The position numbers and the translations under genes are program-made. This document shows positions 1 to 64,000 of a stretch of 64,000 nucleotides of DNA, in pieces. Numbering within the stretch: position 1 is the stretch's first letter; every line of letters starts with the position of its first letter. Under the pieces are notes generated by a model that saw only the letters and a program-made list of their open reading frames with translations, ran no database searches and was not told where the DNA came from. Origin of the DNA: Arcobacter roscoffensis (GTDB lineage Bacteria > Campylobacterota > Campylobacteria > Campylobacterales > Arcobacteraceae); contig NZ_CP100595.1 in assembly GCF_024267655.1 (NCBI RefSeq), positions 124,001 through 188,000 of the forward strand. Direction: 5' to 3'.

Positions 1-130
1 TATAGGTTTATCAATAAAAGAAAATGATAAGCAAGCTTATAAATATTTCAAAAGGTCATCATCTCAAGGCTTTTTAAGAGCTTCCCAAAATGTTGAAATT
101 ATGGAAAAATATAAAATAGGTATTTATTAG
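1..130 (+). CDS. C-terminal end of a Sel1-like repeat protein (partial)
   Basis: An open frame enters from the left edge, reads from base 2, and stops at TAG (128-130), giving about 42 codons. The visible residues include AYKYFKRSSSQGFLRAS, which has the alternating helix pattern of a Sel1/TPR-like repeat (A-x-x-Y-F-x-x-x-x-x-Q-G-x-x-x-A). Such repeats usually mediate protein-protein contacts. It converges on the MATE gene on the other strand with only 8 bases between the stops. The start and the rest of the protein are outside the window, so the family call is tentative. Confidence 0.5.
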   Translation, partial: IGLSIKENDKQAYKYFKRSSSQGFLRASQNVEIMEKYKIGIY

Positions 131-138
131 CCATAGAA

Positions 139-1494
139 CTATAAAGTTCTATGACAATGTTTTTTAAGAAGATTGTTTGTATAAAAGTATGCAAATATTG
201 CAGCTGAATTTATCACTATAAAAATACCTATCCAAAGTGAAGCAAAGCTCATTTCAAAATATTTTACTATGATAAATGCAACTATAAGTTTTGCAAAAAT
301 TTGTCTATATAAGGCTATGTATAAAATCATTTTTGGCTTTTTGATTCCTTGAAGTGTTGATACACAAATAAATAAAACCACATAAGCATAGAAAATCCAA
401 ACTTCAATAAGTAAATAATCTAAACCATAGTTTACAACTATTTCATTTGAGTCAAATTGGGAGATAATAAGTCTTCCAAATATACTTAAAAAGATTATTC
501 CAAAAGTAGAGATTATAAAACCATATTTAATAGCAACTTTTAAAGTCTCAATTACTCTATCATATTTTTTAGCACCATAGTTATTTGATACTAGCGTTAA
601 AACAGCTGTATTAAGACCAAGTGCAGGCAAAAGCATAAGTTGTTCAACTCTAAAACCAATACCATATCCAGCTACTGCTTCCATACCATAGTGTGATACA
701 AAATATGTAAGTATAAGTGAACCTATAGACATAATAAGCATATTTAAACTTGCTGGCAATCCTTGATTTAAAAAGTCTTTATATACTCTAAGGTTTGGTA
801 AAAAGTAATCAAGTCTATCATAGTTTATGATGTTTGTTTGATTTACTTTATAAAGCATGTAAAACATAGTTATTACTTGGATTAAAACTGTAGCTATTGC
901 TATACCTTGAAGCCCCATTTCTGGAATAAATAAAAATCCATATATAAATAAAGGGTTTAGTACAAGGTTTGCAAAGAAACCAAAAATCAAAGTATTTCTG
1001 TATGTTTTTGTATCACCCTTTGCTACAAGTATTGCATTTAAAGCAAAGTTAATCATAAAGAAAATACTTCCATATAAAATAGGATTTATATATGTCATAG
1101 CATCTTGTAAGTAGGCTTCTTTTGCTCCAAGTAATATAAATAAACTAGGGGAAAAGATAATCCCTAATATAGTTAAAACAATTCCTATTAAAGGAATAAA
1201 TACTAAACCTTTTTGGGCATAAAGCGAAGCTAGTTTGTATCTTTTTTTTCCAAAGTGATTTCCGATAAGTGCAGTTGTTGCAGATGAAAACCCATATCCA
1301 AAGCCAATAATAGTAAAAAATATCATAAAAGATAAAGATAGTGCTGCAACTGCTTGTGTTGAGATAAGACCTGCATAAAATGTATCAACTACATTATACA
1401 TAGTATTAAAAAACATTCCAGTACTTGCTGGAATTGCTAGTTGTCTTATTAAAGAGGGAATCTCTTTAGTTGTTAATTCGTTTGTTTGTTTCAA
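139..1494 (-). CDS. MATE family efflux transporter
   Basis: A polytopic inner-membrane protein of 451 residues, the normal size for a MATE (multidrug and toxic compound extrusion) antiporter. These exporters use H+ or Na+ gradients. About 12 hydrophobic segments can be counted. The N-terminus (IPSLIRQLAIPASTGMFF, then YNVVDTFYAGLIST) matches the first helix and loop typical of the DinF/NorM-like branch, and the two halves look related (QLAIPASTGM near residue 16, QGLPASLNMLIMS near residue 243). Translation appears to begin at TTG with AGGA about 11 bases upstream, which is weak; no better in-frame start is obvious. The gene stands alone between a convergent neighbour and hom, about 100 bases away. 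The substrate cannot be told from sequence. Confidence 0.88.
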   Translation of the reverse strand: MKQTNELTTKEIPSLIRQLAIPASTGMFFNTMYNVVDTFYAGLISTQAVAALSLSFMIFFTIIGFGYGFSSATTALIGNHFGKKRYKLASLYAQKGLVFIPLIGIVLTILGIIFSPSLFILLGAKEAYLQDAMTYINPILYGSIFFMINFALNAILVAKGDTKTYRNTLIFGFFANLVLNPLFIYGFLFIPEMGLQGIAIATVLIQVITMFYMLYKVNQTNIINYDRLDYFLPNLRVYKDFLNQGLPASLNMLIMSIGSLILTYFVSHYGMEAVAGYGIGFRVEQLMLLPALGLNTAVLTLVSNNYGAKKYDRVIETLKVAIKYGFIISTFGIIFLSIFGRLIISQFDSNEIVVNYGLDYLLIEVWIFYAYVVLFICVSTLQGIKKPKMILYIALYRQIFAKLIVAFIIVKYFEMSFASLWIGIFIVINSAAIFAYFYTNNLLKKHCHRTL

Positions 1495-1597
1495 AATAAA
1501 ATATCCTGTAATATTGAATAAAAATGGATTATAGTGTAAAAAGTTTGATTTAAAAAGAAAAAAAGAAGTAAATAATAAAAATTATAAAATAGAGGAA

Positions 1598-2860
1598 TTA
1601 ATCCTCTATTCTAATCATCATAGGTTTTCTAGTAACTACACTAGCATCTTCTAAAGTTTTGATAGCATCATTTATATCTTTTTCAATAGAAGTATGAGTT
1701 GAAAGTAAAATATGTGCTGTTTCATCATCAATTGGTTTTTGAATCATTTTTTCAATAGAGATATTTCTATCTCCTAAAATATTTGCAATTTTTGCTAAAA
1801 CACCAGCTTTATCTTTAACTGTAAGTCTTAGGTAATATTTTGTTTGAATATCATCTTTTGCCATTAGTGAAAGTTTTTCACTATTTGGAGTTTTAAATCC
1901 AAGCATTGGTGAACCTTTACCACGTCTTGCAACATCAATGATATTTGCAATTACAGCAGAAGCTGTAGCATCACCACCAGCTCCTGGTCCATAATACATA
2001 GTTTCCCCAACTTTATCTCCAATTACAGAAACACCATTCATTACTCCATCAACTTTTGCAATCATTTCATCATTTGGAATAAATACAGGGTGAACTCTAA
2101 GTTCGATTTGGTTTCCTACTTTTTTGGCAATTGTTAAAAGTTTAATTGAGTAGTTAAACTCACCTGCAAATTCAATATCAGCAGGTTCAATATTTTCAAT
2201 ACCTTCAATTAAAATATCTTCAGGTTTAGCATCAATACCATATGCAATTGATCCAAGAATTAGCAGTTTATGAGCAGCATCAAATCCACCAACATCAAAT
2301 GTTGGATCAGCTTCTGCATAACCTAACTCTTGAGATTCTTTTAAGATAGTATCATAATCAACACCTTCGTTAATCATCTTTGTAAGCATATAGTTACAAG
2401 TACCATTCATAATACCTCTAATAGTCTCAATATTATTAGCTGTAAGACCTTCTCTTAAAGCATTAATAATTGGAATACCACCAGCAACTGCTGCTTCATA
2501 TTCAAATGCAGTATCACCAGCTATTTCTTGTAACTCGTATCTGTGGTATGCTAATAAAGCTTTATTAGCAGTAACTACAGCTTTACCTTTTTCAAGGGCT
2601 TTTTTTACAATCTCATAAGGTTTTTCAACCCCACCCATTAACTCAACAACAATATCAATTGATTCATCATTTAATACTTCATCAATATTGTCAGTTAATT
2701 TTATAGATACATCTCTGTCTTTTTTTAAGTTTGAAACTACACCTAGTACAGGCTCTATTTGTGTACCAGCTCTTGCAGTAATAATATCTTTGTTATCTTT
2801 TAAAATATTTGCAACACTAGCTCCAACAGTTCCTACACCGATAATTCCTACTTTTAACAT
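1598..2860 (-). CDS. hom: Homoserine dehydrogenase
   Basis: Reduces aspartate semialdehyde to homoserine with NAD(P)H, the branch point toward threonine and methionine. The 420 residues are the standard length of the monofunctional enzyme with a regulatory tail. An N-terminal Rossmann fold (VGIIGVGTVGASVANIL) is followed by the catalytic domain, with VTANKALLA near residue 97, the homoserine dehydrogenase signature around GIMNGTCNYML, and AEADPTFDVGGFDAAHK with the catalytic lysine region near 185-200. A C-terminal ACT domain (about 345-420, YYLRLTVKDKAGVLAKIA) suggests amino-acid feedback. It lies 8 bases after the aminotransferase gene on the same strand, so the two are very likely cotranscribed. 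The same pair is adjacent in Campylobacter jejuni as I recall it. Confidence 0.96.
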   Translation of the reverse strand: MLKVGIIGVGTVGASVANILKDNKDIITARAGTQIEPVLGVVSNLKKDRDVSIKLTDNIDEVLNDESIDIVVELMGGVEKPYEIVKKALEKGKAVVTANKALLAYHRYELQEIAGDTAFEYEAAVAGGIPIINALREGLTANNIETIRGIMNGTCNYMLTKMINEGVDYDTILKESQELGYAEADPTFDVGGFDAAHKLLILGSIAYGIDAKPEDILIEGIENIEPADIEFAGEFNYSIKLLTIAKKVGNQIELRVHPVFIPNDEMIAKVDGVMNGVSVIGDKVGETMYYGPGAGGDATASAVIANIIDVARRGKGSPMLGFKTPNSEKLSLMAKDDIQTKYYLRLTVKDKAGVLAKIANILGDRNISIEKMIQKPIDDETAHILLSTHTSIEKDINDAIKTLEDASVVTRKPMMIRIED

Positions 2861-2868
2861 TTCTATTC

Positions 2869-4083
2869 CTATTTTTCTAAAGTTTTTAAATAATTTTTTA
2901 TATTTCTTGCAGCTTGTCTAATTCTTTTTTCATTTTCAATTAGAGCAATTCTTACATATTTATCTCCATATGTACCAAATCCAATCCCTGGACTTACTGC
3001 AACTTTTGCTTCTGTAAGAAGTTGTTTTGAAAACTCCATACTTCCTAAGTGCTGTGCACATTCTGGAATTTTTGCCCAAATAAACATCGAAGCGTTTGGA
3101 GTATTCATTTTCCAACCTGCATCAGCAAAAGCCTCAAGCATAACATCTCTTCTTTTTCTATATTTTTCAATATGTTCATCAACACAGTCTTGTGGTCCAT
3201 CAAGTGCAACTGTAGCAGCAACTTGAATTGGAGTAAACATTCCATAATCTAACCAAGACTTAATTCTTTTTAAAGCTCCCACAAGTTTTTCATTTCCTGT
3301 GATAAATCCAACTCTCCATCCTGCCATGTTGTATGATTTAGATAGTGTAAATGATTCAACAGCTACATCTAAAGCACCTTTGGCTTGGAAAATTGAAGGA
3401 GTTTTATATCCATCAAATGTAATATCAGCATAAGCAATATCAGAGATGATATAAAATCTCTCTTTTTTAGCTAAATCTACTAATCTTTGGTAAAACTCAG
3501 GAGTTACCGTAGCTGATGTTGGATTATGTGGGAAATTAACTACTATATATTTTACTCTTGGAATTGATTCATCAATTGTTTTTTGTAATCTTTCAAAAAA
3601 TAAGTCTTCATCAACTCTATAATCATCACCAAATGCTAATTCAAATTTATGTACAGCAGCACCTGCTAACATAAATGCGTATGAGTGAATAGGGTAAGTT
3701 GGATCTGGAACAACTGCTACATCACCTACATTTACAATAGCTTCAACTAAGTGAACATAACCTTCTTTACTACCCATTGTAGCAACTGCATGTTTATCAG
3801 GGTCTAAATAATCAACACCATATTTTCTTTTGTACCAATTACAAATAGCAAGTCTTAATTTATAAATACCTGCACTTGCACTGTAGCCGTGATTTTTTGG
3901 CTTTTGTGCAGCTTCTGTTAACTTATCTGTAATATGCTGTGGTGCAGCACCATCTGGATTTCCCATTGAGAAATCTATAATATCTTCACCATTTCTTCTT
4001 GCTTCCATTTTTATGTTATTTACTTCTGCAAACACATAATTAGGAAGTCTTTTCATTCTTTCAAAATCTATTTCAGGAAACAC
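2869..4083 (-). CDS. PLP-dependent class I/II aminotransferase (LL-DAP/alanine aminotransferase-like)
   Basis: A fold-type I aminotransferase of 404 residues. The PLP-binding lysine is visible in SFTLSKSYNMAGWRVGF, together with the NFPHNPTSA loop that contacts the substrate carboxylate and the SMGNPDGAAP N-terminal motif. This subgroup is often named LL-diaminopimelate aminotransferase in databases, while close relatives act as alanine or aspartate transaminases. Because dapF is also present in this window, a role in lysine synthesis is possible but not shown. Translation begins at ATG. The gene sits between the periplasmic-protein gene (4 bases upstream) and hom (8 bases downstream), giving a tight minus-strand operon. 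Family assignment is firm; substrate is not. Confidence 0.85.
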   Translation of the reverse strand: MFPEIDFERMKRLPNYVFAEVNNIKMEARRNGEDIIDFSMGNPDGAAPQHITDKLTEAAQKPKNHGYSASAGIYKLRLAICNWYKRKYGVDYLDPDKHAVATMGSKEGYVHLVEAIVNVGDVAVVPDPTYPIHSYAFMLAGAAVHKFELAFGDDYRVDEDLFFERLQKTIDESIPRVKYIVVNFPHNPTSATVTPEFYQRLVDLAKKERFYIISDIAYADITFDGYKTPSIFQAKGALDVAVESFTLSKSYNMAGWRVGFITGNEKLVGALKRIKSWLDYGMFTPIQVAATVALDGPQDCVDEHIEKYRKRRDVMLEAFADAGWKMNTPNASMFIWAKIPECAQHLGSMEFSKQLLTEAKVAVSPGIGFGTYGDKYVRIALIENEKRIRQAARNIKNYLKTLEK

Positions 4084-4087
4084 TTTT

Positions 4088-4897
4088 CTACTCCTTAGTT
4101 ATACTAATTCCTCTTCTTAAATTTGCAAGGGAATATAAGTCATCTATTTTTACATAAGATGTATCAACTGGTACATCAACTTTAAAACTTCTTTTTAAAC
4201 TATTTTCTTTAACAATCTCTAAAATATTCATATTTTCATCATAGAAAGTAATATTTGGATGCCATCTATTACCTGTATTTGAATTGATATTTAAAGAAGT
4301 GGCATTTTCAACACTTAGCATATAAGCTCTAAATGGTTTTTTTAATGTCACTTGGCTGTTAATTTTTAAATCTTCAACTTTTGCTAATTTACTATTTGTA
4401 AAATCAATTACATAAGTATAATCAGAACTACCCTCTTTAATTATGTTTAGTATCTTGCTATTTGTTTTATCAAGAGACTGTGATAATCTAAGAGGGTTGA
4501 TGGCGACATCCGTTTTTAGTTTGATACTCCATAAAAGTTCATTTTCTGTAAAGTTTGCTTCTTTTGTAAAATAGTAGTAGTGACCTAAAGATTTTAAAAT
4601 ATCTTTTACAATAAGCAAAGATTTTTTTTCTTTACCTATTAATTTAAAGTTTACATTTATATATTTAGTTGTAGAAAATTTTAGTTTTAATAAATTATTA
4701 TTACTTAGTTTTTGAGTTACTAATGTATAGTTTAATTGACCATTTTTATAATAAGAACTCTTTTGTGCAAAAATAAAGTTAATAAGGTTTTTATGAGTAT
4801 TGTAAGTGCTCGAACCTAATAGGTTTTTAACCTTTGTGTTTATATTTGCATTTAAAGTAATACCTAATGCTAAAATTAAAACTAAATTTCTAATCAT
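4088..4897 (-). CDS. Putative periplasmic protein of unknown function
   Basis: I do not recognise a named family. The 269-residue product starts with a likely Sec signal peptide (MIRNLVLILALGITLNANIN, cut probably after LNA), so it should be periplasmic or outer-membrane associated. The rest is rich in Lys, Asn and beta-prone segments with no cysteines. The middle contains repeated short strands (LKLKFSTTKYINVNFKLIG) and the C-terminal third (NRWHPNITFYDENMNILEI) looks like a small beta-sandwich. It is 9 bases from rlmB and 4 from the aminotransferase gene, in the same order as a periplasmic protein gene of C. jejuni (recalled), so it is probably a conserved lineage-specific envelope protein rather than a recent arrival. 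Confidence 0.7.
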   Translation of the reverse strand: MIRNLVLILALGITLNANINTKVKNLLGSSTYNTHKNLINFIFAQKSSYYKNGQLNYTLVTQKLSNNNLLKLKFSTTKYINVNFKLIGKEKKSLLIVKDILKSLGHYYYFTKEANFTENELLWSIKLKTDVAINPLRLSQSLDKTNSKILNIIKEGSSDYTYVIDFTNSKLAKVEDLKINSQVTLKKPFRAYMLSVENATSLNINSNTGNRWHPNITFYDENMNILEIVKENSLKRSFKVDVPVDTSYVKIDDLYSLANLRRGISITKE

Positions 4898-4906
4898 ATT
4901 TAATCT

Positions 4907-5596
4907 CTACTTTTTTAAATTATAAATTAATATTCCTGCTGCAACTGATACATTTAATGAATTAAAATCGTGTTCCATTCCAATAGATACTTTTAAGTCA
5001 AGTTTCTTTTGAACTTTAGGTGAAATACCTTCACCTTCACTTCCTAAGAAAAGTGCTACCTTATCTGTTTTTTCGATTTTTCCATATTTTTTTAAATCAG
5101 TTCCATCCATTGTTGCACCAATTAAAGCAAAACCATATTGCTGAAGTTCATTGGCTAAATCAACACTCTTTGGATAAAGTGCAAAAGGTACATCTATAAG
5201 TGAACCTGCACTTGTTCTAAATATTCCTGAGTTATTTAGTGTTCTTACATTTGAAGCTACAATACCTTCAACTCCAAGTGAGTAAGCAGTTCTAACAATA
5301 GCTCCAATGTTTCCAACATCAGTTAATCCATCTAAAACTAAAATAAAGTTCATATTTTTAATATCTTTGATATCTGTATATTCAAACTCTTTTAGTTTTA
5401 AGAAGAAGCCTTGATGATTTCCACCTTTAGAAAGTCCTTGGGCTTTCATATTATCAAGCTTAATAATCTTCTTACCAAGCTTTAAGAACTTAGAGAATAG
5501 TTTTTTATCTATCTCTTTTGAAAACATTACTTCTTCAATTAAATGGGGATGTTTTTCTAGTACATAAAGTACAATTTGTTTACCGTATATTATCAT
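4907..5596 (-). CDS. rlmB: 23S rRNA 2'-O-methyltransferase, TrmH/RlmB family
   Basis: A SPOUT-fold RNA methyltransferase of 229 residues. The three SpoU/TrmH motifs are visible: motif 1 LDGLTDVGNIGAIVRTA (about residue 90-106), motif 2 ALFLGSEGEGISPKV (about 181-195) and motif 3 FNSLNVSVAAGILIY (about 211-225). The N-terminal part (YGKQIVLYVLEKHPHLIEEV) is the substrate-binding RNA domain found in RlmB, which methylates G2251 of 23S rRNA. The length is slightly below E. coli RlmB. It heads the minus-strand run rlmB, periplasmic protein, aminotransferase, hom. The exact target nucleotide is inferred from the family. Confidence 0.85.
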   Translation of the reverse strand: MIIYGKQIVLYVLEKHPHLIEEVMFSKEIDKKLFSKFLKLGKKIIKLDNMKAQGLSKGGNHQGFFLKLKEFEYTDIKDIKNMNFILVLDGLTDVGNIGAIVRTAYSLGVEGIVASNVRTLNNSGIFRTSAGSLIDVPFALYPKSVDLANELQQYGFALIGATMDGTDLKKYGKIEKTDKVALFLGSEGEGISPKVQKKLDLKVSIGMEHDFNSLNVSVAAGILIYNLKK

Positions 5597-5682
5597 GACA
5601 AGATTTTATCTAAAAGTTGTTGATAATCCTCTTTTATAATAAAAATAGCTTTTACTGCTATATTTAAGCTTTATTATTTTAA

Positions 5683-5688
5683 TATAAT
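5683..5688 (+). promoter_or_regulatory. Probable -10 box of the FIST chemoreceptor gene
   Basis: A perfect TATAAT lies 42 bases before the ATG of the chemoreceptor gene in an AT-rich, divergent intergenic region. No -35 box stands out, as is usual for the vegetative promoters of Campylobacterota. A start-site map would settle it. Confidence 0.4.
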
Positions 5689-5729
5689 TTCCTAAAAGCC
5701 ATAATACAAAATAAAAAAGAGAACTTCCA

Positions 5730-7697
5730 ATGAATAATTTTATAAAAATAATTGATATAAATGCTTCAAGTGTAAATAAAGAAAATATTGAAAAATTATA
5801 TTTTGATAATCAAGAACCAGCCTTAGTAATGGGTTTTATCTCTCCTCATGTGGATTTTCATGATGTATCGAGGAAAATAAAGTCTCTTTTATCAAATAAC
5901 GTAAAAGTGGTATTATCAACAACTGCAGGTGAGTTGTGTACTATTAATGATAATAGTAAAAAACAGAAACTTTACAATGATGCAAGCAGTTCTTGGGACA
6001 ATATAGTTATACAATCTTTTTCAAAAGAAATGATAGAAGATATTGAAGTTTTAACTATTCCATTATTTAGTGAAAACTTAGATGCAAACTCACTATCTCA
6101 TGCTCAAAGAGTTGATAAAATAAGTGATTCTATAAAAAGAGTGAATATTCCTTTTAAGATAAATTATGAAGATACTTTTGCTCTAACAATAGTTGATGGT
6201 TTATCAAATAGTGAGAGTTTTTTCACAGAGGCAGTTTATAAAAGTGGGAAATTACCATGTTTAATTATTGGAGGTTCAGCTGGAGGAAAACTTGATTTCA
6301 AAGAGACATATATTTACAATGGAAATGATGTTTTAAGACACAACGCAGTTGTTGTACTTGTTAAATTAAAACAAGGTATCAAGTATGGAGTATTTAAATC
6401 ACAAAGTTGTGAAGAAACAAGAGCTTCATATTTAGTAGCTCAAGCTGATGTACTTAAAAGAACAGTTAAAAGTGTTTTAAATAAATCAACAAATCAAATT
6501 GTTAGTTTTGTTGATGTGTTATGCTCTCAGTTAAACTGTACTTTACAAGATTTACCAGAGGTTTTAAAAGATTATAATTTTGCTATTAAACTTGAAGATG
6601 AAATATATATAAGATCTGTTGCAAATGTGGATATAGAAAATAAAGAGATTGCCTTTTTCTGTGATATTTCATTTGGGGATATTTTGTATTTAGTTAAAAA
6701 TAAAGATTTTGTATCGCAAACTGAAAGTGATTATAGAAGGTTTAGTTCAAACAAAAGAGTTGAACCTTTTGGAGCTTTATTTAATGATTGTATTTTAAGA
6801 AGACTACTTAACCAAGATAGATTAAACTCTTTAAATACTTTTAATGACATTCCAGTAGCTGGTTTCTCTACTTTTGGAGAGTTGCTAGGTCTTAACATCA
6901 ACCAAACACTAACAGCATTGTTTTTCTATAAAATAGATAATGAAAACGACTTTGCTGATGAGTATGTAGATAACTTCGTGCATAAATATGCTCAATTCTC
7001 TTCTTATTATGAGAAAAAGCAACTTCACCAATATCAGTTATTTGCAAGGGTTAGAACTTCTATTTTGGATACTCTAAAAGATGCCTTTCCTTTAATCCAA
7101 GATATGGTAAATATCATAAATTCTGTATATGGAAATACAAAAGAGGGTAATGAGATAATAGACAAGGTAAATATCAAATTTGAATCTTTTAGTAATGATA
7201 TTATGAAAAATGTTGATACAAATAATAACCTAGTTTCTAGTATGCAAACACTTACAAAAAACGCAGATGAGATTAAAAAAGTTTTATCTTCTATTTCTGA
7301 TATTGCAATTCAAACAAATCTTCTCGCACTAAATGCTGCTATTGAAGCTTCAAGAGCAGGTGAGTATGGAAAAGGTTTTAAAGTAGTAGCAGATGAAGTA
7401 AAAAAACTTGCAAAAAGAACTCAAGATAGTTTAAAACTAAGTAATACTTCTGTTGATATAACAGTATCAGGGGTTACTAAGATTTCTAAAATGATTGATG
7501 AAGCTAGCAGTAGTCTCGAAACTGTTACTAGTAATGTAGAAGAAATCAGCACATCTTTTGTAGGTGTAAAACAAAGTAGTACTCAAACAAATGCTATTAT
7601 TGAAGATAAACAAGATAGATTTGAAGCTTTAATAAATAGTATTGAAAGAATTGAACAAATTCAAAGAAGTTTAGAAAAACTTGAAAATAATATGTAA
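5730..7697 (+). CDS. Soluble chemoreceptor: FIST sensor plus MCP signalling domain
   Basis: A 655-residue protein with no membrane segment, signal peptide or HAMP domain, so it should be cytoplasmic. Residues about 20-230 fit FIST N ([35 protein letters not shown]) and about 245-400 fit FIST C ([27 protein letters not shown]), a sensory module proposed to bind small ligands such as amino acids. The last ~200 residues form an MCP helical hairpin whose tip is the conserved [20 protein letters not shown], followed by [16 protein letters not shown]. It should therefore control the chemotaxis kinase CheA. It is a single-gene unit divergent from rlmB and convergent with rsmI, sitting between two genes that are neighbours in related genomes. 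The ligand is unknown. Confidence 0.9.
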
Positions 7698-7719
7698 AAA
7701 GTAGTTTTACTTTTTACAT
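7692..7719. terminator. Bidirectional terminator between the chemoreceptor gene and rsmI
   Basis: A perfect 12-bp inverted repeat (ATGTAAAAAGTA, loop GTTT, TACTTTTTACAT) spans the stop codons of both convergent genes. The stem itself holds A and T tracts, so it can act in both directions, though no separate U-run follows. Confidence 0.6.
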
Positions 7720-8520
7720 AAGTTCTTGATAAATCTCTTTTGTTTTTCTTCCAGTCATTTTGGCAAGAAGTTTTGCTTTAACTTTTGGAGCAAGATCTAA
7801 GTCTTCAATATCTTTTATACTTAAAGCCTCACCAGTTTTTTGTATAGGTTCAATAACTACTACCCATTCGCCTCTAATATTTTCACTTTTAAACAGCTCA
7901 TATAGGGCTAAAGTTTTATCTTTATAAGTTTTTTGGTGTAGTTTTGAAATCTCTTTTACTAAAAATATTGTTCTATTTTCATCTTTTTTTGCAAGCTCTT
8001 CTAATAGTTTTAAAAGTCTGTGGGGTGATTCATATAAAATGGCTAGTTTATCATCATTTAAAATAGCATCTAATTTTGAACTTCGCTCACTTCCTTTGTG
8101 GGCTAGAAAACCATGAAATGAAAAAGTAGTATTAGTAAAACCACTCATAGCATAAGCCGTTAATACAGCATTTGCCCCTGGTAATACATCATATTTTATA
8201 TCATTTTGTATACAAAAATCTACAAGCGTAGCTCCTGGGTCTGAAACACAAGGCATTCCGGCATCACTTACATAAACAACATTTTTAGTAAAAGTTTCAT
8301 TTGATAGTGTTTTTAAGACTTGATTTTCATTGTGAGAATGAAAAGATTTATATTCTTTATTTGAAAAGTCTAGGTTATTTTTTTCGCCTAGTAAATTTAA
8401 AAGTTTTTTTGTGACTCTTGTATCTTCACAAAAAATTAGCTCGGCCTCCAATAGGGTATTTAAAGCCCTCAAAGAAATATCTTCGAGGTTTCCTATTGGA
8501 GTTGGAACTAATGTAAGCAT
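7714..8520 (-). CDS. rsmI: 16S rRNA (cytidine1402-2'-O)-methyltransferase
   Basis: Methylates C1402 of 16S rRNA at the ribose in the decoding centre. The 268 residues begin with LTLVPTPIGNLEDISLRAL, the RsmI signature of the tetrapyrrole-methylase fold, followed by AELIFCEDTRVTKKLL, YVSDAGMPCVSDPGA and ILYESPHRLLKLLEEL, all in the expected order. The C-terminal ~40 residues (KVKAKLLAKMTGRKTKEIY) are the usual small helical extension. The gene is 8 bases downstream of rpmE on the same strand, and this pairing with rlmB close by is standard in the Campylobacterota. Confidence 0.94.
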   Translation of the reverse strand: MLTLVPTPIGNLEDISLRALNTLLEAELIFCEDTRVTKKLLNLLGEKNNLDFSNKEYKSFHSHNENQVLKTLSNETFTKNVVYVSDAGMPCVSDPGATLVDFCIQNDIKYDVLPGANAVLTAYAMSGFTNTTFSFHGFLAHKGSERSSKLDAILNDDKLAILYESPHRLLKLLEELAKKDENRTIFLVKEISKLHQKTYKDKTLALYELFKSENIRGEWVVVIEPIQKTGEALSIKDIEDLDLAPKVKAKLLAKMTGRKTKEIYQELM

Positions 8521-8528
8521 AAATATAA

Positions 8529-8726
8529 TTACTTGTTATATTTAGCTTTGAACTTCTCAACTCTACCAGCAGCATCAACAATTTTTTGCTCTCCAGTAAA
8601 GAATGGGTGACAAGCGTTACAAATGTCAATTTTCATTGTTTCAACATTTGATTTTGTTTCGAAAGTATTACCACAAGCACAAGTAACTGCACAAGTTTTG
8701 TAATCTGGGTGGATGTCTTTTTTCAC
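8529..8726 (-). CDS. rpmE: 50S ribosomal protein L31 (zinc-binding form)
   Basis: The 65-residue product is full length for L31. Cysteines at 16 and 18 plus C36 and C39 form the zinc site, so this is the C+ form that can store zinc, rather than the zinc-free YkgM/RpmE2 type. Translation starts at GTG: AAGGA lies about 8 bases upstream, and the nearby ATG overlapping it is in another frame and closes at once. It leads a two-gene unit with rsmI. Confidence 0.96.
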
Positions 8727-8807
8727 GCCATATTCCTTATAATAATTAATGTAATATAAAAGAGCAAGTCTAATGTTGTCCTTTATAAAACTCTTTGTAA
8801 GGCGGGA

Positions 8808-9683
8808 TTATAGCGAAAAATACTTAAGAATATCTGAATTTAAGTTTTCTATTATATTTGATGTTTTATTCTCAAATTGCCCTTTATTGAAGGTATTTTG
8901 TCTTTTAGCTAATTTTGCAGTATTTAAAGATATTTTCTCTTCTAATTGTTCTTTTGTAATTTTCCCATCTAAATACTCTAAGCCTTCAACTATTCCAATT
9001 GAGCTCATACAGTTAGGCTCTCTTGTATATTTATTTTCTAAGTAAATTACTTCATCTATTAGTCCATCTTTTATCATCTGTTTTGTTCTAAGGCTTATTC
9101 TTCTTCTTAGTTCATCCCTATCCCATAAAATCTCAAATATTTTAAGATCTGGTGCTATTGGTTTTTTTGGGTTTGCTTTGAAGTATTGTGTAGGAGTTAA
9201 TTTTGATTCTTTATAGATAGCATAAGCTTTTTCAACTCTATATCTATCATTTTTTTCAATTTTTTGCATATACTCTTTATCAAGACTATAAAGTAAATCA
9301 TAGGCTTCATCTACTGGAATATCAAGTTTAGTCTTTGAGTCAATACCCGTTGACATGCCTTCAATTAAAGTTTTAAGATAAAAACTAGTACCACCTACAA
9401 TGATAAGATTCTTTGAGTTTTCTTTTGCATAATTTTTCGCTTTTTTGTAAAGCTTGATAAACTCCATCACATCAAATTCTTCATTTGGGAATACTTCATC
9501 TATTCCAAAATGAAGAATATCTCCTCTTTCAAGTTTTGTGGGTTTTGCAGAGGCAATGTCAATTTCTTTATATACACTAAGTGAATCAAGTGATAATATA
9601 ATTGAGTCTGTTTTTTTGGCAATATCAATAGATAAGCCTGTTTTTCCTGAGGCAGTTGAGCCAATGATTGCTATTTCTTTCAT
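8808..9683 (-). CDS. miaA: tRNA dimethylallyltransferase
   Basis: Adds the dimethylallyl group to A37 of tRNAs that read codons starting with U. The P-loop is GSTASGKTGLSIDIA (residues about 8-22), followed by ILSLDSLSVYKEIDIASAKP, the conserved DSxxVY and KP elements that bind substrate and tRNA, and LIIVGGTSFYLKTLIEGM. At 291 residues it is slightly shorter than E. coli MiaA, normal for this group. It ends 81 bases upstream of the rpmE start on the same strand and follows the small lipoprotein gene by 32 bases. Confidence 0.95.
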   Translation of the reverse strand: MKEIAIIGSTASGKTGLSIDIAKKTDSIILSLDSLSVYKEIDIASAKPTKLERGDILHFGIDEVFPNEEFDVMEFIKLYKKAKNYAKENSKNLIIVGGTSFYLKTLIEGMSTGIDSKTKLDIPVDEAYDLLYSLDKEYMQKIEKNDRYRVEKAYAIYKESKLTPTQYFKANPKKPIAPDLKIFEILWDRDELRRRISLRTKQMIKDGLIDEVIYLENKYTREPNCMSSIGIVEGLEYLDGKITKEQLEEKISLNTAKLAKRQNTFNKGQFENKTSNIIENLNSDILKYFSL

Positions 9684-9715
9684 GTGAAAGATTTTACCTA
9701 AGTTTTAGTGAAAGC

Positions 9716-9913
9716 TTACTTTGATTTCTCTTTGCAAGCTTCTAGTTGTTTTGTAAGTTTATTTATCTCTTTTTCTTTTTCAATAAGTTGCGATAATAAA
9801 TCTGATACATCTTGTTTGCTAGAGTTTAGTACATCGTTTTGTGATTTCGAACTACATGCAGTAAAGAAAATAGTGATACCTAGAGTTAAAATAGTTAATA
9901 GTAGTTTTTTCAT
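9716..9913 (-). CDS. Small lipoprotein with coiled coil
   Basis: A 65-residue protein with a clear lipoprotein signal: MKKLLLTILTLGITIFFTAC, lipid-carrying Cys at residue 20. The mature part is only about 45 residues, mostly one charged helix (LLSQLIEKEKEINKLTKQLEACKEKSK) with heptad spacing, so it may oligomerise much like Lpp-type or entericidin-like small lipoproteins. No function can be assigned. It is preceded by TTTAAAAAAGGAAAAATG, a strong ribosome-binding site, and lies 53 bases downstream of the large peptidoglycan-binding lipoprotein gene; the two may share a transcript. Confidence 0.72.
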   Translation of the reverse strand: MKKLLLTILTLGITIFFTACSSKSQNDVLNSSKQDVSDLLSQLIEKEKEINKLTKQLEACKEKSK

Positions 9914-9966
9914 TTTTCCTTCTTTAAAAAAGATAAAAGCAATATGCTTTTATCTTTTAAATTTTA

Positions 9967-11202
9967 TTATAATCCTAGAGATTTTAACGTTTTTAAAGTT
10001 AAAGCTCCCTCGCTTAACTTATTATCTCTTTGATATGCTTGTACAGCAGCTCTTGTTTCTGGTCCATAAACACCATCAACAGAAGTGATATTGTATTTTT
10101 TATTTTTTAATGCTTGTTGTAAGTTTGCAACTACATCTTTTGTAGTATTTGTTTCACATAAAATTTCTTGCCATCTTAGGTACGAATCAGCTTTTTTAAC
10201 TTGAATAGGTACATTTTTGTAAATAGCAGGAATTGTTGTTTTTACTTCTTTTGCAGGAGTATCAATAACTCTTGTTTTAACCATTTTACAAATAGCTGGT
10301 GATTTTACTTCTTTAGTTGTAGCAGGTGTTGCAACTACTTGTTTAGTAATAGTTTTGTAAGTTGCAGGAATTTTAACTTCTTTTTGACTTGCAGCAGTGT
10401 CTACAACTCTAGTTTTTACATTTCTATATACAGCAGGTGTTTTAACTTCTTTTGTATATGCTGCTTTATCAATAACTTTTTTACTAACAGTTTTATAAAC
10501 AGCAGGAACTTCAACTAAACATAAAATATCACCTGTACTGTTGTCAACTTTTTCAATCTCACCTCTACCTTTTTTCCAAGTAGTGTAAGCATCTGATACT
10601 TTGATTTTTTCAGTAACTGTTTTATATGTTGCAGGAACTGTAACTAACTGAGTCTTTTCAGGTTCTACCATAATTTTTTCAGTAATAGTTTTATATGTAG
10701 GTGCTACAGTTACTATTTTTGAGCTCTCAGGAGTAATCATAATTTTCTCAGTAACTGTTTTATATGTTGCAGGAACAGGCACTAGTTTTGTAGATGCTTC
10801 TCTTAAAGTTACTTTCTTTTCAACTACCTTGTAAGTTGCTGGAATGATTTCAATTTTTTCTTGTTCTTCTTGAACCATTTTTTTGATGTATTTAGTTTCA
10901 TAAATAGATGGAACTAATACTTTAGCATAACACTCACCAGCCTTTGCATTTGGTGGAACTAAAGAGTTCGCTACTGCATTTTTATCTTTTGATTCATTGT
11001 TCATTGCATTGATTGAATTTAATGCTTTCTTGTTTTGGCTTTCAAGTTCAGAGATTTTACTATCTTTTAATTCAATCTCTTTTTGAAGTTGTGTAATTTT
11101 TACATCATTTGCAGATAGATTAGTATCTTTTGATGTACATCCTGTAAATAACAGTAAAGCCGTAGTTGCAGCGATTGCTGAATTTCTTAAATAATTAGTC
11201 AT
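9967..11202 (-). CDS. Repeat-rich lipoprotein with C-terminal peptidoglycan-binding domain
   Basis: A 411-residue envelope protein. The signal ends in a lipobox (LFTGC, Cys22) and is followed by a coiled coil (about 35-70, KEIELKDSKISELESQNKK). Residues about 95-340 hold about ten imperfect copies of a 20-30 residue unit centred on (V/I)PA(T/V)YK(T/N)V(T/K)xK(V/I), each a predicted beta-rich block. Two variants include a tryptophan and cysteine pattern (YTTWKKGRGEIEKV, YLRWQEILCET). Residues about 350-411 (LQQALKNKKYNITSVDGVYG, then PETRAAVQAYQ) are a PG_binding_1 domain. The likely role is a tether between outer membrane and cell wall. It is divergent from an OmpA-domain gene, which fits. 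The repeat family itself I do not recognise. Confidence 0.8.
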   Translation of the reverse strand: MTNYLRNSAIAATTALLLFTGCTSKDTNLSANDVKITQLQKEIELKDSKISELESQNKKALNSINAMNNESKDKNAVANSLVPPNAKAGECYAKVLVPSIYETKYIKKMVQEEQEKIEIIPATYKVVEKKVTLREASTKLVPVPATYKTVTEKIMITPESSKIVTVAPTYKTITEKIMVEPEKTQLVTVPATYKTVTEKIKVSDAYTTWKKGRGEIEKVDNSTGDILCLVEVPAVYKTVSKKVIDKAAYTKEVKTPAVYRNVKTRVVDTAASQKEVKIPATYKTITKQVVATPATTKEVKSPAICKMVKTRVIDTPAKEVKTTIPAIYKNVPIQVKKADSYLRWQEILCETNTTKDVVANLQQALKNKKYNITSVDGVYGPETRAAVQAYQRDNKLSEGALTLKTLKSLGL

Positions 11203-11280
11203 CTTTATGCCTTTAAAAATAATTTTAAAAATTTTAGCAAAATAAGATTGAAAATTACTTTAAAATTAGATTAAAGATGT

Positions 11281-11286
11281 TATAAT
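11281..11286 (+). promoter_or_regulatory. Probable -10 box of the OmpA-like gene
   Basis: TATAAT sits 29 bases before the TTG start of the OmpA-like gene, in the 112-base divergent region shared with the peptidoglycan-binding lipoprotein gene. No -35 box is evident. Confidence 0.45.
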
Positions 11287-11314
11287 TTTCAAAATTATCT
11301 AAAGGAGTTAAGTT

Positions 11315-11794
11315 TTGAAAAAAATTTTAGCATCAACATTTATCAGTTTAATCACTATGACAAGCCTAAACGCTGGGGATTGTATCATGGTTAAAGATTT
11401 AAATGTACAGTTTAAAAATGATTCTACTATTTATAGTGATTCATCTGAAAGTAAAGAAGTTCAAGAGTTTGCACAATTCTTAAAGAAAACTAAATTATAT
11501 GCAGTTATCGAAGGACACACAAGTGCAAGTGCACCTGCTGGGTATAATTATGATTTATCTACAGATAGAGCTGCGAAAGTTAGAAACTCACTTGTAAATT
11601 TAGGGGTAAATAGTAAACAAGTTAGATATATGGGATTTGGTGAAAGCTCTCCTTTATATAACAACTCAACAGACGAAGGTGCTGCTAAAAACAGAAGAGT
11701 AATTGCAGAAGTATTTAATAGTGCTGAAGAATTAGCAACTTATATTGAATCTGAAAAAGCAAGAATTTCTGATATCAAGTATAAAGAACAATAA
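11315..11794 (+). CDS. OmpA-domain outer-membrane/periplasmic protein
   Basis: A 159-residue secreted protein: signal peptide MKKILASTFISLITMTSLNAG, then one OmpA-like peptidoglycan-binding domain (about 28-135). The motif EGHTSASAPAGYNYDLSTDR followed by AAKVRNSLVNLGV and GFGESSPLYNNSTDEGAAKN with RRV matches the family, including the Asp and Arg that hold diaminopimelate. There is no beta-barrel, so it resembles Pal without a lipid anchor. The start is TTG at 11315, chosen because AAAGGAG stands 7 bases upstream and no ATG precedes the signal peptide. Its divergent partner also has a peptidoglycan-binding domain. Confidence 0.88.
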   Translation: MKKILASTFISLITMTSLNAGDCIMVKDLNVQFKNDSTIYSDSSESKEVQEFAQFLKKTKLYAVIEGHTSASAPAGYNYDLSTDRAAKVRNSLVNLGVNSKQVRYMGFGESSPLYNNSTDEGAAKNRRVIAEVFNSAEELATYIESEKARISDIKYKEQ

Positions 11795-11795
11795 A

Positions 11796-11823
11796 AATAA
11801 AGACTAAATTTTTAGTCTTTATT
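11796..11823 (+). terminator. Terminator after the OmpA-like gene
   Basis: An 11-bp perfect stem (AATAAAGACTA / TAGTCTTTATT) with a 6-base loop begins just after the stop codon. It ends in TTTATT and is followed by TGAAAAAC, so the U-run is short. Confidence 0.55.
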
Positions 11824-11874
11824 TGAAAAACACATTAAACTTACATTTTTAATTATTTTGATAGAATTCCTTTT

Positions 11875-12732
11875 ATGGAAAAACTCATAAAAAAAATTAA
11901 CGATTTCAATGAACTAGTAATGTTTAAACACTCTATCTTTTCTCTTCCATTTATTTTTATTGCGATGGTTGTAGCTGCAAAAGGATGGTTTGGATTTAAA
12001 CTACTTATCTTAGGTGTTTTAGCCGCATTAACTGCACGAAACTTTGCAATGGGCTTTAATAGGTATATGGATAGAGACATCGATGCTTTAAATCCAAGAA
12101 CTGAAAATAGACCAAATGTAGATGGAAGAATTTCTGTAAAATCTATGCTTATTTTTAATATTGCAAATGCTTTAGGTTTTATAGCTGTTGCTTATTTTGT
12201 AAATGACTTAGCTTTTTATTTATCAATACCCATTTTGATAATAATTGGTTCATATTCTTATTTTAAAAGATTTTCATATTTAGCACATGTTATCTTAGGT
12301 ATCTCTTTAGCATTAGCCCCAATAGCAGGGGTAGTTGCTGTAAGTGAATCTATACCTTTATGGACAGTACTTTTAAGTATTGGTGTTATGTTTTGGGTGG
12401 CGGGGTTTGACTTGCTTTACTCACTTCAAGATATGGAAGTAGATAAAAAACTAAAGTTACATTCAATACCATCAAAATTTGGTGCACAAAAAACTATGTA
12501 TATTTCTAGGGTATTTCATACCTTAACAGTACTTTTTTGGTTGTTATTTGTAATAACATCAAATAGCGGTATCTTTGCTTATATAGCAGTACTAGCAAGT
12601 GCTATTATGCTTTCATATGAACACTATTTAGTAAATAAAGATTTTACAAAAATAGATAGGGCATTTTTTACTGTAAATGGATATTTAGGAATTGTATTTT
12701 TTGTTCTTATAGTTATAGATAATATATTTTAA
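11875..12732 (+). CDS. mqnP: UbiA-family polyprenyltransferase, probably MqnP of the futalosine menaquinone pathway
   Basis: An integral membrane prenyltransferase of 285 residues with about nine hydrophobic helices. Both Asp-rich Mg/diphosphate motifs are present: NRYMDRDIDALNPRTENRP (NxxxDxxxD, about residue 62-80) and DLLYSLQDMEVD (DxxYxxxDxxxD, about 178-189). UbiA-family enzymes attach a polyprenyl tail to an aromatic ring. Campylobacterota make menaquinone via futalosine, where the UbiA homologue is MqnP; that assignment is inference from the lineage, and databases often call it 4-hydroxybenzoate polyprenyltransferase. No clear Shine-Dalgarno precedes the ATG, and a TAGAAT just 9 bases upstream suggests a very short or absent leader. 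Confidence 0.85.
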   Translation: MEKLIKKINDFNELVMFKHSIFSLPFIFIAMVVAAKGWFGFKLLILGVLAALTARNFAMGFNRYMDRDIDALNPRTENRPNVDGRISVKSMLIFNIANALGFIAVAYFVNDLAFYLSIPILIIIGSYSYFKRFSYLAHVILGISLALAPIAGVVAVSESIPLWTVLLSIGVMFWVAGFDLLYSLQDMEVDKKLKLHSIPSKFGAQKTMYISRVFHTLTVLFWLLFVITSNSGIFAYIAVLASAIMLSYEHYLVNKDFTKIDRAFFTVNGYLGIVFFVLIVIDNIF

Positions 12733-12778
12733 GTTATATTAATTGTTATATTATCTAGACATTTATGTCTTTTTTCTG

Positions 12779-12784
12779 TATAAT
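12779..12784 (+). promoter_or_regulatory. Probable -10 box of the diguanylate cyclase gene
   Basis: TATAAT preceded by TCTG lies 30 bases upstream of the ATG; GTAAGGA acts as ribosome-binding site between them. The promoter suggests the cyclase is not simply read through from the prenyltransferase gene. Confidence 0.45.
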
Positions 12785-12814
12785 TCGGAAAAATCTTGTA
12801 AGGAATAAATATTT

Positions 12815-13618
12815 ATGAGTGAAAAACTAAAAGAAGTTACATATCTTACGGTAAAAGATTTAAAAAATAATGAGATAGTTTTGCCTGGTGACTATTCAAA
12901 AAAATTTGCCGAGTTTGCAAAAGAATTAAAAGTAGATATTGAAAATAAACAAGCTGTTTTAGATGAACTGCATTATGACAATAGTAGAGTAGAAAAAATA
13001 GTAAAATCTACACATGAAAACTTAGATAGTATCAAAAACTCTACAGCTCAAGCTAAAGTTGCTATTGAAAATAAAGATAAAAAAGCTCTTGATTCAATCA
13101 CAAGTGAATTAAGCGAAATGCAAAAACAAATACAGTTTTTACAAAAAGAGCTTTTTTCTGATAGTTTAACATCTGCTTATAATAGAAAATGGTTTATGGA
13201 TTCTTTTTTAGAAAATGAAAGTTTTAAAGAAGAGGGTAAACTTTGTTTTATAGATTTAAACAAATTTAAAAGCATAAATGACACATATGGGCATCTTTTA
13301 GGTGATCAGGTTTTAAAATATCTAGTAAGATTCTTATCAAAAGAGCTTGATTATGAGGGAGCTGATGTTGTACGATACGCAGGTGATGAGTTTATGGTAC
13401 TTTTCACAGGTGAAATATTAAATAGTATAGATATTGAAAATACTATGCTAGAAACACAAGTAAAACTTTCAAAACAAAAACTAAAATCTGCAAAAATAGA
13501 AAGCTTACAGTTTTCCTTTTCTTATGGAATAGTAGATTTTAAAGAAGGTGATAAGATAGAAAATATCTTAGAGAAAGCAGATGAACTAATGTACGAAAAT
13601 AAGATGAAAAATAGGTAA
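12815..13618 (+). CDS. Diguanylate cyclase (GGDEF domain)
   Basis: Makes cyclic di-GMP from two GTP. The 267-residue protein has no membrane segment. The N-terminal 120 residues are helical with coiled-coil spacing (SELSEMQKQIQFLQKELFSD just before the catalytic domain), a likely dimerisation region. The GGDEF domain (about 126-267) contains DSLTSAYNRKWF, CFIDLNKFKSINDTYGHLLG (Mg-binding Asp) and the active-site loop RYAGDEF at 187-193. The first Gly of GGDEF is Ala, a substitution known in active cyclases. The RxxD inhibitory site five residues before the loop is not evident. It lies just upstream of tRNA-Arg, outside the integrated element. Confidence 0.88.
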   Translation: MSEKLKEVTYLTVKDLKNNEIVLPGDYSKKFAEFAKELKVDIENKQAVLDELHYDNSRVEKIVKSTHENLDSIKNSTAQAKVAIENKDKKALDSITSELSEMQKQIQFLQKELFSDSLTSAYNRKWFMDSFLENESFKEEGKLCFIDLNKFKSINDTYGHLLGDQVLKYLVRFLSKELDYEGADVVRYAGDEFMVLFTGEILNSIDIENTMLETQVKLSKQKLKSAKIESLQFSFSYGIVDFKEGDKIENILEKADELMYENKMKNR

Positions 13619-13641
13619 CTTAAAAATTTAAGTTTACCTAT
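13611..13641 (+). terminator. Possible terminator after the diguanylate cyclase gene
   Basis: An inverted repeat (ATAGGTAACTTAAA / TTTAAGTTTACCTAT, one bulged A) overlaps the stop codon and ends 26 bases before the tRNA. There is no U-run after it, so termination is uncertain. Confidence 0.35.
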
Positions 13642-13667
13642 GCTAATATTCCACCCTTAAAACACAC

Positions 13668-13744
13668 GCGCCTGTGGCTCAACTGGATAGAGCGCCCGGT
13701 TTCGGCCCGGGGGGTTGTGGGTTCGAATCCTACCAGGCGTGCCA
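13668..13744 (+). tRNA. tRNA-Arg, anticodon TCG
   Basis: A complete 77-base cloverleaf. Acceptor stem GCGCCTG pairs with CAGGCGT (first pair G-T), with discriminator G and an encoded CCA. D arm GCTC/GAGC; anticodon stem CCCGG/CCGGG with loop TTTCGGC, giving TCG at the anticodon, which reads CGA and related Arg codons; variable loop GGGTT; T arm GTGGG/CCTAC with loop TTCGAAT. The last 17 bases of the gene plus one more are repeated at 19705-19722, marking it as the insertion site of the element that follows. Confidence 0.95.
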
Positions 13745-13745
13745 T
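13728..13745 (+). repeat. attL: 18-bp direct repeat in the tRNA-Arg 3' end
   Basis: TCCTACCAGGCGTGCCAT, covering the 3' side of the T stem, the acceptor strand and CCA, is repeated exactly at 19705-19722, 5,977 bp away. Integration here regenerates an intact tRNA on the left side. Confidence 0.92.
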
Positions 13746-13796
13746 GTTACTTACAAGCCCGATAACACCGATGTTTTTCCCTTAAAATTTTTTTAC

Positions 13797-13819
13797 TGTG
13801 CTACCATTGTGCTAAAAAT
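13797..13819 (+). promoter_or_regulatory. Left pair of integrase arm-type sites
   Basis: Two copies of TGTGCTA start at 13797 and 13808 (11 bp apart), the second continuing TGTGCTAAAAAT. The same doublet, same spacing and same orientation, recurs at 19592-19614 near the other end. Placement between the att core and the integrase stop fits arm-binding sites of a tyrosine integrase. Binding is inferred. Confidence 0.6.
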
Positions 13820-13823
13820 GTGT

Positions 13824-14936
13824 TTATCCATTGAAACATTTCCCAAAATCTAGGTTTTTTACAGGTATATATTCAGAGTATTTTTCTAATGTAACTTTTA
13901 CATTTTCATGTCCTGCAATTTTACTTACATAATTAATATCCTCTCCATTTGATATAAGAGTTGATATAAATGTACCTCTTGTTTGATGTAGATTTCTATA
14001 AGGAACATTAGCTTCTTTTAAAGCTTTTACCCAAATTTGTTCTCTTATCTTCCCAGAACTATGATAATGTTTATTTGTTCTAGCTGTTAAGAATACATAA
14101 GAGTTTTGTTTTCCAGTTAATTCGTATTGATGTTTAAGGTATGGAATTAGAATATCAATAATAGGAATTGTCCTCTGACTTCTTGCAGTTTTTAGTATTT
14201 CTTTTTGAACACCATCAACCATTTGTTCTCTAACTGAGATTGTCTTTTTATTGAAGTCAATATATTCCCATTTTAAACCTATACATTCTCCTGCTCTCAT
14301 TCCAGTATAAAATAGAGTAGCAATTAAATTTTTATCAGAATCTTTTAATACATTTAAAATTGATTGAATTTCCATAAGGTTAAAAGGTTTTAGTTTAACT
14401 CTCTTTACTAGTGGATTTTCTGTTTCTCTAAGCTTCTTAGCTTTTTTAACTGGATTGACTTGAACTATATCATTTTCAATTGCATCTTCATACATTACAT
14501 TTAGACAAGACCTAATTCTTAAGATACTTCCTTTTGCTAAATGTAGATTCTCTCTTAAGTTGTTTTGCCAATATGTTATATGGTTACTGGTAACCTTATC
14601 TAATCTCATATGACCCAATACATCTTTTATATGTTTATTGTAATTTCTTTTATACATAAGACTAGTAGAATTTGAACGACTTCCCTTATGCAGTTCAAAA
14701 GACTCTTTCATATATTCATCAACTGTTGGAATATTTTTAACACTTTCATTTTCAAAGAACTTCCCACTATATACCTTTAGAAGTATTTGTGGAATTATTT
14801 CTGTTTTAACCAGTTTTCTATTTTCCTTAGTATCGTCTAGGTAAAGAGGTTTTCTAATATTTTGGTTATCAAGAGTAAATCTTATCCAAAGTTTAGAGCC
14901 TCTATTAAATAGTTTTGGTTGTGTCATTTTATACAT
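13824..14936 (-). CDS. Tyrosine recombinase / phage-type integrase
   Basis: A site-specific recombinase of 370 residues. The N-terminal part (about 1-85) should bind arm sites, about 85-185 is a SAM-like core-binding domain (SLMYKRNYNKHIKDVLGHMR), and about 190-370 is the catalytic domain. Catalytic residues can be read as Arg in TLFYTGMRAGECIGLKWEYI, His and Arg in YRNLHQTRGTFISTLIS, His in IAGHENVKVTLEKYSEY, with the final Tyr as nucleophile. The gene lies just inside the element and is transcribed toward the tRNA, as in many tRNA-borne islands. The paired TGTGCTA repeats immediately after its stop are probably its own binding sites. Starts ATG (MYKMTQ); a second ATG three codons later is also possible. 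Confidence 0.93.
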   Translation of the reverse strand: MYKMTQPKLFNRGSKLWIRFTLDNQNIRKPLYLDDTKENRKLVKTEIIPQILLKVYSGKFFENESVKNIPTVDEYMKESFELHKGSRSNSTSLMYKRNYNKHIKDVLGHMRLDKVTSNHITYWQNNLRENLHLAKGSILRIRSCLNVMYEDAIENDIVQVNPVKKAKKLRETENPLVKRVKLKPFNLMEIQSILNVLKDSDKNLIATLFYTGMRAGECIGLKWEYIDFNKKTISVREQMVDGVQKEILKTARSQRTIPIIDILIPYLKHQYELTGKQNSYVFLTARTNKHYHSSGKIREQIWVKALKEANVPYRNLHQTRGTFISTLISNGEDINYVSKIAGHENVKVTLEKYSEYIPVKNLDFGKCFNG

Positions 14937-15005
14937 TTATGTAAATCCTTTCACATAAATCCTATAAAGGCACTTCTAACAAGTAATATTTTACACAAAG
15001 TTTCA

Positions 15006-15311
15006 TTATAAAATACCTTCAAGTAATTTTTCTGTTATTGCTTTTGTGTCTTTATTCGCTAATGAAGTGGTTACCCATGTATCTAATTCTAACTTATCAA
15101 ACAAAACTCTACCAGCCTTTTTATAGTAGTGTTTACCCTCAATTAAATAGTTATCTTTTAGTTTATGGATATGCTCTTTTGAATATCCAAGATAATAAGA
15201 TGCTTCTTTTGTATTTAGCCATCTTTTCTCACTATTAATCTTTTGTTCTAATATATTTAATTTTTCTAATACTTCATTTATTTTTTCTAAATTCTCAAAT
15301 GGTATATTCAT
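15006..15311 (-). CDS. Excisionase-like helix-turn-helix protein
   Basis: A 101-residue DNA-binding protein. After a short coiled coil (about 5-29) comes an AlpA/HTH_17-type winged helix: WLNTKEASYYLGYSKEHIHK followed by the wing YKKAGRVLFDKLELDTWV. This pattern is typical of recombination directionality factors and of small regulators in islands. It is 69 bases upstream of the integrase gene on the same strand and may be translated from the same message, which supports a role in excision or in control of integration. AAGGAGAATT before the ATG is a good ribosome-binding site. Exact role is unproven. Confidence 0.72.
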   Translation of the reverse strand: MNIPFENLEKINEVLEKLNILEQKINSEKRWLNTKEASYYLGYSKEHIHKLKDNYLIEGKHYYKKAGRVLFDKLELDTWVTTSLANKDTKAITEKLLEGIL

Positions 15312-15344
15312 TGTTTTAATTCTCCTTTGATTATCTGTTTAAGG

Positions 15345-15361
15345 GAGGGAATAAATCCCTC
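15345..15361. repeat. Short hairpin between rep and the HTH gene
   Basis: GAGGGA, loop ATAAA, TCCCTC. It lies between the rep stop and the HTH start codon, 12 bases before a second AT hairpin (TATACTTTTTAAAAAAGTAT). It may end the rep transcript or expose the HTH start; function unknown. Confidence 0.35.
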
Positions 15362-15389
15362 AAAGCTGTATATACTTTTTAAAAAAGTA

Positions 15390-16733
15390 TCAAAAACCTT
15401 GTGCTTCATCTGCTGATATATCTAACACTAAATTCCTCTTTGTAGCTTCTTTTAAAGCAACATAGTAAATATGCTTATCTCTTGAAGATAAATGTTTCTT
15501 CTCTCTTGTCTTATCAAGATAAACAAGTAAGTCATAATCTTGTAATTTAGATACTGTTTCAGTTCTTAGAGGTTTAATTAAATTTCCATCTTCTAATAGT
15601 CTAAGATTTTCAATTTGACCATCTTTATTTATAATCTCTACATCTGTATATCTTTTCTTTAACTCTTTTGTAGATGTTGTTTTATTTAAACTATCTTTTG
15701 CTTTCTTGTAAAGCTCATTTATATAATCATCATCTAAATTTAAATTACTAATTAAAGCTTTTCTAACTAAGGCTATAAATTCAAACTCAAATTTATTATC
15801 ATCATAAATTGATACTTTCCTTTTTAATCTCTCTAATGGTAATGATGATTGTAAAAAGTCTTTTAAATTGTATTCTTGTTTTATTTCTTTCCATAGTGGA
15901 TGTGTATCAGCTTGATACTTATTGTTTTTAAGTCTTTCTTTTGAAACTGAATCTATATCTATTAATCTAATCTCATCCATTGATATTTGAAATAAGTTTT
16001 TTGCATTAGTTAATAAATCATCTAATGTTTCTATTTGGTACTGTCTTAAATGTGTTCTGTGCATTTGAAACTCTATGTTAAATATAGACTCTTCAATATC
16101 AAAGTCATTATTTAAAAAGTACTCATTCATTAAGTCATACTTCTTTGATTTCTTTAGCTCTAAAGATTTGTTATATAATCTTAGTTTAAATGGCTCTTTT
16201 CCTATATAAATAGTTTGTGTTGAGTTTGCATCTCCTATTTCATTTATAGTTGAGTATTTTCTTTTACGAGTTGAGAACATATCTTTTTTTATAAAAGATA
16301 AATCATACTGGATAAAGCAGTTTAAATCTGCTCTTGTAATAGGTATATAATCAGTTATATACTCTTTAACTAAATCTTTGAGTAATTCAATAAGAGAATT
16401 AATACCAATAGCATAAATACCATTTCCTTGAAGCTGTACTCTAATATCATTTAAACCTCTGTTCTCATACATACTTTTAAAACCAATTCTAAAAAATTCA
16501 TTTAAATCTTTAAACCAGTAAAAACCTTCTTTTTTACCAAGAAAGTTTAATCTTGTATCTTTGATAGATACATATAAGTCTTTATTCTCATAATCTATTT
16601 CTTTCTTTTGGAACTTACCTTTAATCTCTTCTAGTTGGTCTAATATTTCAAGATATAAATCATCATAGTTTTCATTAGTTTCAAAGAAGAGATAAAGAGT
16701 ATCAATTCCAAAAAGTTTTTTAACTTTATTCAC
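15390..16733 (-). CDS. Replication initiation protein, Rep_trans-like
   Basis: A 447-residue protein with two motifs of the Rep_trans / phage replication-initiation family: ITRADLNCFIQYD (about residue 141, matching the xTRxDxxxD strand) and QTIYIGKEPFKLRLYNKSLE (about 177-196, matching TxYxG...RxYxKxxE). Members nick one strand at a hairpin origin and start rolling-circle replication of pT181-type plasmids or of filamentous phages such as CTX (RstA). The C-terminal 200 residues are helical and charged, with no helicase motif. The gene is 108 bases downstream of the putative ssDNA-binding gene, and the gap holds two hairpins that could be the origin. Family call is moderate confidence; the nucleophilic Tyr cannot be assigned by eye. 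Confidence 0.72.
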   Translation of the reverse strand: MNKVKKLFGIDTLYLFFETNENYDDLYLEILDQLEEIKGKFQKKEIDYENKDLYVSIKDTRLNFLGKKEGFYWFKDLNEFFRIGFKSMYENRGLNDIRVQLQGNGIYAIGINSLIELLKDLVKEYITDYIPITRADLNCFIQYDLSFIKKDMFSTRKRKYSTINEIGDANSTQTIYIGKEPFKLRLYNKSLELKKSKKYDLMNEYFLNNDFDIEESIFNIEFQMHRTHLRQYQIETLDDLLTNAKNLFQISMDEIRLIDIDSVSKERLKNNKYQADTHPLWKEIKQEYNLKDFLQSSLPLERLKRKVSIYDDNKFEFEFIALVRKALISNLNLDDDYINELYKKAKDSLNKTTSTKELKKRYTDVEIINKDGQIENLRLLEDGNLIKPLRTETVSKLQDYDLLVYLDKTREKKHLSSRDKHIYYVALKEATKRNLVLDISADEAQGF

Positions 16734-16756
16734 TTTTATTCCTTTGAGTGTTTTAG

Positions 16757-16840
16757 AAAGGGGTATTACTAAATACCCTTTTTTCTTGTTGTCACGAAAA
16801 AAAGATTTTAAACCGCGAGCGCTCTTAAAATCTGTTTTTT
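16757..16840. other. Double hairpin, candidate replication origin of the element
   Basis: Two hairpins lie between rep and the ssDNA-binding gene. The first is GGGTATT, loop ACTA, AATACCC (16761-16778), flanked by pairing A and T tracts. The second is AGATTTTAA / TTAAAATCT (16803-16833), whose 13-base loop ACCGCGAGCGCTC is strikingly GC-rich for this DNA and contains the palindrome GAGCGCTC. Rolling-circle initiators cut in such exposed loops. A plain transcription terminator for the upstream gene is the alternative, since a T-run follows the second stem on either strand. Confidence 0.45.
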
Positions 16841-16841
16841 C

Positions 16842-17102
16842 TTAGACACCATAGAAACTATGTTGTTTTGAGATAATCCCCACATGAACTTCAACATCTT
16901 TGTTTACTTTGTCACTATAGAAAGCTATCTTATTATCAGGAATAGAGATAGTATGTAATTCTTTAACTTTTGTACCATTTGACCTAATGTTTTCTACTAA
17001 AATTTGTAGTTTAGCTTTTACAGGAGTAGCTAAAGTTTCTCCTTCTTTTTTATATTCCGATTTTGGAATGATGTTTAGTAAATTGCCTTTGATTGTTAGC
17101 AT
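16842..17102 (-). CDS. Putative small ssDNA-binding protein (inovirus RstB/gV-like)
   Basis: An 86-residue protein without cysteine or membrane segment. Its strand-rich, charged sequence (MLTIKGNLLNIIPKSEYKK at the start; VEVHVGIISKQHSFYGV at the end) looks like a small OB-fold. In filamentous phages and related replicons a protein of this size, next to the initiator, coats single-stranded replication intermediates. I infer that role from size, position and composition; no catalytic motif exists to confirm it. It is upstream of rep on the same strand. Strong RBS AAAGGAAAAAT precedes the ATG. Confidence 0.5.
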   Translation of the reverse strand: MLTIKGNLLNIIPKSEYKKEGETLATPVKAKLQILVENIRSNGTKVKELHTISIPDNKIAFYSDKVNKDVEVHVGIISKQHSFYGV

Positions 17103-17110
17103 AATTTTTC

Positions 17111-17142
17111 CTTTGTAATTTTTATTTACAAAGAGCTCTTTG
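17111..17142. promoter_or_regulatory. Overlapping inverted repeats upstream of the ssDNA-binding gene
   Basis: CTTTGTAA / TTACAAAG (17111-17133) overlaps the perfect 14-base palindrome CAAAGAGCTCTTTG (17129-17142), directly upstream of the start of the small replication gene. This is a plausible operator for control of the replication operon or a leader hairpin. A nearby CGATATCGAT palindrome (17152-17161) adds to the symmetry. Confidence 0.4.
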
Positions 17143-17197
17143 ATTTAATTTCGATATCGATAGGGGAAGTTTAATAGAAAAGTTGATGAGTTTACAT

Positions 17198-17230
17198 ATT
17201 AACTAGGAGTATAAAAAACTCTTAGTTAAT
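17198..17230. repeat. Inverted repeat over the stop codon of the 413-residue gene
   Basis: ATTAACTAGGAG and CTCTTAGTTAAT pair with one wobble around a 9-base A-rich loop; the right arm includes the stop codon of the minus-strand gene. It is probably a 3' end stabiliser or terminator. Confidence 0.4.
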
Positions 17231-18463
17231 TTGTTCTTGAAAATAATAGTTTAAAAATATTGATAAAGTTACAGTTTCTTTTTTAGTAAAATTAAATTCA
17301 TGTTTTATTTGTACTAGTGCTTTAATTAATGAATATGTACTAATTTCTTTGTCATCTTCTTTATTTTTAATATCTTCTTCATCAAAAATTGTAGATAGTC
17401 CAAACATTGACATAAAACCAAGTGTAATAAGTTCATTTAAGGCATCATTGGTATTTTTATTGTAATAAGTATAAATAGGAGTATTAGATAGATATGTTTT
17501 TACTATGTATTCTTTTTCTATATTTTTAATATTGTATGTAATTGTTTTTTTGTTTTTTGTTTTTTCAACTTCTAAAATAGTATCTTTAAAAAAGAATCTT
17601 ACTATATTAATGATTGACTCAGATAGTTCTTTATATTGTTTTTTATCTTCATTTTTTATATTTGATTTTATTCTTAGAAATATCATTACACTTTTTAATA
17701 GTTCTTCTTTAGATGTTCTAATACCATTGAAAAAATCAGTTAATTGTTTAAATGTTAATATTTCAATATCTGTTAAGTTAAAAGATTGATGGTCAAAGCC
17801 TAAATAAGTATTTGCAAAGTTTAACCATTCAGGTAAGTTCTCATATTCCTTTTTTAAAGAATATTCTATAAATTTGATTTGTGTTTTAGTCTTTTTAATT
17901 TCTTCTTCATTTTCTAAAGTAAAGAACCTTCCATCTAATCTACTTTTTAAAGTATTCAATTGAGCTGTTAGTAAACTCTTTTTTGAGCTTTGTCTATGCT
18001 TAGTACCATAATGATTTCCATTGTATTTTGGGTACTTACTAATTATTTGAGATATTGATTTAATATAATTTAAAACTTCAATAATTTCAATATAAATAGG
18101 AGTATTACTTTTAGTTAGGATTTTAACTTTATTATTAAAAGTAAATAAGTTGAATTGATTTATTAGATATTCTACATCATTTTTTTCTAAATCAGGTAAG
18201 CAGTACAATATACTGTTATTTATTACATGGAGTTTTGTTATTTTGGTGTCCTCTAAATAGTCACTTTCATTATTGAAATTTAAATGATTTTTAGGAACTA
18301 ATTTATTTAAAGTTGATTCCCATAATTTTTTATGTTGATTATTAAAACCTTGCAAGAACTTATTAAACACTTGATTCATAAGAATATCTAAATGTTCTTT
18401 TGTTATGAATTTACTTGCGTTGACATTTTTGTTTATGTATTGTTCTTTTGATAGTTTATTCAT
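17222..18463 (-). CDS. Element-borne protein of unknown function
   Basis: I do not recognise this 413-residue protein. It is very rich in Asn, Lys and Ile, lacks a signal peptide and has no clear membrane segment. It has no Walker A motif, so it is not a Zot-like assembly ATPase. It reads as mostly alpha-helical, with a long charged helix around 170-215 (KSRLDGRFFTLENEEEIKKT) and a basic patch (NHYGTKHRQSSKKSLLTAQL, about 150-170) that could touch nucleic acid. It is the largest gene after rep in the element and precedes the replication genes on the same strand, 119 bases away, so it could be a replication accessory, a regulator or cargo such as phage interference. None of these is shown. Confidence 0.6.
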   Translation of the reverse strand: MNKLSKEQYINKNVNASKFITKEHLDILMNQVFNKFLQGFNNQHKKLWESTLNKLVPKNHLNFNNESDYLEDTKITKLHVINNSILYCLPDLEKNDVEYLINQFNLFTFNNKVKILTKSNTPIYIEIIEVLNYIKSISQIISKYPKYNGNHYGTKHRQSSKKSLLTAQLNTLKSRLDGRFFTLENEEEIKKTKTQIKFIEYSLKKEYENLPEWLNFANTYLGFDHQSFNLTDIEILTFKQLTDFFNGIRTSKEELLKSVMIFLRIKSNIKNEDKKQYKELSESIINIVRFFFKDTILEVEKTKNKKTITYNIKNIEKEYIVKTYLSNTPIYTYYNKNTNDALNELITLGFMSMFGLSTIFDEEDIKNKEDDKEISTYSLIKALVQIKHEFNFTKKETVTLSIFLNYYFQEQIN

Positions 18464-18528
18464 AAATATAATTATATATATGCTTTACTTAATTATTATT
18501 ATTTTATAATAAATAAAAAAGGAATTAG

Positions 18529-19095
18529 ATGAAAAGAAATATATTTTATATATGTTTATTGTCAATATTTATATTTACGGGCTGTGTTTCTAGTACACCA
18601 ACGCTTAAACCAAAATATAATAATGTAGAAAAGAGTGTAAATATCGGAAATATTAAACTAGATAAAGTTACATATTATTCTAAAAAAGAGAATAGACCCG
18701 CAAATAATCTTCGTTTTGCAAATGGAATAAAATGGTATTATGAAAGAATTAATTTAGATAATGCATATTGTAATAAATTACACATTAAGGTTTCTGAATC
18801 AAGAATGGATAAATATTATATTTATTCTTGTAAAGATGATATTTTAAGACATTATAATAACAATTGCAATGTTGAAAAAATATCAGATACTAATATATAT
18901 GTAGGTAAATGTATGAACTTAAAGAAACAAACTGTTGACGGTATTGAAAAAACTATAAGTAAGGATGTTTATGGAATATGTCAGTCTGAACCTAAAAGAA
19001 GTGGTTATGGAACTAAAGTTCAAATAGGTTTATATGGTAATGAGAAGTGTTTTAATTATATAAAAGATAAATTAAAAAAATTAAAGGGAAGGTAG
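18529..19095 (+). CDS. Putative lipoprotein carried by the element
   Basis: A 188-residue protein with a lipoprotein signal: FIFTGC with Cys at about residue 19, then SSTPTLKPKY. The mature part has eight or more cysteines (for example NAYCNKLH, YSCKDD, NNCNVEK, GKCMNL, GICQSE, EKCFNY), suggesting disulfides in the periplasm or on the surface. No family recognised. It is divergent from the 413-residue gene and followed directly by a second lipoprotein gene, so the two form a cargo pair. AAAAAGGAATTAG precedes the ATG. An immunity, superinfection-exclusion or host-fitness role is possible but speculative. Confidence 0.65.
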   Translation: MKRNIFYICLLSIFIFTGCVSSTPTLKPKYNNVEKSVNIGNIKLDKVTYYSKKENRPANNLRFANGIKWYYERINLDNAYCNKLHIKVSESRMDKYYIYSCKDDILRHYNNNCNVEKISDTNIYVGKCMNLKKQTVDGIEKTISKDVYGICQSEPKRSGYGTKVQIGLYGNEKCFNYIKDKLKKLKGR

Positions 19096-19524
19096 ATGTT
19101 AATTATGAGAGTTTTAAATATTTTTATTGGATTTCTTGTAGTTATATTTTTTTCAGGTTGTATGGCATCAAGTTTTAACGAAATGAAAAGTGATAGTGAT
19201 ATTGTGCAAAATACATATAAAATTAATCAAAATTATCAAAGGCTTTATAAACGAGGTTTCTCAATGTTTCAAGAGTGTCATGAGGGAGGTTTAATAACAG
19301 CTGCAATCATAGCAGATGGAAAATTATATACTGAGTTAAAAGAAGCTGAATTGACAATATATTTAATGGGAGGATTAGGTAGACAGATGCATCATGCTGC
19401 TGAGATAAAGGCATTAGATAATGAAAGTTCATTATTAAGGATTTATTCTTATACAAATTACGAAATTATTGATATTCTGAAAAGAGAGATAACAGGAGAA
19501 TGTTTAACTTGCAATTGTGAATAG
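19096..19524 (+). CDS. Second putative lipoprotein carried by the element
   Basis: A 142-residue protein with a lipobox (VIFFSGC, Cys at about residue 22) followed by MASSFNEMKSD. The body is a helical segment with HEGGLITAAIIADGKLYTEL and ends in a cysteine cluster (GECLTCNCE). Its ATG directly follows the stop codon of the first lipoprotein; GGGAAGG lies 5 bases before it, so this start fits better than the ATG three codons later. Family unknown. Translational coupling suggests that the two lipoproteins work together. Confidence 0.62.
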   Translation: MLIMRVLNIFIGFLVVIFFSGCMASSFNEMKSDSDIVQNTYKINQNYQRLYKRGFSMFQECHEGGLITAAIIADGKLYTELKEAELTIYLMGGLGRQMHHAAEIKALDNESSLLRIYSYTNYEIIDILKREITGECLTCNCE

Positions 19525-19704
19525 AAAGTTTTTTGTTTTATATTTACTCAGAAAAAATTAATTGTAATTAATGGCATGCCGTATCAGGTATTGTGCTAAA
19601 ATTGTGCTAAAAATAGCTTTATTTTACAAGATAGATAAAACTTATTTTGTTAAGAAGTACCTATTTATAGGGATTTATGGTTTTTTATATCTTGTTTTTG
19701 AATT
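19525..19704. other. Right end of the element, non-coding
   Basis: 180 bases without a gene. It holds the tandem TGTGCTA arm-like repeats (19592-19614), a GGCATGCC palindrome (19573-19580) and AT-rich DNA leading into the right att repeat. This is the expected layout of an integrase-binding attachment region. Confidence 0.5.
19592..19614 (+). promoter_or_regulatory. Right pair of integrase arm-type sites
   Basis: TGTGCTAAAATTGTGCTAAA: two TGTGCTA copies 11 bp apart, 91 bp before the right core repeat, in the same spacing and orientation as the left pair at 13797. The match between the two ends of the element is the evidence; binding itself is inferred. Confidence 0.6.
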
Positions 19705-19722
19705 TCCTACCAGGCGTGCCAT
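19705..19722 (+). repeat. attR: 18-bp direct repeat of the tRNA-Arg 3' end
   Basis: An exact copy of TCCTACCAGGCGTGCCAT from 13728-13745. The bases before it (GAATT) diverge from the tRNA, so this is only the end fragment left by integration. Confidence 0.92.
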
Positions 19723-19769
19723 AAAGCCAGATATGAAAACTTCTTGAGTTTTTTTGTCTGGCTTTTTTT
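19723..19769 (+). terminator. Displaced terminator of tRNA-Arg
   Basis: A 9-bp stem AAAGCCAGA / TCTGGCTTT with an inner stem AAAACT / AGTTTT, followed by a run of T. It begins one base after the copied CCAT. Before integration it would have stood right after the tRNA, and it now lies nearly 6 kb away. It may also serve the convergent histidine kinase gene. Confidence 0.75.
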
Positions 19770-19773
19770 ATGT

Positions 19774-21594
19774 TCATCTTTTATGGTTTAGATACTTTTT
19801 AAGTACTTCTTTTAGTTTATTAAAATTTATAGGTTTTGTAAGGTGCTCATTCATTCCTGCTTTTAAAAACTTTTCTTTATCACCTTTTATAGCATTTGCT
19901 GTAAGGGCAATTATTGGGATGGATTTATCAAATTTTCTTATTTTTTCACAGGCTTCTACTCCTCCACAAAGAGGCATGTTTATATCCATAAAGATTAGGT
20001 TATAACTATTTTCATTAAAAAGCTCTATTGCTTCAAGTCCATTATTTGCAAAGTCTACTTGTAGTTTTAGTTCTTCAAAAATTGCTTTCATTAGCTCTTG
20101 ATTTATTTCATTATCTTCTGCTATTAATACTTTTTTATTTTTTGTTTTAATAGGATTAATCTTTTCTTCTATTTTTTTTGTTTTTTCTTCTGCAACTTTT
20201 AGTTTCAAATCAAAACTAAAAGTACTCCCTTCATTTTCAACACTTTCAAGTTTTATATTAGAGTTCATATGTTCTAATATTCTAGAAATAATTGCCAATC
20301 CTAAACCAGTACCTCCATACTCTTTTGAGATACTTTGATCTGCTTGAGAAAATGGTTTAAAAATCTCTTTTTGTTTCTCTTTTTTTATTCCAATTCCTGT
20401 GTCTTTTATTGATATATTTATTTTTGCATAATCATTATCTTGTTTTATTAGATTAACATTTAAATATACATTTGATGCTTCTTTTGAGAACTTTATAGCA
20501 TTTGATATCAAGTTTGATATTACTTGTTGAAGTCTTGTATTGTCAAAGATTAAATATTCAGGGATATTTTTGTTATAGTCAAAATTTATAGTTATATTCT
20601 TTTTAGAGGCTTGAGCTTTAAATAGAGTTTGAACTTCATCGCATAGTTCATAAAGATTATTTGATTGGGAGTGAAATTCTAGTTTACCACTCTCTATTTT
20701 TGAGAAGTCAAGGATTTCATTTATTATATGAAGCAATGAATTTGCACTTTTTGAGATGATATTTGCTTGTTTTTTTTGTTCTTCTTGTAAGTTTGCATCT
20801 TTTAAAATATTTGAAAAACCTATTATGGCATTTAGTGGTGTTCTTATTTCATGGGACATATTAGCTAAGAAGGTATCTTTTGTTTTATTTGCTTTTATTA
20901 ATTCATTATTTCTTTTTTGAAGGTTCTCTTTCATTTTATTTAATGACTTACTTAATATACCAATTTCATCTTTATTGTTTTGATATGGAATAGATACAGC
21001 TTTTTCTTTTCCTATATCTTTTGCTACACTTGATAAATTTGTAAGCATTTTAGTAAGTCGTGAGCCTATTAGGTATGATAATAGTGTTGAGATTAAAATT
21101 TCAATTAAAACTATAAGTATTGTTTTTTCTTTATTCTCTTCTATAAAGTTTGTATTAGCTGTATTATCAAAAACTAGATAAATAGAGCCTAGGTATAAGT
21201 CATCTTGATGCAGTTTTATATATCTACTCTCAAAACTATTATCTTCATAGTTAAGACTTCTATTTGTTTTTTTATTTAAAAACTCATTTATCTTTTCATA
21301 CTTAAAATCATACTTTTTAGAAATCAATTTATCTTGAGCATCAAGAACAACTATGGAGTTAATATAGTCTATTTCATAAGTTTTTTGTACTAGATTATCT
21401 AATGTAGCTAAGTCATAAATAGCAATAGGTACACTAAGTAACTCTTTTAAAAACTTTTCATTTGAAGATATTTTTTCTTCTGTAAGGGTTTTTGAAGAGC
21501 TACTTATGGCTACAAAATTTACAGAAACTATTAAAATAATAAAAAACACTTCTAGTAAAACAAAAGATAAAATAAACCTATATTTAAATGACAT
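19774..21594 (-). CDS. Hybrid sensor histidine kinase with receiver domain
   Basis: A 606-residue membrane sensor. TM helix about 8-30, periplasmic domain about 31-155, TM about 156-178, then HAMP-like linker to about 230. HisKA follows with the phosphorylated His248 in FLANMSHEIRTPLNAIIGF, then an HATPase_c domain with NLISNAIKFS, DTGIGIKKEKQKEIF and GGTGLGLAIISRIL. The C-terminal receiver (about 485-600) has LIAEDNEINQ, acceptor Asp537 in LIFMDINMP, and a conserved Thr and Lys (IALTANA, LTKPI). It starts 3 bases after the PhnD-like gene stops, so the binding protein is probably its ligand-sensing partner. No dedicated response regulator is next to it. Confidence 0.9.
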   Translation of the reverse strand: MSFKYRFILSFVLLEVFFIILIVSVNFVAISSSSKTLTEEKISSNEKFLKELLSVPIAIYDLATLDNLVQKTYEIDYINSIVVLDAQDKLISKKYDFKYEKINEFLNKKTNRSLNYEDNSFESRYIKLHQDDLYLGSIYLVFDNTANTNFIEENKEKTILIVLIEILISTLLSYLIGSRLTKMLTNLSSVAKDIGKEKAVSIPYQNNKDEIGILSKSLNKMKENLQKRNNELIKANKTKDTFLANMSHEIRTPLNAIIGFSNILKDANLQEEQKKQANIISKSANSLLHIINEILDFSKIESGKLEFHSQSNNLYELCDEVQTLFKAQASKKNITINFDYNKNIPEYLIFDNTRLQQVISNLISNAIKFSKEASNVYLNVNLIKQDNDYAKINISIKDTGIGIKKEKQKEIFKPFSQADQSISKEYGGTGLGLAIISRILEHMNSNIKLESVENEGSTFSFDLKLKVAEEKTKKIEEKINPIKTKNKKVLIAEDNEINQELMKAIFEELKLQVDFANNGLEAIELFNENSYNLIFMDINMPLCGGVEACEKIRKFDKSIPIIALTANAIKGDKEKFLKAGMNEHLTKPINFNKLKEVLKKYLNHKR

Positions 21595-21597
21595 TTA

Positions 21598-22380
21598 TTA
21601 TTTAACACCTATATTTTCAATTACTTTAAACTCATCACTATTAGTGATTTTGAACTTCTTAATGCTAAGTGTTTTTTTAATATCCTCTGGCATATTGATA
21701 AAAGCATCTTGAAGTTTTTTTACTGTTTGTTTATCTACTCTTGGATGTGCTGCTATTGGATGACTTGGATAAGGCTTAGTTTTATATACTATGTGCAAGT
21801 TTTTTTTATCTTGTTTTGCTTGAAAATTATTGTAAGTTCTTATAATTCCTCCACCTATGTATCCAATATCTCTTGATATACCTTTATATACAGAATCATG
21901 AGAATTTACATATAAAACCTTAGCTTGTTTATCTATGTTAAAACCAAATTTTTCTTTTAACTCATATTTAGGTAGAAGTGTTGCTGCAAAGGCATTTGGA
22001 GCTGGGAATAAAAAAGTTTTCCCTTCTAGATTTTCTTTTGAAAAATCAATTTTTTTATCTTTTGCAAGTAAAATTCCGATGATATTTTTATTTGCTCTTG
22101 TAAATGCGTCATAATTTTGCTGTTTTTTAGCAACTGTAAAGTGATAAGGGTTCATATATGAGATATCATATTTTCCTGCATAAAGCTCTTTTTCAAATTG
22201 AGGAATTGACCTTTCTGTTTTAAAAATAACTTTGATACCAGTAGTTTCTTCAAGATACTTTGTAACTTTAACCCATTTATTAAAAAGCTTTAAGGGGCTT
22301 TGTTGGGGTACTACACCTAGTGTTAATTGCTGAGCTAGTGCAAAAGAAGCACAAGTAGTTAGTAAAAGTAATTTTTTCAT
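21598..22380 (-). CDS. PhnD-like periplasmic substrate-binding protein (sensor partner)
   Basis: A 260-residue secreted protein: signal MKKLLLLTTCASFALA, then a PhnD-type periplasmic binding fold (LTLGVVPQQSPLKLFNKWVK; YDISYMNPYHFTVAKKQQNY; NSHDSVYKGISRDIGYIGGG). The family binds phosphite, phosphonate or other small anions. No ABC permease or ATPase gene is nearby. Instead the gene runs 3 bases ahead of the hybrid histidine kinase, the arrangement of binding proteins that present ligand to a sensor kinase. The ligand is unknown. Confidence 0.85.
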   Translation of the reverse strand: MKKLLLLTTCASFALAQQLTLGVVPQQSPLKLFNKWVKVTKYLEETTGIKVIFKTERSIPQFEKELYAGKYDISYMNPYHFTVAKKQQNYDAFTRANKNIIGILLAKDKKIDFSKENLEGKTFLFPAPNAFAATLLPKYELKEKFGFNIDKQAKVLYVNSHDSVYKGISRDIGYIGGGIIRTYNNFQAKQDKKNLHIVYKTKPYPSHPIAAHPRVDKQTVKKLQDAFINMPEDIKKTLSIKKFKITNSDEFKVIENIGVK

Positions 22381-22454
22381 AAGAACCCTTTTTTATTTTA
22401 TTATATTACAAAAACGTATCATTAGTGTATCAAAAAAAGGTTTTACAAGCTTAT

Positions 22455-23096
22455 TTATCCCCAAAGTTGAAGAGATGGAATATTTGAAACAGCTTTTATA
22501 ATATCTGTTTTAGAAACAATTCCTACTAATACATCTTCTTCATTTACCACAGGAATTGCATCAAGTTTAAAATCAATCATCACTTTTGCTACTCTTCTAA
22601 TATCTGAAATTGGATCAGTTGTAATTAGTTCATTTGTTTGAATATCTTCTATTCTTTTTTGAATAATAAGTCTTGGATTGTCAATATCATCCATTATTTG
22701 GTTTAAAATTATCTTTTTATTTATAAGACCGTAAATTTTCTTATCTTCGCTAACTACAGGAATTTGACTAACTCTTTTTTCTTTTAAGACTTCATAGGCT
22801 TCTTTTAAAGTTGCATTGCTTCTTACAAAAGTACAGTTCTCTGTCATAATATCACCCACATGATAAATAGGCTCACTAGTGTCAATATTTGCCATTTTTT
22901 TGTAGCTATTTAAGGCATGGGTATTAGCACCTTGATTTGAGTTTTTTTTATTTTTTGAATCCATATACTCTTGAAATAAAGTATCATCATCAGGTTTTAG
23001 TCTAGCCTCATTTGGTGCATCTGTATTTTTAAGTTCATAAAGGTTGTCAGCAGTACTTCTAAATCCTACACTTCCACTATTATAAATTGCAAACAT
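22455..23096 (-). CDS. CBS-domain protein
   Basis: A cytoplasmic 213-residue protein. The first ~75 residues are polar and look flexible; then two CBS domains follow: about 80-140 (VGDIMTENCTFVRSNATLKE, VSQIPVVSEDKKIYGLINK) and about 150-208 (TTDPISDIRRVAKVMIDFKL, DAIPVVNEEDVLVGIVSKTD). CBS pairs bind adenine nucleotides and gate attached or partner proteins. No effector domain is fused, so it probably acts on a partner. It lies 74 bases before phnD and 57 after the EAL gene on the same strand. Confidence 0.85.
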   Translation of the reverse strand: MFAIYNSGSVGFRSTADNLYELKNTDAPNEARLKPDDDTLFQEYMDSKNKKNSNQGANTHALNSYKKMANIDTSEPIYHVGDIMTENCTFVRSNATLKEAYEVLKEKRVSQIPVVSEDKKIYGLINKKIILNQIMDDIDNPRLIIQKRIEDIQTNELITTDPISDIRRVAKVMIDFKLDAIPVVNEEDVLVGIVSKTDIIKAVSNIPSLQLWG

Positions 23097-23153
23097 GACT
23101 TATCCTTTTATTTACTCTATAATAGTATAAGTTATTTAATAAAAAGTTAATAT

Positions 23154-25370
23154 TTAATCCACTTCATCTTGTGACTTACCAATATAATAACCTTGTGAAT
23201 AATCAATTCCCATAGATTTTACATAATCAAAAAGTTCTAAATCTTCCACATATTCAGCTATTAGCTTTATTTGTAAGGTATCGCAAATAAATTTGATACT
23301 TCCTACTAAAACATGAACTTTAGGATCTTTATGTACAGTTGTTATTAGTGAACCATCAAGTTTCACATAGTCTATATATTCACTAAGTTTTACTATATAT
23401 TCATAATTTGAGTAACCACTTCCAAAGTCATCAATGGCTACTTGGCAACCATAAGATTTCACATCTTTTAAAAACTCTTTAAACTCTTCAATATTCTCAA
23501 TAGCTTCTGATTCTACAATCTCAAGTACAAGTTTTTCACTTATATTATATTTTTGGATTTGTTTAAAAAGATGGGATTTAATTTCTTTATCATTTATATC
23601 TTCTAAGGTAAGATTTATTGAAAATTCATAATCTTTATCTTGAAAATACTCAAAGGCTTTATCTATTACTATTTTTGTAAGGTCTTTGTATTTTTTAATA
23701 TCTTTAGCTATAGATATAAAATCATTTGGATAGATAAGTTTATCATCTTTTTTTATTCTAACTAAAGTTTCATATTTATCAATTTTGTTTTTAAAGTTAT
23801 TGTATATTGCTTGAAATTGTATTATAACATCATCATTTTTAAGGGCATCTCTTATTATTTTTACAGTTTGAAGATTTTTTTTATTTAGTGTTATGTCTTT
23901 TGCTAAATTTTCTTCATAAATACAAACATCTATTTTCTTTTCATTACAAACTTCGATTGCAATACTAGCTTCTTGAAGCTTTTCTAGTTTTTTATTGATA
24001 TTTGAAGTAGAGCTTGTTCCTATTGATACTAAGAGCTCAAAATCATCATAATTGTTTTCTATACTATTTTGAAGGTCTTTAAGAGTTTTTTTGTCGATGT
24101 TTTTATAAAAAAGTGCAAAATGGTTTTTTGAAGTTTTATATAATTTAAAGGCATTACTATTTTTTAAATAATTTTTTAAAAAAATAGAACATTTAACTAC
24201 AATTTTATCTGCAATTTTGTAACCATAGACATTTTGTATTTTTTGGTAGTTATCAATACTTATTAAAACCAATATAAATTCATCATAATATGCACTTTCC
24301 AAATCATTTATTAGTTGTTGTTTATTTGGTAATCTTGTAATAGGATCTGTAACATTTTGAAGATTGATTTGGTTTCTTAAACTCTCAGGTTTTTTTGAAA
24401 AGTATAATGTTATAGGTAAAAACAATAGTGTTAAAAATACTATAAATACATAAATCAATATTTCATTATCTTTTTGCTCTTTGATTAAAGTATCAAATTT
24501 ACTTTTAAAAACGATTTTGATATTTTGATTTTTATTTGATAAATCTATTTTCTTGCTAAAAAGCTTTTCATTTATAAAAGAGTCATTACTTAGAACTTTT
24601 AAAGCTGCATTTTTACCTAGCTCATTATATATATCAAAACTTTCAAAACTTGAAGTTCTAATTCCTCTTTTTTTATCGTAGTGTAGAAGAAATCTTCCTT
24701 TATTATCTATTAGCATTACATTATAAAAAGATGAATTCTCTAGAATTTCAAAGAAGTTTGTTAAATCAATATTTAGAACGACAAAACCTTTTCTAGCTTT
24801 TTCTTTTGTCCTTACTAAGGAAGCCATTCTTAGTGTAATAGTTTTGTTTTTATCAACTTTTCCATGTTCTTTATTTAAATTTATGTTAGATAATCCAAGT
24901 TGATTATCTTGTAGGTTTATAAATTTTTTAAAATAAGAACTTTGAGATTTATTTTGAAGTTCATCTTCGCTTTTTATAAATATATGATTAGTATTTTTAA
25001 GTGTACTCTTTTCAACTCTTATCTTTTCTAATCCATTTTCATCTATGTATCTTATTTGAAAAACATTTGGTAAAAATTTCAAATATGAAGCAAATAAATC
25101 ATCAACATAATCTTTGTTTTGTTCATTTTGTAAGTATTCTTTAAATAGTTTGTTCTGTGATAGGGAAATTAAAGATTCATTATATAATTTCAAAAAACTT
25201 TGTATTTTAGAGTTTTTTTCATTATATTCTTCATAAAATTTATTTGATGAAACTTTATTTATATTTGTAAGGTTGTTATTATCTATAATAAAAAAAAGGA
25301 TAAAAAAAGATATTATAACTATTGTGAAATAAATAAAAATAAATGAGAATTTATAACTTACTTTATTCAT
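23154..25370 (-). CDS. Membrane c-di-GMP phosphodiesterase with degenerate GGDEF and EAL domain
   Basis: A 738-residue membrane protein: TM about 9-28, a periplasmic Cache-like sensor (about 30-290; QIRYIDENGLEKIRVE and YNVMLIDNKGRFLLHYDKKR), TM about 300-322, GGDEF domain about 340-480 and EAL domain about 500-735. The GGDEF site is lost (YKTSKNHFALFY where RxGGDEF should stand), so cyclase activity is not expected. The EAL part keeps the key acidic residues: ETLVR (for EALxR), LVLEIVESEAI, AIDDFGSGYSN, YVKLDGSLI and QGYYIG. The likely role is to hydrolyse c-di-GMP on an external signal. It heads the minus-strand run EAL, CBS, PhnD, kinase. Confidence 0.87.
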   Translation of the reverse strand: MNKVSYKFSFIFIYFTIVIISFFILFFIIDNNNLTNINKVSSNKFYEEYNEKNSKIQSFLKLYNESLISLSQNKLFKEYLQNEQNKDYVDDLFASYLKFLPNVFQIRYIDENGLEKIRVEKSTLKNTNHIFIKSEDELQNKSQSSYFKKFINLQDNQLGLSNINLNKEHGKVDKNKTITLRMASLVRTKEKARKGFVVLNIDLTNFFEILENSSFYNVMLIDNKGRFLLHYDKKRGIRTSSFESFDIYNELGKNAALKVLSNDSFINEKLFSKKIDLSNKNQNIKIVFKSKFDTLIKEQKDNEILIYVFIVFLTLLFLPITLYFSKKPESLRNQINLQNVTDPITRLPNKQQLINDLESAYYDEFILVLISIDNYQKIQNVYGYKIADKIVVKCSIFLKNYLKNSNAFKLYKTSKNHFALFYKNIDKKTLKDLQNSIENNYDDFELLVSIGTSSTSNINKKLEKLQEASIAIEVCNEKKIDVCIYEENLAKDITLNKKNLQTVKIIRDALKNDDVIIQFQAIYNNFKNKIDKYETLVRIKKDDKLIYPNDFISIAKDIKKYKDLTKIVIDKAFEYFQDKDYEFSINLTLEDINDKEIKSHLFKQIQKYNISEKLVLEIVESEAIENIEEFKEFLKDVKSYGCQVAIDDFGSGYSNYEYIVKLSEYIDYVKLDGSLITTVHKDPKVHVLVGSIKFICDTLQIKLIAEYVEDLELFDYVKSMGIDYSQGYYIGKSQDEVD

Positions 25371-25559
25371 GAGTATGCCTTATTATTTTATCTTATCATA
25401 TTATATAGTTAAAAAGTATCAAAAAAGTATTGTCACATAGGTATGTTATTATTTATGTTACTATATGGAAAGATATTATAAAATAGTTTTTTAAATAATT
25501 TTTAAATCTTAATAGTTTATTGTATAATCAACTAAAGAAAATGTATATAGGTGAGTTCC

Positions 25560-28500
25560 ATGAGTAAAAATAGTTTAGTAGTAATTGGTATTGGAGCTAG
25601 TGCAGGTGGATTAGAGGCCTTACAAATTATGCTTAGTAACCTTAATGAAAATGATAATTGTGCATATGTTATAGCTCAACACTTAAGCCCTACTCATAAA
25701 AGCATGATGGTTGACTTGCTTTCAAGAACTACTAATATTCCTGTTATTGAAGTAAAAAATGGAATGCTTATAAAAGCAAAAACTATTTATATGACGCCTG
25801 AAAACACTGATATATATGTGAAAGAAAATAAGCTCTTTTTGAAAAGTATTGAGCAGTCTTTTGGTCCTAGACCATCCGTAAACTACTTTTTTAGTTCACT
25901 TGCAAATAGTTTTACACATAGAAGTATTGGAATTATTTTATCAGGTACTGGAAGTGATGGTTCTTTTGGTATTAGAAATATAAAAGCAGAAGGTGGAATA
26001 ACAATAGCTCAGTCTCCAAATACTGCAAAATATGATGGTATGCCTTTATCTGCTATGAATACAGGAAAGGTTGATTTAGTAATTCCTATAGATCAATTAA
26101 GTAGTGAAATATCTAGAATTGTAAATACTATTGATAGTGATTTTAAGATTACAGAAGATGAAAGAAATTTACAACAAATATACAAAATATTGTTTGAAGA
26201 ACAAGGTATTGATTTTTCTTTATATAAAAGAAATACGCTTATTAGAAGAATAGAAAGAAGATTAGCAGCTTTAAAAGTTGAAACTTTAAGTGAGTATTTA
26301 AAAATTTTAGAAGACTCTAAAGAGGAAGTTGTAAATTTATATCATGATATTTTAATTGGAGTTACAAGCTTCTTTAGAGATACAGATTCTTTTGAGTCTA
26401 TAAAAAAATACATTGAATTACTAATAAGTAAAAAAGAACAAGGTGAAGAAGTAAGATTTTGGTCTATTGGTTGTTCTACCGGAGAAGAAGCTTATTCTGT
26501 AGCAATATTACTTTCTGAAATCCTTGAAGAAAAGATTAGTAAATACAAAATAAAAATATTTGCAACAGATGTTGATGATGAGTCTTTGAAAATAGCAAGA
26601 ACAGGCATCTATTCTGAAACTTCATTGGAAAATGTTCCAAAAAACTTGATTCAAAAATATTTTAGTGTACAAAAAAACAATTTTGAGATAAAAAAATCAA
26701 TTCGTGAACTTGTTATTTTCTCAAAACATAATATTATCTCAGATTCTCCATTTTTAAGACTAGATTTAATTACCTGTAGAAATATGCTTATTTATTTTAA
26801 TCAGAATCTTCAAAATAGATTTTTCCCAATTATTCATTATGCTTTAAAAGATAGTGGCTATTTATTTTTAGGCAAATCAGAATCAGTTGGACAACATTTA
26901 GATTTATTTAGTTTAGTAGATAAAAATGCAAAAATATTTAAAGCTCAATTTACAGGAATTAAAGAGCCTCCTAGACTTTATAACTATTCTACATCTTATA
27001 AAAATTATGAAGAACCAAAAGTTAAGAAATATAAAAATGAAGAAGAGATTTTAGAAGAAAAAATAAATCAAGCTGTAAGTGAAGTTGTTCTTGATAAGTG
27101 TGTAGTTGTAAACTCTTCAAATGATATAGTTTATGTAAAAGGAAATATTCCTTTTTTAAAATTAGGTCAAGGAAGAATGTCTAATAATATTTTTAAGCTA
27201 ATAGGGGATGAGCTTTCATTAGACTTAAGAAGTACTTTAAATGAAGCGAAGAAAAGTAAGTCAATAAAACTAACACCTTTTAGAGCAATAGAGATTTTTG
27301 AATCAATTATAAGATATGTAAGAATTATTGTAGTTCCTTTTAAAGATGAAAAAAGTGATGATTGGATGAGTGTTCTTTTCTTTCAAAGTGAAGAGAGTCA
27401 AAACATAAAAGGGCACATAATAAGTTCTACTGATGAAAATGAAGTAATTGAAAAGCTAACTTTAGAGCTTGATAGTACGAAGTCTCATTTACAAAATGTT
27501 ATTGAAGAGTTAGAAACTTCATATGAAGAGATGCAAAGTTTAAATGAGGAGCTACAAAGCTCAAATGAAGAACTTCAAAGTTCTAATGAAGAGTTAGAAA
27601 CAACAAATGAAGAACTACAAAGTACAAATGAAGAACTTCAAACAGCATATTCTGAACTTAGGGTTTTATATGATGATAAAGAAAAAAGAACTAAACAGCT
27701 TGAAGAATTGACAGAAAAACTAAGCTCAAAAAGTGAAGAGTATAGAAAACAAAAAGAGCTTACAGAAACTATAATAGATACAGCAACAACATCAATAATG
27801 ATGGTTGATATAAACTCTGAAATAAATTTTGTAAATAAACAAATTTTAACTTTGTTTAATCTTAAAAAAACAGATTTATTAGGTATGAAATTTGATTCAA
27901 CTGATATGGATATGCAAACTTTTGATGGTAAGAAATTCGATGAAGAAGATACACCTTTTTCACTTATAAGAAAAAACTTTGAGGCAATTTCTGATGTCAA
28001 ATTAGTAATTCAAGTTGATTTTAATAAGCTTTATTTATTAGTTAGTGGTGCGCCACTTTTTGATGTTGAGGGTAAATTCAAAGGAGCAGTTTTCTGTATA
28101 GATAATCTAACTTACTCAGAAATGATGAGAAGTGATTTAGAACATTATGAAAATAGTCTTATTTTAAATAATCCAATAAATGAAGGTATTGGAGATGATA
28201 GGTTTGATATTCTTGAAATAGCTTTAATTGATACTACAACTACAATTAGAAATGAGCTAAATAATATCTCTTTAATGTCCCATTTAGTTGAAACTCAAGA
28301 TGAAAATATAAATGAAAGTATTCATCAGTTAAAGAATAAAATATCTTTATTATCAAAAACATTAGATATAAAAGTAGACACTTATTTAGAAACAATTAAA
28401 TATAAAAGGTCATATTTAAATCTAGAAATAAAAGCTATGTTAGAGCTTTTCTCTTCTATTTTTGATAATTATTTAATAAATATAGATTATGATCCACAAA

Positions 28501-28802
28501 TACAAACAGACTATAAAATTTCAGTTAAACATATCAGAAAAGTATTATATGTTTTAATAGAGTTTATATTAAGTTTAAAAGTACAGTATTTAGAAACTAA
28601 AGAGTTAAACATTAATTTAAAACTAATAAAACAAGATAAAAAAAGTATTTTAGAATTAAGTTTTGAAGATAAAAAACTTTTAGATAGTCAAAAAGAGATA
28701 CTAGATAGTTTTAATAATAGCTTTTATGAGTTCTTTAAAACAATTGGTGTTCAAATAGAACTAAGTTTTGATAAAAAAATGAAATGTAAGTGTGTAGTAT
28801 AG
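25560..28802 (+). CDS. CheB-CheR fusion with coiled coil, PAS and kinase-like tail
   Basis: A fusion of about 1,080 residues. A CheB-type methylesterase (about 1-190) has catalytic Ser in GIGASAGGLEAL, His in AQHLSPTHKSMM and Asp in LSGTGSDGSFG. A CheR-type methyltransferase (about 205-470) has the SAM loop SIGCSTGEEAYSVAIL and LITCRNMLIYFN. A long coiled coil with repeated NEELQSS heptads (about 630-720) precedes a PAS domain (about 735-860), and the tail resembles a degenerate kinase (no clear HATPase boxes). Such fusions modify chemoreceptor-like proteins or control gene expression. I start it at ATG 25560: AGGTGAG just upstream is the ribosome-binding site, while the earlier in-frame GTG at 25551 lies inside it. 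It is divergent from the EAL gene and leads a three-gene unit. Confidence 0.9.
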   Translation: MSKNSLVVIGIGASAGGLEALQIMLSNLNENDNCAYVIAQHLSPTHKSMMVDLLSRTTNIPVIEVKNGMLIKAKTIYMTPENTDIYVKENKLFLKSIEQSFGPRPSVNYFFSSLANSFTHRSIGIILSGTGSDGSFGIRNIKAEGGITIAQSPNTAKYDGMPLSAMNTGKVDLVIPIDQLSSEISRIVNTIDSDFKITEDERNLQQIYKILFEEQGIDFSLYKRNTLIRRIERRLAALKVETLSEYLKILEDSKEEVVNLYHDILIGVTSFFRDTDSFESIKKYIELLISKKEQGEEVRFWSIGCSTGEEAYSVAILLSEILEEKISKYKIKIFATDVDDESLKIARTGIYSETSLENVPKNLIQKYFSVQKNNFEIKKSIRELVIFSKHNIISDSPFLRLDLITCRNMLIYFNQNLQNRFFPIIHYALKDSGYLFLGKSESVGQHLDLFSLVDKNAKIFKAQFTGIKEPPRLYNYSTSYKNYEEPKVKKYKNEEEILEEKINQAVSEVVLDKCVVVNSSNDIVYVKGNIPFLKLGQGRMSNNIFKLIGDELSLDLRSTLNEAKKSKSIKLTPFRAIEIFESIIRYVRIIVVPFKDEKSDDWMSVLFFQSEESQNIKGHIISSTDENEVIEKLTLELDSTKSHLQNVIEELETSYEEMQSLNEELQSSNEELQSSNEELETTNEELQSTNEELQTAYSELRVLYDDKEKRTKQLEELTEKLSSKSEEYRKQKELTETIIDTATTSIMMVDINSEINFVNKQILTLFNLKKTDLLGMKFDSTDMDMQTFDGKKFDEEDTPFSLIRKNFEAISDVKLVIQVDFNKLYLLVSGAPLFDVEGKFKGAVFCIDNLTYSEMMRSDLEHYENSLILNNPINEGIGDDRFDILEIALIDTTTTIRNELNNISLMSHLVETQDENINESIHQLKNKISLLSKTLDIKVDTYLETIKYKRSYLNLEIKAMLELFSSIFDNYLINIDYDPQIQTDYKISVKHIRKVLYVLIEFILSLKVQYLETKELNINLKLIKQDKKSILELSFEDKKLLDSQKEILDSFNNSFYEFFKTIGVQIELSFDKKMKCKCVV

Positions 28803-28803
28803 T

Positions 28804-31191
28804 ATGAATTCTAATAATGATGTATCTATAAGCTTCTTTTTTGATGATAAAAACATAGAAAATTTTTATATAAATATCTTTAAAAAGTTTAATTTTCAAA
28901 ATATCGAGACTTTTTCTATCAATCAAGAAAGTCAACTAAAAAAGATAAAAAATGAACTAATTGTAATAGATATAAGTTCAAAAAAAAGTCTTTTAAAAAT
29001 AAAAAATTTTGATTTTTCTAAAACATCAAAAGTTATAGTTATATCAGCTTTTTTAAAAAAATACCTAACCTTGCCTTCTAATATTGAAAAAAGACTTTAT
29101 CATTTTTTTTCTAAACCCTTAGATTTTAAAATATTTTCAAAGGTTTTAGAAAGTTGTGTTATCCAAGTAAATAGATATAAGTTTTTGGATAATAAAGAAA
29201 GAATATTAGTTGATTTAGTTGATAAATCCCCTTTTAAAATGGCAGTTTATACCTTAGATGAAAAACTAGTTTATGCTAATAAAGATTATATTGATTTAAA
29301 AGAGCTTGATTATTTAACTGAAAATAAAAACTTCTCAACTCTTTCTCATTCTGATCTAAAATTTAAAGAGATATTATATAACCTCAAAAAAATAAGCACT
29401 TATGTTTATGAGTATGAGTACTTAAATACTTTTTATCGTTCATTTTACTATTTTATAAAAAATGAGAGTTTTGTAGTAGATATTTGTTTTGATATTACAA
29501 AAGAAAAAACTCGAATTGATGATTTAAAGAAAAGTGCACTTTTCTTTGAAAAAAGTAGTGAAGGTGTTGTTGTAACAGATAAAAATGCTAATGTACTTAC
29601 AATAAATACAGCTTTTGCAAAAATTACAGGCTTCACAAAAGATGAGGTAATAGGAAAAAGTATAAATGTTTTATCTTCTGGTATACATGAAAAAAGTTTT
29701 TATAAAAACTTATGGGATAATCTAATCTTTCATGGAAAGTGGCAAGGTGAGATTTGGAATAGAAGAAAAAATGGAGAGGTTTATCCAGAGTGGCTTTCAA
29801 TTACTCAAATAAAAGACCCTAAAACAGATGAAGTAAATTATATGGCTTTGTTTACAGATATTTCATCTATAAAAGAAGCAGATAAAAAACTTCAATTTTA
29901 TGCTAAGCACGACCACTTAACAGGGCTTTTGAATAAAGTACAGTTTGAAAATATTCTAAATTTTAGTATGGAGCGAGCAAAACGAAATAGTTCTAAATTA
30001 GCACTAATGTTTATTGATTTAGATCACTTTAAGGAGATAAATGACACTTATGGTCATAATGTTGGAGACTTAGTTTTAAAAACAGTTGCTTCAAGAATAT
30101 CAAAAACCTTAAGAAAAGAAGATGTTATAGCTAGAATTGGTGGTGATGAGTTTAATATCTTGATTGATTACATAGAAGATGAAAGTGATGCTTTAGAAAT
30201 TGGAAATAAATTAAATGAAGCAATAAAAAAAGATATGTATTTAGAAAATGCAACTTTTTATCTATCTTTTTCTATAGGAATATCTATTTATCCCTACCAT
30301 GGAATAAATACAAAAGATTTAATCAAAAACGCAGATGCTGCTATGTATGAAGTTAAAAAAGCAGGTAGAGATGGTGTTATGCTTTATAACTCAGAGTTTA
30401 CTAAAAATTTATTAAAAAAAGTAGAACTACAAAACAGTCTAAAAGAAGCCACAAAAAATGAAGATTTTGAAGTTTATTATCAACCAGTAATAAATTTATC
30501 TTCTAAAAAAGTAATTGGTGCTGAAGCTCTCATACGATGGTATGATAGTAATACCAATGCTTATATCTCTCCTGAGAAATTTATTCCAATAGCAGAAAAT
30601 CATGGGATGATTTATGATATAGGGCGTTTTGTAAGAAAACAAGCCTTTGAAGACTTATTGATTATTTTAAATAGTTATGACCCTAATTTTATTATGTCTA
30701 TAAATGTATCATCAAAAGAGTTTTTCCAAGATGAATACATAAAAGATTTATTGACTATGATGAAAGATTTTTCAATTGATACAAAAAATATCGAACTTGA
30801 AATTACAGAAACTCATATTATGAAAAATAGTGATTTAGCTATAAAAATACTTAATAAACTAAAAGAAAACAACATAAACTTGGCCATAGATGATTTTGGT
30901 TCGGGGTATTCTTCTTTAAACTATTTAAAAAAGTTTCCAATTAGTAAGCTAAAGATAGACAAATCTTTTGTTTTAGATATGCTAAAAGTTGAAGATGATA
31001 GGCTTATTACTCAAACTATTATAAACATATCAAAAATATTTAAAGTAAAAGTTCAAGCTGAGGGTGTTGAGTCAAAAGCTCATGAATTTGAGTTAATGCA
31101 GATGGGCTGTGATCTCTCTCAAGGTTACTATCATGCAAGACCTATGCCAATAAATGATTTTTTAAACTTTTTAGAAGGAAGAAATAAATGA
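28804..31191 (+). CDS. Receiver-like/PAS/GGDEF/EAL c-di-GMP enzyme
   Basis: A cytoplasmic 795-residue protein. The first ~115 residues resemble a degenerate receiver (ELIVIDIS, KVIVISAFL, FFSKPLDFKIF), with the acceptor Asp region not well conserved. Two PAS segments follow, the second (about 240-360) with EGVVVTDKNANVLTINTAFA and GEIWNRRKNGEVYPEWL. The GGDEF domain has an intact loop (RIGGDEF, Gly446-Phe450) and the EAL domain keeps AEALIRW, LEITETHIM, AIDDFGSGYSS, LKIDKSFV, QAEGVES and QGYYHARP. Both making and degrading c-di-GMP are therefore chemically possible. It starts one base after the CheB-CheR stop and overlaps the cobalamin-binding gene by 4 bases, indicating tight coupling of all three. 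Confidence 0.92.
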   Translation: MNSNNDVSISFFFDDKNIENFYINIFKKFNFQNIETFSINQESQLKKIKNELIVIDISSKKSLLKIKNFDFSKTSKVIVISAFLKKYLTLPSNIEKRLYHFFSKPLDFKIFSKVLESCVIQVNRYKFLDNKERILVDLVDKSPFKMAVYTLDEKLVYANKDYIDLKELDYLTENKNFSTLSHSDLKFKEILYNLKKISTYVYEYEYLNTFYRSFYYFIKNESFVVDICFDITKEKTRIDDLKKSALFFEKSSEGVVVTDKNANVLTINTAFAKITGFTKDEVIGKSINVLSSGIHEKSFYKNLWDNLIFHGKWQGEIWNRRKNGEVYPEWLSITQIKDPKTDEVNYMALFTDISSIKEADKKLQFYAKHDHLTGLLNKVQFENILNFSMERAKRNSSKLALMFIDLDHFKEINDTYGHNVGDLVLKTVASRISKTLRKEDVIARIGGDEFNILIDYIEDESDALEIGNKLNEAIKKDMYLENATFYLSFSIGISIYPYHGINTKDLIKNADAAMYEVKKAGRDGVMLYNSEFTKNLLKKVELQNSLKEATKNEDFEVYYQPVINLSSKKVIGAEALIRWYDSNTNAYISPEKFIPIAENHGMIYDIGRFVRKQAFEDLLIILNSYDPNFIMSINVSSKEFFQDEYIKDLLTMMKDFSIDTKNIELEITETHIMKNSDLAIKILNKLKENNINLAIDDFGSGYSSLNYLKKFPISKLKIDKSFVLDMLKVEDDRLITQTIINISKIFKVKVQAEGVESKAHEFELMQMGCDLSQGYYHARPMPINDFLNFLEGRNK

Positions 31192-32252
31192 AGAAATATG
31201 ATTTAACAGTTCCTTTAGATGTTTTTAATGAGATAATAAGATATAAACAAGAAATATTAATACTCATGAATGAACACACTTTAAATACTCAAGATAACTC
31301 TATAAAAGATGCTTTAGTGCATGTCTCTGAGTCTGAAATATACTATCTTTTAGAATACCATCAAAAGGTTTTTATTAACTATTTGTATTTTAAAGAAGAG
31401 AGTATTTTGGAAAACTACTTGCATTGGTTTTATAGAGTTTATTTAAATAAAGATTTACATATAGATTTCTTTTCTTCTATTTATAAACTTTGGGTAATAG
31501 CATATTCAAAGTATTTAAATAAAACAATGCTTATTCCTGTAAAAAAGTTTTATGAATTTCTAGATGCAAATAATGAAGAAATTTCAAAAACAGCTATGGA
31601 GTTAAAAATATTTTACATAGATAATAAAAGTGATGAATTATATAGTTTTTTAGTAAATGCTCAAAAAGATAAATTCAGAGAAGAAATTTTAAAAAATGCT
31701 TCAACACAAGAAGATTTTTTGCACTTTTTTTCAACTCATGTAGTAAAAGCTATGCAAAAAGTTGGCTTCATGTGGGAAATAGGAAAAATAAGTGTAGCAA
31801 AAGAGCATATTTCAAGTTCAATACTAGAAGAAATATGCTTTGAAGTAATAAACACTTTTCAAAAACAAGAATCAAATAACAAATCAGTATTACTTGTAAA
31901 TGCTCCTAATGAGTTCCATGGTTTAGGCTTAAAGTTTATTTCTAAGTTGCTAGAGAATATGGGGTATAAAGTCATAAGCCTAGGTGCAACAGGAACACCT
32001 AAAAAAGATATATTAAAAGCAGTAGAAGAGTTTGAACCTTCTTATTTAGTAATAGGTGTGTCAATCAGTATAAATTTATATGAAGTAGCACTTATAATAA
32101 AAGAAGTAAATAAATTAAATCACCAAAACTCTTCTAATATAGAAATACTACTTGGTGGAAATGCTTGTAATGATTTAAATAAACCAAAAGAGCTACTTAA
32201 AGCACACGAATATTTTAAAAGTGTTGAAGATATAGTAAAGTATTTTGATTAA
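31188..32252 (+). CDS. Cobalamin-binding protein of the CarH photoreceptor type (stand-alone)
   Basis: A 354-residue soluble protein. The first ~160 residues are helical and of unknown family. About 165-225 is a B12-binding four-helix cap with the Wx9EH signature (Trp196, Glu206-His207 in MWEIGKISVAKEH), and about 230-350 is a Rossmann-type B12 domain with ExHxxG (Glu242, His244, Gly247 in NEFHGLG) and ISLGATGTP. These two motifs together mark AdoCbl-dependent light sensors such as CarH and LitR, but here no DNA-binding domain is attached. It overlaps the GGDEF-EAL gene by ATGA, so it probably passes a light or cobalamin signal to c-di-GMP turnover. The light role is inference. Confidence 0.85.
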   Translation: MKKYDLTVPLDVFNEIIRYKQEILILMNEHTLNTQDNSIKDALVHVSESEIYYLLEYHQKVFINYLYFKEESILENYLHWFYRVYLNKDLHIDFFSSIYKLWVIAYSKYLNKTMLIPVKKFYEFLDANNEEISKTAMELKIFYIDNKSDELYSFLVNAQKDKFREEILKNASTQEDFLHFFSTHVVKAMQKVGFMWEIGKISVAKEHISSSILEEICFEVINTFQKQESNNKSVLLVNAPNEFHGLGLKFISKLLENMGYKVISLGATGTPKKDILKAVEEFEPSYLVIGVSISINLYEVALIIKEVNKLNHQNSSNIEILLGGNACNDLNKPKELLKAHEYFKSVEDIVKYFD

Positions 32253-32520
32253 AATTCTCTAAAAATTAATAATAGAATCTAAGAGTTCTAATTGTAAATT
32301 TAATACTCAAATATTATTCATTTAAGCTAAATTTAAGACATGCTAAATAATGTAATAATTGTGTAAAAGTAGTGTAAAAGATGTGTTTATGGGGTGGGCG
32401 TAAGTATAAAATAACTTTTTTTAGGCTCAAAGAATATTGATTTATGCAAAATTTAAGCTTTGTTTTAAAATAAATTGTAGTATAATAGTTATATAACATA
32501 GAACTAGGCAAGGAAAATAT
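32253..32520. other. Leader region of the pilus-like operon
   Basis: 268 bases without a gene between the cobalamin-binding gene and the first pilin-like gene. AT-rich, with two near-identical GTGTAAAAG blocks (about 32360-32379), a short G-rich stretch TGGGGTGGGCG (32389-32400) that stands out, and a -10 box with ribosome-binding site at the right end. No convincing terminator hairpin for the upstream genes was found. Confidence 0.4.
32481..32486 (+). promoter_or_regulatory. Probable -10 box of the pilus-like operon
   Basis: GTAGTATAATAG contains a perfect TATAAT 35 bases before the first ATG; AAGGA (32510-32514) provides the ribosome-binding site. This is the only clear promoter before a run of 14 closely spaced plus-strand genes. 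Confidence 0.5.
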
Positions 32521-33051
32521 ATGGCATATTTTGTAGCATCTATTATAGCTGTGACATCTGCTATGATTATTATTCTTACTAGATATGAGGCGGATGATTC
32601 TACTATAAAAGCAGAACTAGAAGAAATGAGAGTGATGTTTGAGCTAGTAGATGGTTATGTGAATACATATATTCAAGCAGGTGAAAGTTTATCGACTTTG
32701 AGCTTTAACTTTTTGAATAAAAATGGTTTTTTATTAGAAGGTAGTACAGTTGAAGGTACAGGTTTTGCTTCAACAGTGAAACATCCAAATAAAGATGATG
32801 TTGTATGGCAAATCATACCTACTAAAGATCATGAAAACAACTCATACTCACTTATGGTAAATATGAGTGGAAACGCTGCTTTGATGAGTAAAGCTAGATT
32901 CTCAGAAAGCTTTATAGGAAGAGAATTTTGTGAAAAAGCTTTATTTGGAAAAGTAAACTATATCTTTAATACTCATGATACTACAAATAAAGTATTTACA
33001 GGTACAGGTACAAATAGTGATGGCTTCTTGGTGTGTGAAGTACATAAATAG
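32521..33051 (+). CDS. Pilin-like protein with N-terminal helix, no prepilin leader
   Basis: A 176-residue protein that begins directly with a hydrophobic helix (AYFVASIIAVTSAMIIILTR), then an amphipathic stretch (KAELEEMRVMFELVDGYVNT) and a globular, strand-rich remainder. This is the architecture of a mature type IV pilin or pseudopilin. Two cysteines late in the chain (FCEKAL and LVCEVHK) are placed like the disulfide-bonded D-region of pilins. The basic leader ending in Gly that a prepilin peptidase cuts is missing, and no alternative upstream start supplies it. First gene of the operon. The pilin label is inference from shape and neighbours. Confidence 0.6.
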   Translation: MAYFVASIIAVTSAMIIILTRYEADDSTIKAELEEMRVMFELVDGYVNTYIQAGESLSTLSFNFLNKNGFLLEGSTVEGTGFASTVKHPNKDDVVWQIIPTKDHENNSYSLMVNMSGNAALMSKARFSESFIGREFCEKALFGKVNYIFNTHDTTNKVFTGTGTNSDGFLVCEVHK

Positions 33052-33115
33052 TTTTAAGTAACGGGTGGTAGGTAGGTATTATGTCAAATTTAATTAATAA
33101 ACAGAAAGGATAAAA

Positions 33116-33769
33116 ATGCCACAATTGATAGCAATGGTAATAGTAGTAGTTGGAGCTATGATTTATATGTTCCAAACATTTGGAGGAACTGGTGATAAGA
33201 TTGAGGGAATGGCTCAAAAAACAAGTATTATATCTGAAATAAGAATGATTAAAGATGGTGTTCAAAGAGCAGCAGCGACAAGACAAATTGGAGTAGCAGG
33301 TGGTACTGAGGTAACAGCTGGAACTGCAGCAGCTACATTAGAAGGTATTATTGAATTAGGAGATTACTTTCCAGAGCAAGTTAATGAACAACTAGATCCT
33401 TTAGATACTCCTGCACGATTAGATACAAATAATACATATCAAGCAATATCTTTTGGAGCTGATGACTCTATGGAAATTACATTAGTTAATAATGTTGCAG
33501 GAGCTACACCTGGTTTATTTGTTAATTTATCTCAAGGGACATTAGCTCCAAATGCAGGATTTTTGGAAACTCAAGTAGCATTTGATTTAAGAGGAGTTGC
33601 AACTTTTGATAGACAAGCAACAAGTGCAACAGCTGGAGCTTTAGATGCAGCAGCTTTAGGAATTGCCTCAAGAAGACCTGCAGATAATGGTGATGGTGGA
33701 ACTGATACTGATGGAATGTTTATTATCTATTTCAATGATCTTTTAGCTGATGAAGTTGTAAGACCATAA
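33116..33769 (+). CDS. Pilin-like protein, candidate major subunit
   Basis: A 217-residue protein with a short hydrophobic N-terminal helix (MPQLIAMVIVVVGAMIYMF), a helical region (MAQKTSIISEIRMIKDGVQR) and a long Ala/Gly/Thr-rich globular part, no cysteine. The low-complexity, small-residue composition and strong ribosome-binding site (AGAAAGGATAAAA) suit an abundant structural subunit. As with its neighbours there is no classical prepilin leader and no Glu at position 5. It could be the main pilin of the machine encoded downstream; direct evidence is lacking. Confidence 0.58.
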   Translation: MPQLIAMVIVVVGAMIYMFQTFGGTGDKIEGMAQKTSIISEIRMIKDGVQRAAATRQIGVAGGTEVTAGTAAATLEGIIELGDYFPEQVNEQLDPLDTPARLDTNNTYQAISFGADDSMEITLVNNVAGATPGLFVNLSQGTLAPNAGFLETQVAFDLRGVATFDRQATSATAGALDAAALGIASRRPADNGDGGTDTDGMFIIYFNDLLADEVVRP

Positions 33770-33793
33770 TCTGTTTTACAAAAATGAAAAAAC

Positions 33794-34534
33794 ATGCTAG
33801 GAAACATATGGCTAAGTTCGGCACTTGCAGTAGTAGCCATATTTTCTGCATCTGTTGCTTATAAATCTTATAGCGATTTGCAAGATGTAAAACATATGCA
33901 AGAAAGCTATGAGATTATAAGAGATATTAAAACACTTCTTGCTTACAAATACTCAATCGACCCACAAGATATTTCAAGGGATGAAATCATAGCTTTATTA
34001 CCCCAAGATGGTAACTGGGAATGGTTACTTTTACTTGATAGAACTTCAAGCGCTTCTTTAGAAAATGATGCCTTACTTCAAGAAGATGGTACTTTACAAA
34101 TAAATGAAGAGCAAAGACTTAAACTTTTTGCACTAAGAGCAAAGCTTAATGAATCAGGAAATGATGTAACAGGTGTTACAACAGATGGAGTTGTAGGTGA
34201 GAGAACATTTATTTTAGATGTGGGAATAGAAGAAAAAAATATTTCTTACAAAGATGAAGCAATACAAAAAGCAATACATAGAGTTATACAAATAGCTTAT
34301 TATATTTACCCTATTATGAATGCTTCAAATTATGGTAATTTAGTAAAACAATATATTCCATATAATCTTATGTATCAAGACTTTTCAAAAGAGGGTGAGA
34401 CTTTGCCTTTAAATGCTGATATTTTAAAGCAAAGACAAGAAGAGTATTTTAAACAAAGAGTCTTAGAAGAGCTTTTAAAATCTCAAAGCCCAAGAGATGT
34501 AAGACTATACAATAAATTAAAGAGTTTTTTATGA
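33794..34534 (+). CDS. Pilin-like or pseudopilin-like membrane-anchored protein
   Basis: A 246-residue protein anchored by one N-terminal helix (NIWLSSALAVVAIFSASVAY), followed by a long helix (DLQDVKHMQESYEIIRDIKT) and a mixed domain. A TGA in frame three codons upstream fixes the start at ATG 33794, despite a poor ribosome-binding site, so expression may be lower than that of the preceding gene. The layout again resembles a pilin without a processed leader. It ends overlapping the next gene (ATGA). Function is inferred from location only. Confidence 0.5.
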   Translation: MLGNIWLSSALAVVAIFSASVAYKSYSDLQDVKHMQESYEIIRDIKTLLAYKYSIDPQDISRDEIIALLPQDGNWEWLLLLDRTSSASLENDALLQEDGTLQINEEQRLKLFALRAKLNESGNDVTGVTTDGVVGERTFILDVGIEEKNISYKDEAIQKAIHRVIQIAYYIYPIMNASNYGNLVKQYIPYNLMYQDFSKEGETLPLNADILKQRQEEYFKQRVLEELLKSQSPRDVRLYNKLKSFL

Positions 34535-35280
34535 TGAAATATATATTAGTTCTATTTTTTATAATAAACTTTTTACAAGCAAATAGTGATTTTTTTGAAC
34601 AAAGAAAAATCTTAGTTGATAAAGTAAAAAGGATTATTCAACAAGAAGAAGCCATAGCAAGAGCTTATGAGAGATATATTATAAATGAGATGAAATATCC
34701 TACAAGTATATCCCAACTAAAAACAGATGAATACTTAGGTAGTAGTTTTAAAAGTAGTTTTGATTCAGGAGATGAACTGCTTTTTGAAGATTATGTTTTA
34801 GATAATACTGGAAAATTAAATTTTAATTATAGGTTAAGAACCTCAAACTCTAATATAGATACTTCAATTAGAGCTTTATATAGAAGTGCAAATTATAGAG
34901 AAAATACATTTGTTTATGATAACAAGGTTATTATTAGATTAAATGACAGCTATGCAAAAACACTTCATACTTTAATGCAAATGCAAAGCAAAGCTATAAA
35001 TGCGTGTAGTGATACTACTATAAAGTATTGTTTAAAAGATAATCATATTTATATTTTTAATTCAACGGATAAATTTGAAAATAATGGAAATATAAAACTA
35101 GATAACTTACTGATGTTCTTTTATATAGAGAACTTTAAAACAGGCCCTATTATCATCACAGATGATAGAACATTACATGATTCAGAAGAGTTTTTAAACC
35201 TAGTTCCAGGGACACAGCTTATTGATTTTAAAAATGAAAAGTATCTAAAAACTTATGATGATATTAGGAGATTACAGTGA
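34531..35280 (+). CDS. Secreted protein with the EExIAxAYExY module (paralogue A)
   Basis: A 249-residue protein: signal peptide (MMKYILVLFFIINFLQANS) and one ~210-residue module. The module opens with a helix (VKRIIQQEEAIARAYERYII), then YPTSISQLKTDEYLG, IRALYRSANYRENTF, and a conserved Cys pair (NACSDTTIKYCL). The same module forms the next gene product and the N-terminal parts of the two RCC1-like proteins in the operon. I do not know the family. It may be a minor-pilin-like or tip component; if the signal is not cut, the hydrophobic segment would act as a pilin-type stem. ATG overlaps the preceding stop. Confidence 0.6.
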   Translation: MMKYILVLFFIINFLQANSDFFEQRKILVDKVKRIIQQEEAIARAYERYIINEMKYPTSISQLKTDEYLGSSFKSSFDSGDELLFEDYVLDNTGKLNFNYRLRTSNSNIDTSIRALYRSANYRENTFVYDNKVIIRLNDSYAKTLHTLMQMQSKAINACSDTTIKYCLKDNHIYIFNSTDKFENNGNIKLDNLLMFFYIENFKTGPIIITDDRTLHDSEEFLNLVPGTQLIDFKNEKYLKTYDDIRRLQ

Positions 35281-35981
35281 TTAAAGCTATCTTGATATTG
35301 CTAGGTGCTTGTATATCTTTAAATGCAAACCCAAATATCTTAAAACATAAAAATGTTTTATATGTACAAAATCTTATAAAAAAAGAAGAAAAAATTGCTT
35401 TAGCATATGAGAACTATTTGTTAAATGAGTTTAAAATACCATCAAGTATAAGTGATTTAATGACATCAAAATATTTGGGTGAAAATTTTGATGTGAAAAA
35501 TCCTTTAGGTGAAAATATTGAATTTAAAGCAAATAAGACATTAAAATATGCACTTATAAGAAAAGGTTTACCACACCATTTAAGAGCTTTATATTACAGG
35601 GATGTATATAGAAACAGAACTAGTGTAAGGGTAGTTTTACCATATTCAGATTCATATATAACTATATCTCTTAAAGATGAGAAAGCAAAAACTATTTTTA
35701 ATCTTTTAGATACAGGAAATACAATATCTAAGACTTGTGAAAATGTTACAAATGCTTATTGTAATAAAAATGAAATAAGTTTAAGATGGATAGACTCTAG
35801 TGCTTCTGATTGGATAGAATATGATAAAGAAGAGTTTAATTTAGGAAATGTAACTGTAAGCAATAAAAGTATGTTAAATAATACGAAACTAAATAGTCTA
35901 GCAGTTGGAAGATATATATATGTACAGAATTCAGTTAGATATATCAAACTTATAAACAATGAAATAAAAGAAGTGGATTAA
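35277..35981 (+). CDS. Secreted protein with the EExIAxAYExY module (paralogue B)
   Basis: A 234-residue paralogue of the preceding product. After a signal peptide (MIKAILILLGACISLNA) it repeats the landmarks in order: LIKKEEKIALAYENYLL, IPSSISDLMTSKYLGENF, LRALYYRDVYRNRTSV and the Cys pair TCENVTNAYCNKNE. Starts at GTG, which overlaps the previous TGA, so translation is coupled. The tandem copies look like an old duplication since identity is only moderate. Function unknown; a structural role in the surface machine is likely. Confidence 0.6.
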   Translation: MIKAILILLGACISLNANPNILKHKNVLYVQNLIKKEEKIALAYENYLLNEFKIPSSISDLMTSKYLGENFDVKNPLGENIEFKANKTLKYALIRKGLPHHLRALYYRDVYRNRTSVRVVLPYSDSYITISLKDEKAKTIFNLLDTGNTISKTCENVTNAYCNKNEISLRWIDSSASDWIEYDKEEFNLGNVTVSNKSMLNNTKLNSLAVGRYIYVQNSVRYIKLINNEIKEVD

Positions 35982-35982
35982 A

Positions 35983-38814
35983 ATGAGAACTTTATTTTTC
36001 ATATTGATTTTAAACTCTTTTATTTTTGCAAGTATTCAAAATAAAACAGCAATGAATACAATAAAAAGTGTTATAAAAAAAGAGGAGTTCATAGCTCTTG
36101 CTGTAAATAAATATATACAACAAACAGGAGAAATACCTAAAACTACAGCAGAGGCTTTAAACTGGACACTTTTAAATAGTGATGATTATCTAGCAGACTT
36201 TGAAAGAACTAATGAGTATACATTAAACAATTTAGTTACAAGGTTTGATGCAAACAACAATTTATTTATTTTAGGAGCAATTGAAAAAACAGATGATTAT
36301 GACTCTAAGCAGATGTTTTTATATAATTTTTATCAATCAGCACTTTTTAGAGTAAATACAATTCCTCCTAAAGATACAAGTCAAGTTGAACTTCTAAAAG
36401 GTTCACAGATAAAATACAATGAAGTTGTAAAGCAAATAGTAAAACTAAAAAATGATAATAAATTAATTTCTCTTGATACAAAAGCTTGTCCAAAATTAAA
36501 CTATTATTATGAATTAAAAGGCGAAGAGTTAATATATAAGTTTTGTAAAGCAGATCAAAAATCAATTCAAGTCTATCAAAGACCTCCTATTATCTTAGAA
36601 GATTTAGATGATTTACAGTACATAAAAGCAAAAGTAGGAGATAAAGTTTTTGGTCAAAAAAACAATAACTGGTATGAATATTATTATCAAGGAGATATAA
36701 GTGGTACTAGTTGGGTTCCTGTAGAATCAGGAAGTATATTAAATAGCCAAGATGAAGAAGCAGATGCTGAGGATAGAATCATCTCTTATATTCCAAATGC
36801 AAAAGATTTAGTTTTAAGAAATGATGGCGGTTGTATGCTTGCAAATGGAGATATTTTTTGTTGGGGAAGTAACCATAATAAAAAAGCAGGAATACAAACA
36901 CATGGTCAGTTAAATCCAAATTTTTCACCTGATTTTATAAATACCCCTGTAATGTTAAAAGTACAAATTGATAATGAAGTATCAATTACTGATAATACAG
37001 GAACTTCGTATACAAGAAGAGATAAAAGATGGTATAACAATCCATATAGAGTAAAGTTTGAAAAAATGGCAATAAATAGTACAAATGTTTGTGGAATTTC
37101 ACCTATTTTTGATTACTTTCAGTCAGGTTCTTATGTGAAGTTTGGAGGAGATTTATACTGTAATGGACGAATTAATTCATTTTATTTTGAAGATGTTGAT
37201 ACTACACAAAACTTAAAAGAAGTTAGAACATCAATTTTAAAGAAAAATAGATTTTTTTCAACAGGAAAACAAGATAAAACAGAAGATGGAAATGAAACAT
37301 ATCTAATTGATGTTGCGATGGTTGATAGAGCAATGGCAGTTCTATCTCAAGCAGGTGATATTTATACTTTTGGTATTAATAATAAAGGTGTTTTAGGTAT
37401 AGATAATAGTGACGAAACTTATATTAATAATATCCCTACAAAAGTAGATACGAGTGGGCAAGTCTTTAAGCACTTGTATGCCTTAAGAGATACTAAGACA
37501 TTTGCTGCTTTAGATGATGATAATAGGCTTTGGGTTTGGGGTGAAAAATCAGATGGAACTGTGCTTTTAAAGCCAACAAAAGATAGTAGTGATAGAAGAT
37601 TTGATCCAAATAGAGTATTTGTAAATAGTGATACTTTGATTTTAAGAGGGGATAATAAGATTTTTTATAGGTTTGAAAATATTACAAATGGTATTTCAAC
37701 ACAAAGTATCTCAACATCATATGTCCCTTCAACTGCTTTGAGTGTATCAACTATGCTTATACCAAATCACTCAAGTAAAGTTATGGAGAGAAATTATATT
37801 TATATAGGTGAAGATAGAAAAATTTATGCACATAATCTAGGTTCTAGTAGAGATGATAAGTTACTAACTTGTAGATTTAAATTTGACAATTACTGTACTG
37901 GACAACCTAATAGAGATTTATTTAAAAATATGATTGCAAAGTTTGATAAAACAGCAGATGAAGAAGGTGATTTCTCAAATGTATCTATTTTTAAAACAAA
38001 TAATGTAAGTGCAGTCTCTTTTGAAGACTTTGAAGATAGTATAAGTGGTTGGAATACAAATCTTGTATATGATGGGAATGAATCTACAAAATTTTTAGGA
38101 AGATTTGGTAAGGGAGTGAATTTAGGTTCTAGTACCTTTAGTGCTGATGGTTCACAAGAAGTTTATAAGACATATAGTTTTGGAAGTTCAAATGCAAGTA
38201 AAGATGTTAAAATATCCTTTGTAATGTATGAGATTGACTCTTGGGATGCTGGTGATTATGGTGGTGATGGGGGAATAACAGAGTCCTTAACTGTATATAT
38301 AAATAATAATAGAGTTATCCAAGATACATATAAAGTTGATGGTTCAGGAGAGGACAAAGATGATAGACATGGCTATGCTATAACAGTTTTAGGTTCTTTA
38401 GGATGGGCAGATGAAAAGCACTACTATGAACTTGATTCAACACTTGATTCAAATGGAAATCTAAAATTAGGTTTTGGTGCATTTCTAGGTGAAGCAATGA
38501 GTAATGAATCATTTGGAATTGACAATATAAAAATTGAAGTAAAAGATTCTCAAAAGTACTTTGTATGTGCTATGACAGGTCTTGGAAGCGCTTCACAGAT
38601 GTATTGTTGGGGAAATTCTGGAAGATCCCTACCTCTTTTAAGTACTTCTTTGTATGATGTAGGTAAAATAAGTAGTATTAACAAATTATTTATAACACAA
38701 AACAGTGAATTAAATAACAGTATGACAAACAATGAGTTTGATAATGCAAATAAACCATTTCTAAAATTTCCCACGTACATAGGGGGTTTTGACTATGAAT
38801 TCTATTTTAAATAA
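35983..38814 (+). CDS. Large RCC1-like beta-propeller protein with jelly-roll insert (adhesin candidate)
   Basis: A 943-residue secreted protein. Signal peptide (MRTLFFILILNSFIFAS); EExIAxAYExY module about 20-200 (VIKKEEFIALAVNKYIQ, ACPKLNYYYELKG); then RCC1-like repeats from about 275 (GDIFCWGSNHNKKAGI, GDIYTFGINNKGVLGI, NRLWVWGEKSDG, MYCWGNSGRSLPLL). A separate beta-sandwich is inserted at about 675-850 (FEDSISGW, KTYSFGSS, YEIDSWDAGDYGG), resembling jelly-roll carbohydrate-binding folds. The protein ends KFPTYIGGFDYEFYFK, a tail shared with the second RCC1-like protein. Beta-propeller tip proteins such as PilY1 are known for type IV pili; a similar role here is inference. It lies directly before the secretin gene. 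Confidence 0.72.
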   Translation: MRTLFFILILNSFIFASIQNKTAMNTIKSVIKKEEFIALAVNKYIQQTGEIPKTTAEALNWTLLNSDDYLADFERTNEYTLNNLVTRFDANNNLFILGAIEKTDDYDSKQMFLYNFYQSALFRVNTIPPKDTSQVELLKGSQIKYNEVVKQIVKLKNDNKLISLDTKACPKLNYYYELKGEELIYKFCKADQKSIQVYQRPPIILEDLDDLQYIKAKVGDKVFGQKNNNWYEYYYQGDISGTSWVPVESGSILNSQDEEADAEDRIISYIPNAKDLVLRNDGGCMLANGDIFCWGSNHNKKAGIQTHGQLNPNFSPDFINTPVMLKVQIDNEVSITDNTGTSYTRRDKRWYNNPYRVKFEKMAINSTNVCGISPIFDYFQSGSYVKFGGDLYCNGRINSFYFEDVDTTQNLKEVRTSILKKNRFFSTGKQDKTEDGNETYLIDVAMVDRAMAVLSQAGDIYTFGINNKGVLGIDNSDETYINNIPTKVDTSGQVFKHLYALRDTKTFAALDDDNRLWVWGEKSDGTVLLKPTKDSSDRRFDPNRVFVNSDTLILRGDNKIFYRFENITNGISTQSISTSYVPSTALSVSTMLIPNHSSKVMERNYIYIGEDRKIYAHNLGSSRDDKLLTCRFKFDNYCTGQPNRDLFKNMIAKFDKTADEEGDFSNVSIFKTNNVSAVSFEDFEDSISGWNTNLVYDGNESTKFLGRFGKGVNLGSSTFSADGSQEVYKTYSFGSSNASKDVKISFVMYEIDSWDAGDYGGDGGITESLTVYINNNRVIQDTYKVDGSGEDKDDRHGYAITVLGSLGWADEKHYYELDSTLDSNGNLKLGFGAFLGEAMSNESFGIDNIKIEVKDSQKYFVCAMTGLGSASQMYCWGNSGRSLPLLSTSLYDVGKISSINKLFITQNSELNNSMTNNEFDNANKPFLKFPTYIGGFDYEFYFK

Positions 38815-38822
38815 GGAAAAAA

Positions 38823-40481
38823 ATGATTAAAGTGTTTAAGTATTCCATTTTATTATTTTTACCATTTTTATTTACAGCATGTGGAATGAAAAACTTTCAC
38901 AGTGATATGATGACTGATATAAAAAAAGGTGTAAATGAAAAAAGTTATGGGAATATAAAAGAGTCTTATTCTCAAACATTAGTAAATGAGAAAAGAAGTA
39001 AAAAAGAGTTTATTAGTGTAATAAATGATAAATCGCTTTCAGAAGTTTTAAAAGAACTTGAATTAATAGATGGAAATTTTTACTTTTTAAAAAGCAGCGA
39101 TACTTTAATTCCAAAAAGCAGAATAAAAATTCATAATATGACAGAGCTAAATCAGTATTTAAATGCAGTTTTAGATAAAGAGCTTTTTATTAAGAAGAGT
39201 GGCTCAATTTACCTTGTGAAACTATTAAGTAAAAGTGAATCAAAAAAACAAAACATCAATAGAATATCTTTTAAGTTAAATGGGGAGATTTCAGTTGAAG
39301 AGTTAATTAAACTAATCACATCTCAGTCAGGTTATGAAGTTTCAATTGGTTCATATATAAAAGATATTAGTGGTTTTCAAGATAGTATCATCTCAGTAAA
39401 TACTAGAAATTTAATGGATGCTTTAAACTCAATAGCTCATTCAAAAAATGTTTATGTTGATGTGGATTATGATAAAGAGACTATTTATATTAAAAGATAC
39501 AAAGATTTAGTAATTGAATTAAATATTCCAGTGCTTGATTTAAAATCAACAAGTCAAACAGCAACTCAAGAAACTAGTGCTGAAAGTACAGTAGAGAATA
39601 GTTCACAAATAGTTCTATATGATGAGTTAGATAGTATGCTTAAAAATATTATAGCAAGTGATGATGTATCAACTTATCATATAGATAAGGCAAGTGGTTT
39701 AATATTTTTAAAATCTACAAAAAGTGTAGAAAGTGCTGTAAGAACTATAGTAAAAGCCTATGAAGATAGTTTTGCAAAAGAAGCTACAATTGAGTTTGAA
39801 AGAATAGAACTTGTATTAAATAAAAATAGAGAGTATGGAATAGGTAGTATTAGTTCAAATAGACAATCAAATACAGGTACAGGTATCATAAAATCTATTA
39901 AAGATGCAGGCGAGATAACATTTGAAAGTAATAATGCAACAAGACTACTTCAAATTACAGCAAAAGCAAATAATAAAATAGGAAAGATTTTAAATTATAG
40001 TAAAAATGTAATTGTATTAAAAAACAATATTCCATCAGTTCAAGCTATCAGTCAAAATACAGACTATATTGAAAAAATAGAAACAACTAAAGATGAAGAT
40101 ACAAATACTACAACTACAGATATAACAATAAATACTTTAAAAGATGGTACTTCAATCACTGCTATGGCAAAGGTATCAAGGGATAAGATATTTTTAAATA
40201 TTAGTCCAAGTATTAAAAAACTTATTGATTTTGAAGATGTTACAGTTGAAGGAACTAATATAAAACTTCCTCAATATAAAGATCAAAGTTACAATATTTC
40301 TAGACAAATAGCTTTAGGTGAAACTGCTATTGTAGGCTCAATTATAGTACATGATGATTCAAAAGAGTATCAAGGGGTTTTACCTTTAGAAGGTTTTGCC
40401 ATAGGTGGAAGTGACTCAAAAACTTATGTAAGAAGAGAAATTGTTTATGTTGTTACTGTAAGAGATATTAAAGGCTTTTAG
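38823..40481 (+). CDS. Lipoprotein secretin, PilN/BfpB-type outer-membrane channel
   Basis: A 552-residue outer-membrane protein: lipobox FLFTAC (Cys at about residue 20), then N-domains (ISVEELIKLITSQSGYEVSI, LMDALNSIAHSKNVYVDVDY, and a ring-building motif around SGLIFLKSTKSVESAVRTIV). The C-terminal half (about 325-552) contains VEFERIELVLNKNREYG-like and ALGETAIVGSIIVHDDSKEY followed by YVRREIVYVVTVRDIKG, the end of a secretin barrel. A lipidated secretin is typical of type IVb pili (PilN of R64, BfpB). It should form the gated exit pore. It is followed 2 bases later by the GspF-like gene. Motif conservation is moderate, hence not full confidence. Confidence 0.78.
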   Translation: MIKVFKYSILLFLPFLFTACGMKNFHSDMMTDIKKGVNEKSYGNIKESYSQTLVNEKRSKKEFISVINDKSLSEVLKELELIDGNFYFLKSSDTLIPKSRIKIHNMTELNQYLNAVLDKELFIKKSGSIYLVKLLSKSESKKQNINRISFKLNGEISVEELIKLITSQSGYEVSIGSYIKDISGFQDSIISVNTRNLMDALNSIAHSKNVYVDVDYDKETIYIKRYKDLVIELNIPVLDLKSTSQTATQETSAESTVENSSQIVLYDELDSMLKNIIASDDVSTYHIDKASGLIFLKSTKSVESAVRTIVKAYEDSFAKEATIEFERIELVLNKNREYGIGSISSNRQSNTGTGIIKSIKDAGEITFESNNATRLLQITAKANNKIGKILNYSKNVIVLKNNIPSVQAISQNTDYIEKIETTKDEDTNTTTTDITINTLKDGTSITAMAKVSRDKIFLNISPSIKKLIDFEDVTVEGTNIKLPQYKDQSYNISRQIALGETAIVGSIIVHDDSKEYQGVLPLEGFAIGGSDSKTYVRREIVYVVTVRDIKGF

Positions 40482-40483
40482 TA

Positions 40484-41500
40484 ATGAGTTTATTTAAAGA
40501 TCCCTACGAACAGTTTTTACTTGATTATTTAGTAACAAAGCTTGAAAATGGTTCAAATACAAGAAAGGCTTTAGTTTTATATAAAGAGCAAATAACAAGA
40601 GAAACAAACTTCAAAAAAAGATTAGAATCTGCAATTAGGGATTTAGAAGTAGGTAAACATAAAATTGAAGCTATCTTATATAAGAATAAGTTTTTAAACT
40701 CTTTTCAGTATAGTTTAGTAGTAAATAGTACAAATCCAGTTGATGGTTTAAAACTAGTATTATCTTTTGAAAAAGCAAATTCTAATCTTTTATCAAAAAT
40801 GATAAATCCTATTTTATTTCCTATGTTAATTATTATAGGAACTTTTTATGGGATGTTGCTTTATTTAGATATTTTACAAAAAGATTTAGTACAACTTAAA
40901 AAGCTAAATGCAGACGTTGAACAGTTTTTAGGAATACCTGATTATTTTACTTACGACTTTGCTTATGTTGGTTTATTTATTTCTATATTAATAACTGCGG
41001 CAATTTTTCTTGGATATATTTATACAGAAAAGTATAAGCCTGCATTATTGTATAAGGTTTTTAAAACGCAGGCTTTTTCAGATGGAAGGTTTATGTTTAG
41101 AATTTTAAATGGTATGTTAAGTGCGGGTATTTCTTTTCATAAAACATCATTAATTTTATCAAAGGATTATTTTAAAGTAGGACTTAGACCTTTTTTTAGA
41201 GAGCTAGCAGATGTAATACATAAAAACAAAAAACTATATACAGTTTTTGAAAAGTATAATTATCCTCCTATTATTACAGCAGACATTAAACTATCAGAGT
41301 TAAGCCAGACAAGTTATTCAGAAGTTACAAAAGCCTTGTATCAAACAAGTGATACTATGTATGAAAAAAACATTAACTATATAGTTTTGCAATGGAAATT
41401 TTTCTTTTGGTTAATTGCTATGTTGATTACAGTTATAGTTGGTTCGGATATTATAAACCTTGTAATTAGTACATTTACTTTTAAAACTTTATATCAATAA
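40484..41500 (+). CDS. Inner-membrane platform protein, GspF/PilC/PilR-like
   Basis: A 338-residue inner-membrane protein with about three long hydrophobic helices: about 105-128 (NPILFPMLIIIGTFYGMLLY), about 160-182 (YVGLFISILITAAIFLGYIY) and 305-330 (WKFFFWLIAMLITVIVGSDI). The two cytoplasmic parts (about 1-100 and 190-300; MLSAGISFHKTSLILSKDYF) show the internal duplication of the T2SSF fold. It is the platform on which the ATPase turns to build or pull fibres. It lies between the secretin and ATPase genes, the classical order of type IVb pilus clusters. Confidence 0.8.
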   Translation: MSLFKDPYEQFLLDYLVTKLENGSNTRKALVLYKEQITRETNFKKRLESAIRDLEVGKHKIEAILYKNKFLNSFQYSLVVNSTNPVDGLKLVLSFEKANSNLLSKMINPILFPMLIIIGTFYGMLLYLDILQKDLVQLKKLNADVEQFLGIPDYFTYDFAYVGLFISILITAAIFLGYIYTEKYKPALLYKVFKTQAFSDGRFMFRILNGMLSAGISFHKTSLILSKDYFKVGLRPFFRELADVIHKNKKLYTVFEKYNYPPIITADIKLSELSQTSYSEVTKALYQTSDTMYEKNINYIVLQWKFFFWLIAMLITVIVGSDIINLVISTFTFKTLYQ

Positions 41501-41509
41501 GAGACAAAG

Positions 41510-43231
41510 ATGAAAGATATATTAAGTAAATTTTGGAAGAAAAAATTTAAAAGCACAGTTAGAAAAAATCTACCTATGTTTTTAAATAAAGATGAGAAAA
41601 TAAGTGAAAGCTTACTTCCTAAAGATAAAAAGAAAAAAACCTTTGATATAAAAAAGGTTTTAGAAAAACAGAAAAATAAGATAAACGCTACTTTTAATAA
41701 AAAAACAAAAGATGATAAAAACTTAGCAGAGATTATAGAAAGTATGATTAAATCTAAATATAAACTTATTGGTGGTTATGGAGATTTAATTGCTGATGAA
41801 TCAAAATATTCAGGTTTTGTAAAAAGTTTAGGCTATGAGTATTATCCTTCCTATGCACAGTTATCAGAAAAGTATCAAGATACTTCATATTTATTAAATG
41901 AAGAGAAACTAGAACTTTGTACAAGTATGTATATTATTACCTTAGAAGATAAAAGAAGTAAAAATAAAGTATTGGGAATTAGAGATATTGTAAATCTTGA
42001 TTTTGATATTTTAAGTAAGTTTTATTTTACAAAGATTGTTATTTTAGGTGAGGGTGTTTTATCTTCTGTTTTTGGTGAAGATAGAGAGATTATCTTTACT
42101 TCACAAGATGATGTTGAAGATGATGATGAAATTAATAAGTATTTTGAAAAAATGATGGGTCAAGCTATTTTATTAGGTGCTTCTGATATCCATATTCAAA
42201 AAAGTACAAGATCAGCTTCTTTATGGTTTAGAATTGATGGTGTAAAGCAAGATATGGGAACTATGCCAATTACTTTAGCTAAAACTTTAAAAAGAAGACT
42301 TGTAACTATGGCTGATCAAGAAGATTCAGATTATGAATCTATTAATGGTATGATAAACTATGAGTATGGAAAGAAAAACATCAAGTTTAGACTAGGACTT
42401 ATCAACTCAAAAATGAACTTTTCATTAGTTATGAGAATGATTGGTGGTAAGGGTGTTGTATCTCATGATTTAAGAGGACTTAATTATCCTCAAGAAACAG
42501 TAGATATTTTACATAATTTAACTAGATACGCAAATGGTATGATTCTAATTACAGGACAAGTTGGTTCTGGTAAAACACATTTAATGTATGCACTTTTACA
42601 AAAACTTGCACGACAACAACAATATATTGTAACTATCGAAGACCCTGTTGAGTATGTTGATGACTCTTTCTTTCAAATTGATTTATCTGAGTATGCAAGT
42701 GCTAGTGAAGAGTTTAAGTATGGTTACCCTGAAGCTGTTGTAGATATTTTAAGACAGGATTCAAATATTATTCTTATTGGTGAAACAAGAGAGCCTGAAA
42801 CTGCTTATCAGTTAGTAAATGCTTCAAACTTAGGACAGTTGGTGTTTTCTACTATGCATACAAACTCTGCTCCTGCAACAGTATCAAGAATGATAAGTTC
42901 ACTTGGAATTAATGAAGGTGATATTACAGATAACTTAAGAGGTATTGTATCTCAAAGGTTAGTTAGAAAGCTATGTGAGTATTGTAAAGTGCCAGATGAT
43001 CAGGGTGGATATACAAATGTTGGATGTGATGAGTGTAATAAGACAGGATTTAAAGATAGGGTTCCTATTGCTGAGGTTGTTAGATTTAAATTAGGTGAGG
43101 GTGGAAACTTTGAAGATGCTGCTGAGTATATGACAGTTGAAAAAGCTTGTATGGCTCAATATTATGAAGGCCTTATTACAAAAGAAGATGCAAATGCTAT
43201 TATTAAAGGAGAAGAGTTATGGTTCGACTAG
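41510..43231 (+). CDS. Type II secretion/type IV pilus assembly ATPase, GspE/PilB-like
   Basis: A 573-residue cytoplasmic ATPase. N-terminal basic tail and an N1E-type domain (about 75-190); core about 200-480 with Walker A at GQVGSGKTH (Lys355), Asp box (VTIEDPVEYVDDS), Walker B (DSNIILIGETREPETA) and His box (LVFSTMHTNSAPATVSRMI). A C-terminal zinc site is given by CEYC and CDEC (about 488-512), a mark of extension ATPases rather than retraction PilT. There is no separate PilT-like gene in the operon, so retraction may not occur or may be encoded elsewhere. It overlaps the next gene by 13 bases. Confidence 0.92.
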   Translation: MKDILSKFWKKKFKSTVRKNLPMFLNKDEKISESLLPKDKKKKTFDIKKVLEKQKNKINATFNKKTKDDKNLAEIIESMIKSKYKLIGGYGDLIADESKYSGFVKSLGYEYYPSYAQLSEKYQDTSYLLNEEKLELCTSMYIITLEDKRSKNKVLGIRDIVNLDFDILSKFYFTKIVILGEGVLSSVFGEDREIIFTSQDDVEDDDEINKYFEKMMGQAILLGASDIHIQKSTRSASLWFRIDGVKQDMGTMPITLAKTLKRRLVTMADQEDSDYESINGMINYEYGKKNIKFRLGLINSKMNFSLVMRMIGGKGVVSHDLRGLNYPQETVDILHNLTRYANGMILITGQVGSGKTHLMYALLQKLARQQQYIVTIEDPVEYVDDSFFQIDLSEYASASEEFKYGYPEAVVDILRQDSNIILIGETREPETAYQLVNASNLGQLVFSTMHTNSAPATVSRMISSLGINEGDITDNLRGIVSQRLVRKLCEYCKVPDDQGGYTNVGCDECNKTGFKDRVPIAEVVRFKLGEGGNFEDAAEYMTVEKACMAQYYEGLITKEDANAIIKGEELWFD

Positions 43232-43968
43232 TAATAACTGACTTTTCTTCAAAAGAGGATAATTATGACTTATATGTAGATGATGAGTTTGGTGATAATC
43301 AAACTATGTTTACATATGATACTTTTAAAAAACATAGCCTTGTTTTGTCAAAGTATGATATTCATGATGAAATTTACTCACTAAATTTATTATCAAAAAA
43401 ACATTTAGATAATAATCAACTTTTGGTGCATATATCAGATGAAGAGTATTATATTTTATTCAATCACAAAACTGTATATACAGCAAAGATAAATTCAAAT
43501 TTTATTTCAGATGATATTATGAAATCTATTTTAATTACAAAGCATATAGCTATGCTTTCAAGTGGTGGAGAGATAGAGCATATTTATTATGTGACAAATA
43601 CTAAATATAATGCAGCTATTGAGAATATTCTAAAACAGAATACAAAAAATGAAAAAGGTGAAATAATTGCAGAGAGTTTAGGGAATTTAAATGTACTTAT
43701 TGAAAAACTAAACCCTTTGGATACTATAAATACCTATACTCTAAAAAGTGCTTATGTTGTTGGACTCATATCATTTATTATAGCAATTGCATTTTATATT
43801 TTGCCTACTATTGAAAAAGAGTATATTGAAACAAGTTCTTTAAAAGCAATTGAAAATGAAATTAAAATACAAAAAAGATTAGTGGTTCGTGAAAAGATAT
43901 TACTTAGAACAGCAAAAAGAAAACATAAAGAACTAACTCAATGTATTAGTAATGGAGTAGTAAAATGA
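43219..43968 (+). CDS. Inner-membrane assembly protein, PilM/PilN or GspL-like
   Basis: A 249-residue protein of bitopic type: cytoplasmic part about 1-180 (strands and helices, HISDEEYYILFNHKTVYTAK), one TM at about 184-205 (SAYVVGLISFIIAIAFYILP), then a periplasmic coiled coil (IEKEYIETSSLKAIENEIKI). Together with the following protein this repeats the PilN/PilO or GspL/GspM pair that links the ATPase to the outer-membrane channel. Sequence similarity to those families is not visible beyond the layout. AAAGGAG lies within the end of the ATPase gene, marking the start. Confidence 0.55.
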   Translation: MVRLVITDFSSKEDNYDLYVDDEFGDNQTMFTYDTFKKHSLVLSKYDIHDEIYSLNLLSKKHLDNNQLLVHISDEEYYILFNHKTVYTAKINSNFISDDIMKSILITKHIAMLSSGGEIEHIYYVTNTKYNAAIENILKQNTKNEKGEIIAESLGNLNVLIEKLNPLDTINTYTLKSAYVVGLISFIIAIAFYILPTIEKEYIETSSLKAIENEIKIQKRLVVREKILLRTAKRKHKELTQCISNGVVK

Positions 43969-44459
43969 TTAGTATTAATTCAAATAAATTAAAAAGCTTA
44001 TCAAAAATCGCTATTTTATTACTTGTATTATATATCATAGGTTTTACAGTTTTAAAAGCAGCAACTTACTATCAAACACAAAAGAAAAAAGAGTATTTAG
44101 CACAAGAGTTACAAAATAAAAAAATCGAGTACTCAAAGCTTAAATTAGAAGTAAATAAAATAAAACAAAAAACCCAAGAAGTAAAAGATAGCTATATAAA
44201 AAAAGATGAAATTAAAGATAAAGTAAGTGAAGTTTTTAAAAGAATGTCTGTCTTTGATTATAATTTAAAATATTTAGATGCTAAAGAGATGTGTGTAGAT
44301 AGACATATAATAATAGCACAACTAACAGCAAATAGTGAAAAAGGTATTGTCGCAGGGGAAGGAATATTATCTTATTTAGGAGAGATTAGAAAGAGTGATA
44401 CTAATGAAACTTTATATTTCATAGATTATATTTCAAAACCAAAGGAAATTAAGAAGTGA
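43965..44459 (+). CDS. Inner-membrane assembly protein, PilO/GspM-like
   Basis: A 164-residue bitopic protein: short cytoplasmic tail, TM at about 15-33 (IAILLLVLYIIGFTVLKAA), coiled coil about 38-75 (YQTQKKKEYLAQELQNKKIE) and a small periplasmic alpha/beta domain (about 85-160). This is the form of PilO and GspM, which dimerise with PilN/GspL. ATGA overlap with the previous stop supports coupled synthesis. Assigned by architecture and place in the operon rather than by sequence motif. Confidence 0.55.
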   Translation: MISINSNKLKSLSKIAILLLVLYIIGFTVLKAATYYQTQKKKEYLAQELQNKKIEYSKLKLEVNKIKQKTQEVKDSYIKKDEIKDKVSEVFKRMSVFDYNLKYLDAKEMCVDRHIIIAQLTANSEKGIVAGEGILSYLGEIRKSDTNETLYFIDYISKPKEIKK

Positions 44460-46681
44460 AAAAACTATTTATAATCTTTTTTACTATTGTTTCTTTAAAT
44501 GCTTCTACTTATATGGACACTATTACTTTCTTAAAAGTAAAAAGACTAGTTGAAAAAGAAGAGCAAATAGCAAAAGCTTATAAAGATTATGTATTTTATA
44601 ATGCAAAGGGTTCAAGTCAATTAAATTTGATAGATAAAAACTACTTACCTTCTGGTTTTAACCCTTTTAATCTTTTTAATGTGGGAATAAATGTAGACAC
44701 TAGCAGTCATATGATAAATACACGAATACCTAAAGATATAAAAGATAAAACAAATCTATACGATTATTATTACTCTAATATAAATAGAAAATATACAAGA
44801 GCTCCCATAAGTTATGAAAATGATGATGTAAAAATAATTCTAGATGCTAATGAAAAGTACAAAATTAAATATAAAGATGATATAACTACAAGTGATACAG
44901 CCCCTACAAATAAATACTACTTAGATTCTCAAGGAGTCTTACATTGGTATGATAATAACTCAGAGTATAAGTTTTCAATCACAGAAGATAAACTACTCGT
45001 TGATAGTAGTGTAGGACAGCCAGGTTCTAAAGCATATGAAAATTTTTTTGAGAAATTAGGAAAAGAAGTACTTTATGCTGGACAAGAAACTTTATCTTTA
45101 GGATCTACTACAGTTGGTGAGTATGTGAATTTAGGTGAAGAAATAGGTTATGTAAAAATTGGACAAGAAGATAGTGATGTAGGTAAAGCAGTTATTCAGT
45201 TTACAAGAAGAGCAGGTGGTATGCTTGTAAATGGAGATATTTACACTTGGGGGAATAATGCTAATAAGATTACAGGAATTGATGCTCAGAATTATTATAA
45301 TAGTACGGGAATAAAAGTAGATACTGAAACAAGCAATAGGTTTCCTGTCGTAAACACTTTAGTTAGAATGAAAGCAAAAAACTATGAAGATGATTTAATT
45401 AATGATAAGAGATATTACTCTTCACCTAAAAGACCTTATTTTGTTGATTTTTTTAGTACAGTTTATCATTCTACATGTGGAGTTACTAATAAAGGTGAAC
45501 TATATTGTGGTGGAAAAGAAGCAAAATATAAAGAAAGTATATACACTAATATTGATAGTTCAAATGAAGGTGAAAAACTATATAGAGGACTATATTTTGA
45601 TGGTTCTAGTAATAAAAAAGCTAACAAAATCTTTGCAAATAATGCAATTTGGCTTATTTTAGCAAATGCTACAAAAGATAGTGAGGGTAATTTAGAAAAT
45701 GGCCAAATTTATAGATGGGGTGAGGATTATGCAGGATTTGCTGGTTCAAGCTCTACTACTTATTGGAAATATTTAAATCAAGGCTCTCCAACAGAGTTAG
45801 TAGTATATGACAATGGAGCAAAAGAGTATTTTAAAGATATTACATATACTTTAACAATTGGTTATAGAAAAATTGCTGCATTGTCTAATCAAGGGGAGCT
45901 TTATACTTGGGGAGTAGGAGAATATGGGAATAACAATAATTCTACGTGTTATCAAAATCTTAATAATGGAAGTACTTACGTAGGAGTTAACTTATGCATG
46001 CCTAATAAAATAGCAGCTCCAGTAGCATTTAAAAAAATAAAAGGTGGCTTACAATCGATTATAGCACTTGGTGAAAATAATCAGTATTATAAAATTTATC
46101 AAAACTGGGGATATACTCCAACAGTTACAGCAATTAACAGTATAATTAGTAGTTATTCAAATTATGATTCAAATGATGATGCTGAGCTTTTAGATGTTGA
46201 TATTTCAAGTAAGTTAGTATCTGGTTCTTTACAAGAAAATAGCGGTGTAGTTTGGATAAATTCAAAAAATGAATTAAAGGGTGATTATTTTACAGTTTCA
46301 AATGCAAATGATGACTTTTTTAAAGCCTCTATTGCAAAAATAAAGTGGAAAAAAATAAAAGTAATTGAAGATGACAATGGTATGTGTGGAATAGATATTT
46401 ACAATCAAATGTATTGTTGGGGTATTATATCATATTTCAGAAATGAGAATGGATATTTAGCCAATAATGCTGGTAATACTTTTATGCTACCTATTTTTAA
46501 TACAAATTTATATGATTTAAATAAAGATTATATGCTTACAGAAGGCGGGTATAATGGATACCTAACTAATATGACATCAAATGATTGGAGTACTACAAAT
46601 AGTGATGGTAAGACAGGGGCATTTTTTATGAAGTATCCTACATATATAGGTGGATTTAATTATGAATTTGAGTTTAAGTAA
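44456..46681 (+). CDS. Second RCC1-like beta-propeller protein (adhesin or tip candidate)
   Basis: A 741-residue secreted protein, start GTG overlapping the previous stop (AAGGAAATTAAGAA is its ribosome-binding site). Signal peptide MKKLFIIFFTIVSLNAS; EExIAxAYExY-type module about 18-190 (VKRLVEKEEQIAKAYKDYVF); RCC1-like repeats about 230-720 (GDIYTWGNNANKITGI, GELYCGGKEAKYKE, GQIYRWGEDYAGFAGS, GELYTWGVGEYGNNNN, NQMYCWGIISYFR). It lacks the jelly-roll insert of the first RCC1-like protein but ends in the same tail, KYPTYIGGFNYEFEFK. Two diverged copies in one operon suggest alternative or cooperating tips. Function unproven. Confidence 0.7.
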   Translation: MKKLFIIFFTIVSLNASTYMDTITFLKVKRLVEKEEQIAKAYKDYVFYNAKGSSQLNLIDKNYLPSGFNPFNLFNVGINVDTSSHMINTRIPKDIKDKTNLYDYYYSNINRKYTRAPISYENDDVKIILDANEKYKIKYKDDITTSDTAPTNKYYLDSQGVLHWYDNNSEYKFSITEDKLLVDSSVGQPGSKAYENFFEKLGKEVLYAGQETLSLGSTTVGEYVNLGEEIGYVKIGQEDSDVGKAVIQFTRRAGGMLVNGDIYTWGNNANKITGIDAQNYYNSTGIKVDTETSNRFPVVNTLVRMKAKNYEDDLINDKRYYSSPKRPYFVDFFSTVYHSTCGVTNKGELYCGGKEAKYKESIYTNIDSSNEGEKLYRGLYFDGSSNKKANKIFANNAIWLILANATKDSEGNLENGQIYRWGEDYAGFAGSSSTTYWKYLNQGSPTELVVYDNGAKEYFKDITYTLTIGYRKIAALSNQGELYTWGVGEYGNNNNSTCYQNLNNGSTYVGVNLCMPNKIAAPVAFKKIKGGLQSIIALGENNQYYKIYQNWGYTPTVTAINSIISSYSNYDSNDDAELLDVDISSKLVSGSLQENSGVVWINSKNELKGDYFTVSNANDDFFKASIAKIKWKKIKVIEDDNGMCGIDIYNQMYCWGIISYFRNENGYLANNAGNTFMLPIFNTNLYDLNKDYMLTEGGYNGYLTNMTSNDWSTTNSDGKTGAFFMKYPTYIGGFNYEFEFK

Positions 46682-46699
46682 ATTTTGAAAAGGGAAAAA

Positions 46700-47692
46700 A
46701 TGAAAAAAAATATATTATTTGCTTTATTATTTATGGGATTTATAAGTCTTAATGCCCAAGAAAAAAGCATGAAAGATATTGATAAACTTGATGTTCTAGA
46801 TAAGCAATCAAAAGAGTTTTTTAATGCTATTACAGGTTTAGAAAAAGACTATTTAGAGGAACAAATATCAAATATTCAGCAAAAGCAAAAACAAAGAGTA
46901 ATTACTCAAGTTCCAGGTGCAACACCAAGTGCTTCTGGAACAAATCAAATAATTCAATCAAATGAAGATTACGCAAAAAATGTCTTTAAACATGAAAATG
47001 AAATTGCAAGACTTACAACAGATTTTACTAGAACAAAAAACCTAAAAGACATAAAAATAAAAAGTATGTACTCTTTTAATGGAAAAAATTTCGTTGTTTT
47101 AAAACTTGATAAACAAAGTGAAAATAAAAATACAGAACAAAGTTTGAATATTGAGGGTAGATATAAAATTGGTGATGATATTTTAACCCATAGAATTGTA
47201 GGTATTAATACTCAAACAAAAACTGTAAAATTATACAAAAAACTTGATGAAGAATATGGTTATTATATTGTATTAAGTAATTATGGAATTTCAGTTAGTG
47301 ATCTTAAAAAAGAAGAACAAAAGAAAGAGACTAAAAAAAGAAAAGAAGAAAAAGAGAGTCATAAAAAAGTAATAAGTGAAGAAAATAATGATATAAAAGA
47401 GATATTCCAAAAAGCATCTCTTGTAAAAAAGAGTCTTAGAAATATAAATGAGTGTTTATACAAAGTAAAAGTAAGTAGTTTAAATGTTAGAAATGATAAT
47501 TATGAAGATGCTACTATTTTAAGAATTTTAAGAAAAGGTGATGAGTTTACAATTAAATCAAAAAAAGCAGAGTGGGCACAAATAAATACTATTTATAAAA
47601 ATAAGTCAGGAGATGTTATGGCTGTTGAAAACAAAAGTAACTGGATTATTTTATTAGATAAGTTTGTTTCTTCAAGTCCAGAGTGTTTATAA
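46700..47692 (+). CDS. Secreted PilP-like protein with C-terminal SH3 domain
   Basis: A 330-residue periplasmic protein: signal MKKNILFALLFMGFISLNA, helical section about 20-65, a small beta-domain about 115-200 (IKSMYSFNGKNFVVLKLDKQ; YKIGDDILTHRIVGINTQ) like PilP/GspC homology regions, a very Lys/Glu-rich linker (about 215-240), and a bacterial SH3 domain about 257-325 (YKVKVSSLNVRNDNYEDATI, ILRKGDEFTIKSKKAEWAQI). It may clamp the secretin and bind peptidoglycan. I start it at ATG 46700 because AAAAGGGA sits just ahead; an in-frame TTG at 46685 would add a basic stretch but has no ribosome-binding site. Confidence 0.65.
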   Translation: MKKNILFALLFMGFISLNAQEKSMKDIDKLDVLDKQSKEFFNAITGLEKDYLEEQISNIQQKQKQRVITQVPGATPSASGTNQIIQSNEDYAKNVFKHENEIARLTTDFTRTKNLKDIKIKSMYSFNGKNFVVLKLDKQSENKNTEQSLNIEGRYKIGDDILTHRIVGINTQTKTVKLYKKLDEEYGYYIVLSNYGISVSDLKKEEQKKETKKRKEEKESHKKVISEENNDIKEIFQKASLVKKSLRNINECLYKVKVSSLNVRNDNYEDATILRILRKGDEFTIKSKKAEWAQINTIYKNKSGDVMAVENKSNWIILLDKFVSSSPECL

Positions 47693-47704
47693 AAGGTTAA
47701 TACT

Positions 47705-48790
47705 TTGAATAATCAAGTAAAAGAAATGCAGCTTGCTATTAAAGCAACTATTGTAAATATCAAAGAAGAACTTGAAAAAATAAAACCTCAATATACATCT
47801 TTATTTGTATTTGATAATATGTTCACAACAGAAAGTAGTGGAAAAACAAAGCTAAATAGAGATTATTACAATCAAATTCATGCAACAATTTTAAATCATA
47901 TACATAGAATTAGAGATTATCTTTTTGATGTATTAGAAGAAATAAGAGATACTATTGTAAGTATTTTAGATCAACATGGTTTTAAAGATATAAAACTAGA
48001 TAAAAATCTTATATATGATGATGCAAGTTTCCATGAACTTTTTAAGATGGATTTAGACCTGATGGACTTGCCAAGACTTCAAAAACAAGAGTTAATTGAG
48101 AGTTTAGATACTTTAACAATCTATAAAAATAAGATTTATACTTTAAAATATTTTATATCAATGTTTGATACAACACCTTTAAATAAGTATCTTAATAAAC
48201 TTGGTATGGATGATTTAATTAATAGTAGATTTATTTTTGAATTAATTGATAGTTATAGTTTAGAATATGAAGAACTTAAGAGATTTGAGCAAAATCTAGA
48301 AAACTTTGATAATTTTGAAAAAGATACAAAATCTTTAAATGAGTTTGATGGTCCAGTTGAGATTATAAAAAGAAGAATTGATAATTATGTTTATGATAAT
48401 GTAAGATACAAAATATCATTAGAGTATGAAAATCAAGTAAAGAGACTAAAAAAAAGTGTTGATTTAAGTGTTGCATATTTAGAAAATATAATAGTAAATT
48501 TTATTGAGCAATCATGTTTAGACTTAATAAAAAAAGAGCTAAAAAGAGGAAAAATCTCTAAACTTATTGAATTAAAAGTTATCCAAACAAAAAACAGTAT
48601 TCAGCTAATAGTAAAGAATAATGGGTTCGAAGAAAAAAATATTCATATGATGTATTTAGGCTCAGCAGGTTCTACAAATAGTTATATAGTAGAAGCTAGA
48701 AATTTAGCAAGAATGATAGGTGGAACTGTTGATATTTCTACTTTAGATGAAAAAGGTGGAATGCAGTATATATTAGATCTAAAAATCTAA
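47705..48790 (+). CDS. Cytoplasmic helical protein with HATPase-like C-terminus
   Basis: A 361-residue soluble protein, last of the operon. The first ~250 residues are long helices with no recognised family. The last ~110 (about 250-361) follow the plan of a GHKL ATPase: an N-box-like helix (LENIIVNFIEQSCLDLIKKE), LIVKNNGFEEKNI where the G1 box should be, GSAGSTNSYIVEARNLARMI resembling the G2 lid, then GTVDISTLDEKGGMQYILDL. The usual Asn and DxGxG residues are weak, so it may bind a partner or nucleotide without kinase activity. There is no phospho-acceptor His motif visible. It starts at TTG, preceded by AAAGGT. Its position suggests control of the pilus-like machine. Confidence 0.5.
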   Translation: MNNQVKEMQLAIKATIVNIKEELEKIKPQYTSLFVFDNMFTTESSGKTKLNRDYYNQIHATILNHIHRIRDYLFDVLEEIRDTIVSILDQHGFKDIKLDKNLIYDDASFHELFKMDLDLMDLPRLQKQELIESLDTLTIYKNKIYTLKYFISMFDTTPLNKYLNKLGMDDLINSRFIFELIDSYSLEYEELKRFEQNLENFDNFEKDTKSLNEFDGPVEIIKRRIDNYVYDNVRYKISLEYENQVKRLKKSVDLSVAYLENIIVNFIEQSCLDLIKKELKRGKISKLIELKVIQTKNSIQLIVKNNGFEEKNIHMMYLGSAGSTNSYIVEARNLARMIGGTVDISTLDEKGGMQYILDLKI

Positions 48791-48793
48791 TAA

Positions 48794-48820
48794 CTAAAAG
48801 CTTTCGCTTTTAGCTATTTT
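48794..48820. terminator. Terminator at the end of the pilus-like operon
   Basis: CTAAAAGC, loop TTTC, GCTTTTAG, then CTATTTTC. An 8-bp perfect stem 4 bases after the last stop codon, placed between convergent genes and able to serve purT as well. Confidence 0.6.
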
Positions 48821-49990
48821 CTAATTATCGTGGAAATTTCCAATAATCTCTTTTGACTTTTGTAAGGCTTTATCAGATGAGTCTTTATCAAATGTTAAAG
48901 CAACAGCCATTCTTCTTCCCTCATGTGACTGAGGTTTTCCAAATACTCTAATAATAGACTCTTTTGTAAATGATGAATCAAAAATATCTACTTTTGGATT
49001 AAAGCTATCACCTTTTGCTTTATAAGCAGCACTAGCTCCTGCTCCATAATCAATATAATCTAAAGGAAGACCTAATACAGCTCTTACATGAAGTGCAAAT
49101 TCACTAGCACTTTGAGTAATCATAGTAACCATTCCAGTATCATGTGGTCTAGGACTTACTTCTGAGAAATAAACTTCATCACCTTTGATAAATAGTTCAA
49201 CACCAAAAATACCTCTACCACCTAAACCATCAGTGATTTTTTTAGCTAGGTCTTGAGATCTCTTTTTTGCAAGTTCACTCATATTCATTGGTTGCCAAGA
49301 GAAGATATAATCTCCATCTTCTTGGATATGTCCAATTGGTTCACAAAATACAGTCTCTTTTTCATTTCTAGCTGTTAATAAAGTGATTTCGTAATCAAAA
49401 GTAATAAATTCTTCAACGATTAATTCACTAGCATCACCTCTAGCTTCTTTTGCAATTTCCCAAGATTTTTCTAAATCATCAGCACTTTTAGCAATACTTT
49501 GCCCATGTCCTGATGAACTCATAACAGGTTTGATTACACATGGGAATCCAATATTGTTTGCTGCATTTTTTAAGCCATCTAATGTAGTAACAAACTCATA
49601 TTTTGAAGTAGGAATTCCTAAATCAACAGCAGCAAACTCTCTAATATTTTTTCTATTCATTGTTTTGTTTACTGCATCAGCATTTGGTATTACATTAAAA
49701 CCTTCTTTTTCGGCTTCAAAAAGTGCTTCAATACTTAAAGCTTCAACCTCAGGTAAAATATAATCAGGTTTTTCTCTTCTAATTACATCTAAAACTTCAT
49801 CTTTATTTTTCATATTAATTGTATAGGCTTTATTTGCTACAAGTTGTGCAGGAGCATTGTTATATGAATCAACTGCAATTGTTTCAATACCTAATCTTTG
49901 TGCTTCAATTACTACTTCTTTTCCTAATTCTCCACTACCAAGTAACATCATTTTTATTGAATCTGATTTAAGAGGTGCTGTAAATATCAT
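48821..49990 (-). CDS. purT: Formate-dependent phosphoribosylglycinamide formyltransferase
   Basis: Makes formyl-GAR from GAR, ATP and formate, the folate-free third step of purine synthesis. The 389 residues match Pur[20 protein letters not shown], then the ATP-grasp core with [19 protein letters not shown] and the metal/nucleotide region [20 protein letters not shown] followed by [11 protein letters not shown]. Formate use fits an anaerobe-related or microaerobic lineage. It overlaps the start of the glucosaminidase gene by 4 bases, within the run of minus-strand genes beginning at the spermidine-synthase-like gene. purM lies close by on the other strand. Confidence 0.96.
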
Positions 49991-50736
49991 TTTTCTTCCT
50001 TTATTTTATTATAAAATTTTTCATCAAATTTGATTAAGTTGTTTTTGCTAATTACACTATTTAGAATTTCTAAATAGTTATGACCAATACCTGAATAGTT
50101 AAGCATAGTTTGTGATAACTGCTCTCCTTGAGGAATTAAGCCTTGTTGTCTTTGCTCATATCTTTTATTTTGAAACTCTTTATAGGCTCTATTTCTATTT
50201 AGATTTAGCATATATGCACTAATTGAGTCTTGAACAGTTTTAAAGATTCTAATAAAGTGCCTTGCCCCTTCATCTCTTTGAAGTGGCAGCATTCCAATTT
50301 TTGGATTATATGTCCAATGTCCAAATACATTATTAGCTTCTTTAATAAATCTACTTCTTCCCCAACCGCTCTCAACTGCTGCTTGTGCTAGTGCCATAGA
50401 TGGAGGAACAATATCAATTTTTCTAAGATATTTATCAAGAGTATAAGTCTTTTTGATTCTATATTTTCTTTTTAGTTCAAGAAGTCTGTTAAATGAAGTA
50501 GATGAGGGATTTATTGCTAAGATATTTGAGTTTAAATAGTTTTTTACAAACTCTCTTTCATTAAGAATTTTTATATTTTCATTCTCAATTAGTTTATAAA
50601 AGTACTTAAAAAAGTATTCTTTTGATTCTTTTGTTGTGTTTATCTTATAGTACTCTTCTGGTAGGGCACCACTTAAAGTAGTGGTGGTTACCAATCCAAA
50701 AGTAAGTAGTAATTTTTTTATAATAGTTTTTTTCAT
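49987..50736 (-). CDS. Bax-like glucosaminidase-domain protein
   Basis: A 249-residue secreted protein with signal [20 protein letters not shown]. The catalytic domain (about 75-235) is of the glucosaminidase type (family GH73) that cuts peptidoglycan: [20 protein letters not shown] has the catalytic Glu, followed by [10 protein letters not shown] and [16 protein letters not shown], ending with [14 protein letters not shown]. The same layout is seen in Bax and related envelope hydrolases. It sits between dapF and purT on the minus strand, 3 bases from dapF. Exact bond specificity is inferred from the family. Confidence 0.85.
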
Positions 50737-50739
50737 ATA

Positions 50740-51480
50740 TTAAACTGTAGTTGTAAATACTTTTTTTACAGCACCTTTAAAATAGATTTTTTCATCTATT
50801 TTAGAGATTGTAAGTTCTTCATTACTTTTTGGATAAACAAAGGCTTTTTCTTTAATAAGTCCTAAGTCATTAGCTCTTAAAAAACACGCTACCATACCTG
50901 TTCCACAAGCAAGTGTCTCACCCTCAACACCTCTTTCATAGGTTCTAACTTTTAATGTTCCGTTTTTTTCAACTTTTGCAAAATTAACATTTGCATTATG
51001 CTCATATCTCATTTTTGAACATAAGTCATGATCGTAGTTTTCTAAATCATCTGCTAAAGTTACTAAGTGAGGAACACCTGTATCAATTAGGTACCATGTA
51101 AGACCTTCTTGTTCAAATGGCTCTTTTATAACAATAGGCTTTGTCATTTGCGTTTCAACAATATTTTCTTCAACATGGGATTCTATTAATCCAGCTTGAG
51201 TTATAAACTTCATTGATGAATTTGCTAAACCATTATTGAAAGCATAGTGGGCAACTGCTCTTGTGGCATTCCCACACATACTAGCTTCACTTCCATCACT
51301 ATTATAAAAAAGCCATTTGAAATCAGCTTCATTACTTGGAACAAGTGCTACAAAACCATCTGCCCCAATTCCTTCGTTTCTATTACAATACTTTACTGCT
51401 TCTTGTGAGTAGTCTTTTTCAATAAAAGTGTGAAAAATTACAAAGTCATTTCCACTTGCACTATATTTTGCATATGTCAT
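50740..51480 (-). CDS. dapF: Diaminopimelate epimerase
   Basis: Interconverts LL- and meso-diaminopimelate for lysine and cell-wall synthesis. The 246 residues have the N-terminal YSASGNDFVIFH motif and both catalytic cysteines in their conserved settings: ASMCGNATRAVAHYA (about residue 67) and TLACGTGMVACFLR (about 190). Length is a little below the E. coli enzyme, normal for the group. It overlaps coaE by 4 bases, so the two are translationally coupled. Confidence 0.96.
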   Translation of the reverse strand: MTYAKYSASGNDFVIFHTFIEKDYSQEAVKYCNRNEGIGADGFVALVPSNEADFKWLFYNSDGSEASMCGNATRAVAHYAFNNGLANSSMKFITQAGLIESHVEENIVETQMTKPIVIKEPFEQEGLTWYLIDTGVPHLVTLADDLENYDHDLCSKMRYEHNANVNFAKVEKNGTLKVRTYERGVEGETLACGTGMVACFLRANDLGLIKEKAFVYPKSNEELTISKIDEKIYFKGAVKKVFTTTV

Positions 51481-52070
51481 ATTATCTCCTCCATAATTCT
51501 TTCAACTTCACTTTGAAGGTTTTTTAAATCTTTTGAGTTATCTATTACCATATCAGCTAAATCTTTTTTCTTTTCTATATCCCATTGGTTTGAGATTTTT
51601 AAGATAGCTTCTTCTTCATTGATATTATCTCTTTTCATTAATCTTTGAATTTGAATATCTCTTGGAGTATAAACAACTAAAGATCTAGGAATTGGATAAT
51701 GCATTTTCTCAAAAAATAATGGTATATCAACAAAGTAGGGTTTATTTTGACTTTCAAATAGTCTTGATTGTTTTATAATCTCTTCTTTAATAAGTGGATG
51801 AAGTAGGGCTTCAAGTCTTAGTTTATTCTCTTCATTTGAGAAGATGATTTTACCTAATTCTTTTCTAATTACTTTGCCATTAGTATCTACATATTGAGCA
51901 CCAAACATCTCTGCAATTTTAGCACTATTCTCATCTAGGAGTTTGTGAGCTATCACATCTGCATCAATAATTAAGAAACCATGTAGTTTAAAAAGGTTAC
52001 AAACTGTACTTTTTCCTGTGGAAATTCCGCCTGTTAAGGCTATTGCATTTTTAAATAAATCACTATTCAT
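51477..52070 (-). CDS. coaE: Dephospho-CoA kinase
   Basis: Catalyses the last step of coenzyme A synthesis, phosphorylation of the 3'-OH of dephospho-CoA. The 197 residues carry a P-loop (ALTGGISTGKSTVCNLFKLH), then IDADVIAHKLLDE (the conserved DADxxxH motif) and VVYTPRDIQIQRLMKRDNI, all usual for CoaE. It lies 49 bases after the spermidine-synthase-like gene and overlaps dapF. Confidence 0.95.
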   Translation of the reverse strand: MNSDLFKNAIALTGGISTGKSTVCNLFKLHGFLIIDADVIAHKLLDENSAKIAEMFGAQYVDTNGKVIRKELGKIIFSNEENKLRLEALLHPLIKEEIIKQSRLFESQNKPYFVDIPLFFEKMHYPIPRSLVVYTPRDIQIQRLMKRDNINEEEAILKISNQWDIEKKKDLADMVIDNSKDLKNLQSEVERIMEEII

Positions 52071-52119
52071 AGAAAGATTCTACAATAATAATGATTTATT
52101 TAAAATTTAATGTAAGATT

Positions 52120-52665
52120 TTATCTTTTAGCTATACCTGTAAGTGCATTATGTTCACCTTTTGGGAACACAAAAACTGCACTATGGATTTCAGTTGAGTA
52201 GTATTGTAAATCATCTAATAAATCAGATCTTTGTAATACAACGTCAGCTGTTGGGTGGTATCTTTTAGAAGCTAAGATAGAAGTTTGGTGTCCAAATCTA
52301 AATGGCATAGCAATCCAGAATTTCTCACCTACTAATGTTAAATCAGCTTTTAATTTTTCTTCATTTTTAGAGAATGATTCACTTGCAAAAGTGATTAAAC
52401 CATCATCTTTTAAAACTCTTTCAATATTAGCTAATAATAATTCATCAATTTCTACATCTGTTAAAATAATTACATCAATATTTTTGTCATCTTTAGATGT
52501 TAAAAGTGATTTATCTCCAAACTCAATGTTTGAAACTTTATTATGTTTAGCTGCCTGTTCTTTTAATTCTTCATCTGCACTACCGATAATTAATACATTT
52601 GAAGCTTCTTTATGCGTACATAATGGTACGTGTACCATCATTTCATTAAATGCGTTATTATTCAT
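52120..52665 (-). CDS. Short spermidine synthase-like protein, probably altered or inactive
   Basis: A 181-residue protein that reads as the central part of a polyamine aminopropyltransferase: NEMMVHVPLCTHKEASNVLI (the usual HVPL segment) and, near the end, YYSTEIHSAVFVFPKGEHN (the C-terminal signature). It lacks the N-terminal beta domain of full-length SpeE (about 260-290 residues). The glycine-rich SAM loop is replaced by IGSADEEL, and the catalytic DSxDP-type motif reads VIILTDVEIDEL. Loss of these points to a changed or lost aminopropyl transfer. It leads the run to coaE, dapF, glucosaminidase and purT, so it may have kept a role in regulation. Substrate unknown. Confidence 0.75.
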   Translation of the reverse strand: MNNNAFNEMMVHVPLCTHKEASNVLIIGSADEELKEQAAKHNKVSNIEFGDKSLLTSKDDKNIDVIILTDVEIDELLLANIERVLKDDGLITFASESFSKNEEKLKADLTLVGEKFWIAMPFRFGHQTSILASKRYHPTADVVLQRSDLLDDLQYYSTEIHSAVFVFPKGEHNALTGIAKR

Positions 52666-52699
52666 TGTATATAATCCTTAATATTTATAAACATTTTGT

Positions 52700-52705
52700 T
52701 ATAAT
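52700..52705 (+). promoter_or_regulatory. Probable -10 box of purM
   Basis: TTTTGTTATAATACC holds a perfect TATAAT 59 bases before the purM start, in the divergent region shared with the spermidine-synthase-like gene. Extended TGTTATAAT context is favourable. No purine riboswitch-like fold was seen. Confidence 0.45.
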
Positions 52706-52763
52706 ACCAAAAAATTTTTAAACTAAGTTAGATATTAGAAAACTCGTAAAAAAAAGGTGAAAA

Positions 52764-53759
52764 ATGGCAACAGTTAGTTACAAAGATGCTGGTGTAGATA
52801 TTGATGCTGGGAATCAGTTTGTAGAAAACATTAAACCACATGTTAAATCAACTATGATACCAGGTGTATTAGGTGGAATTGGTTCATTTGCAGGTGCATT
52901 CGAATTACCAGAAGGTTATAAAAAACCTGTAATTCTATCAGGAACTGATGGAGTTGGTACTAAATTAAAGTTAGCAATTGATGCTAAAAAATTTGATACA
53001 GTTGGAATTGATTTAGTTGCAATGTGTACAAATGATTTACTTTGTAACTTTGGAGAGCCATTATTCTTCCTAGATTATTATGCAACTGCAAAATTAGAAG
53101 TTGAAGAAGCAACTGATGTTGTAAAAGGTATTGCTGAGGGATGTATTAGATCAGAGTGTGCCCTAGTTGGTGGTGAAACTGCTGAAATGCCAGGTATGTA
53201 CAAAGAAGGTGATTTTGATTTAGCTGGTTTTTGTGTAGGTATTGCAGAAAAAGAAGAGTTAAATAGAATTGAAAGAATTGCTGCTGGTGATACTTTAATT
53301 GCACTTCCAAGTTCAGGTGTTCATTCAAATGGTTTCTCACTAGTTAGAAAACTATTATTAGAAAAACTAGGAATGACTTTAGATGATGATTTCCAAGGTA
53401 AAAAATTATCTGATGTATTATTAGAGCCAACTAGAATTTATGTAAAAGAGTTCAAAGCAAACAAAGAAAATATTAATGCTTTAGCTCATATCACTGGTGG
53501 TGGTATTACTGAAAACTTACCAAGAGTTTTACCTGATAACTTAAAAGCTGTTGTTAAAAGAGATTCAATCAAAGTTTTACCAATCTTTGAATTTATGAGT
53601 GAACATGTAGAATTAGAAGAAATGTACAGAACATTCAACATGGGTGTTGGTATGGTTCTTGTAGTAAATCCTGCAAATGTAGATGCAGTATTAGCAAACA
53701 CTGATGGTTATGTAATCGGTGAAATTGCAGAGGGTGAAAAAGGCGTAGAGTTTATCTAG
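52764..53759 (+). CDS. purM: Phosphoribosylformylglycinamidine cyclo-ligase (AIR synthetase)
   Basis: Closes the imidazole ring in purine synthesis. The 331 residues begin with the PurM signature SYKDAGVDIDAGNQFVENIK, then GTDGVGTKLKLAIDAKKFDT and VGGETAEMPGMYKEGDFD, with ITGGGITENLPRVLP toward the end; length and order are standard. Ribosome-binding site AAAAAGGTGAAAA precedes the ATG. It is monocistronic, ends at a clear terminator and is near purT, although the two face in opposite directions. Confidence 0.97.
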   Translation: MATVSYKDAGVDIDAGNQFVENIKPHVKSTMIPGVLGGIGSFAGAFELPEGYKKPVILSGTDGVGTKLKLAIDAKKFDTVGIDLVAMCTNDLLCNFGEPLFFLDYYATAKLEVEEATDVVKGIAEGCIRSECALVGGETAEMPGMYKEGDFDLAGFCVGIAEKEELNRIERIAAGDTLIALPSSGVHSNGFSLVRKLLLEKLGMTLDDDFQGKKLSDVLLEPTRIYVKEFKANKENINALAHITGGGITENLPRVLPDNLKAVVKRDSIKVLPIFEFMSEHVELEEMYRTFNMGVGMVLVVNPANVDAVLANTDGYVIGEIAEGEKGVEFI

Positions 53760-53782
53760 TCTTAGTTTTACAAAATAAAAAA

Positions 53783-53810
53783 GGGCAAGTTTTTAACTTG
53801 CCCTTTTTTT
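53783..53810. terminator. Bidirectional terminator between purM and gap
   Basis: GGGCAAGT, loop TTTTA, ACTTGCCC, flanked by A-run and T-run, 24 bases after purM. The stop and last codons of the convergent gap gene lie inside the stem. Confidence 0.85.
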
Positions 53811-54827
53811 ATGTGTATAATATTTTAAAATCTCTATTGTTTTTGAAGCATAACCCCATTCATTGTCATACCAAACTAAAAGTTTTATCATTTTCTTGTT
53901 TTTTACATCTGTATATCTATGATCTATTATTGTTGTAAATTTTTCTTTTTTAAAATCACTTGAAACAAGTGGTTCTGTATTATTTAAAACTATTGGGTAG
54001 TTTTGATTTTCTTCATACTCTTCAAATATTTTTATAATCTCTTCTTTGTATGAGTCTTTTTGTGTGAATAAACACACATTTATAGCTCCCACTGTATCAG
54101 TTGGAACTCTAAGAGAGTTTGATGAGATCAAGTCATGATTTATTGAAGGCATTACGTAAGAGCAGGCTTTAATAGTTGTAGTATTATTTGGGATGATATT
54201 TTGAGTTGCAGACCTTCCAAATTCAAAGTTATAGTCAACATCTCTTGTGGCACTTCCTACAAAATTACCATCTAAAACCCTTTGATGATTTAACAGTGGG
54301 TGAATTGCAGCTATATCACCACAAATAATATGTTTTTTATCATCTATTATTTTAAGAGCTGGAAGTAGGGCTGTTGCATTGCATGAACTAGTTGAGATTA
54401 CTTTATGTATATTTGTATTTAGTTCTTTTTCATTTACGCCTAAGATAATGTTAATATTGGCATTTTGATTTGCATGAGTTAAAAATATAGCTTTTACATC
54501 AAGTTTTTCAAGTATCTTTATATCATGTTTTACACCACTTGCATCTATAATAAAGTCTATATCTTTTAAATCTATTTCATTTATGTTTTTATAGTTTAAT
54601 ATTTGAATTTTATTTTGTGAGTTTTTTATAAAGTTTTCATCTTTAACTTTAAATTTATCTTCTAAATTTCCATAAGTAGAGTCATGATTTATGGAATAAA
54701 CTATATTTTTGATATATGGATTTATTTCATTTATTGCAACTACTTCAAAGTTTTCATCATCTAAAAGCTGTTTTAAAATAGCTTTTCCTATTCTTCCTAC
54801 ACCATTTAATAGTATTTTGTGTTTCAT
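53793..54827 (-). CDS. gap: Divergent glyceraldehyde-3-phosphate dehydrogenase-like protein
   Basis: A 344-residue GAPDH-family enzyme that would oxidise an aldehyde phosphate with NAD(P) and phosphate. The N-terminal NAD fold is ILLNGVGRIGKAIL; the catalytic Cys sits in STSSCNATALLPAL (canonical SCTTNCLAP is altered), and its His partner in AAIHPLLNHQRVLD (usually HSYTxxQ). The inner RSATQNIIPNNTTTIKA and C-terminal WYDNEWGYASKTIEIL match the family. The changed active-site neighbours suggest a lineage-specific form with shifted substrate or cofactor; erythrose-4-phosphate dehydrogenase is one alternative. A stem-loop covers the region just upstream of the start. Confidence 0.8.
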   Translation of the reverse strand: MKHKILLNGVGRIGKAILKQLLDDENFEVVAINEINPYIKNIVYSINHDSTYGNLEDKFKVKDENFIKNSQNKIQILNYKNINEIDLKDIDFIIDASGVKHDIKILEKLDVKAIFLTHANQNANINIILGVNEKELNTNIHKVISTSSCNATALLPALKIIDDKKHIICGDIAAIHPLLNHQRVLDGNFVGSATRDVDYNFEFGRSATQNIIPNNTTTIKACSYVMPSINHDLISSNSLRVPTDTVGAINVCLFTQKDSYKEEIIKIFEEYEENQNYPIVLNNTEPLVSSDFKKEKFTTIIDHRYTDVKNKKMIKLLVWYDNEWGYASKTIEILKYYTHKKRAS

Positions 54828-54831
54828 CTTA

Positions 54832-54879
54832 AAGCCTAAAATTAATATGCACTATTTTAGCATAGAAAAATTTAGGCTT
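54832..54879 (-). promoter_or_regulatory. Nested stem-loop upstream of gap
   Basis: Outer arms AAGCCTAAA / TTTAGGCTT (9 bp) enclose an inner stem TATGC / GCATA. It begins 5 bases upstream of the gap ATG and the likely ribosome-binding stretch (TTTTAGG) forms part of the outer stem, so the fold could limit gap translation. It may equally end transcripts from the pirin gene. Confidence 0.35.
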
Positions 54880-54886
54880 ATAAATA

Positions 54887-55591
54887 TTATTGTTCATTCA
54901 TTTCAATAAATAAAAAGTGTGAGTTCTCAGTAGCTTTGATTTCAATATTACTCTCTTTTGTAATCTCCATAGCATCACCATAATTTAACTCAATACTATT
55001 TATTAAAGCACTTCCTTCAATTAAAACAAAATAAACTTGTCTATTCTTTTTTATATCAAACTCTATACTTTTATCTTTTTCAAGTTCACTCACATAAAAC
55101 TGTACATCTTGATAGATTTTTATTTTTGCGTTTCCTTCTTGGGAAGACACTATGTTTAAAAGTTTATTTTTTCTTTCTTCTTGTGTGAACCTATAAGAAC
55201 CATAAAGTCTAGGAAGTCCTCTTTTAGGAGGATAAACCCAAATCTGTAAAAGTCTTAAATCTTTTGTTTCATGAAGATTATATTCACTATGAAAGATACC
55301 ATCACCTGCACTTAAGTATTGAACTTCTCCTTTTTTTAAAGTCTCTTGATTACCCATAGAGTCTTTATGTGTAATCTCTCCATCAACTATATAAGAAATA
55401 ATTTCCATATTTTCATGAGGGTGCATATCAAAACCACCTTGTGGATGAACAATATCATCATTTAAAACTCTTAAAACTCCAAAGTTTACATTTTCAGGGT
55501 TTCTATACTCTGCGAAAGAGAAGTGAAATCTACTCTCTAACCAACCTAAATTTGAAGTTCCCATATTTTCTTTTGGTAATTTTTTTAACAT
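54887..55591 (-). CDS. Pirin family protein
   Basis: A 234-residue cupin protein of the pirin family. The metal-binding motif is visible in GGFDMHPHENMEIISYIVDG followed by EITHKDSMGN and HSEYN, giving the three His and one Glu ligands. LLQIWVYPPKRGLPRLYGSY is also typical. Some bacterial pirins have quercetin dioxygenase activity; others are regulators. It starts 2 bases after the dioxygenase gene ends, so the two are cotranscribed with yceI. Confidence 0.9.
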   Translation of the reverse strand: MLKKLPKENMGTSNLGWLESRFHFSFAEYRNPENVNFGVLRVLNDDIVHPQGGFDMHPHENMEIISYIVDGEITHKDSMGNQETLKKGEVQYLSAGDGIFHSEYNLHETKDLRLLQIWVYPPKRGLPRLYGSYRFTQEERKNKLLNIVSSQEGNAKIKIYQDVQFYVSELEKDKSIEFDIKKNRQVYFVLIEGSALINSIELNYGDAMEITKESNIEIKATENSHFLFIEMNEQ

Positions 55592-55593
55592 TT

Positions 55594-56364
55594 CTAATCC
55601 TTTGTATCAAAAGCAAAACATTCCATTGAGATATTTGAGTAAACAATCTCACTATTAAATGAAATGGCTTTTTTATTTGAAGCACTACCAAATGCAATAA
55701 ATAGTGGTAAAAAGTGCTCATCACTTGGATGATTCATATAAAAAGTAGGCTCTTTTCTACTTTCTAATAATTTTTGTGTTTTACCATTAGTTATAGCATC
55801 ATATATATAATCATTAAAATCTTTCGCATACTTTTTTACAGCTGGATTTGCATTCATATCACTTAAATTATGTGTTAATCCACCACTTGCAATTATCATG
55901 GCTTCATCTTTTAACTCTTTTAGAGTTTCTCCTAAATTTATAAGTTCTTTATCACTAAAATTTTTAGGCAAGCTTATTTGTACAACTGGAATATCTATTT
56001 TTTTATACATCATAGATAAAGTTGTCCATACTCCATGATCAAAGCTGTTTTTGCCTTTGTGTATAGAAGCATTTAAATTATGGGAATTTAAATGCTCTAA
56101 AACTTTAAGAGAACAAAGTTTATCACTATTTATTTCGTACTCATATTCATATAATTCTTTTTCAAAACCATAAAAATCATATAATAATTCAGGCTTTTCA
56201 TAATCTAAAATCTTTAAGTCATTAGTAATATAATGAGCTGAAAAGATTATGATATATTTAGGTTTTTCAAGAGTTTTTGCAAACTTTTTTATATTTTTCT
56301 TTGAAAAGGAATTACCTAATATTATATTAGGTGCTCCATGTGAAATAAATAGTGATGGGTACAT
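55594..56364 (-). CDS. Class III extradiol ring-cleavage dioxygenase, DODA/YgiD type
   Basis: A 256-residue protein of the LigB-like superfamily. Metal ligands are read in LFISHGAPNIIL (His), KNSFDHGVWTTLSMMYKKID (His) and SGGLTHNLSDMN (His), with NHPSDEHFLPLFIAFGSA near the end as in YgiD and plant DODA. It should open aromatic catechol-type rings, but the physiological substrate is not known. It is 9 bases downstream of yceI and 2 bases upstream of the pirin gene, suggesting joint control by the nearby MarR-type regulator. Confidence 0.88.
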   Translation of the reverse strand: MYPSLFISHGAPNIILGNSFSKKNIKKFAKTLEKPKYIIIFSAHYITNDLKILDYEKPELLYDFYGFEKELYEYEYEINSDKLCSLKVLEHLNSHNLNASIHKGKNSFDHGVWTTLSMMYKKIDIPVVQISLPKNFSDKELINLGETLKELKDEAMIIASGGLTHNLSDMNANPAVKKYAKDFNDYIYDAITNGKTQKLLESRKEPTFYMNHPSDEHFLPLFIAFGSASNKKAISFNSEIVYSNISMECFAFDTKD

Positions 56365-56373
56365 GATATAGCC

Positions 56374-56943
56374 TTATTTTTTTAATATACCTTCTAATTC
56401 AACAATTAGTTTTACTTTTTCACCAACTGCAACACCACCTGCTTCTAAAACAGAGTTATATTTAATACCATAATCAAATCTATTTACTTTTCCTTCAAGT
56501 ACTAAACCAGCTCTTGTATTTCCCCAAGGATCTTTGATTGTTCCATTTGTTTCAACATCTAAAACAACATCTTTAGTAACCCCTCTCATAGTTAATTTTC
56601 CATAAGCTTTATCATCTTCTACTTTATTTAAATCAAATTTAATTTGAGGGTATTTCTCAGCTGCAAAAAAGTCACTTGCTCTTAAGTGTTTATCTCTTTT
56701 TTCATTTGCAGTATTGATAGATTTTACTTCAACTACACCATTTAATGATTTTAAAGTATTTGTTTTCTCATCATAATCAAATGAACCCTTGAAAGTATCA
56801 AACTTACCTGTCACATTTGAAATCATCATATGTTTTACTTTAAATCCTATATTTGAGTGACTTGTATCTACATTGTATGTTCCTGCATATAATGCTCCTG
56901 CACTTAAAATTGAAGCTAATCCTAGTTTTACTAATTTTGTCAT
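56374..56943 (-). CDS. YceI-family periplasmic lipid-binding protein
   Basis: A 189-residue protein with signal peptide MTKLVKLGLASILSAGALYAG and a YceI lipocalin-like barrel: YNVDTSHSNIGFKVKHMMIS, GKFDTFKGSFDYDEKTNTL, YPQIKFDLNKVED and AGGVAVGEKVKLIVELEGIL. YceI proteins bind isoprenoid-like chains in the periplasm and are often induced by stress. It heads the operon yceI-dioxygenase-pirin. The shared marR-type inverted repeat lies 43 bases before its start. Confidence 0.92.
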   Translation of the reverse strand: MTKLVKLGLASILSAGALYAGTYNVDTSHSNIGFKVKHMMISNVTGKFDTFKGSFDYDEKTNTLKSLNGVVEVKSINTANEKRDKHLRASDFFAAEKYPQIKFDLNKVEDDKAYGKLTMRGVTKDVVLDVETNGTIKDPWGNTRAGLVLEGKVNRFDYGIKYNSVLEAGGVAVGEKVKLIVELEGILKK

Positions 56944-56985
56944 TTTGTTTGTCCTTTTATATTTAATTTTATAAATTTCTTTTGC

Positions 56986-56997
56986 TACTAGTTAGTA
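56986..56997. promoter_or_regulatory. Operator-like repeat upstream of yceI
   Basis: TACTAGTTAGTA, same core as two sites upstream of the neighbouring marR gene (reverse complement of 57539-57550; one base from 57495-57506). Extends to TACTAGTTAGTACTA. Probable binding site of the MarR-family protein. Confidence 0.6.
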
Positions 56998-57015
56998 CTA
57001 ATAGTTTAAATTTTT

Positions 57016-57468
57016 TTAATTTGCTTTATAAACTTTATTTAGAAGTTCATATAAAGTATCTAACTCTTCTTCACTTAAAACTTCTAATAGTTTGTACACA
57101 TTTCTTGCGTGATCTGGGAATAACTTTTCAATTATGTCAATACCTTTTTGAGTAATAGTTAAAATCGAAGCTCTACTATCATCTGGGTCTTTTATTGCTG
57201 TAATCCATCCATCTCTTTTTAGATTTTTTACAACAACTGTAATATTTCCAGGTGTACTCATAGTAAGTTTTGTAATTGAACTGATATTTAAATCACCTCT
57301 ATGATAAAGTACTTCAAGTACCTTAAACTGATTAAAGGTTAAGTCAAATCCATTTAAATACTCAATTAATTGATTATGAAACTTTGTTCTAAACTTCTCT
57401 ATTCTAACAATAGTTCTCATAGATTTATCTGTTCTTTTTCCATAACTTTTAATTGATTGTGTATTCAT
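57016..57468 (-). CDS. MarR-family transcriptional regulator
   Basis: A 150-residue winged-helix dimer protein. The recognition region is HRGDLNISSITKLTMSTPGN (HTH, about 72-92), followed by the wing KDPDDSRASILTITQKG with the conserved Asp and Arg. MarR proteins normally repress neighbouring genes and themselves and release DNA on binding a phenolic or being oxidised; this one has no cysteine in the DNA-binding domain. Palindromic sites sit upstream of marR itself and of yceI, so it likely controls both. It is on the same strand as yceI, 72 bases upstream of it. Confidence 0.9.
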   Translation of the reverse strand: MNTQSIKSYGKRTDKSMRTIVRIEKFRTKFHNQLIEYLNGFDLTFNQFKVLEVLYHRGDLNISSITKLTMSTPGNITVVVKNLKRDGWITAIKDPDDSRASILTITQKGIDIIEKLFPDHARNVYKLLEVLSEEELDTLYELLNKVYKAN

Positions 57469-57491
57469 GTTTTTAACTCCTTGTGAAATTA

Positions 57492-57509
57492 TAGTACTAA
57501 TTAGTACTA
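57492..57509. promoter_or_regulatory. Perfect 18-bp palindrome upstream of marR
   Basis: TAGTACTAATTAGTACTA, identical to its own reverse complement, 24 bases upstream of the marR start. The core TACTAATTAGTA recurs with small changes at 57539 and 56986. This is the best candidate for the autoregulatory operator. Confidence 0.65.
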
Positions 57510-57538
57510 AATGTCAAATGATATTTTGCTTAACTTAT

Positions 57539-57550
57539 TACTAACTAGTA
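57539..57550. promoter_or_regulatory. Second operator-like repeat upstream of marR
   Basis: TACTAACTAGTA, the reverse complement of the yceI site core. It begins 44 bases from the first palindrome core, about four helical turns, suitable for cooperative binding of two dimers. Confidence 0.55.
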
Positions 57551-57603
57551 TTAAATAGTGACTATGAAACGATTTTGTGGGCTTTTGCTAAATTTTAAAA
57601 TTT

Positions 57604-58227
57604 CTATGATTTTTTTGCTGTAGACATAAAAATAGCTGCTAAAATTAAAAAACTTCCTGTAATTCTATTTTGAATCTTCATAGCTTTTACATCTTTAATC
57701 AAGAATTTTAGCTTTGAAGCAAGTCCTGAGTATCCAGTCATCACAAAAATATCGACTATACATAAAGTAAGACCAATAATCGTAAATTGAAAAAATAGTG
57801 ATTCATTTGGATTTAAAAACTGTGGAATAAAAGCAACTAAAAATACAGTAGCTTTTGCATTTGTAAGATTTATAAGTGTAGCACTAATAAAAGACTTTTT
57901 TGCACTATAAGTATTTAGTTGATTCTCTTCATCGATTACTTCAACTTTTTCAAAAAACTTTGAAAGACCTAAATATACTAAATATGCTACACCAATCCAT
58001 TTGATAATATTAAAAAGCATTACAGATTTTGCTATCAGTGCTCCAAGACCAATAACTACAATAAAAGTTTGAATTAATAATCCAGCTTGTAAACCAAAAA
58101 TGGCAGGATATGATTTTTTCAATCCATATTTAATACCATGGTTCATTGATACAACAGCACCAGCTCCTGGGGATACAGAAATTGCAATTGAAGCAAGAAG
58201 TAGAGTTAACCAAACATTTAGTTCCAT
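57604..58227 (-). CDS. LysE-family amino-acid exporter
   Basis: A 207-residue inner-membrane protein with about six hydrophobic helices. The N-terminal signature ASIAISVSPGAGAVVSMNHG followed by KYGLKKSYPAIFGLQAGLLI is that of LysE/RhtB translocators, and SATLINLTNAKATVFLVAFI is the second conserved loop. Members export lysine, homoserine or other amino acids; the substrate here is unknown. It lies between marR and the histone-like gene, with its own upstream region of about 120 bases, and may not belong to the marR regulon. Confidence 0.9.
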   Translation of the reverse strand: MELNVWLTLLLASIAISVSPGAGAVVSMNHGIKYGLKKSYPAIFGLQAGLLIQTFIVVIGLGALIAKSVMLFNIIKWIGVAYLVYLGLSKFFEKVEVIDEENQLNTYSAKKSFISATLINLTNAKATVFLVAFIPQFLNPNESLFFQFTIIGLTLCIVDIFVMTGYSGLASKLKFLIKDVKAMKIQNRITGSFLILAAIFMSTAKKS

Positions 58228-58292
58228 AATTTATATCTTTGTGTTAAATTTGATTGAATATTTTAGTTTATTTACAGTTAAAAGGGCATAAA

Positions 58293-58320
58293 AAAAGGTA
58301 GTACATTTGTACTACCTTTT
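58293..58320 (-). terminator. Terminator after the histone-like gene
   Basis: AAAAGGTAGTAC, loop, GTACTACCTTTT, followed on the minus strand by a T-run. A 12-bp perfect stem between the end of the histone-like gene and the lysE promoter. Confidence 0.75.
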
Positions 58321-58347
58321 GAAGAAGGGTGTTAAAAAAGTGCTTAA

Positions 58348-58536
58348 TTATGCAGCTTTTTTAGCAACTTTTTTAGCTGCTTTCTTAGCTTCTTTTACTT
58401 TTGTAGGTTTTAATTTTAAAACTTTTTTAGTAACTTTTTTAGCAACTGCTTTTACATCTTTTTTCTTAGATACAACTTTTTTAGTAGCTTTCTTAGCTAT
58501 TTTTGCAACTTTTTTTTCTTTTAATTCTTTTGCCAT
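58348..58536 (-). CDS. Histone H1-like Lys/Ala-rich protein
   Basis: A 62-residue, very basic protein made of Lys, Ala and Val with almost no aromatic residues (for example KIAKKATKKVVSKKKDVKAV, then KKAAKKVAKKAA at the end). It looks like the C-terminal tail of histone H1 and the H1-like proteins of some bacteria, which coat or condense DNA. The strong ribosome-binding site (AGAGGAAAT) and dedicated terminator say it is a real gene. Transcribed alone, divergent from the aminotransferase operon. Function as a nucleoid protein is inference from composition. Confidence 0.75.
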   Translation of the reverse strand: MAKELKEKKVAKIAKKATKKVVSKKKDVKAVAKKVTKKVLKLKPTKVKEAKKAAKKVAKKAA

Positions 58537-58751
58537 TTGTTATTTCCTCTGTTATTTTTATGGTTTTTTACTATTACTTCTGTATAAAAGTAATAAATTA
58601 TGGAGATTCTACAGGAAAAAAATTTATTTGTCAAGAGAAAATAACAGTTTTTTTATAAAAATTGTTATTTTATATGCTTAACCGTTTAATAATAAACAAT
58701 TAGCTAAAATATCATGTTTTGCTATAAAGAAAGAAAATTAAGGAATATGAA

Positions 58752-59861
58752 ATGCTATTAACTCCAGGTCCTACTCCAGTACCAGAATTTGTAAGAAAGG
58801 CGATGGCTGATGTAACTATTCACCATAGAACGCCAGAGTTTGAAGCAATCTTTGCTGAAACTAGAGAATTACTATTTGAATTATATGGAATGGATGAGGT
58901 TGTAATGCTTGCATCAAGTGGTTCAGGAGCTATGGAAGCTTGTATTACAAACTTAACTCATAAAAAAGCTCTTACTGTAAACTCAGGGAAGTTTGGTGAG
59001 AGATTCGGAAAAATCTGTAAAGCTTTTGATATTGATTATACTGAAATTAAAAATGAATGGAATGTACCTGTAAGTGTTGAAGCAGTAGTAGAAGCTGTTA
59101 AAAATGACAGTGAAATTGATGCAATTTTTATTCAACTTTGTGAAAGTGCAGGGGGATTAAGACATCCTGTTGAACAAATTGCACAAGAAGTGAAAAAAAT
59201 AAACAAAGATATTGTCATCGTAGCTGATGGTATTACTGCAATTGGTGTTGAAAAAATTGATACTTCTAACTTAGACGCAGTTATTACAGGAAGTCAAAAA
59301 GCTTTAATGCTACCACCAGGTTTAGCAGTAATTGGTTTATCAAATGAAGCAGTTGCAAAAATAGAAACAAAAGCTAGAGGTTTTTATTTTAACTTAGCAA
59401 CTGAGATTAAAAAACAAAGAACTAACACTACAGCATGGACAGCAGCAACGACTTTAATCATTGGTTTAAAAGAGATTTTATCTCATATCAAAGAAAATGG
59501 TGGATACGATGCTTTATACGAAAAAACAGCATTAAGAGCAAAAGCTTCAAGAGAAGCATTAAAAGCAATAGGATGTGAGATATTCCCTCAAAGTCCTGCT
59601 AATGCTATGACAACTGTTTATACAGAGCATGCACCAGAAATTAGAAAAGTTTTAAAAACTAAATACAATGTAAACATCGCAGGTGGACAAGACCATATCA
59701 AAAAATTAATCTTTAGAATTAATCATATGGGATTAGTTGAAGATTATGAAGCATCTTGGGCTGTAAATGCAGTTGAACTTGCTATGGATGAATTAAATTT
59801 AAGAACATTTGATGGAACTGCAAACAAAGTATTCCTTGAACAAATGTTTAAAGGAAACTAG
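58752..59861 (+). CDS. Class V aminotransferase (serine/alanine-glyoxylate type)
   Basis: A 369-residue PLP enzyme starting MLLTPGPTPVPEFVRKAMAD, the signature of alanine-glyoxylate and serine-pyruvate type transaminases. The PLP lysine lies in ITGSQKALMLPPGLAVIGLS, and the Asp that holds the pyridine nitrogen in VIVADGITAIGVEK. HHRTPEFEAIF and SSGSGAMEACITNL are also standard. It heads the operon of hisZ, purA, DUF507 and carA (5-base gap to hisZ), with -10 TATAAA at 58723-58728. Physiological substrate uncertain; it may work in serine or glyoxylate metabolism. Confidence 0.9.
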   Translation: MLLTPGPTPVPEFVRKAMADVTIHHRTPEFEAIFAETRELLFELYGMDEVVMLASSGSGAMEACITNLTHKKALTVNSGKFGERFGKICKAFDIDYTEIKNEWNVPVSVEAVVEAVKNDSEIDAIFIQLCESAGGLRHPVEQIAQEVKKINKDIVIVADGITAIGVEKIDTSNLDAVITGSQKALMLPPGLAVIGLSNEAVAKIETKARGFYFNLATEIKKQRTNTTAWTAATTLIIGLKEILSHIKENGGYDALYEKTALRAKASREALKAIGCEIFPQSPANAMTTVYTEHAPEIRKVLKTKYNVNIAGGQDHIKKLIFRINHMGLVEDYEASWAVNAVELAMDELNLRTFDGTANKVFLEQMFKGN

Positions 59862-59866
59862 TAGTT

Positions 59867-61967
<2,101 letters not shown>

Positions 61968-61971
61968 TACG

Positions 61972-62523
61972 ATGAGAATCAAATTACATCATACACCATA
62001 TATCTCTAGAAGAATCACAAGGGACATTATCAATTGTGAGTTCGTAGAGGTAAGAAAAGACAAAAATGCTATAGAAGCCGAAATTGAAAGAATCATGGAT
62101 GCTGATATAGAAAAAGAGTTTGATTTAGACGAAAAAGTTGATGATATTCTTGATGATCAAGATGAAGAAATCGAAATGTTAAATGCCGATAGAAGGCAAC
62201 TTTTTTGGATGACTAAAAAAAGATTAGCAAACGATTTTGGTGTTATTTTAAATAATGAAGATAGATTCTCTGACATTGCTCATCAAGTTTTAGACTTTTT
62301 ATGGGAAGAAGATTATATTCATTATACTTGCTCTGACAATCAAGTTAAAAATATCATTTTCTCATCAATTGATGAGTTTATGAAAGGTTTTGAAGAAGCA
62401 GATTCATCGGTATTAGCTAAACTTAAAAACTATAAAAGAAAGTTAATACCAGGGACTGAGGATTATGATTTAGTTTATCATAGATTATATGAAGAAGAAT
62501 TAATTAAAAGAGGGTTAATATAA
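61972..62523 (+). CDS. DUF507 family protein
   Basis: A 183-residue cytoplasmic protein of a family known mainly from Campylobacterota and Aquificae and annotated as DUF507. It has no signal or membrane segment. The protein is acidic and mostly helical (EIERIMDADIEKEFDLDEKV; NADRRQLFWMTKKRLANDFG; DIAHQVLDFLWEEDYIHY), with two similar halves about 80 residues each. It lies 4 bases from purA and 1 from carA, so is surely expressed with them, but no function can be read from this. Start ATG with GGGGG ahead of it. Confidence 0.85.
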   Translation: MRIKLHHTPYISRRITRDIINCEFVEVRKDKNAIEAEIERIMDADIEKEFDLDEKVDDILDDQDEEIEMLNADRRQLFWMTKKRLANDFGVILNNEDRFSDIAHQVLDFLWEEDYIHYTCSDNQVKNIIFSSIDEFMKGFEEADSSVLAKLKNYKRKLIPGTEDYDLVYHRLYEEELIKRGLI

Positions 62524-62524
62524 G

Positions 62525-63649
62525 ATGCAAAAAGTTTGGATTTACTTAGAAAACGGAACATTTTTAGAAGCAAAATCTTTTGGTGCAACTGGTACATCTG
62601 TTGGAGAAGTTGTATTTAATACATCACTTACAGGTTACCAAGAAATCATTACTGATCCATCATATGCAGGACAGTTTGTAACATTTACAATGCCAGAAAT
62701 TGGAAATGTTGGTGTAAATGAAGATGATATGGAAAGCAAAACAGCATACTGTAAAGGTGTATTAGTTAGAAATTATCATCACAAGTACTCAAATTATAGA
62801 GCTCAAGGTGACCTAGATTCACTTTTAAAAGAGCACAATGTTTTAGGTATTACTGCAATTGATACAAGATATTTAACAAAAATGTTAAGAGATGAAGGTG
62901 CAATGATGATGATTGCATCAACTGAAATATCTGATAAAGATGAGCTTGCTAAAAAACTAAGTGAAAGCCCAAGAATTGAAGATATTAACTATATTGAAGA
63001 AGTTTCTACAAAAGAGACATATATTCACAAAAGTGGTGCTTGGAATCATAATGAAAAAGCATACAACAAAGCTGTGATGAGCGATAAAAAAATCGTTGTT
63101 GTTGACTTTGGCGTAAAAAGAAATATCTTAAATGAATTAGTTCAATCAGGATTAGAAGTTGAAGTTGTTCCATCAACATTTAAAGCTGATGATTTAATAG
63201 CTAGATTTGAAGCAAAAGAAATCGGTGGTATTTTCTTATCAAATGGACCAGGTGATCCACTTACTTTAACAGAAGAGAAAAAAGAAGTGCAAAAACTAAT
63301 TGGTGCAGGTATTCCAATGTTTGCTATTTGTTTAGGACACCAGATGTTATCAATCGCTCATGGACACGATACATATAAATTACCATTTGGACAACATGGT
63401 GGAAATCACCCAGTTGCTAACCCTAAAACAATGATAGTAGAAATCACTGCACAAAACCACAACTACAATGTTCCAGAATCAATTGAGCAAATTGCTGAAA
63501 TTACTCACAAGAATTTATTTGATGGAACTATTGAAGGTGTAAAATACAAAAATAAAGATATCTTCTCAGTACAACATCACCCAGAAGCGTCTCCAGGGCC
63601 GCATGAGTCGAAATATATTTTCGACGAATTCGCAAAAATAGTGAAATAA
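62525..63649 (+). CDS. carA: Carbamoyl-phosphate synthase small subunit (glutaminase)
   Basis: Releases ammonia from glutamine for the large subunit to make carbamoyl phosphate for arginine and pyrimidines. The 374 residues start with the usual WIYLENGTFLEAKSFGATGT domain and end in a class I amidotransferase: FLSNGPGDPLTLTEEKKEV, catalytic Cys in FAICLGHQMLSIAHGHDTYK, and the His and Glu in SVQHHPEASPGPHESKYIF. Last gene of the aminotransferase-hisZ-purA-DUF507-carA run. carB is not in this window. Confidence 0.97.
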   Translation: MQKVWIYLENGTFLEAKSFGATGTSVGEVVFNTSLTGYQEIITDPSYAGQFVTFTMPEIGNVGVNEDDMESKTAYCKGVLVRNYHHKYSNYRAQGDLDSLLKEHNVLGITAIDTRYLTKMLRDEGAMMMIASTEISDKDELAKKLSESPRIEDINYIEEVSTKETYIHKSGAWNHNEKAYNKAVMSDKKIVVVDFGVKRNILNELVQSGLEVEVVPSTFKADDLIARFEAKEIGGIFLSNGPGDPLTLTEEKKEVQKLIGAGIPMFAICLGHQMLSIAHGHDTYKLPFGQHGGNHPVANPKTMIVEITAQNHNYNVPESIEQIAEITHKNLFDGTIEGVKYKNKDIFSVQHHPEASPGPHESKYIFDEFAKIVK

Positions 63650-63668
63650 TTCACTTTTTTTGCCGAAT

Positions 63669-63740
63669 TTCGGCGTTAAAATTTAAAATTCACTCGTCAC
63701 GTACTTAATGTACGCTCCTCATAAATTCCAAATTTCGCCT
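63669..63740. repeat. Long imperfect inverted repeat downstream of carA
   Basis: Centre CGTAC, loop TTAAT, GTACG (63700-63714), with further imperfect pairing outward between AAATTT blocks (about 63680 and 63730) and GGCG / CGCC (63671-63675 and 63736-63739). No coding frame of note. It may be a dispersed repeat, an RNA-stabilising 3' element or a processed structure. Outside it, TAGTGAAATAATTCACT (63639-63655) and CAGTGAACTCTTTCACT add more symmetry. Confidence 0.45.
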
Positions 63741-63845
63741 TGAACTTCAACAAAACAGTGAACTCTTTCACTATTTTAATTATAAATAAAAACTTTTTAA
63801 ATTTATTAGTATTAAATAGAAAATATATGTAGAAGTAAAAGCATT

Positions 63846-63877
63846 GCTAGCTAGTCTGATTTAGACTAACTAGCTTT
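63846..63877. terminator. Bidirectional terminator between carA and pgpA
   Basis: GCTAGCTAGTCT, loop GATTT, AGACTAACTAGC (one mismatch), then TTTTATT on the plus strand and AATGCTTTT on the minus strand. It stands immediately past the pgpA stop. Confidence 0.75.
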
Positions 63878-63879
63878 TA

Positions 63880-64000
63880 TTAGATAAACTGTGTAATTAA
63901 GTGATAAACTGCAGAGGCTGAGATACCTGCTGCTATTCCGGCGATTACATCGTCACCCATAACACCCCATCCACCTTTTACTTTTTCATCAATTCTTCCA
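63880..64000 (-). CDS. pgpA: Phosphatidylglycerophosphatase A, C-terminal part (partial)
   Basis: The last 39 codons on the minus strand read GRIDEKVKGGWGVMGDDVIA followed by GIAAGISASAVYHLITQFI and a TAA. The pattern KGGxGVMxDDVxAG is the conserved end of PgpA, which dephosphorylates phosphatidylglycerophosphate in phospholipid synthesis. The rest of the gene lies beyond the right edge. It converges on carA. Confidence 0.88.
   Translation of the reverse strand, partial: GRIDEKVKGGWGVMGDDVIAGIAAGISASAVYHLITQFI

Follow-up and report, generated by a model that had tools for sequence, protein, structure and literature searches.

Prepilin peptidase is described as having to cut off the leader before pilins can assemble (PMC10191384), and the subunits of the type IV filament (TFF) superfamily are defined by their class III signal (PMC6668835). 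The 64,000-nucleotide stretch of Arcobacter roscoffensis DNA analysed here (the window) encodes a filament-type machine whose pilin-like proteins have no such leader, which raises the question of what this machine is and how it could work. It is specified by 14 adjacent open reading frames on the + strand (32521-48790), which overlap or lie less than 30 bp apart in most cases and are closed by a terminator-like hairpin (two such hairpins found against 0.1 expected). The features are as follows, with the evidence for each in brackets.

32521-33051, + strand: p1, leaderless pilin-like protein of 176 aa (N-terminus, Cys pair, homology to p2)
33116-33769, + strand: p2, leaderless protein of 217 aa (MPQLIAM N-terminus, AF2 fold)
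33794-34534, + strand: p3, leaderless pilin-like membrane protein of 246 aa (N-terminal helix, orthologue alignment)
34531-35280, + strand: m1, secreted protein with the shared module (SPase I-like signal; BLAST to the m2 and rcc2 modules)
35277-35981, + strand: m2, secreted protein with the shared module (hhalign to rcc2)
35983-38814, + strand: rcc1, protein of 943 aa that joins an RCC1 beta-propeller to the shared module (Pfam matches)
38823-40481, + strand: secretin, outer-membrane lipoprotein of 552 aa (lipobox, MshL/PilN models, tree)
40484-41500, + strand: F, GspF/PilC-like inner-membrane platform of 338 aa (T2SSF, tree)
41510-43231, + strand: E, assembly ATPase of 573 aa with a tetracysteine zinc motif (T2SSE, motifs)
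43219-43968, + strand: N, bitopic inner-membrane protein (cytoplasmic domain, one TM segment, coiled coil)
43965-44459, + strand: O, bitopic inner-membrane protein (TM segment, coiled coil, small periplasmic domain)
44456-46681, + strand: rcc2, shared module plus predicted RCC1 propeller, 741 aa (AF2 model, structural matches)
46685-47692, + strand: P, periplasmic protein with an SH3 domain (signal peptide, SH3_3, conserved core)
47705-48790, + strand: last gene, 361 aa (terminal position in all full-type operons; orthologue alignment)
48789-48818, no strand: bidirectional terminator-like hairpin closing the operon

A sequence-only reading of the window had described an unusual type IV filament-type machine in one 14-gene operon and proposed looking for the same genes elsewhere. 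The operon is present in 25 of the 104 Arcobacteraceae genomes examined, and 20 of them keep all 14 genes in identical order, which indicates that the cluster is more than a chance assemblage; the non-pathogenic Poseidonibacter lekithochrous is one of the carriers. PADLOC detects no defence system in the operon, its sole match being mad8 on the ATPase P-loop (1.5e-4), and the viral contigs searched contain no relatives of the ATPase. The open-access literature searched holds no paper that deals with this operon, with pilins lacking a leader or with RCC1 pili in Arcobacter.

The operon encodes both the outer-membrane secretin and the AAA+ assembly ATPase (T2SSE/PilB family) of the TFF superfamily. 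As the sequence-only reading had it, the secretin is a lipoprotein: it carries the lipobox LFTAC and matches the MshL (TIGR02519, 3.4e-13) and PilN (TIGR02520, 5e-8) models, both far below cut-off. The ATPase E matches T2SSE (3e-67) and GspE in the PDB (8e-46), and its Walker A (GQVGSGKT), Walker B-type (ILIGETRE) and His (STMHT) motifs are intact, together with the CxxC..CxxC zinc site attributed to it. The GspF-like protein F is very divergent (T2SSF E 0.026, below cut-off); BLAST relates it to the F proteins of the sister-type loci, with E values of about 1e-12 to 1e-17, and identity is 68-83% in 20 orthologues. The proposed PilN/PilO-like pair stands as far as architecture goes, N being PilM/N- or BfpC-like and O PilO/BfpL-like by this measure, whereas their identity as PilN and PilO is not confirmed; N has no match in Pfam or PDB sequence searches, and O has a weak FtsL-like coiled-coil match only. 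P, possibly a PilP-like alignment protein, contains the expected SH3 domain (SH3_3 in 16/19 orthologues, best 1e-7) and a conserved core (GRYxxGDxILGHKI..INTRTKSIELYK). The kinase-like character ascribed to the last gene is not supported: none of 21 orthologues gives a HATPase or kinase match in Pfam and PDB sequence searches, the Gly-rich boxes are not conserved, and identity among orthologues is 31-46%.

By phylogeny, the machine forms a lineage separate from T4aP, T4bP, MSH and T2SS. A search for the closest subtype of ATPase and secretin, suggested by the earlier reading, places E with unnamed Campylobacterota sister loci (support 100/99), and F is sister to the same lineage (93/92). These loci (L030, L031, L112 and L113) share with the operon a lipoprotein secretin, an N/O-like bitopic pair and Sec-secreted extra proteins; they differ in gene order, in having pilins with K/R leaders and E5 (MKKGITLIEII...), and in that no RCC1 proteins are seen there. 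Kinship with type IVb pili, as first suggested, is not upheld: in tests with two T4bP references, grouping with R64-type T4bP is rejected by the ATPase (AU p 0.00025) and the secretin (p 0.00018) and is borderline for F (p 0.055). The R64/IncI thin pilus (L130) has in common with the operon a lipoprotein secretin, an assembly ATPase, a GspF-like platform, bitopic partners and the concept of a tip adhesin (PilV of R64), but a prepilin peptidase is encoded within the R64-type locus itself, and the major pilin annotated there is of the type that bears a leader. Grouping with MSH is rejected by the ATPase, F (p 5e-5) and the secretin (p 5e-9); L037, whose MSH label is doubtful because it groups with T4a/Cts, was included in the ATPase test and left out of the other two. 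High similarity of all parts to the MSHA pilus, checked against MSH loci of the same order (L034-L036), did not emerge. Those loci also have no prepilin peptidase, and MshL is the top-scoring secretin model, but the MshE-type c-di-GMP domain of L034 is not found in this operon. The T2SS-like label likewise fails for the ATPase (grouping rejected, AU p 0.0011), and no N_methyl-type pseudopilin was found in the operon. Against the Tad model TIGR03819, E scores only 2e-10, versus 8e-61 for GspE, and the host has a separate Tad-type ATPase (L040). The earlier judgement that the part list resembles no named cluster was correct.

We next consider the putative subunits. The sequence-only reading had called three leaderless pilin-like proteins and no standard pilin, and the gene starts bear this out. 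In all 23 intact copies of p2, the start codon falls exactly at the mature pilin N-terminus, where the helix begins; in all intact orthologues a Shine-Dalgarno (SD) sequence lies just upstream, and no ATG, GTG or TTG precedes the close upstream in-frame stop. The p1 protein begins with MAYFVASIIAV here and MPYLVSSIIA in most orthologues. Its start is preceded by the SD sequence AAGGA, and the upstream frame is closed 8 codons back with no ATG, GTG or TTG between; across 22 orthologues the only upstream start before the stop is a TTG in three. In p3, which starts at the helix in most orthologues, a hydrophobic helix directly follows the start, then an alpha1-like region. The class III signal peptide, a cleavable leader, is absent from p2 (23/23) and from p1 of most orthologues, and none of p1-p3 is a type IVb prepilin with a cleavable leader. 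The leaderless, uncharged N-terminus provides weak topology signals, which counts against the reading of these proteins as pilins that we favour below.

Pfam and PDB sequence searches with p2 return nothing, hhalign finds no link to the leader-bearing pilins of the sister loci, and there is no detectable similarity to known pilins, so that the case for pilins depends on their fold, position, register and cysteines. The AF2 model of p2 (pLDDT 84) has a helix at residues 3-54 followed by an alpha/beta head, a predicted pilin fold. Its best structural matches are to the type IV pilin PilA1 (Z 6.8-5.8, of which 6.8 is middling; unrelated rows are at or below 3.5), and PilA1 and CofB are the sole pilins among the matches listed; Foldseek against the PDB gives no significant match. 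The MPQLIAM N-terminus is conserved and the C-terminal region is hypervariable, which suggests surface exposure, and p2 is probably the major pilin. p1 is homologous to p2 (hhalign 93.5%, E 2e-7), has an invariant C-terminal Cys pair (22/22) and is probably a minor or second pilin. p3 has no hhalign profile link to p2 and is 27-47% identical across 20 orthologues. A minimal form of the operon (L110) retains p1, p2, the secretin, F, E, N, O and P, and encodes a further p1-like protein that is also leaderless (MPFLIA...) and has repeats in its C-terminal part.

The operon has no prepilin peptidase and no PilT, as noted before: both A24 peptidases of the host are encoded outside it, and a search of the whole genome found no PilT-type ATPase. 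An A24 peptidase occurs in every carrier checked, so that on genetic grounds the pilins could make use of it. We had considered that the system might be confined to genomes devoid of any prepilin peptidase and rejected this, as 13/13 genomes checked have one. Canonical prepilins of the same genomes carry K/R leaders and FSLIE, which makes the absence of a leader specific.

Four secreted proteins sharing a module, two of them with RCC1 propellers, had been proposed, and BLAST, hhalign and Pfam agree. The m2 and rcc2 modules align over 206 columns (hhalign 99.4%, E 8e-22), m2 has a conserved Cys pair, and the module proteins carry Sec-type signal peptides. Comparison of m2 with p3 by hhalign gives no link, and the shared module has no profile link to p2 or p3. 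RCC1 repeats are detected by Pfam in two operon proteins (1e-13 and 4e-12): rcc1 matches WD40_RLD (1.3e-13) and RCC1_2 (1.9e-8) and has orthologues in every full-type operon, and the AF2 model of rcc2 (pLDDT 79) predicts an RCC1-type propeller fold for residues 244-736, with matches to UVR8/RCC1 at Z 19 and to Photorhabdus lectins at Z about 15. L042, a 450-aa SRP-type GTPase, was judged a chance match to rcc2 (E 4e-4). Both rcc1 and rcc2 are candidate tip adhesins. PilY1 of T4aP is a secreted beta-propeller protein that works with minor pilins at the tip. It can be likened to rcc1 and rcc2 by description; here the propeller is of the RCC1 type.

We favour, with a probability of about 0.6, a new type IV filament lineage in which pilins bypass leader cleavage and build a pilus for adhesion with RCC1 propellers at its tip. 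The major pilin p2 and the minor pilins p1 and p3 would have their mature length as soon as they are translated. Once the initiator Met is removed, the N-terminus would read P-Q-L-I-A..., in register with the x-T-L-I-E of mature pilins and with Ala in place of Glu5, and a mature-length product would need no prepilin peptidase step; we give slightly better than even odds to assembly of such pilins with neither peptidase cleavage nor the coupled N-methylation. The pilins would enter the inner membrane via their N-terminal helix, and the E ATPase, the F platform and an N/O/P assembly bridge would push them through the lipoprotein secretin. At the periplasmic tip they would meet the Sec-secreted m1, m2, rcc1 and rcc2, and the filament may display one or two RCC1 propellers as binding heads, by analogy with PilY1 or the PilX2 of Saccharibacteria.

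This last protein, a pilin-like RCC1-repeat seven-bladed propeller without a PilD signal, is required for T4P-2 function (PMC12206443). That system has T4aP-like machinery, and only certain of its tip proteins lack the PilD signal (PMC12206443), whereas in the present operon the signal is also missing from the probable major pilin. If the favoured reading is correct, RCC1 propellers are tied to pili in a second, unrelated bacterial lineage, a conserved working system shows that the leader can be dispensed with, and a natural case becomes available for testing directly what Glu5, N-methylation and leader charge do; genome surveys based on the class III motif would overlook such pilins.

Other readings have to be weighed against this one. 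The operon might encode a type II secretion-like apparatus, with p1-p3 forming a short periplasmic pseudopilus and rcc1, rcc2, m1 and m2 as secreted substrates rather than tip parts. GspE gives the best BLAST and HMM scores for the ATPase, the module proteins combine Sec-type signals with a place inside the operon, and there is no retraction ATPase. We nevertheless regard this as rather unlikely, given the position of the ATPase outside T2SS, a separate T2SS-type locus in the host (L038), the apparent surface exposure of p2, and the minimal operon L110, which includes machine genes but no module proteins.

It is improbable that p1-p3 act in assembly or regulation as membrane-anchored proteins and that the true subunits are canonical prepilins encoded elsewhere. 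Orphan prepilins do occur in all carriers checked, and the mshA gene of MSH systems can be unlinked (PMC6668835). The two main orphan families, however, are equally present where the operon is missing: that of 131-135 aa is found alike in genomes without it, and that of 145 aa in 12/12 genomes with and without it. A canonical prepilin encoded some 5 kb away in G154/G057 had seemed linked to the operon but was discarded, as its orthologue occurs in 12/12 genomes with or without the operon. The predicted pilin fold and pilin-like variability of p2, and the retention of p1 and p2 even in the minimal operon, also speak against this alternative. Least probable is that the parts are diverged and renamed versions of those of an ordinary T4bP or MSH system. 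This would fit the MshL and PilN-type scores of the secretin and the occurrence in Epsilonproteobacteria of MSH loci without a prepilin peptidase (PMC6668835), but the same-order MSH loci are distinct, the ATPase, F and secretin trees already refute MSH identity, the ATPase and secretin reject T4bP, and the pilins lack the class III signal.

The operon most likely encodes an adhesive pilus, a type IV filament machine of a new lineage that bears propellers at its tips and whose pilins bypass leader cleavage. The ATPase and secretin show homology to their counterparts in the type IV filament superfamily, whose mode of working the machine would share. By strict definition, type IV filament pilins carry a class III signal; since the operon pilins lack this defining feature, we do not file the operon under T4aP, T4bP, MSH, T2SS or Tad. 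The window (124001-188000) belongs to a 3.15-Mb genome in one contig and holds the following features:

32521-48790 (+): operon of 14 ORFs with short gaps or overlaps, in the 5' to 3' order p1, p2, p3 (leaderless pilin-like proteins), m1, m2, rcc1 (secreted proteins with a shared module), secretin, F (GspF/PilC-like platform), E (assembly ATPase), N, O (bitopic membrane proteins), rcc2 (shared module), P (SH3 periplasmic protein) and a last gene; a bidirectional terminator-like hairpin closes its 3' end
48821-49990 (-): ATP-grasp protein of 389 aa, probably PurT-like, convergent with the operon end
25551-32252, directly upstream of the operon: CheB/CheR-PAS, PAS-GGDEF-EAL and B12-binding proteins, none of which was seen beside the operon in the other loci compared

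An ORF similar in length to the ATP-grasp gene follows the operon in many carriers, which suggests a shared chromosomal site.

The p2 N-terminus, MPQLIAMIIVVVGAMIYMFQTFGGTGDKI, is found in nearly all copies and is followed by hypervariable sequence. In 23/23 intact copies, the p2 ATG lies directly 3' of a Shine-Dalgarno sequence, and there is no other ATG, GTG or TTG between it and the in-frame stop 1-18 codons upstream. The p1 start region is alike, except for an upstream TTG in 3/22 copies. Canonical prepilins of the same genomes bear normal leaders (MKKAFSLIEII...), as do, unlike p1 and p2, the prepilins of four Campylobacterota type IV filament-like sister loci (MKKGITLIEII...). Judged by sequence, p2 minus its Met (P1-Q2-L3-I4-A5) is in register with the mature pilin x-T-L-I-E, Glu5 being absent. 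The AF2 model of p2 (pLDDT 84) comprises a helix spanning residues 3-54 and an alpha/beta head, and its best four rows in the VIA structural comparison all correspond to the type IV pilin PilA1 (Z 6.8, 6.3, 5.8 and 5.8), with the minor pilin CofB at Z 3.5 and unrelated rows at 3.5 or below. The assignment of p2 as a pilin is thus well supported but not proven, because Foldseek alone returned no significant match for the model and sequence profiles gave no link between p2 and known pilins. The homologous p1 has two C-terminal cysteines in 22/22 orthologues, recalling the disulfide of the pilin D-region. Net charge after the N-terminal helix is negative in all p1 copies and about neutral in p2; an N-in, head-out topology would be compatible with p1 and is uncertain for p2.

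Canonical prepilins were considered as alternative subunits. An A24 peptidase and a competence-type ATPase are present in every genome checked. In G154, a carrier with few other systems, two N_methyl proteins scored over the cut-off, both from families also found in operon-free genomes, and no operon-specific canonical prepilin was found among these matches; a weakly scoring one may be present.

E matches T2SSE (3e-67) and retains Walker A, Walker B-type, His and tetracysteine motifs in essentially all orthologues, and F matches T2SSF marginally (0.026). The secretin carries a lipobox and matches MshL/PilN models weakly, N and O share no more than their layout with PilM/N-PilO or BfpC/BfpL, and P contains an SH3 domain in 16/19 orthologues. 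The last gene, described as kinase-like in the sequence-only reading, does not bear out that label, with a kinase signature in 0/21 orthologues. Other T2SSE matches in the genome are T2SS-type, competence (Cts)-type and Tad-type ATPases and an SRP-type GTPase; no PilT-type ATPase was found genome-wide.

Trees of the machine proteins were built with reference loci taken both from these genomes and from plasmids. The ATPase falls into a clade of its own (96/95), paired with the sister loci (100/99), and AU tests rejected its forced grouping with MSH (p 3e-67, the set including the doubtful reference L037), T4bP (p 0.00025) or T2SS (p 0.0011). F likewise pairs with the sister loci (93/92); its grouping with MSH was rejected (p 5e-5), that with T4bP not clearly so (p 0.055). 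The secretin tree shows no resolved pairing with the sister loci, and groupings with MSH (p 5e-9) and T4bP (p 0.00018) were rejected. These trees make a separate lineage likely rather than certain, owing to long branches and just two T4bP sequences. If the sister loci (L030, L031, L112 and L113), which have ordinary prepilins and appear unclassified, retain the ancestral state, leader loss would be derived. Another type IV filament-like locus, on Pseudomonas plasmid NZ_CP064402, is followed by three radical SAM-type genes.

The proteins m1, m2, rcc1 and rcc2 have N-terminal Sec-type signal peptides and a common module detected by BLAST and, for m2 versus rcc2, by hhalign (99.4% probability), which appears to start with an amphipathic helix followed by a spacing reminiscent of pilin alpha1C. 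In the AF2 model of rcc2 there is a propeller of the RCC1 type, which matches UVR8/RCC1 at Z 19 and propeller lectins of bacteria at Z about 15. Saccharibacteria PilX2, an RCC1-propeller pilin without PilD signal, is the only minor pilin that T4P-2 needs in order to function and is its proposed adhesin (PMC12206443); the putative tip-adhesin role of the RCC1 proteins is drawn mainly from this analogy.

Relatives of F occur in 27/104 genomes of the Arcobacteraceae, the host family as judged from named carriers of the operon such as Aliarcobacter and Poseidonibacter lekithochrous; two of the 27 (G043 and G279) hold a different sister type and were left out, giving 25 carriers. All 14 genes were seen in the same order on a single strand in 20 carriers, three more were seen in part (operon cut by the edge of the contig or of the region compared) and two have variant operons. 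Across 298 genomes taken from the phylum, a p2 profile had no matches beyond the family. Relative to the window copy, identity is 72-80% for E, 68-83% for F and 57-71% for the secretin, far above the 27-58% of the pilin-like proteins and the secreted proteins, a difference to be expected if these two groups are exposed to the outside. Among the 20, the E gene of G253 is split into two ORFs that overlap (440 and 136 aa, L115:9861-11502), a frameshift or sequencing error, and G057 has a 400-aa IS-type transposase within F (L026:8166-9368), likely a natural knock-out.

The variant in G285 (L110) is a minimal operon of p1, p2, secretin, F, E, N, O and a short P. Beside it, a divergent gene (L110:14154-15275, -) encodes a leaderless p1-like protein of 373 aa (MPFLIAV...) whose C-terminal part holds two repeats and which may serve as an alternative adhesive pilin. 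The variant in G287 (L111) has p1, p2, a protein resembling p3 and a shared-module protein of 896 aa (468-3158, -) without RCC1 similarity by BLAST; cysteine-containing repeats occupy the place of the propeller, which suggests that binding heads are swapped.
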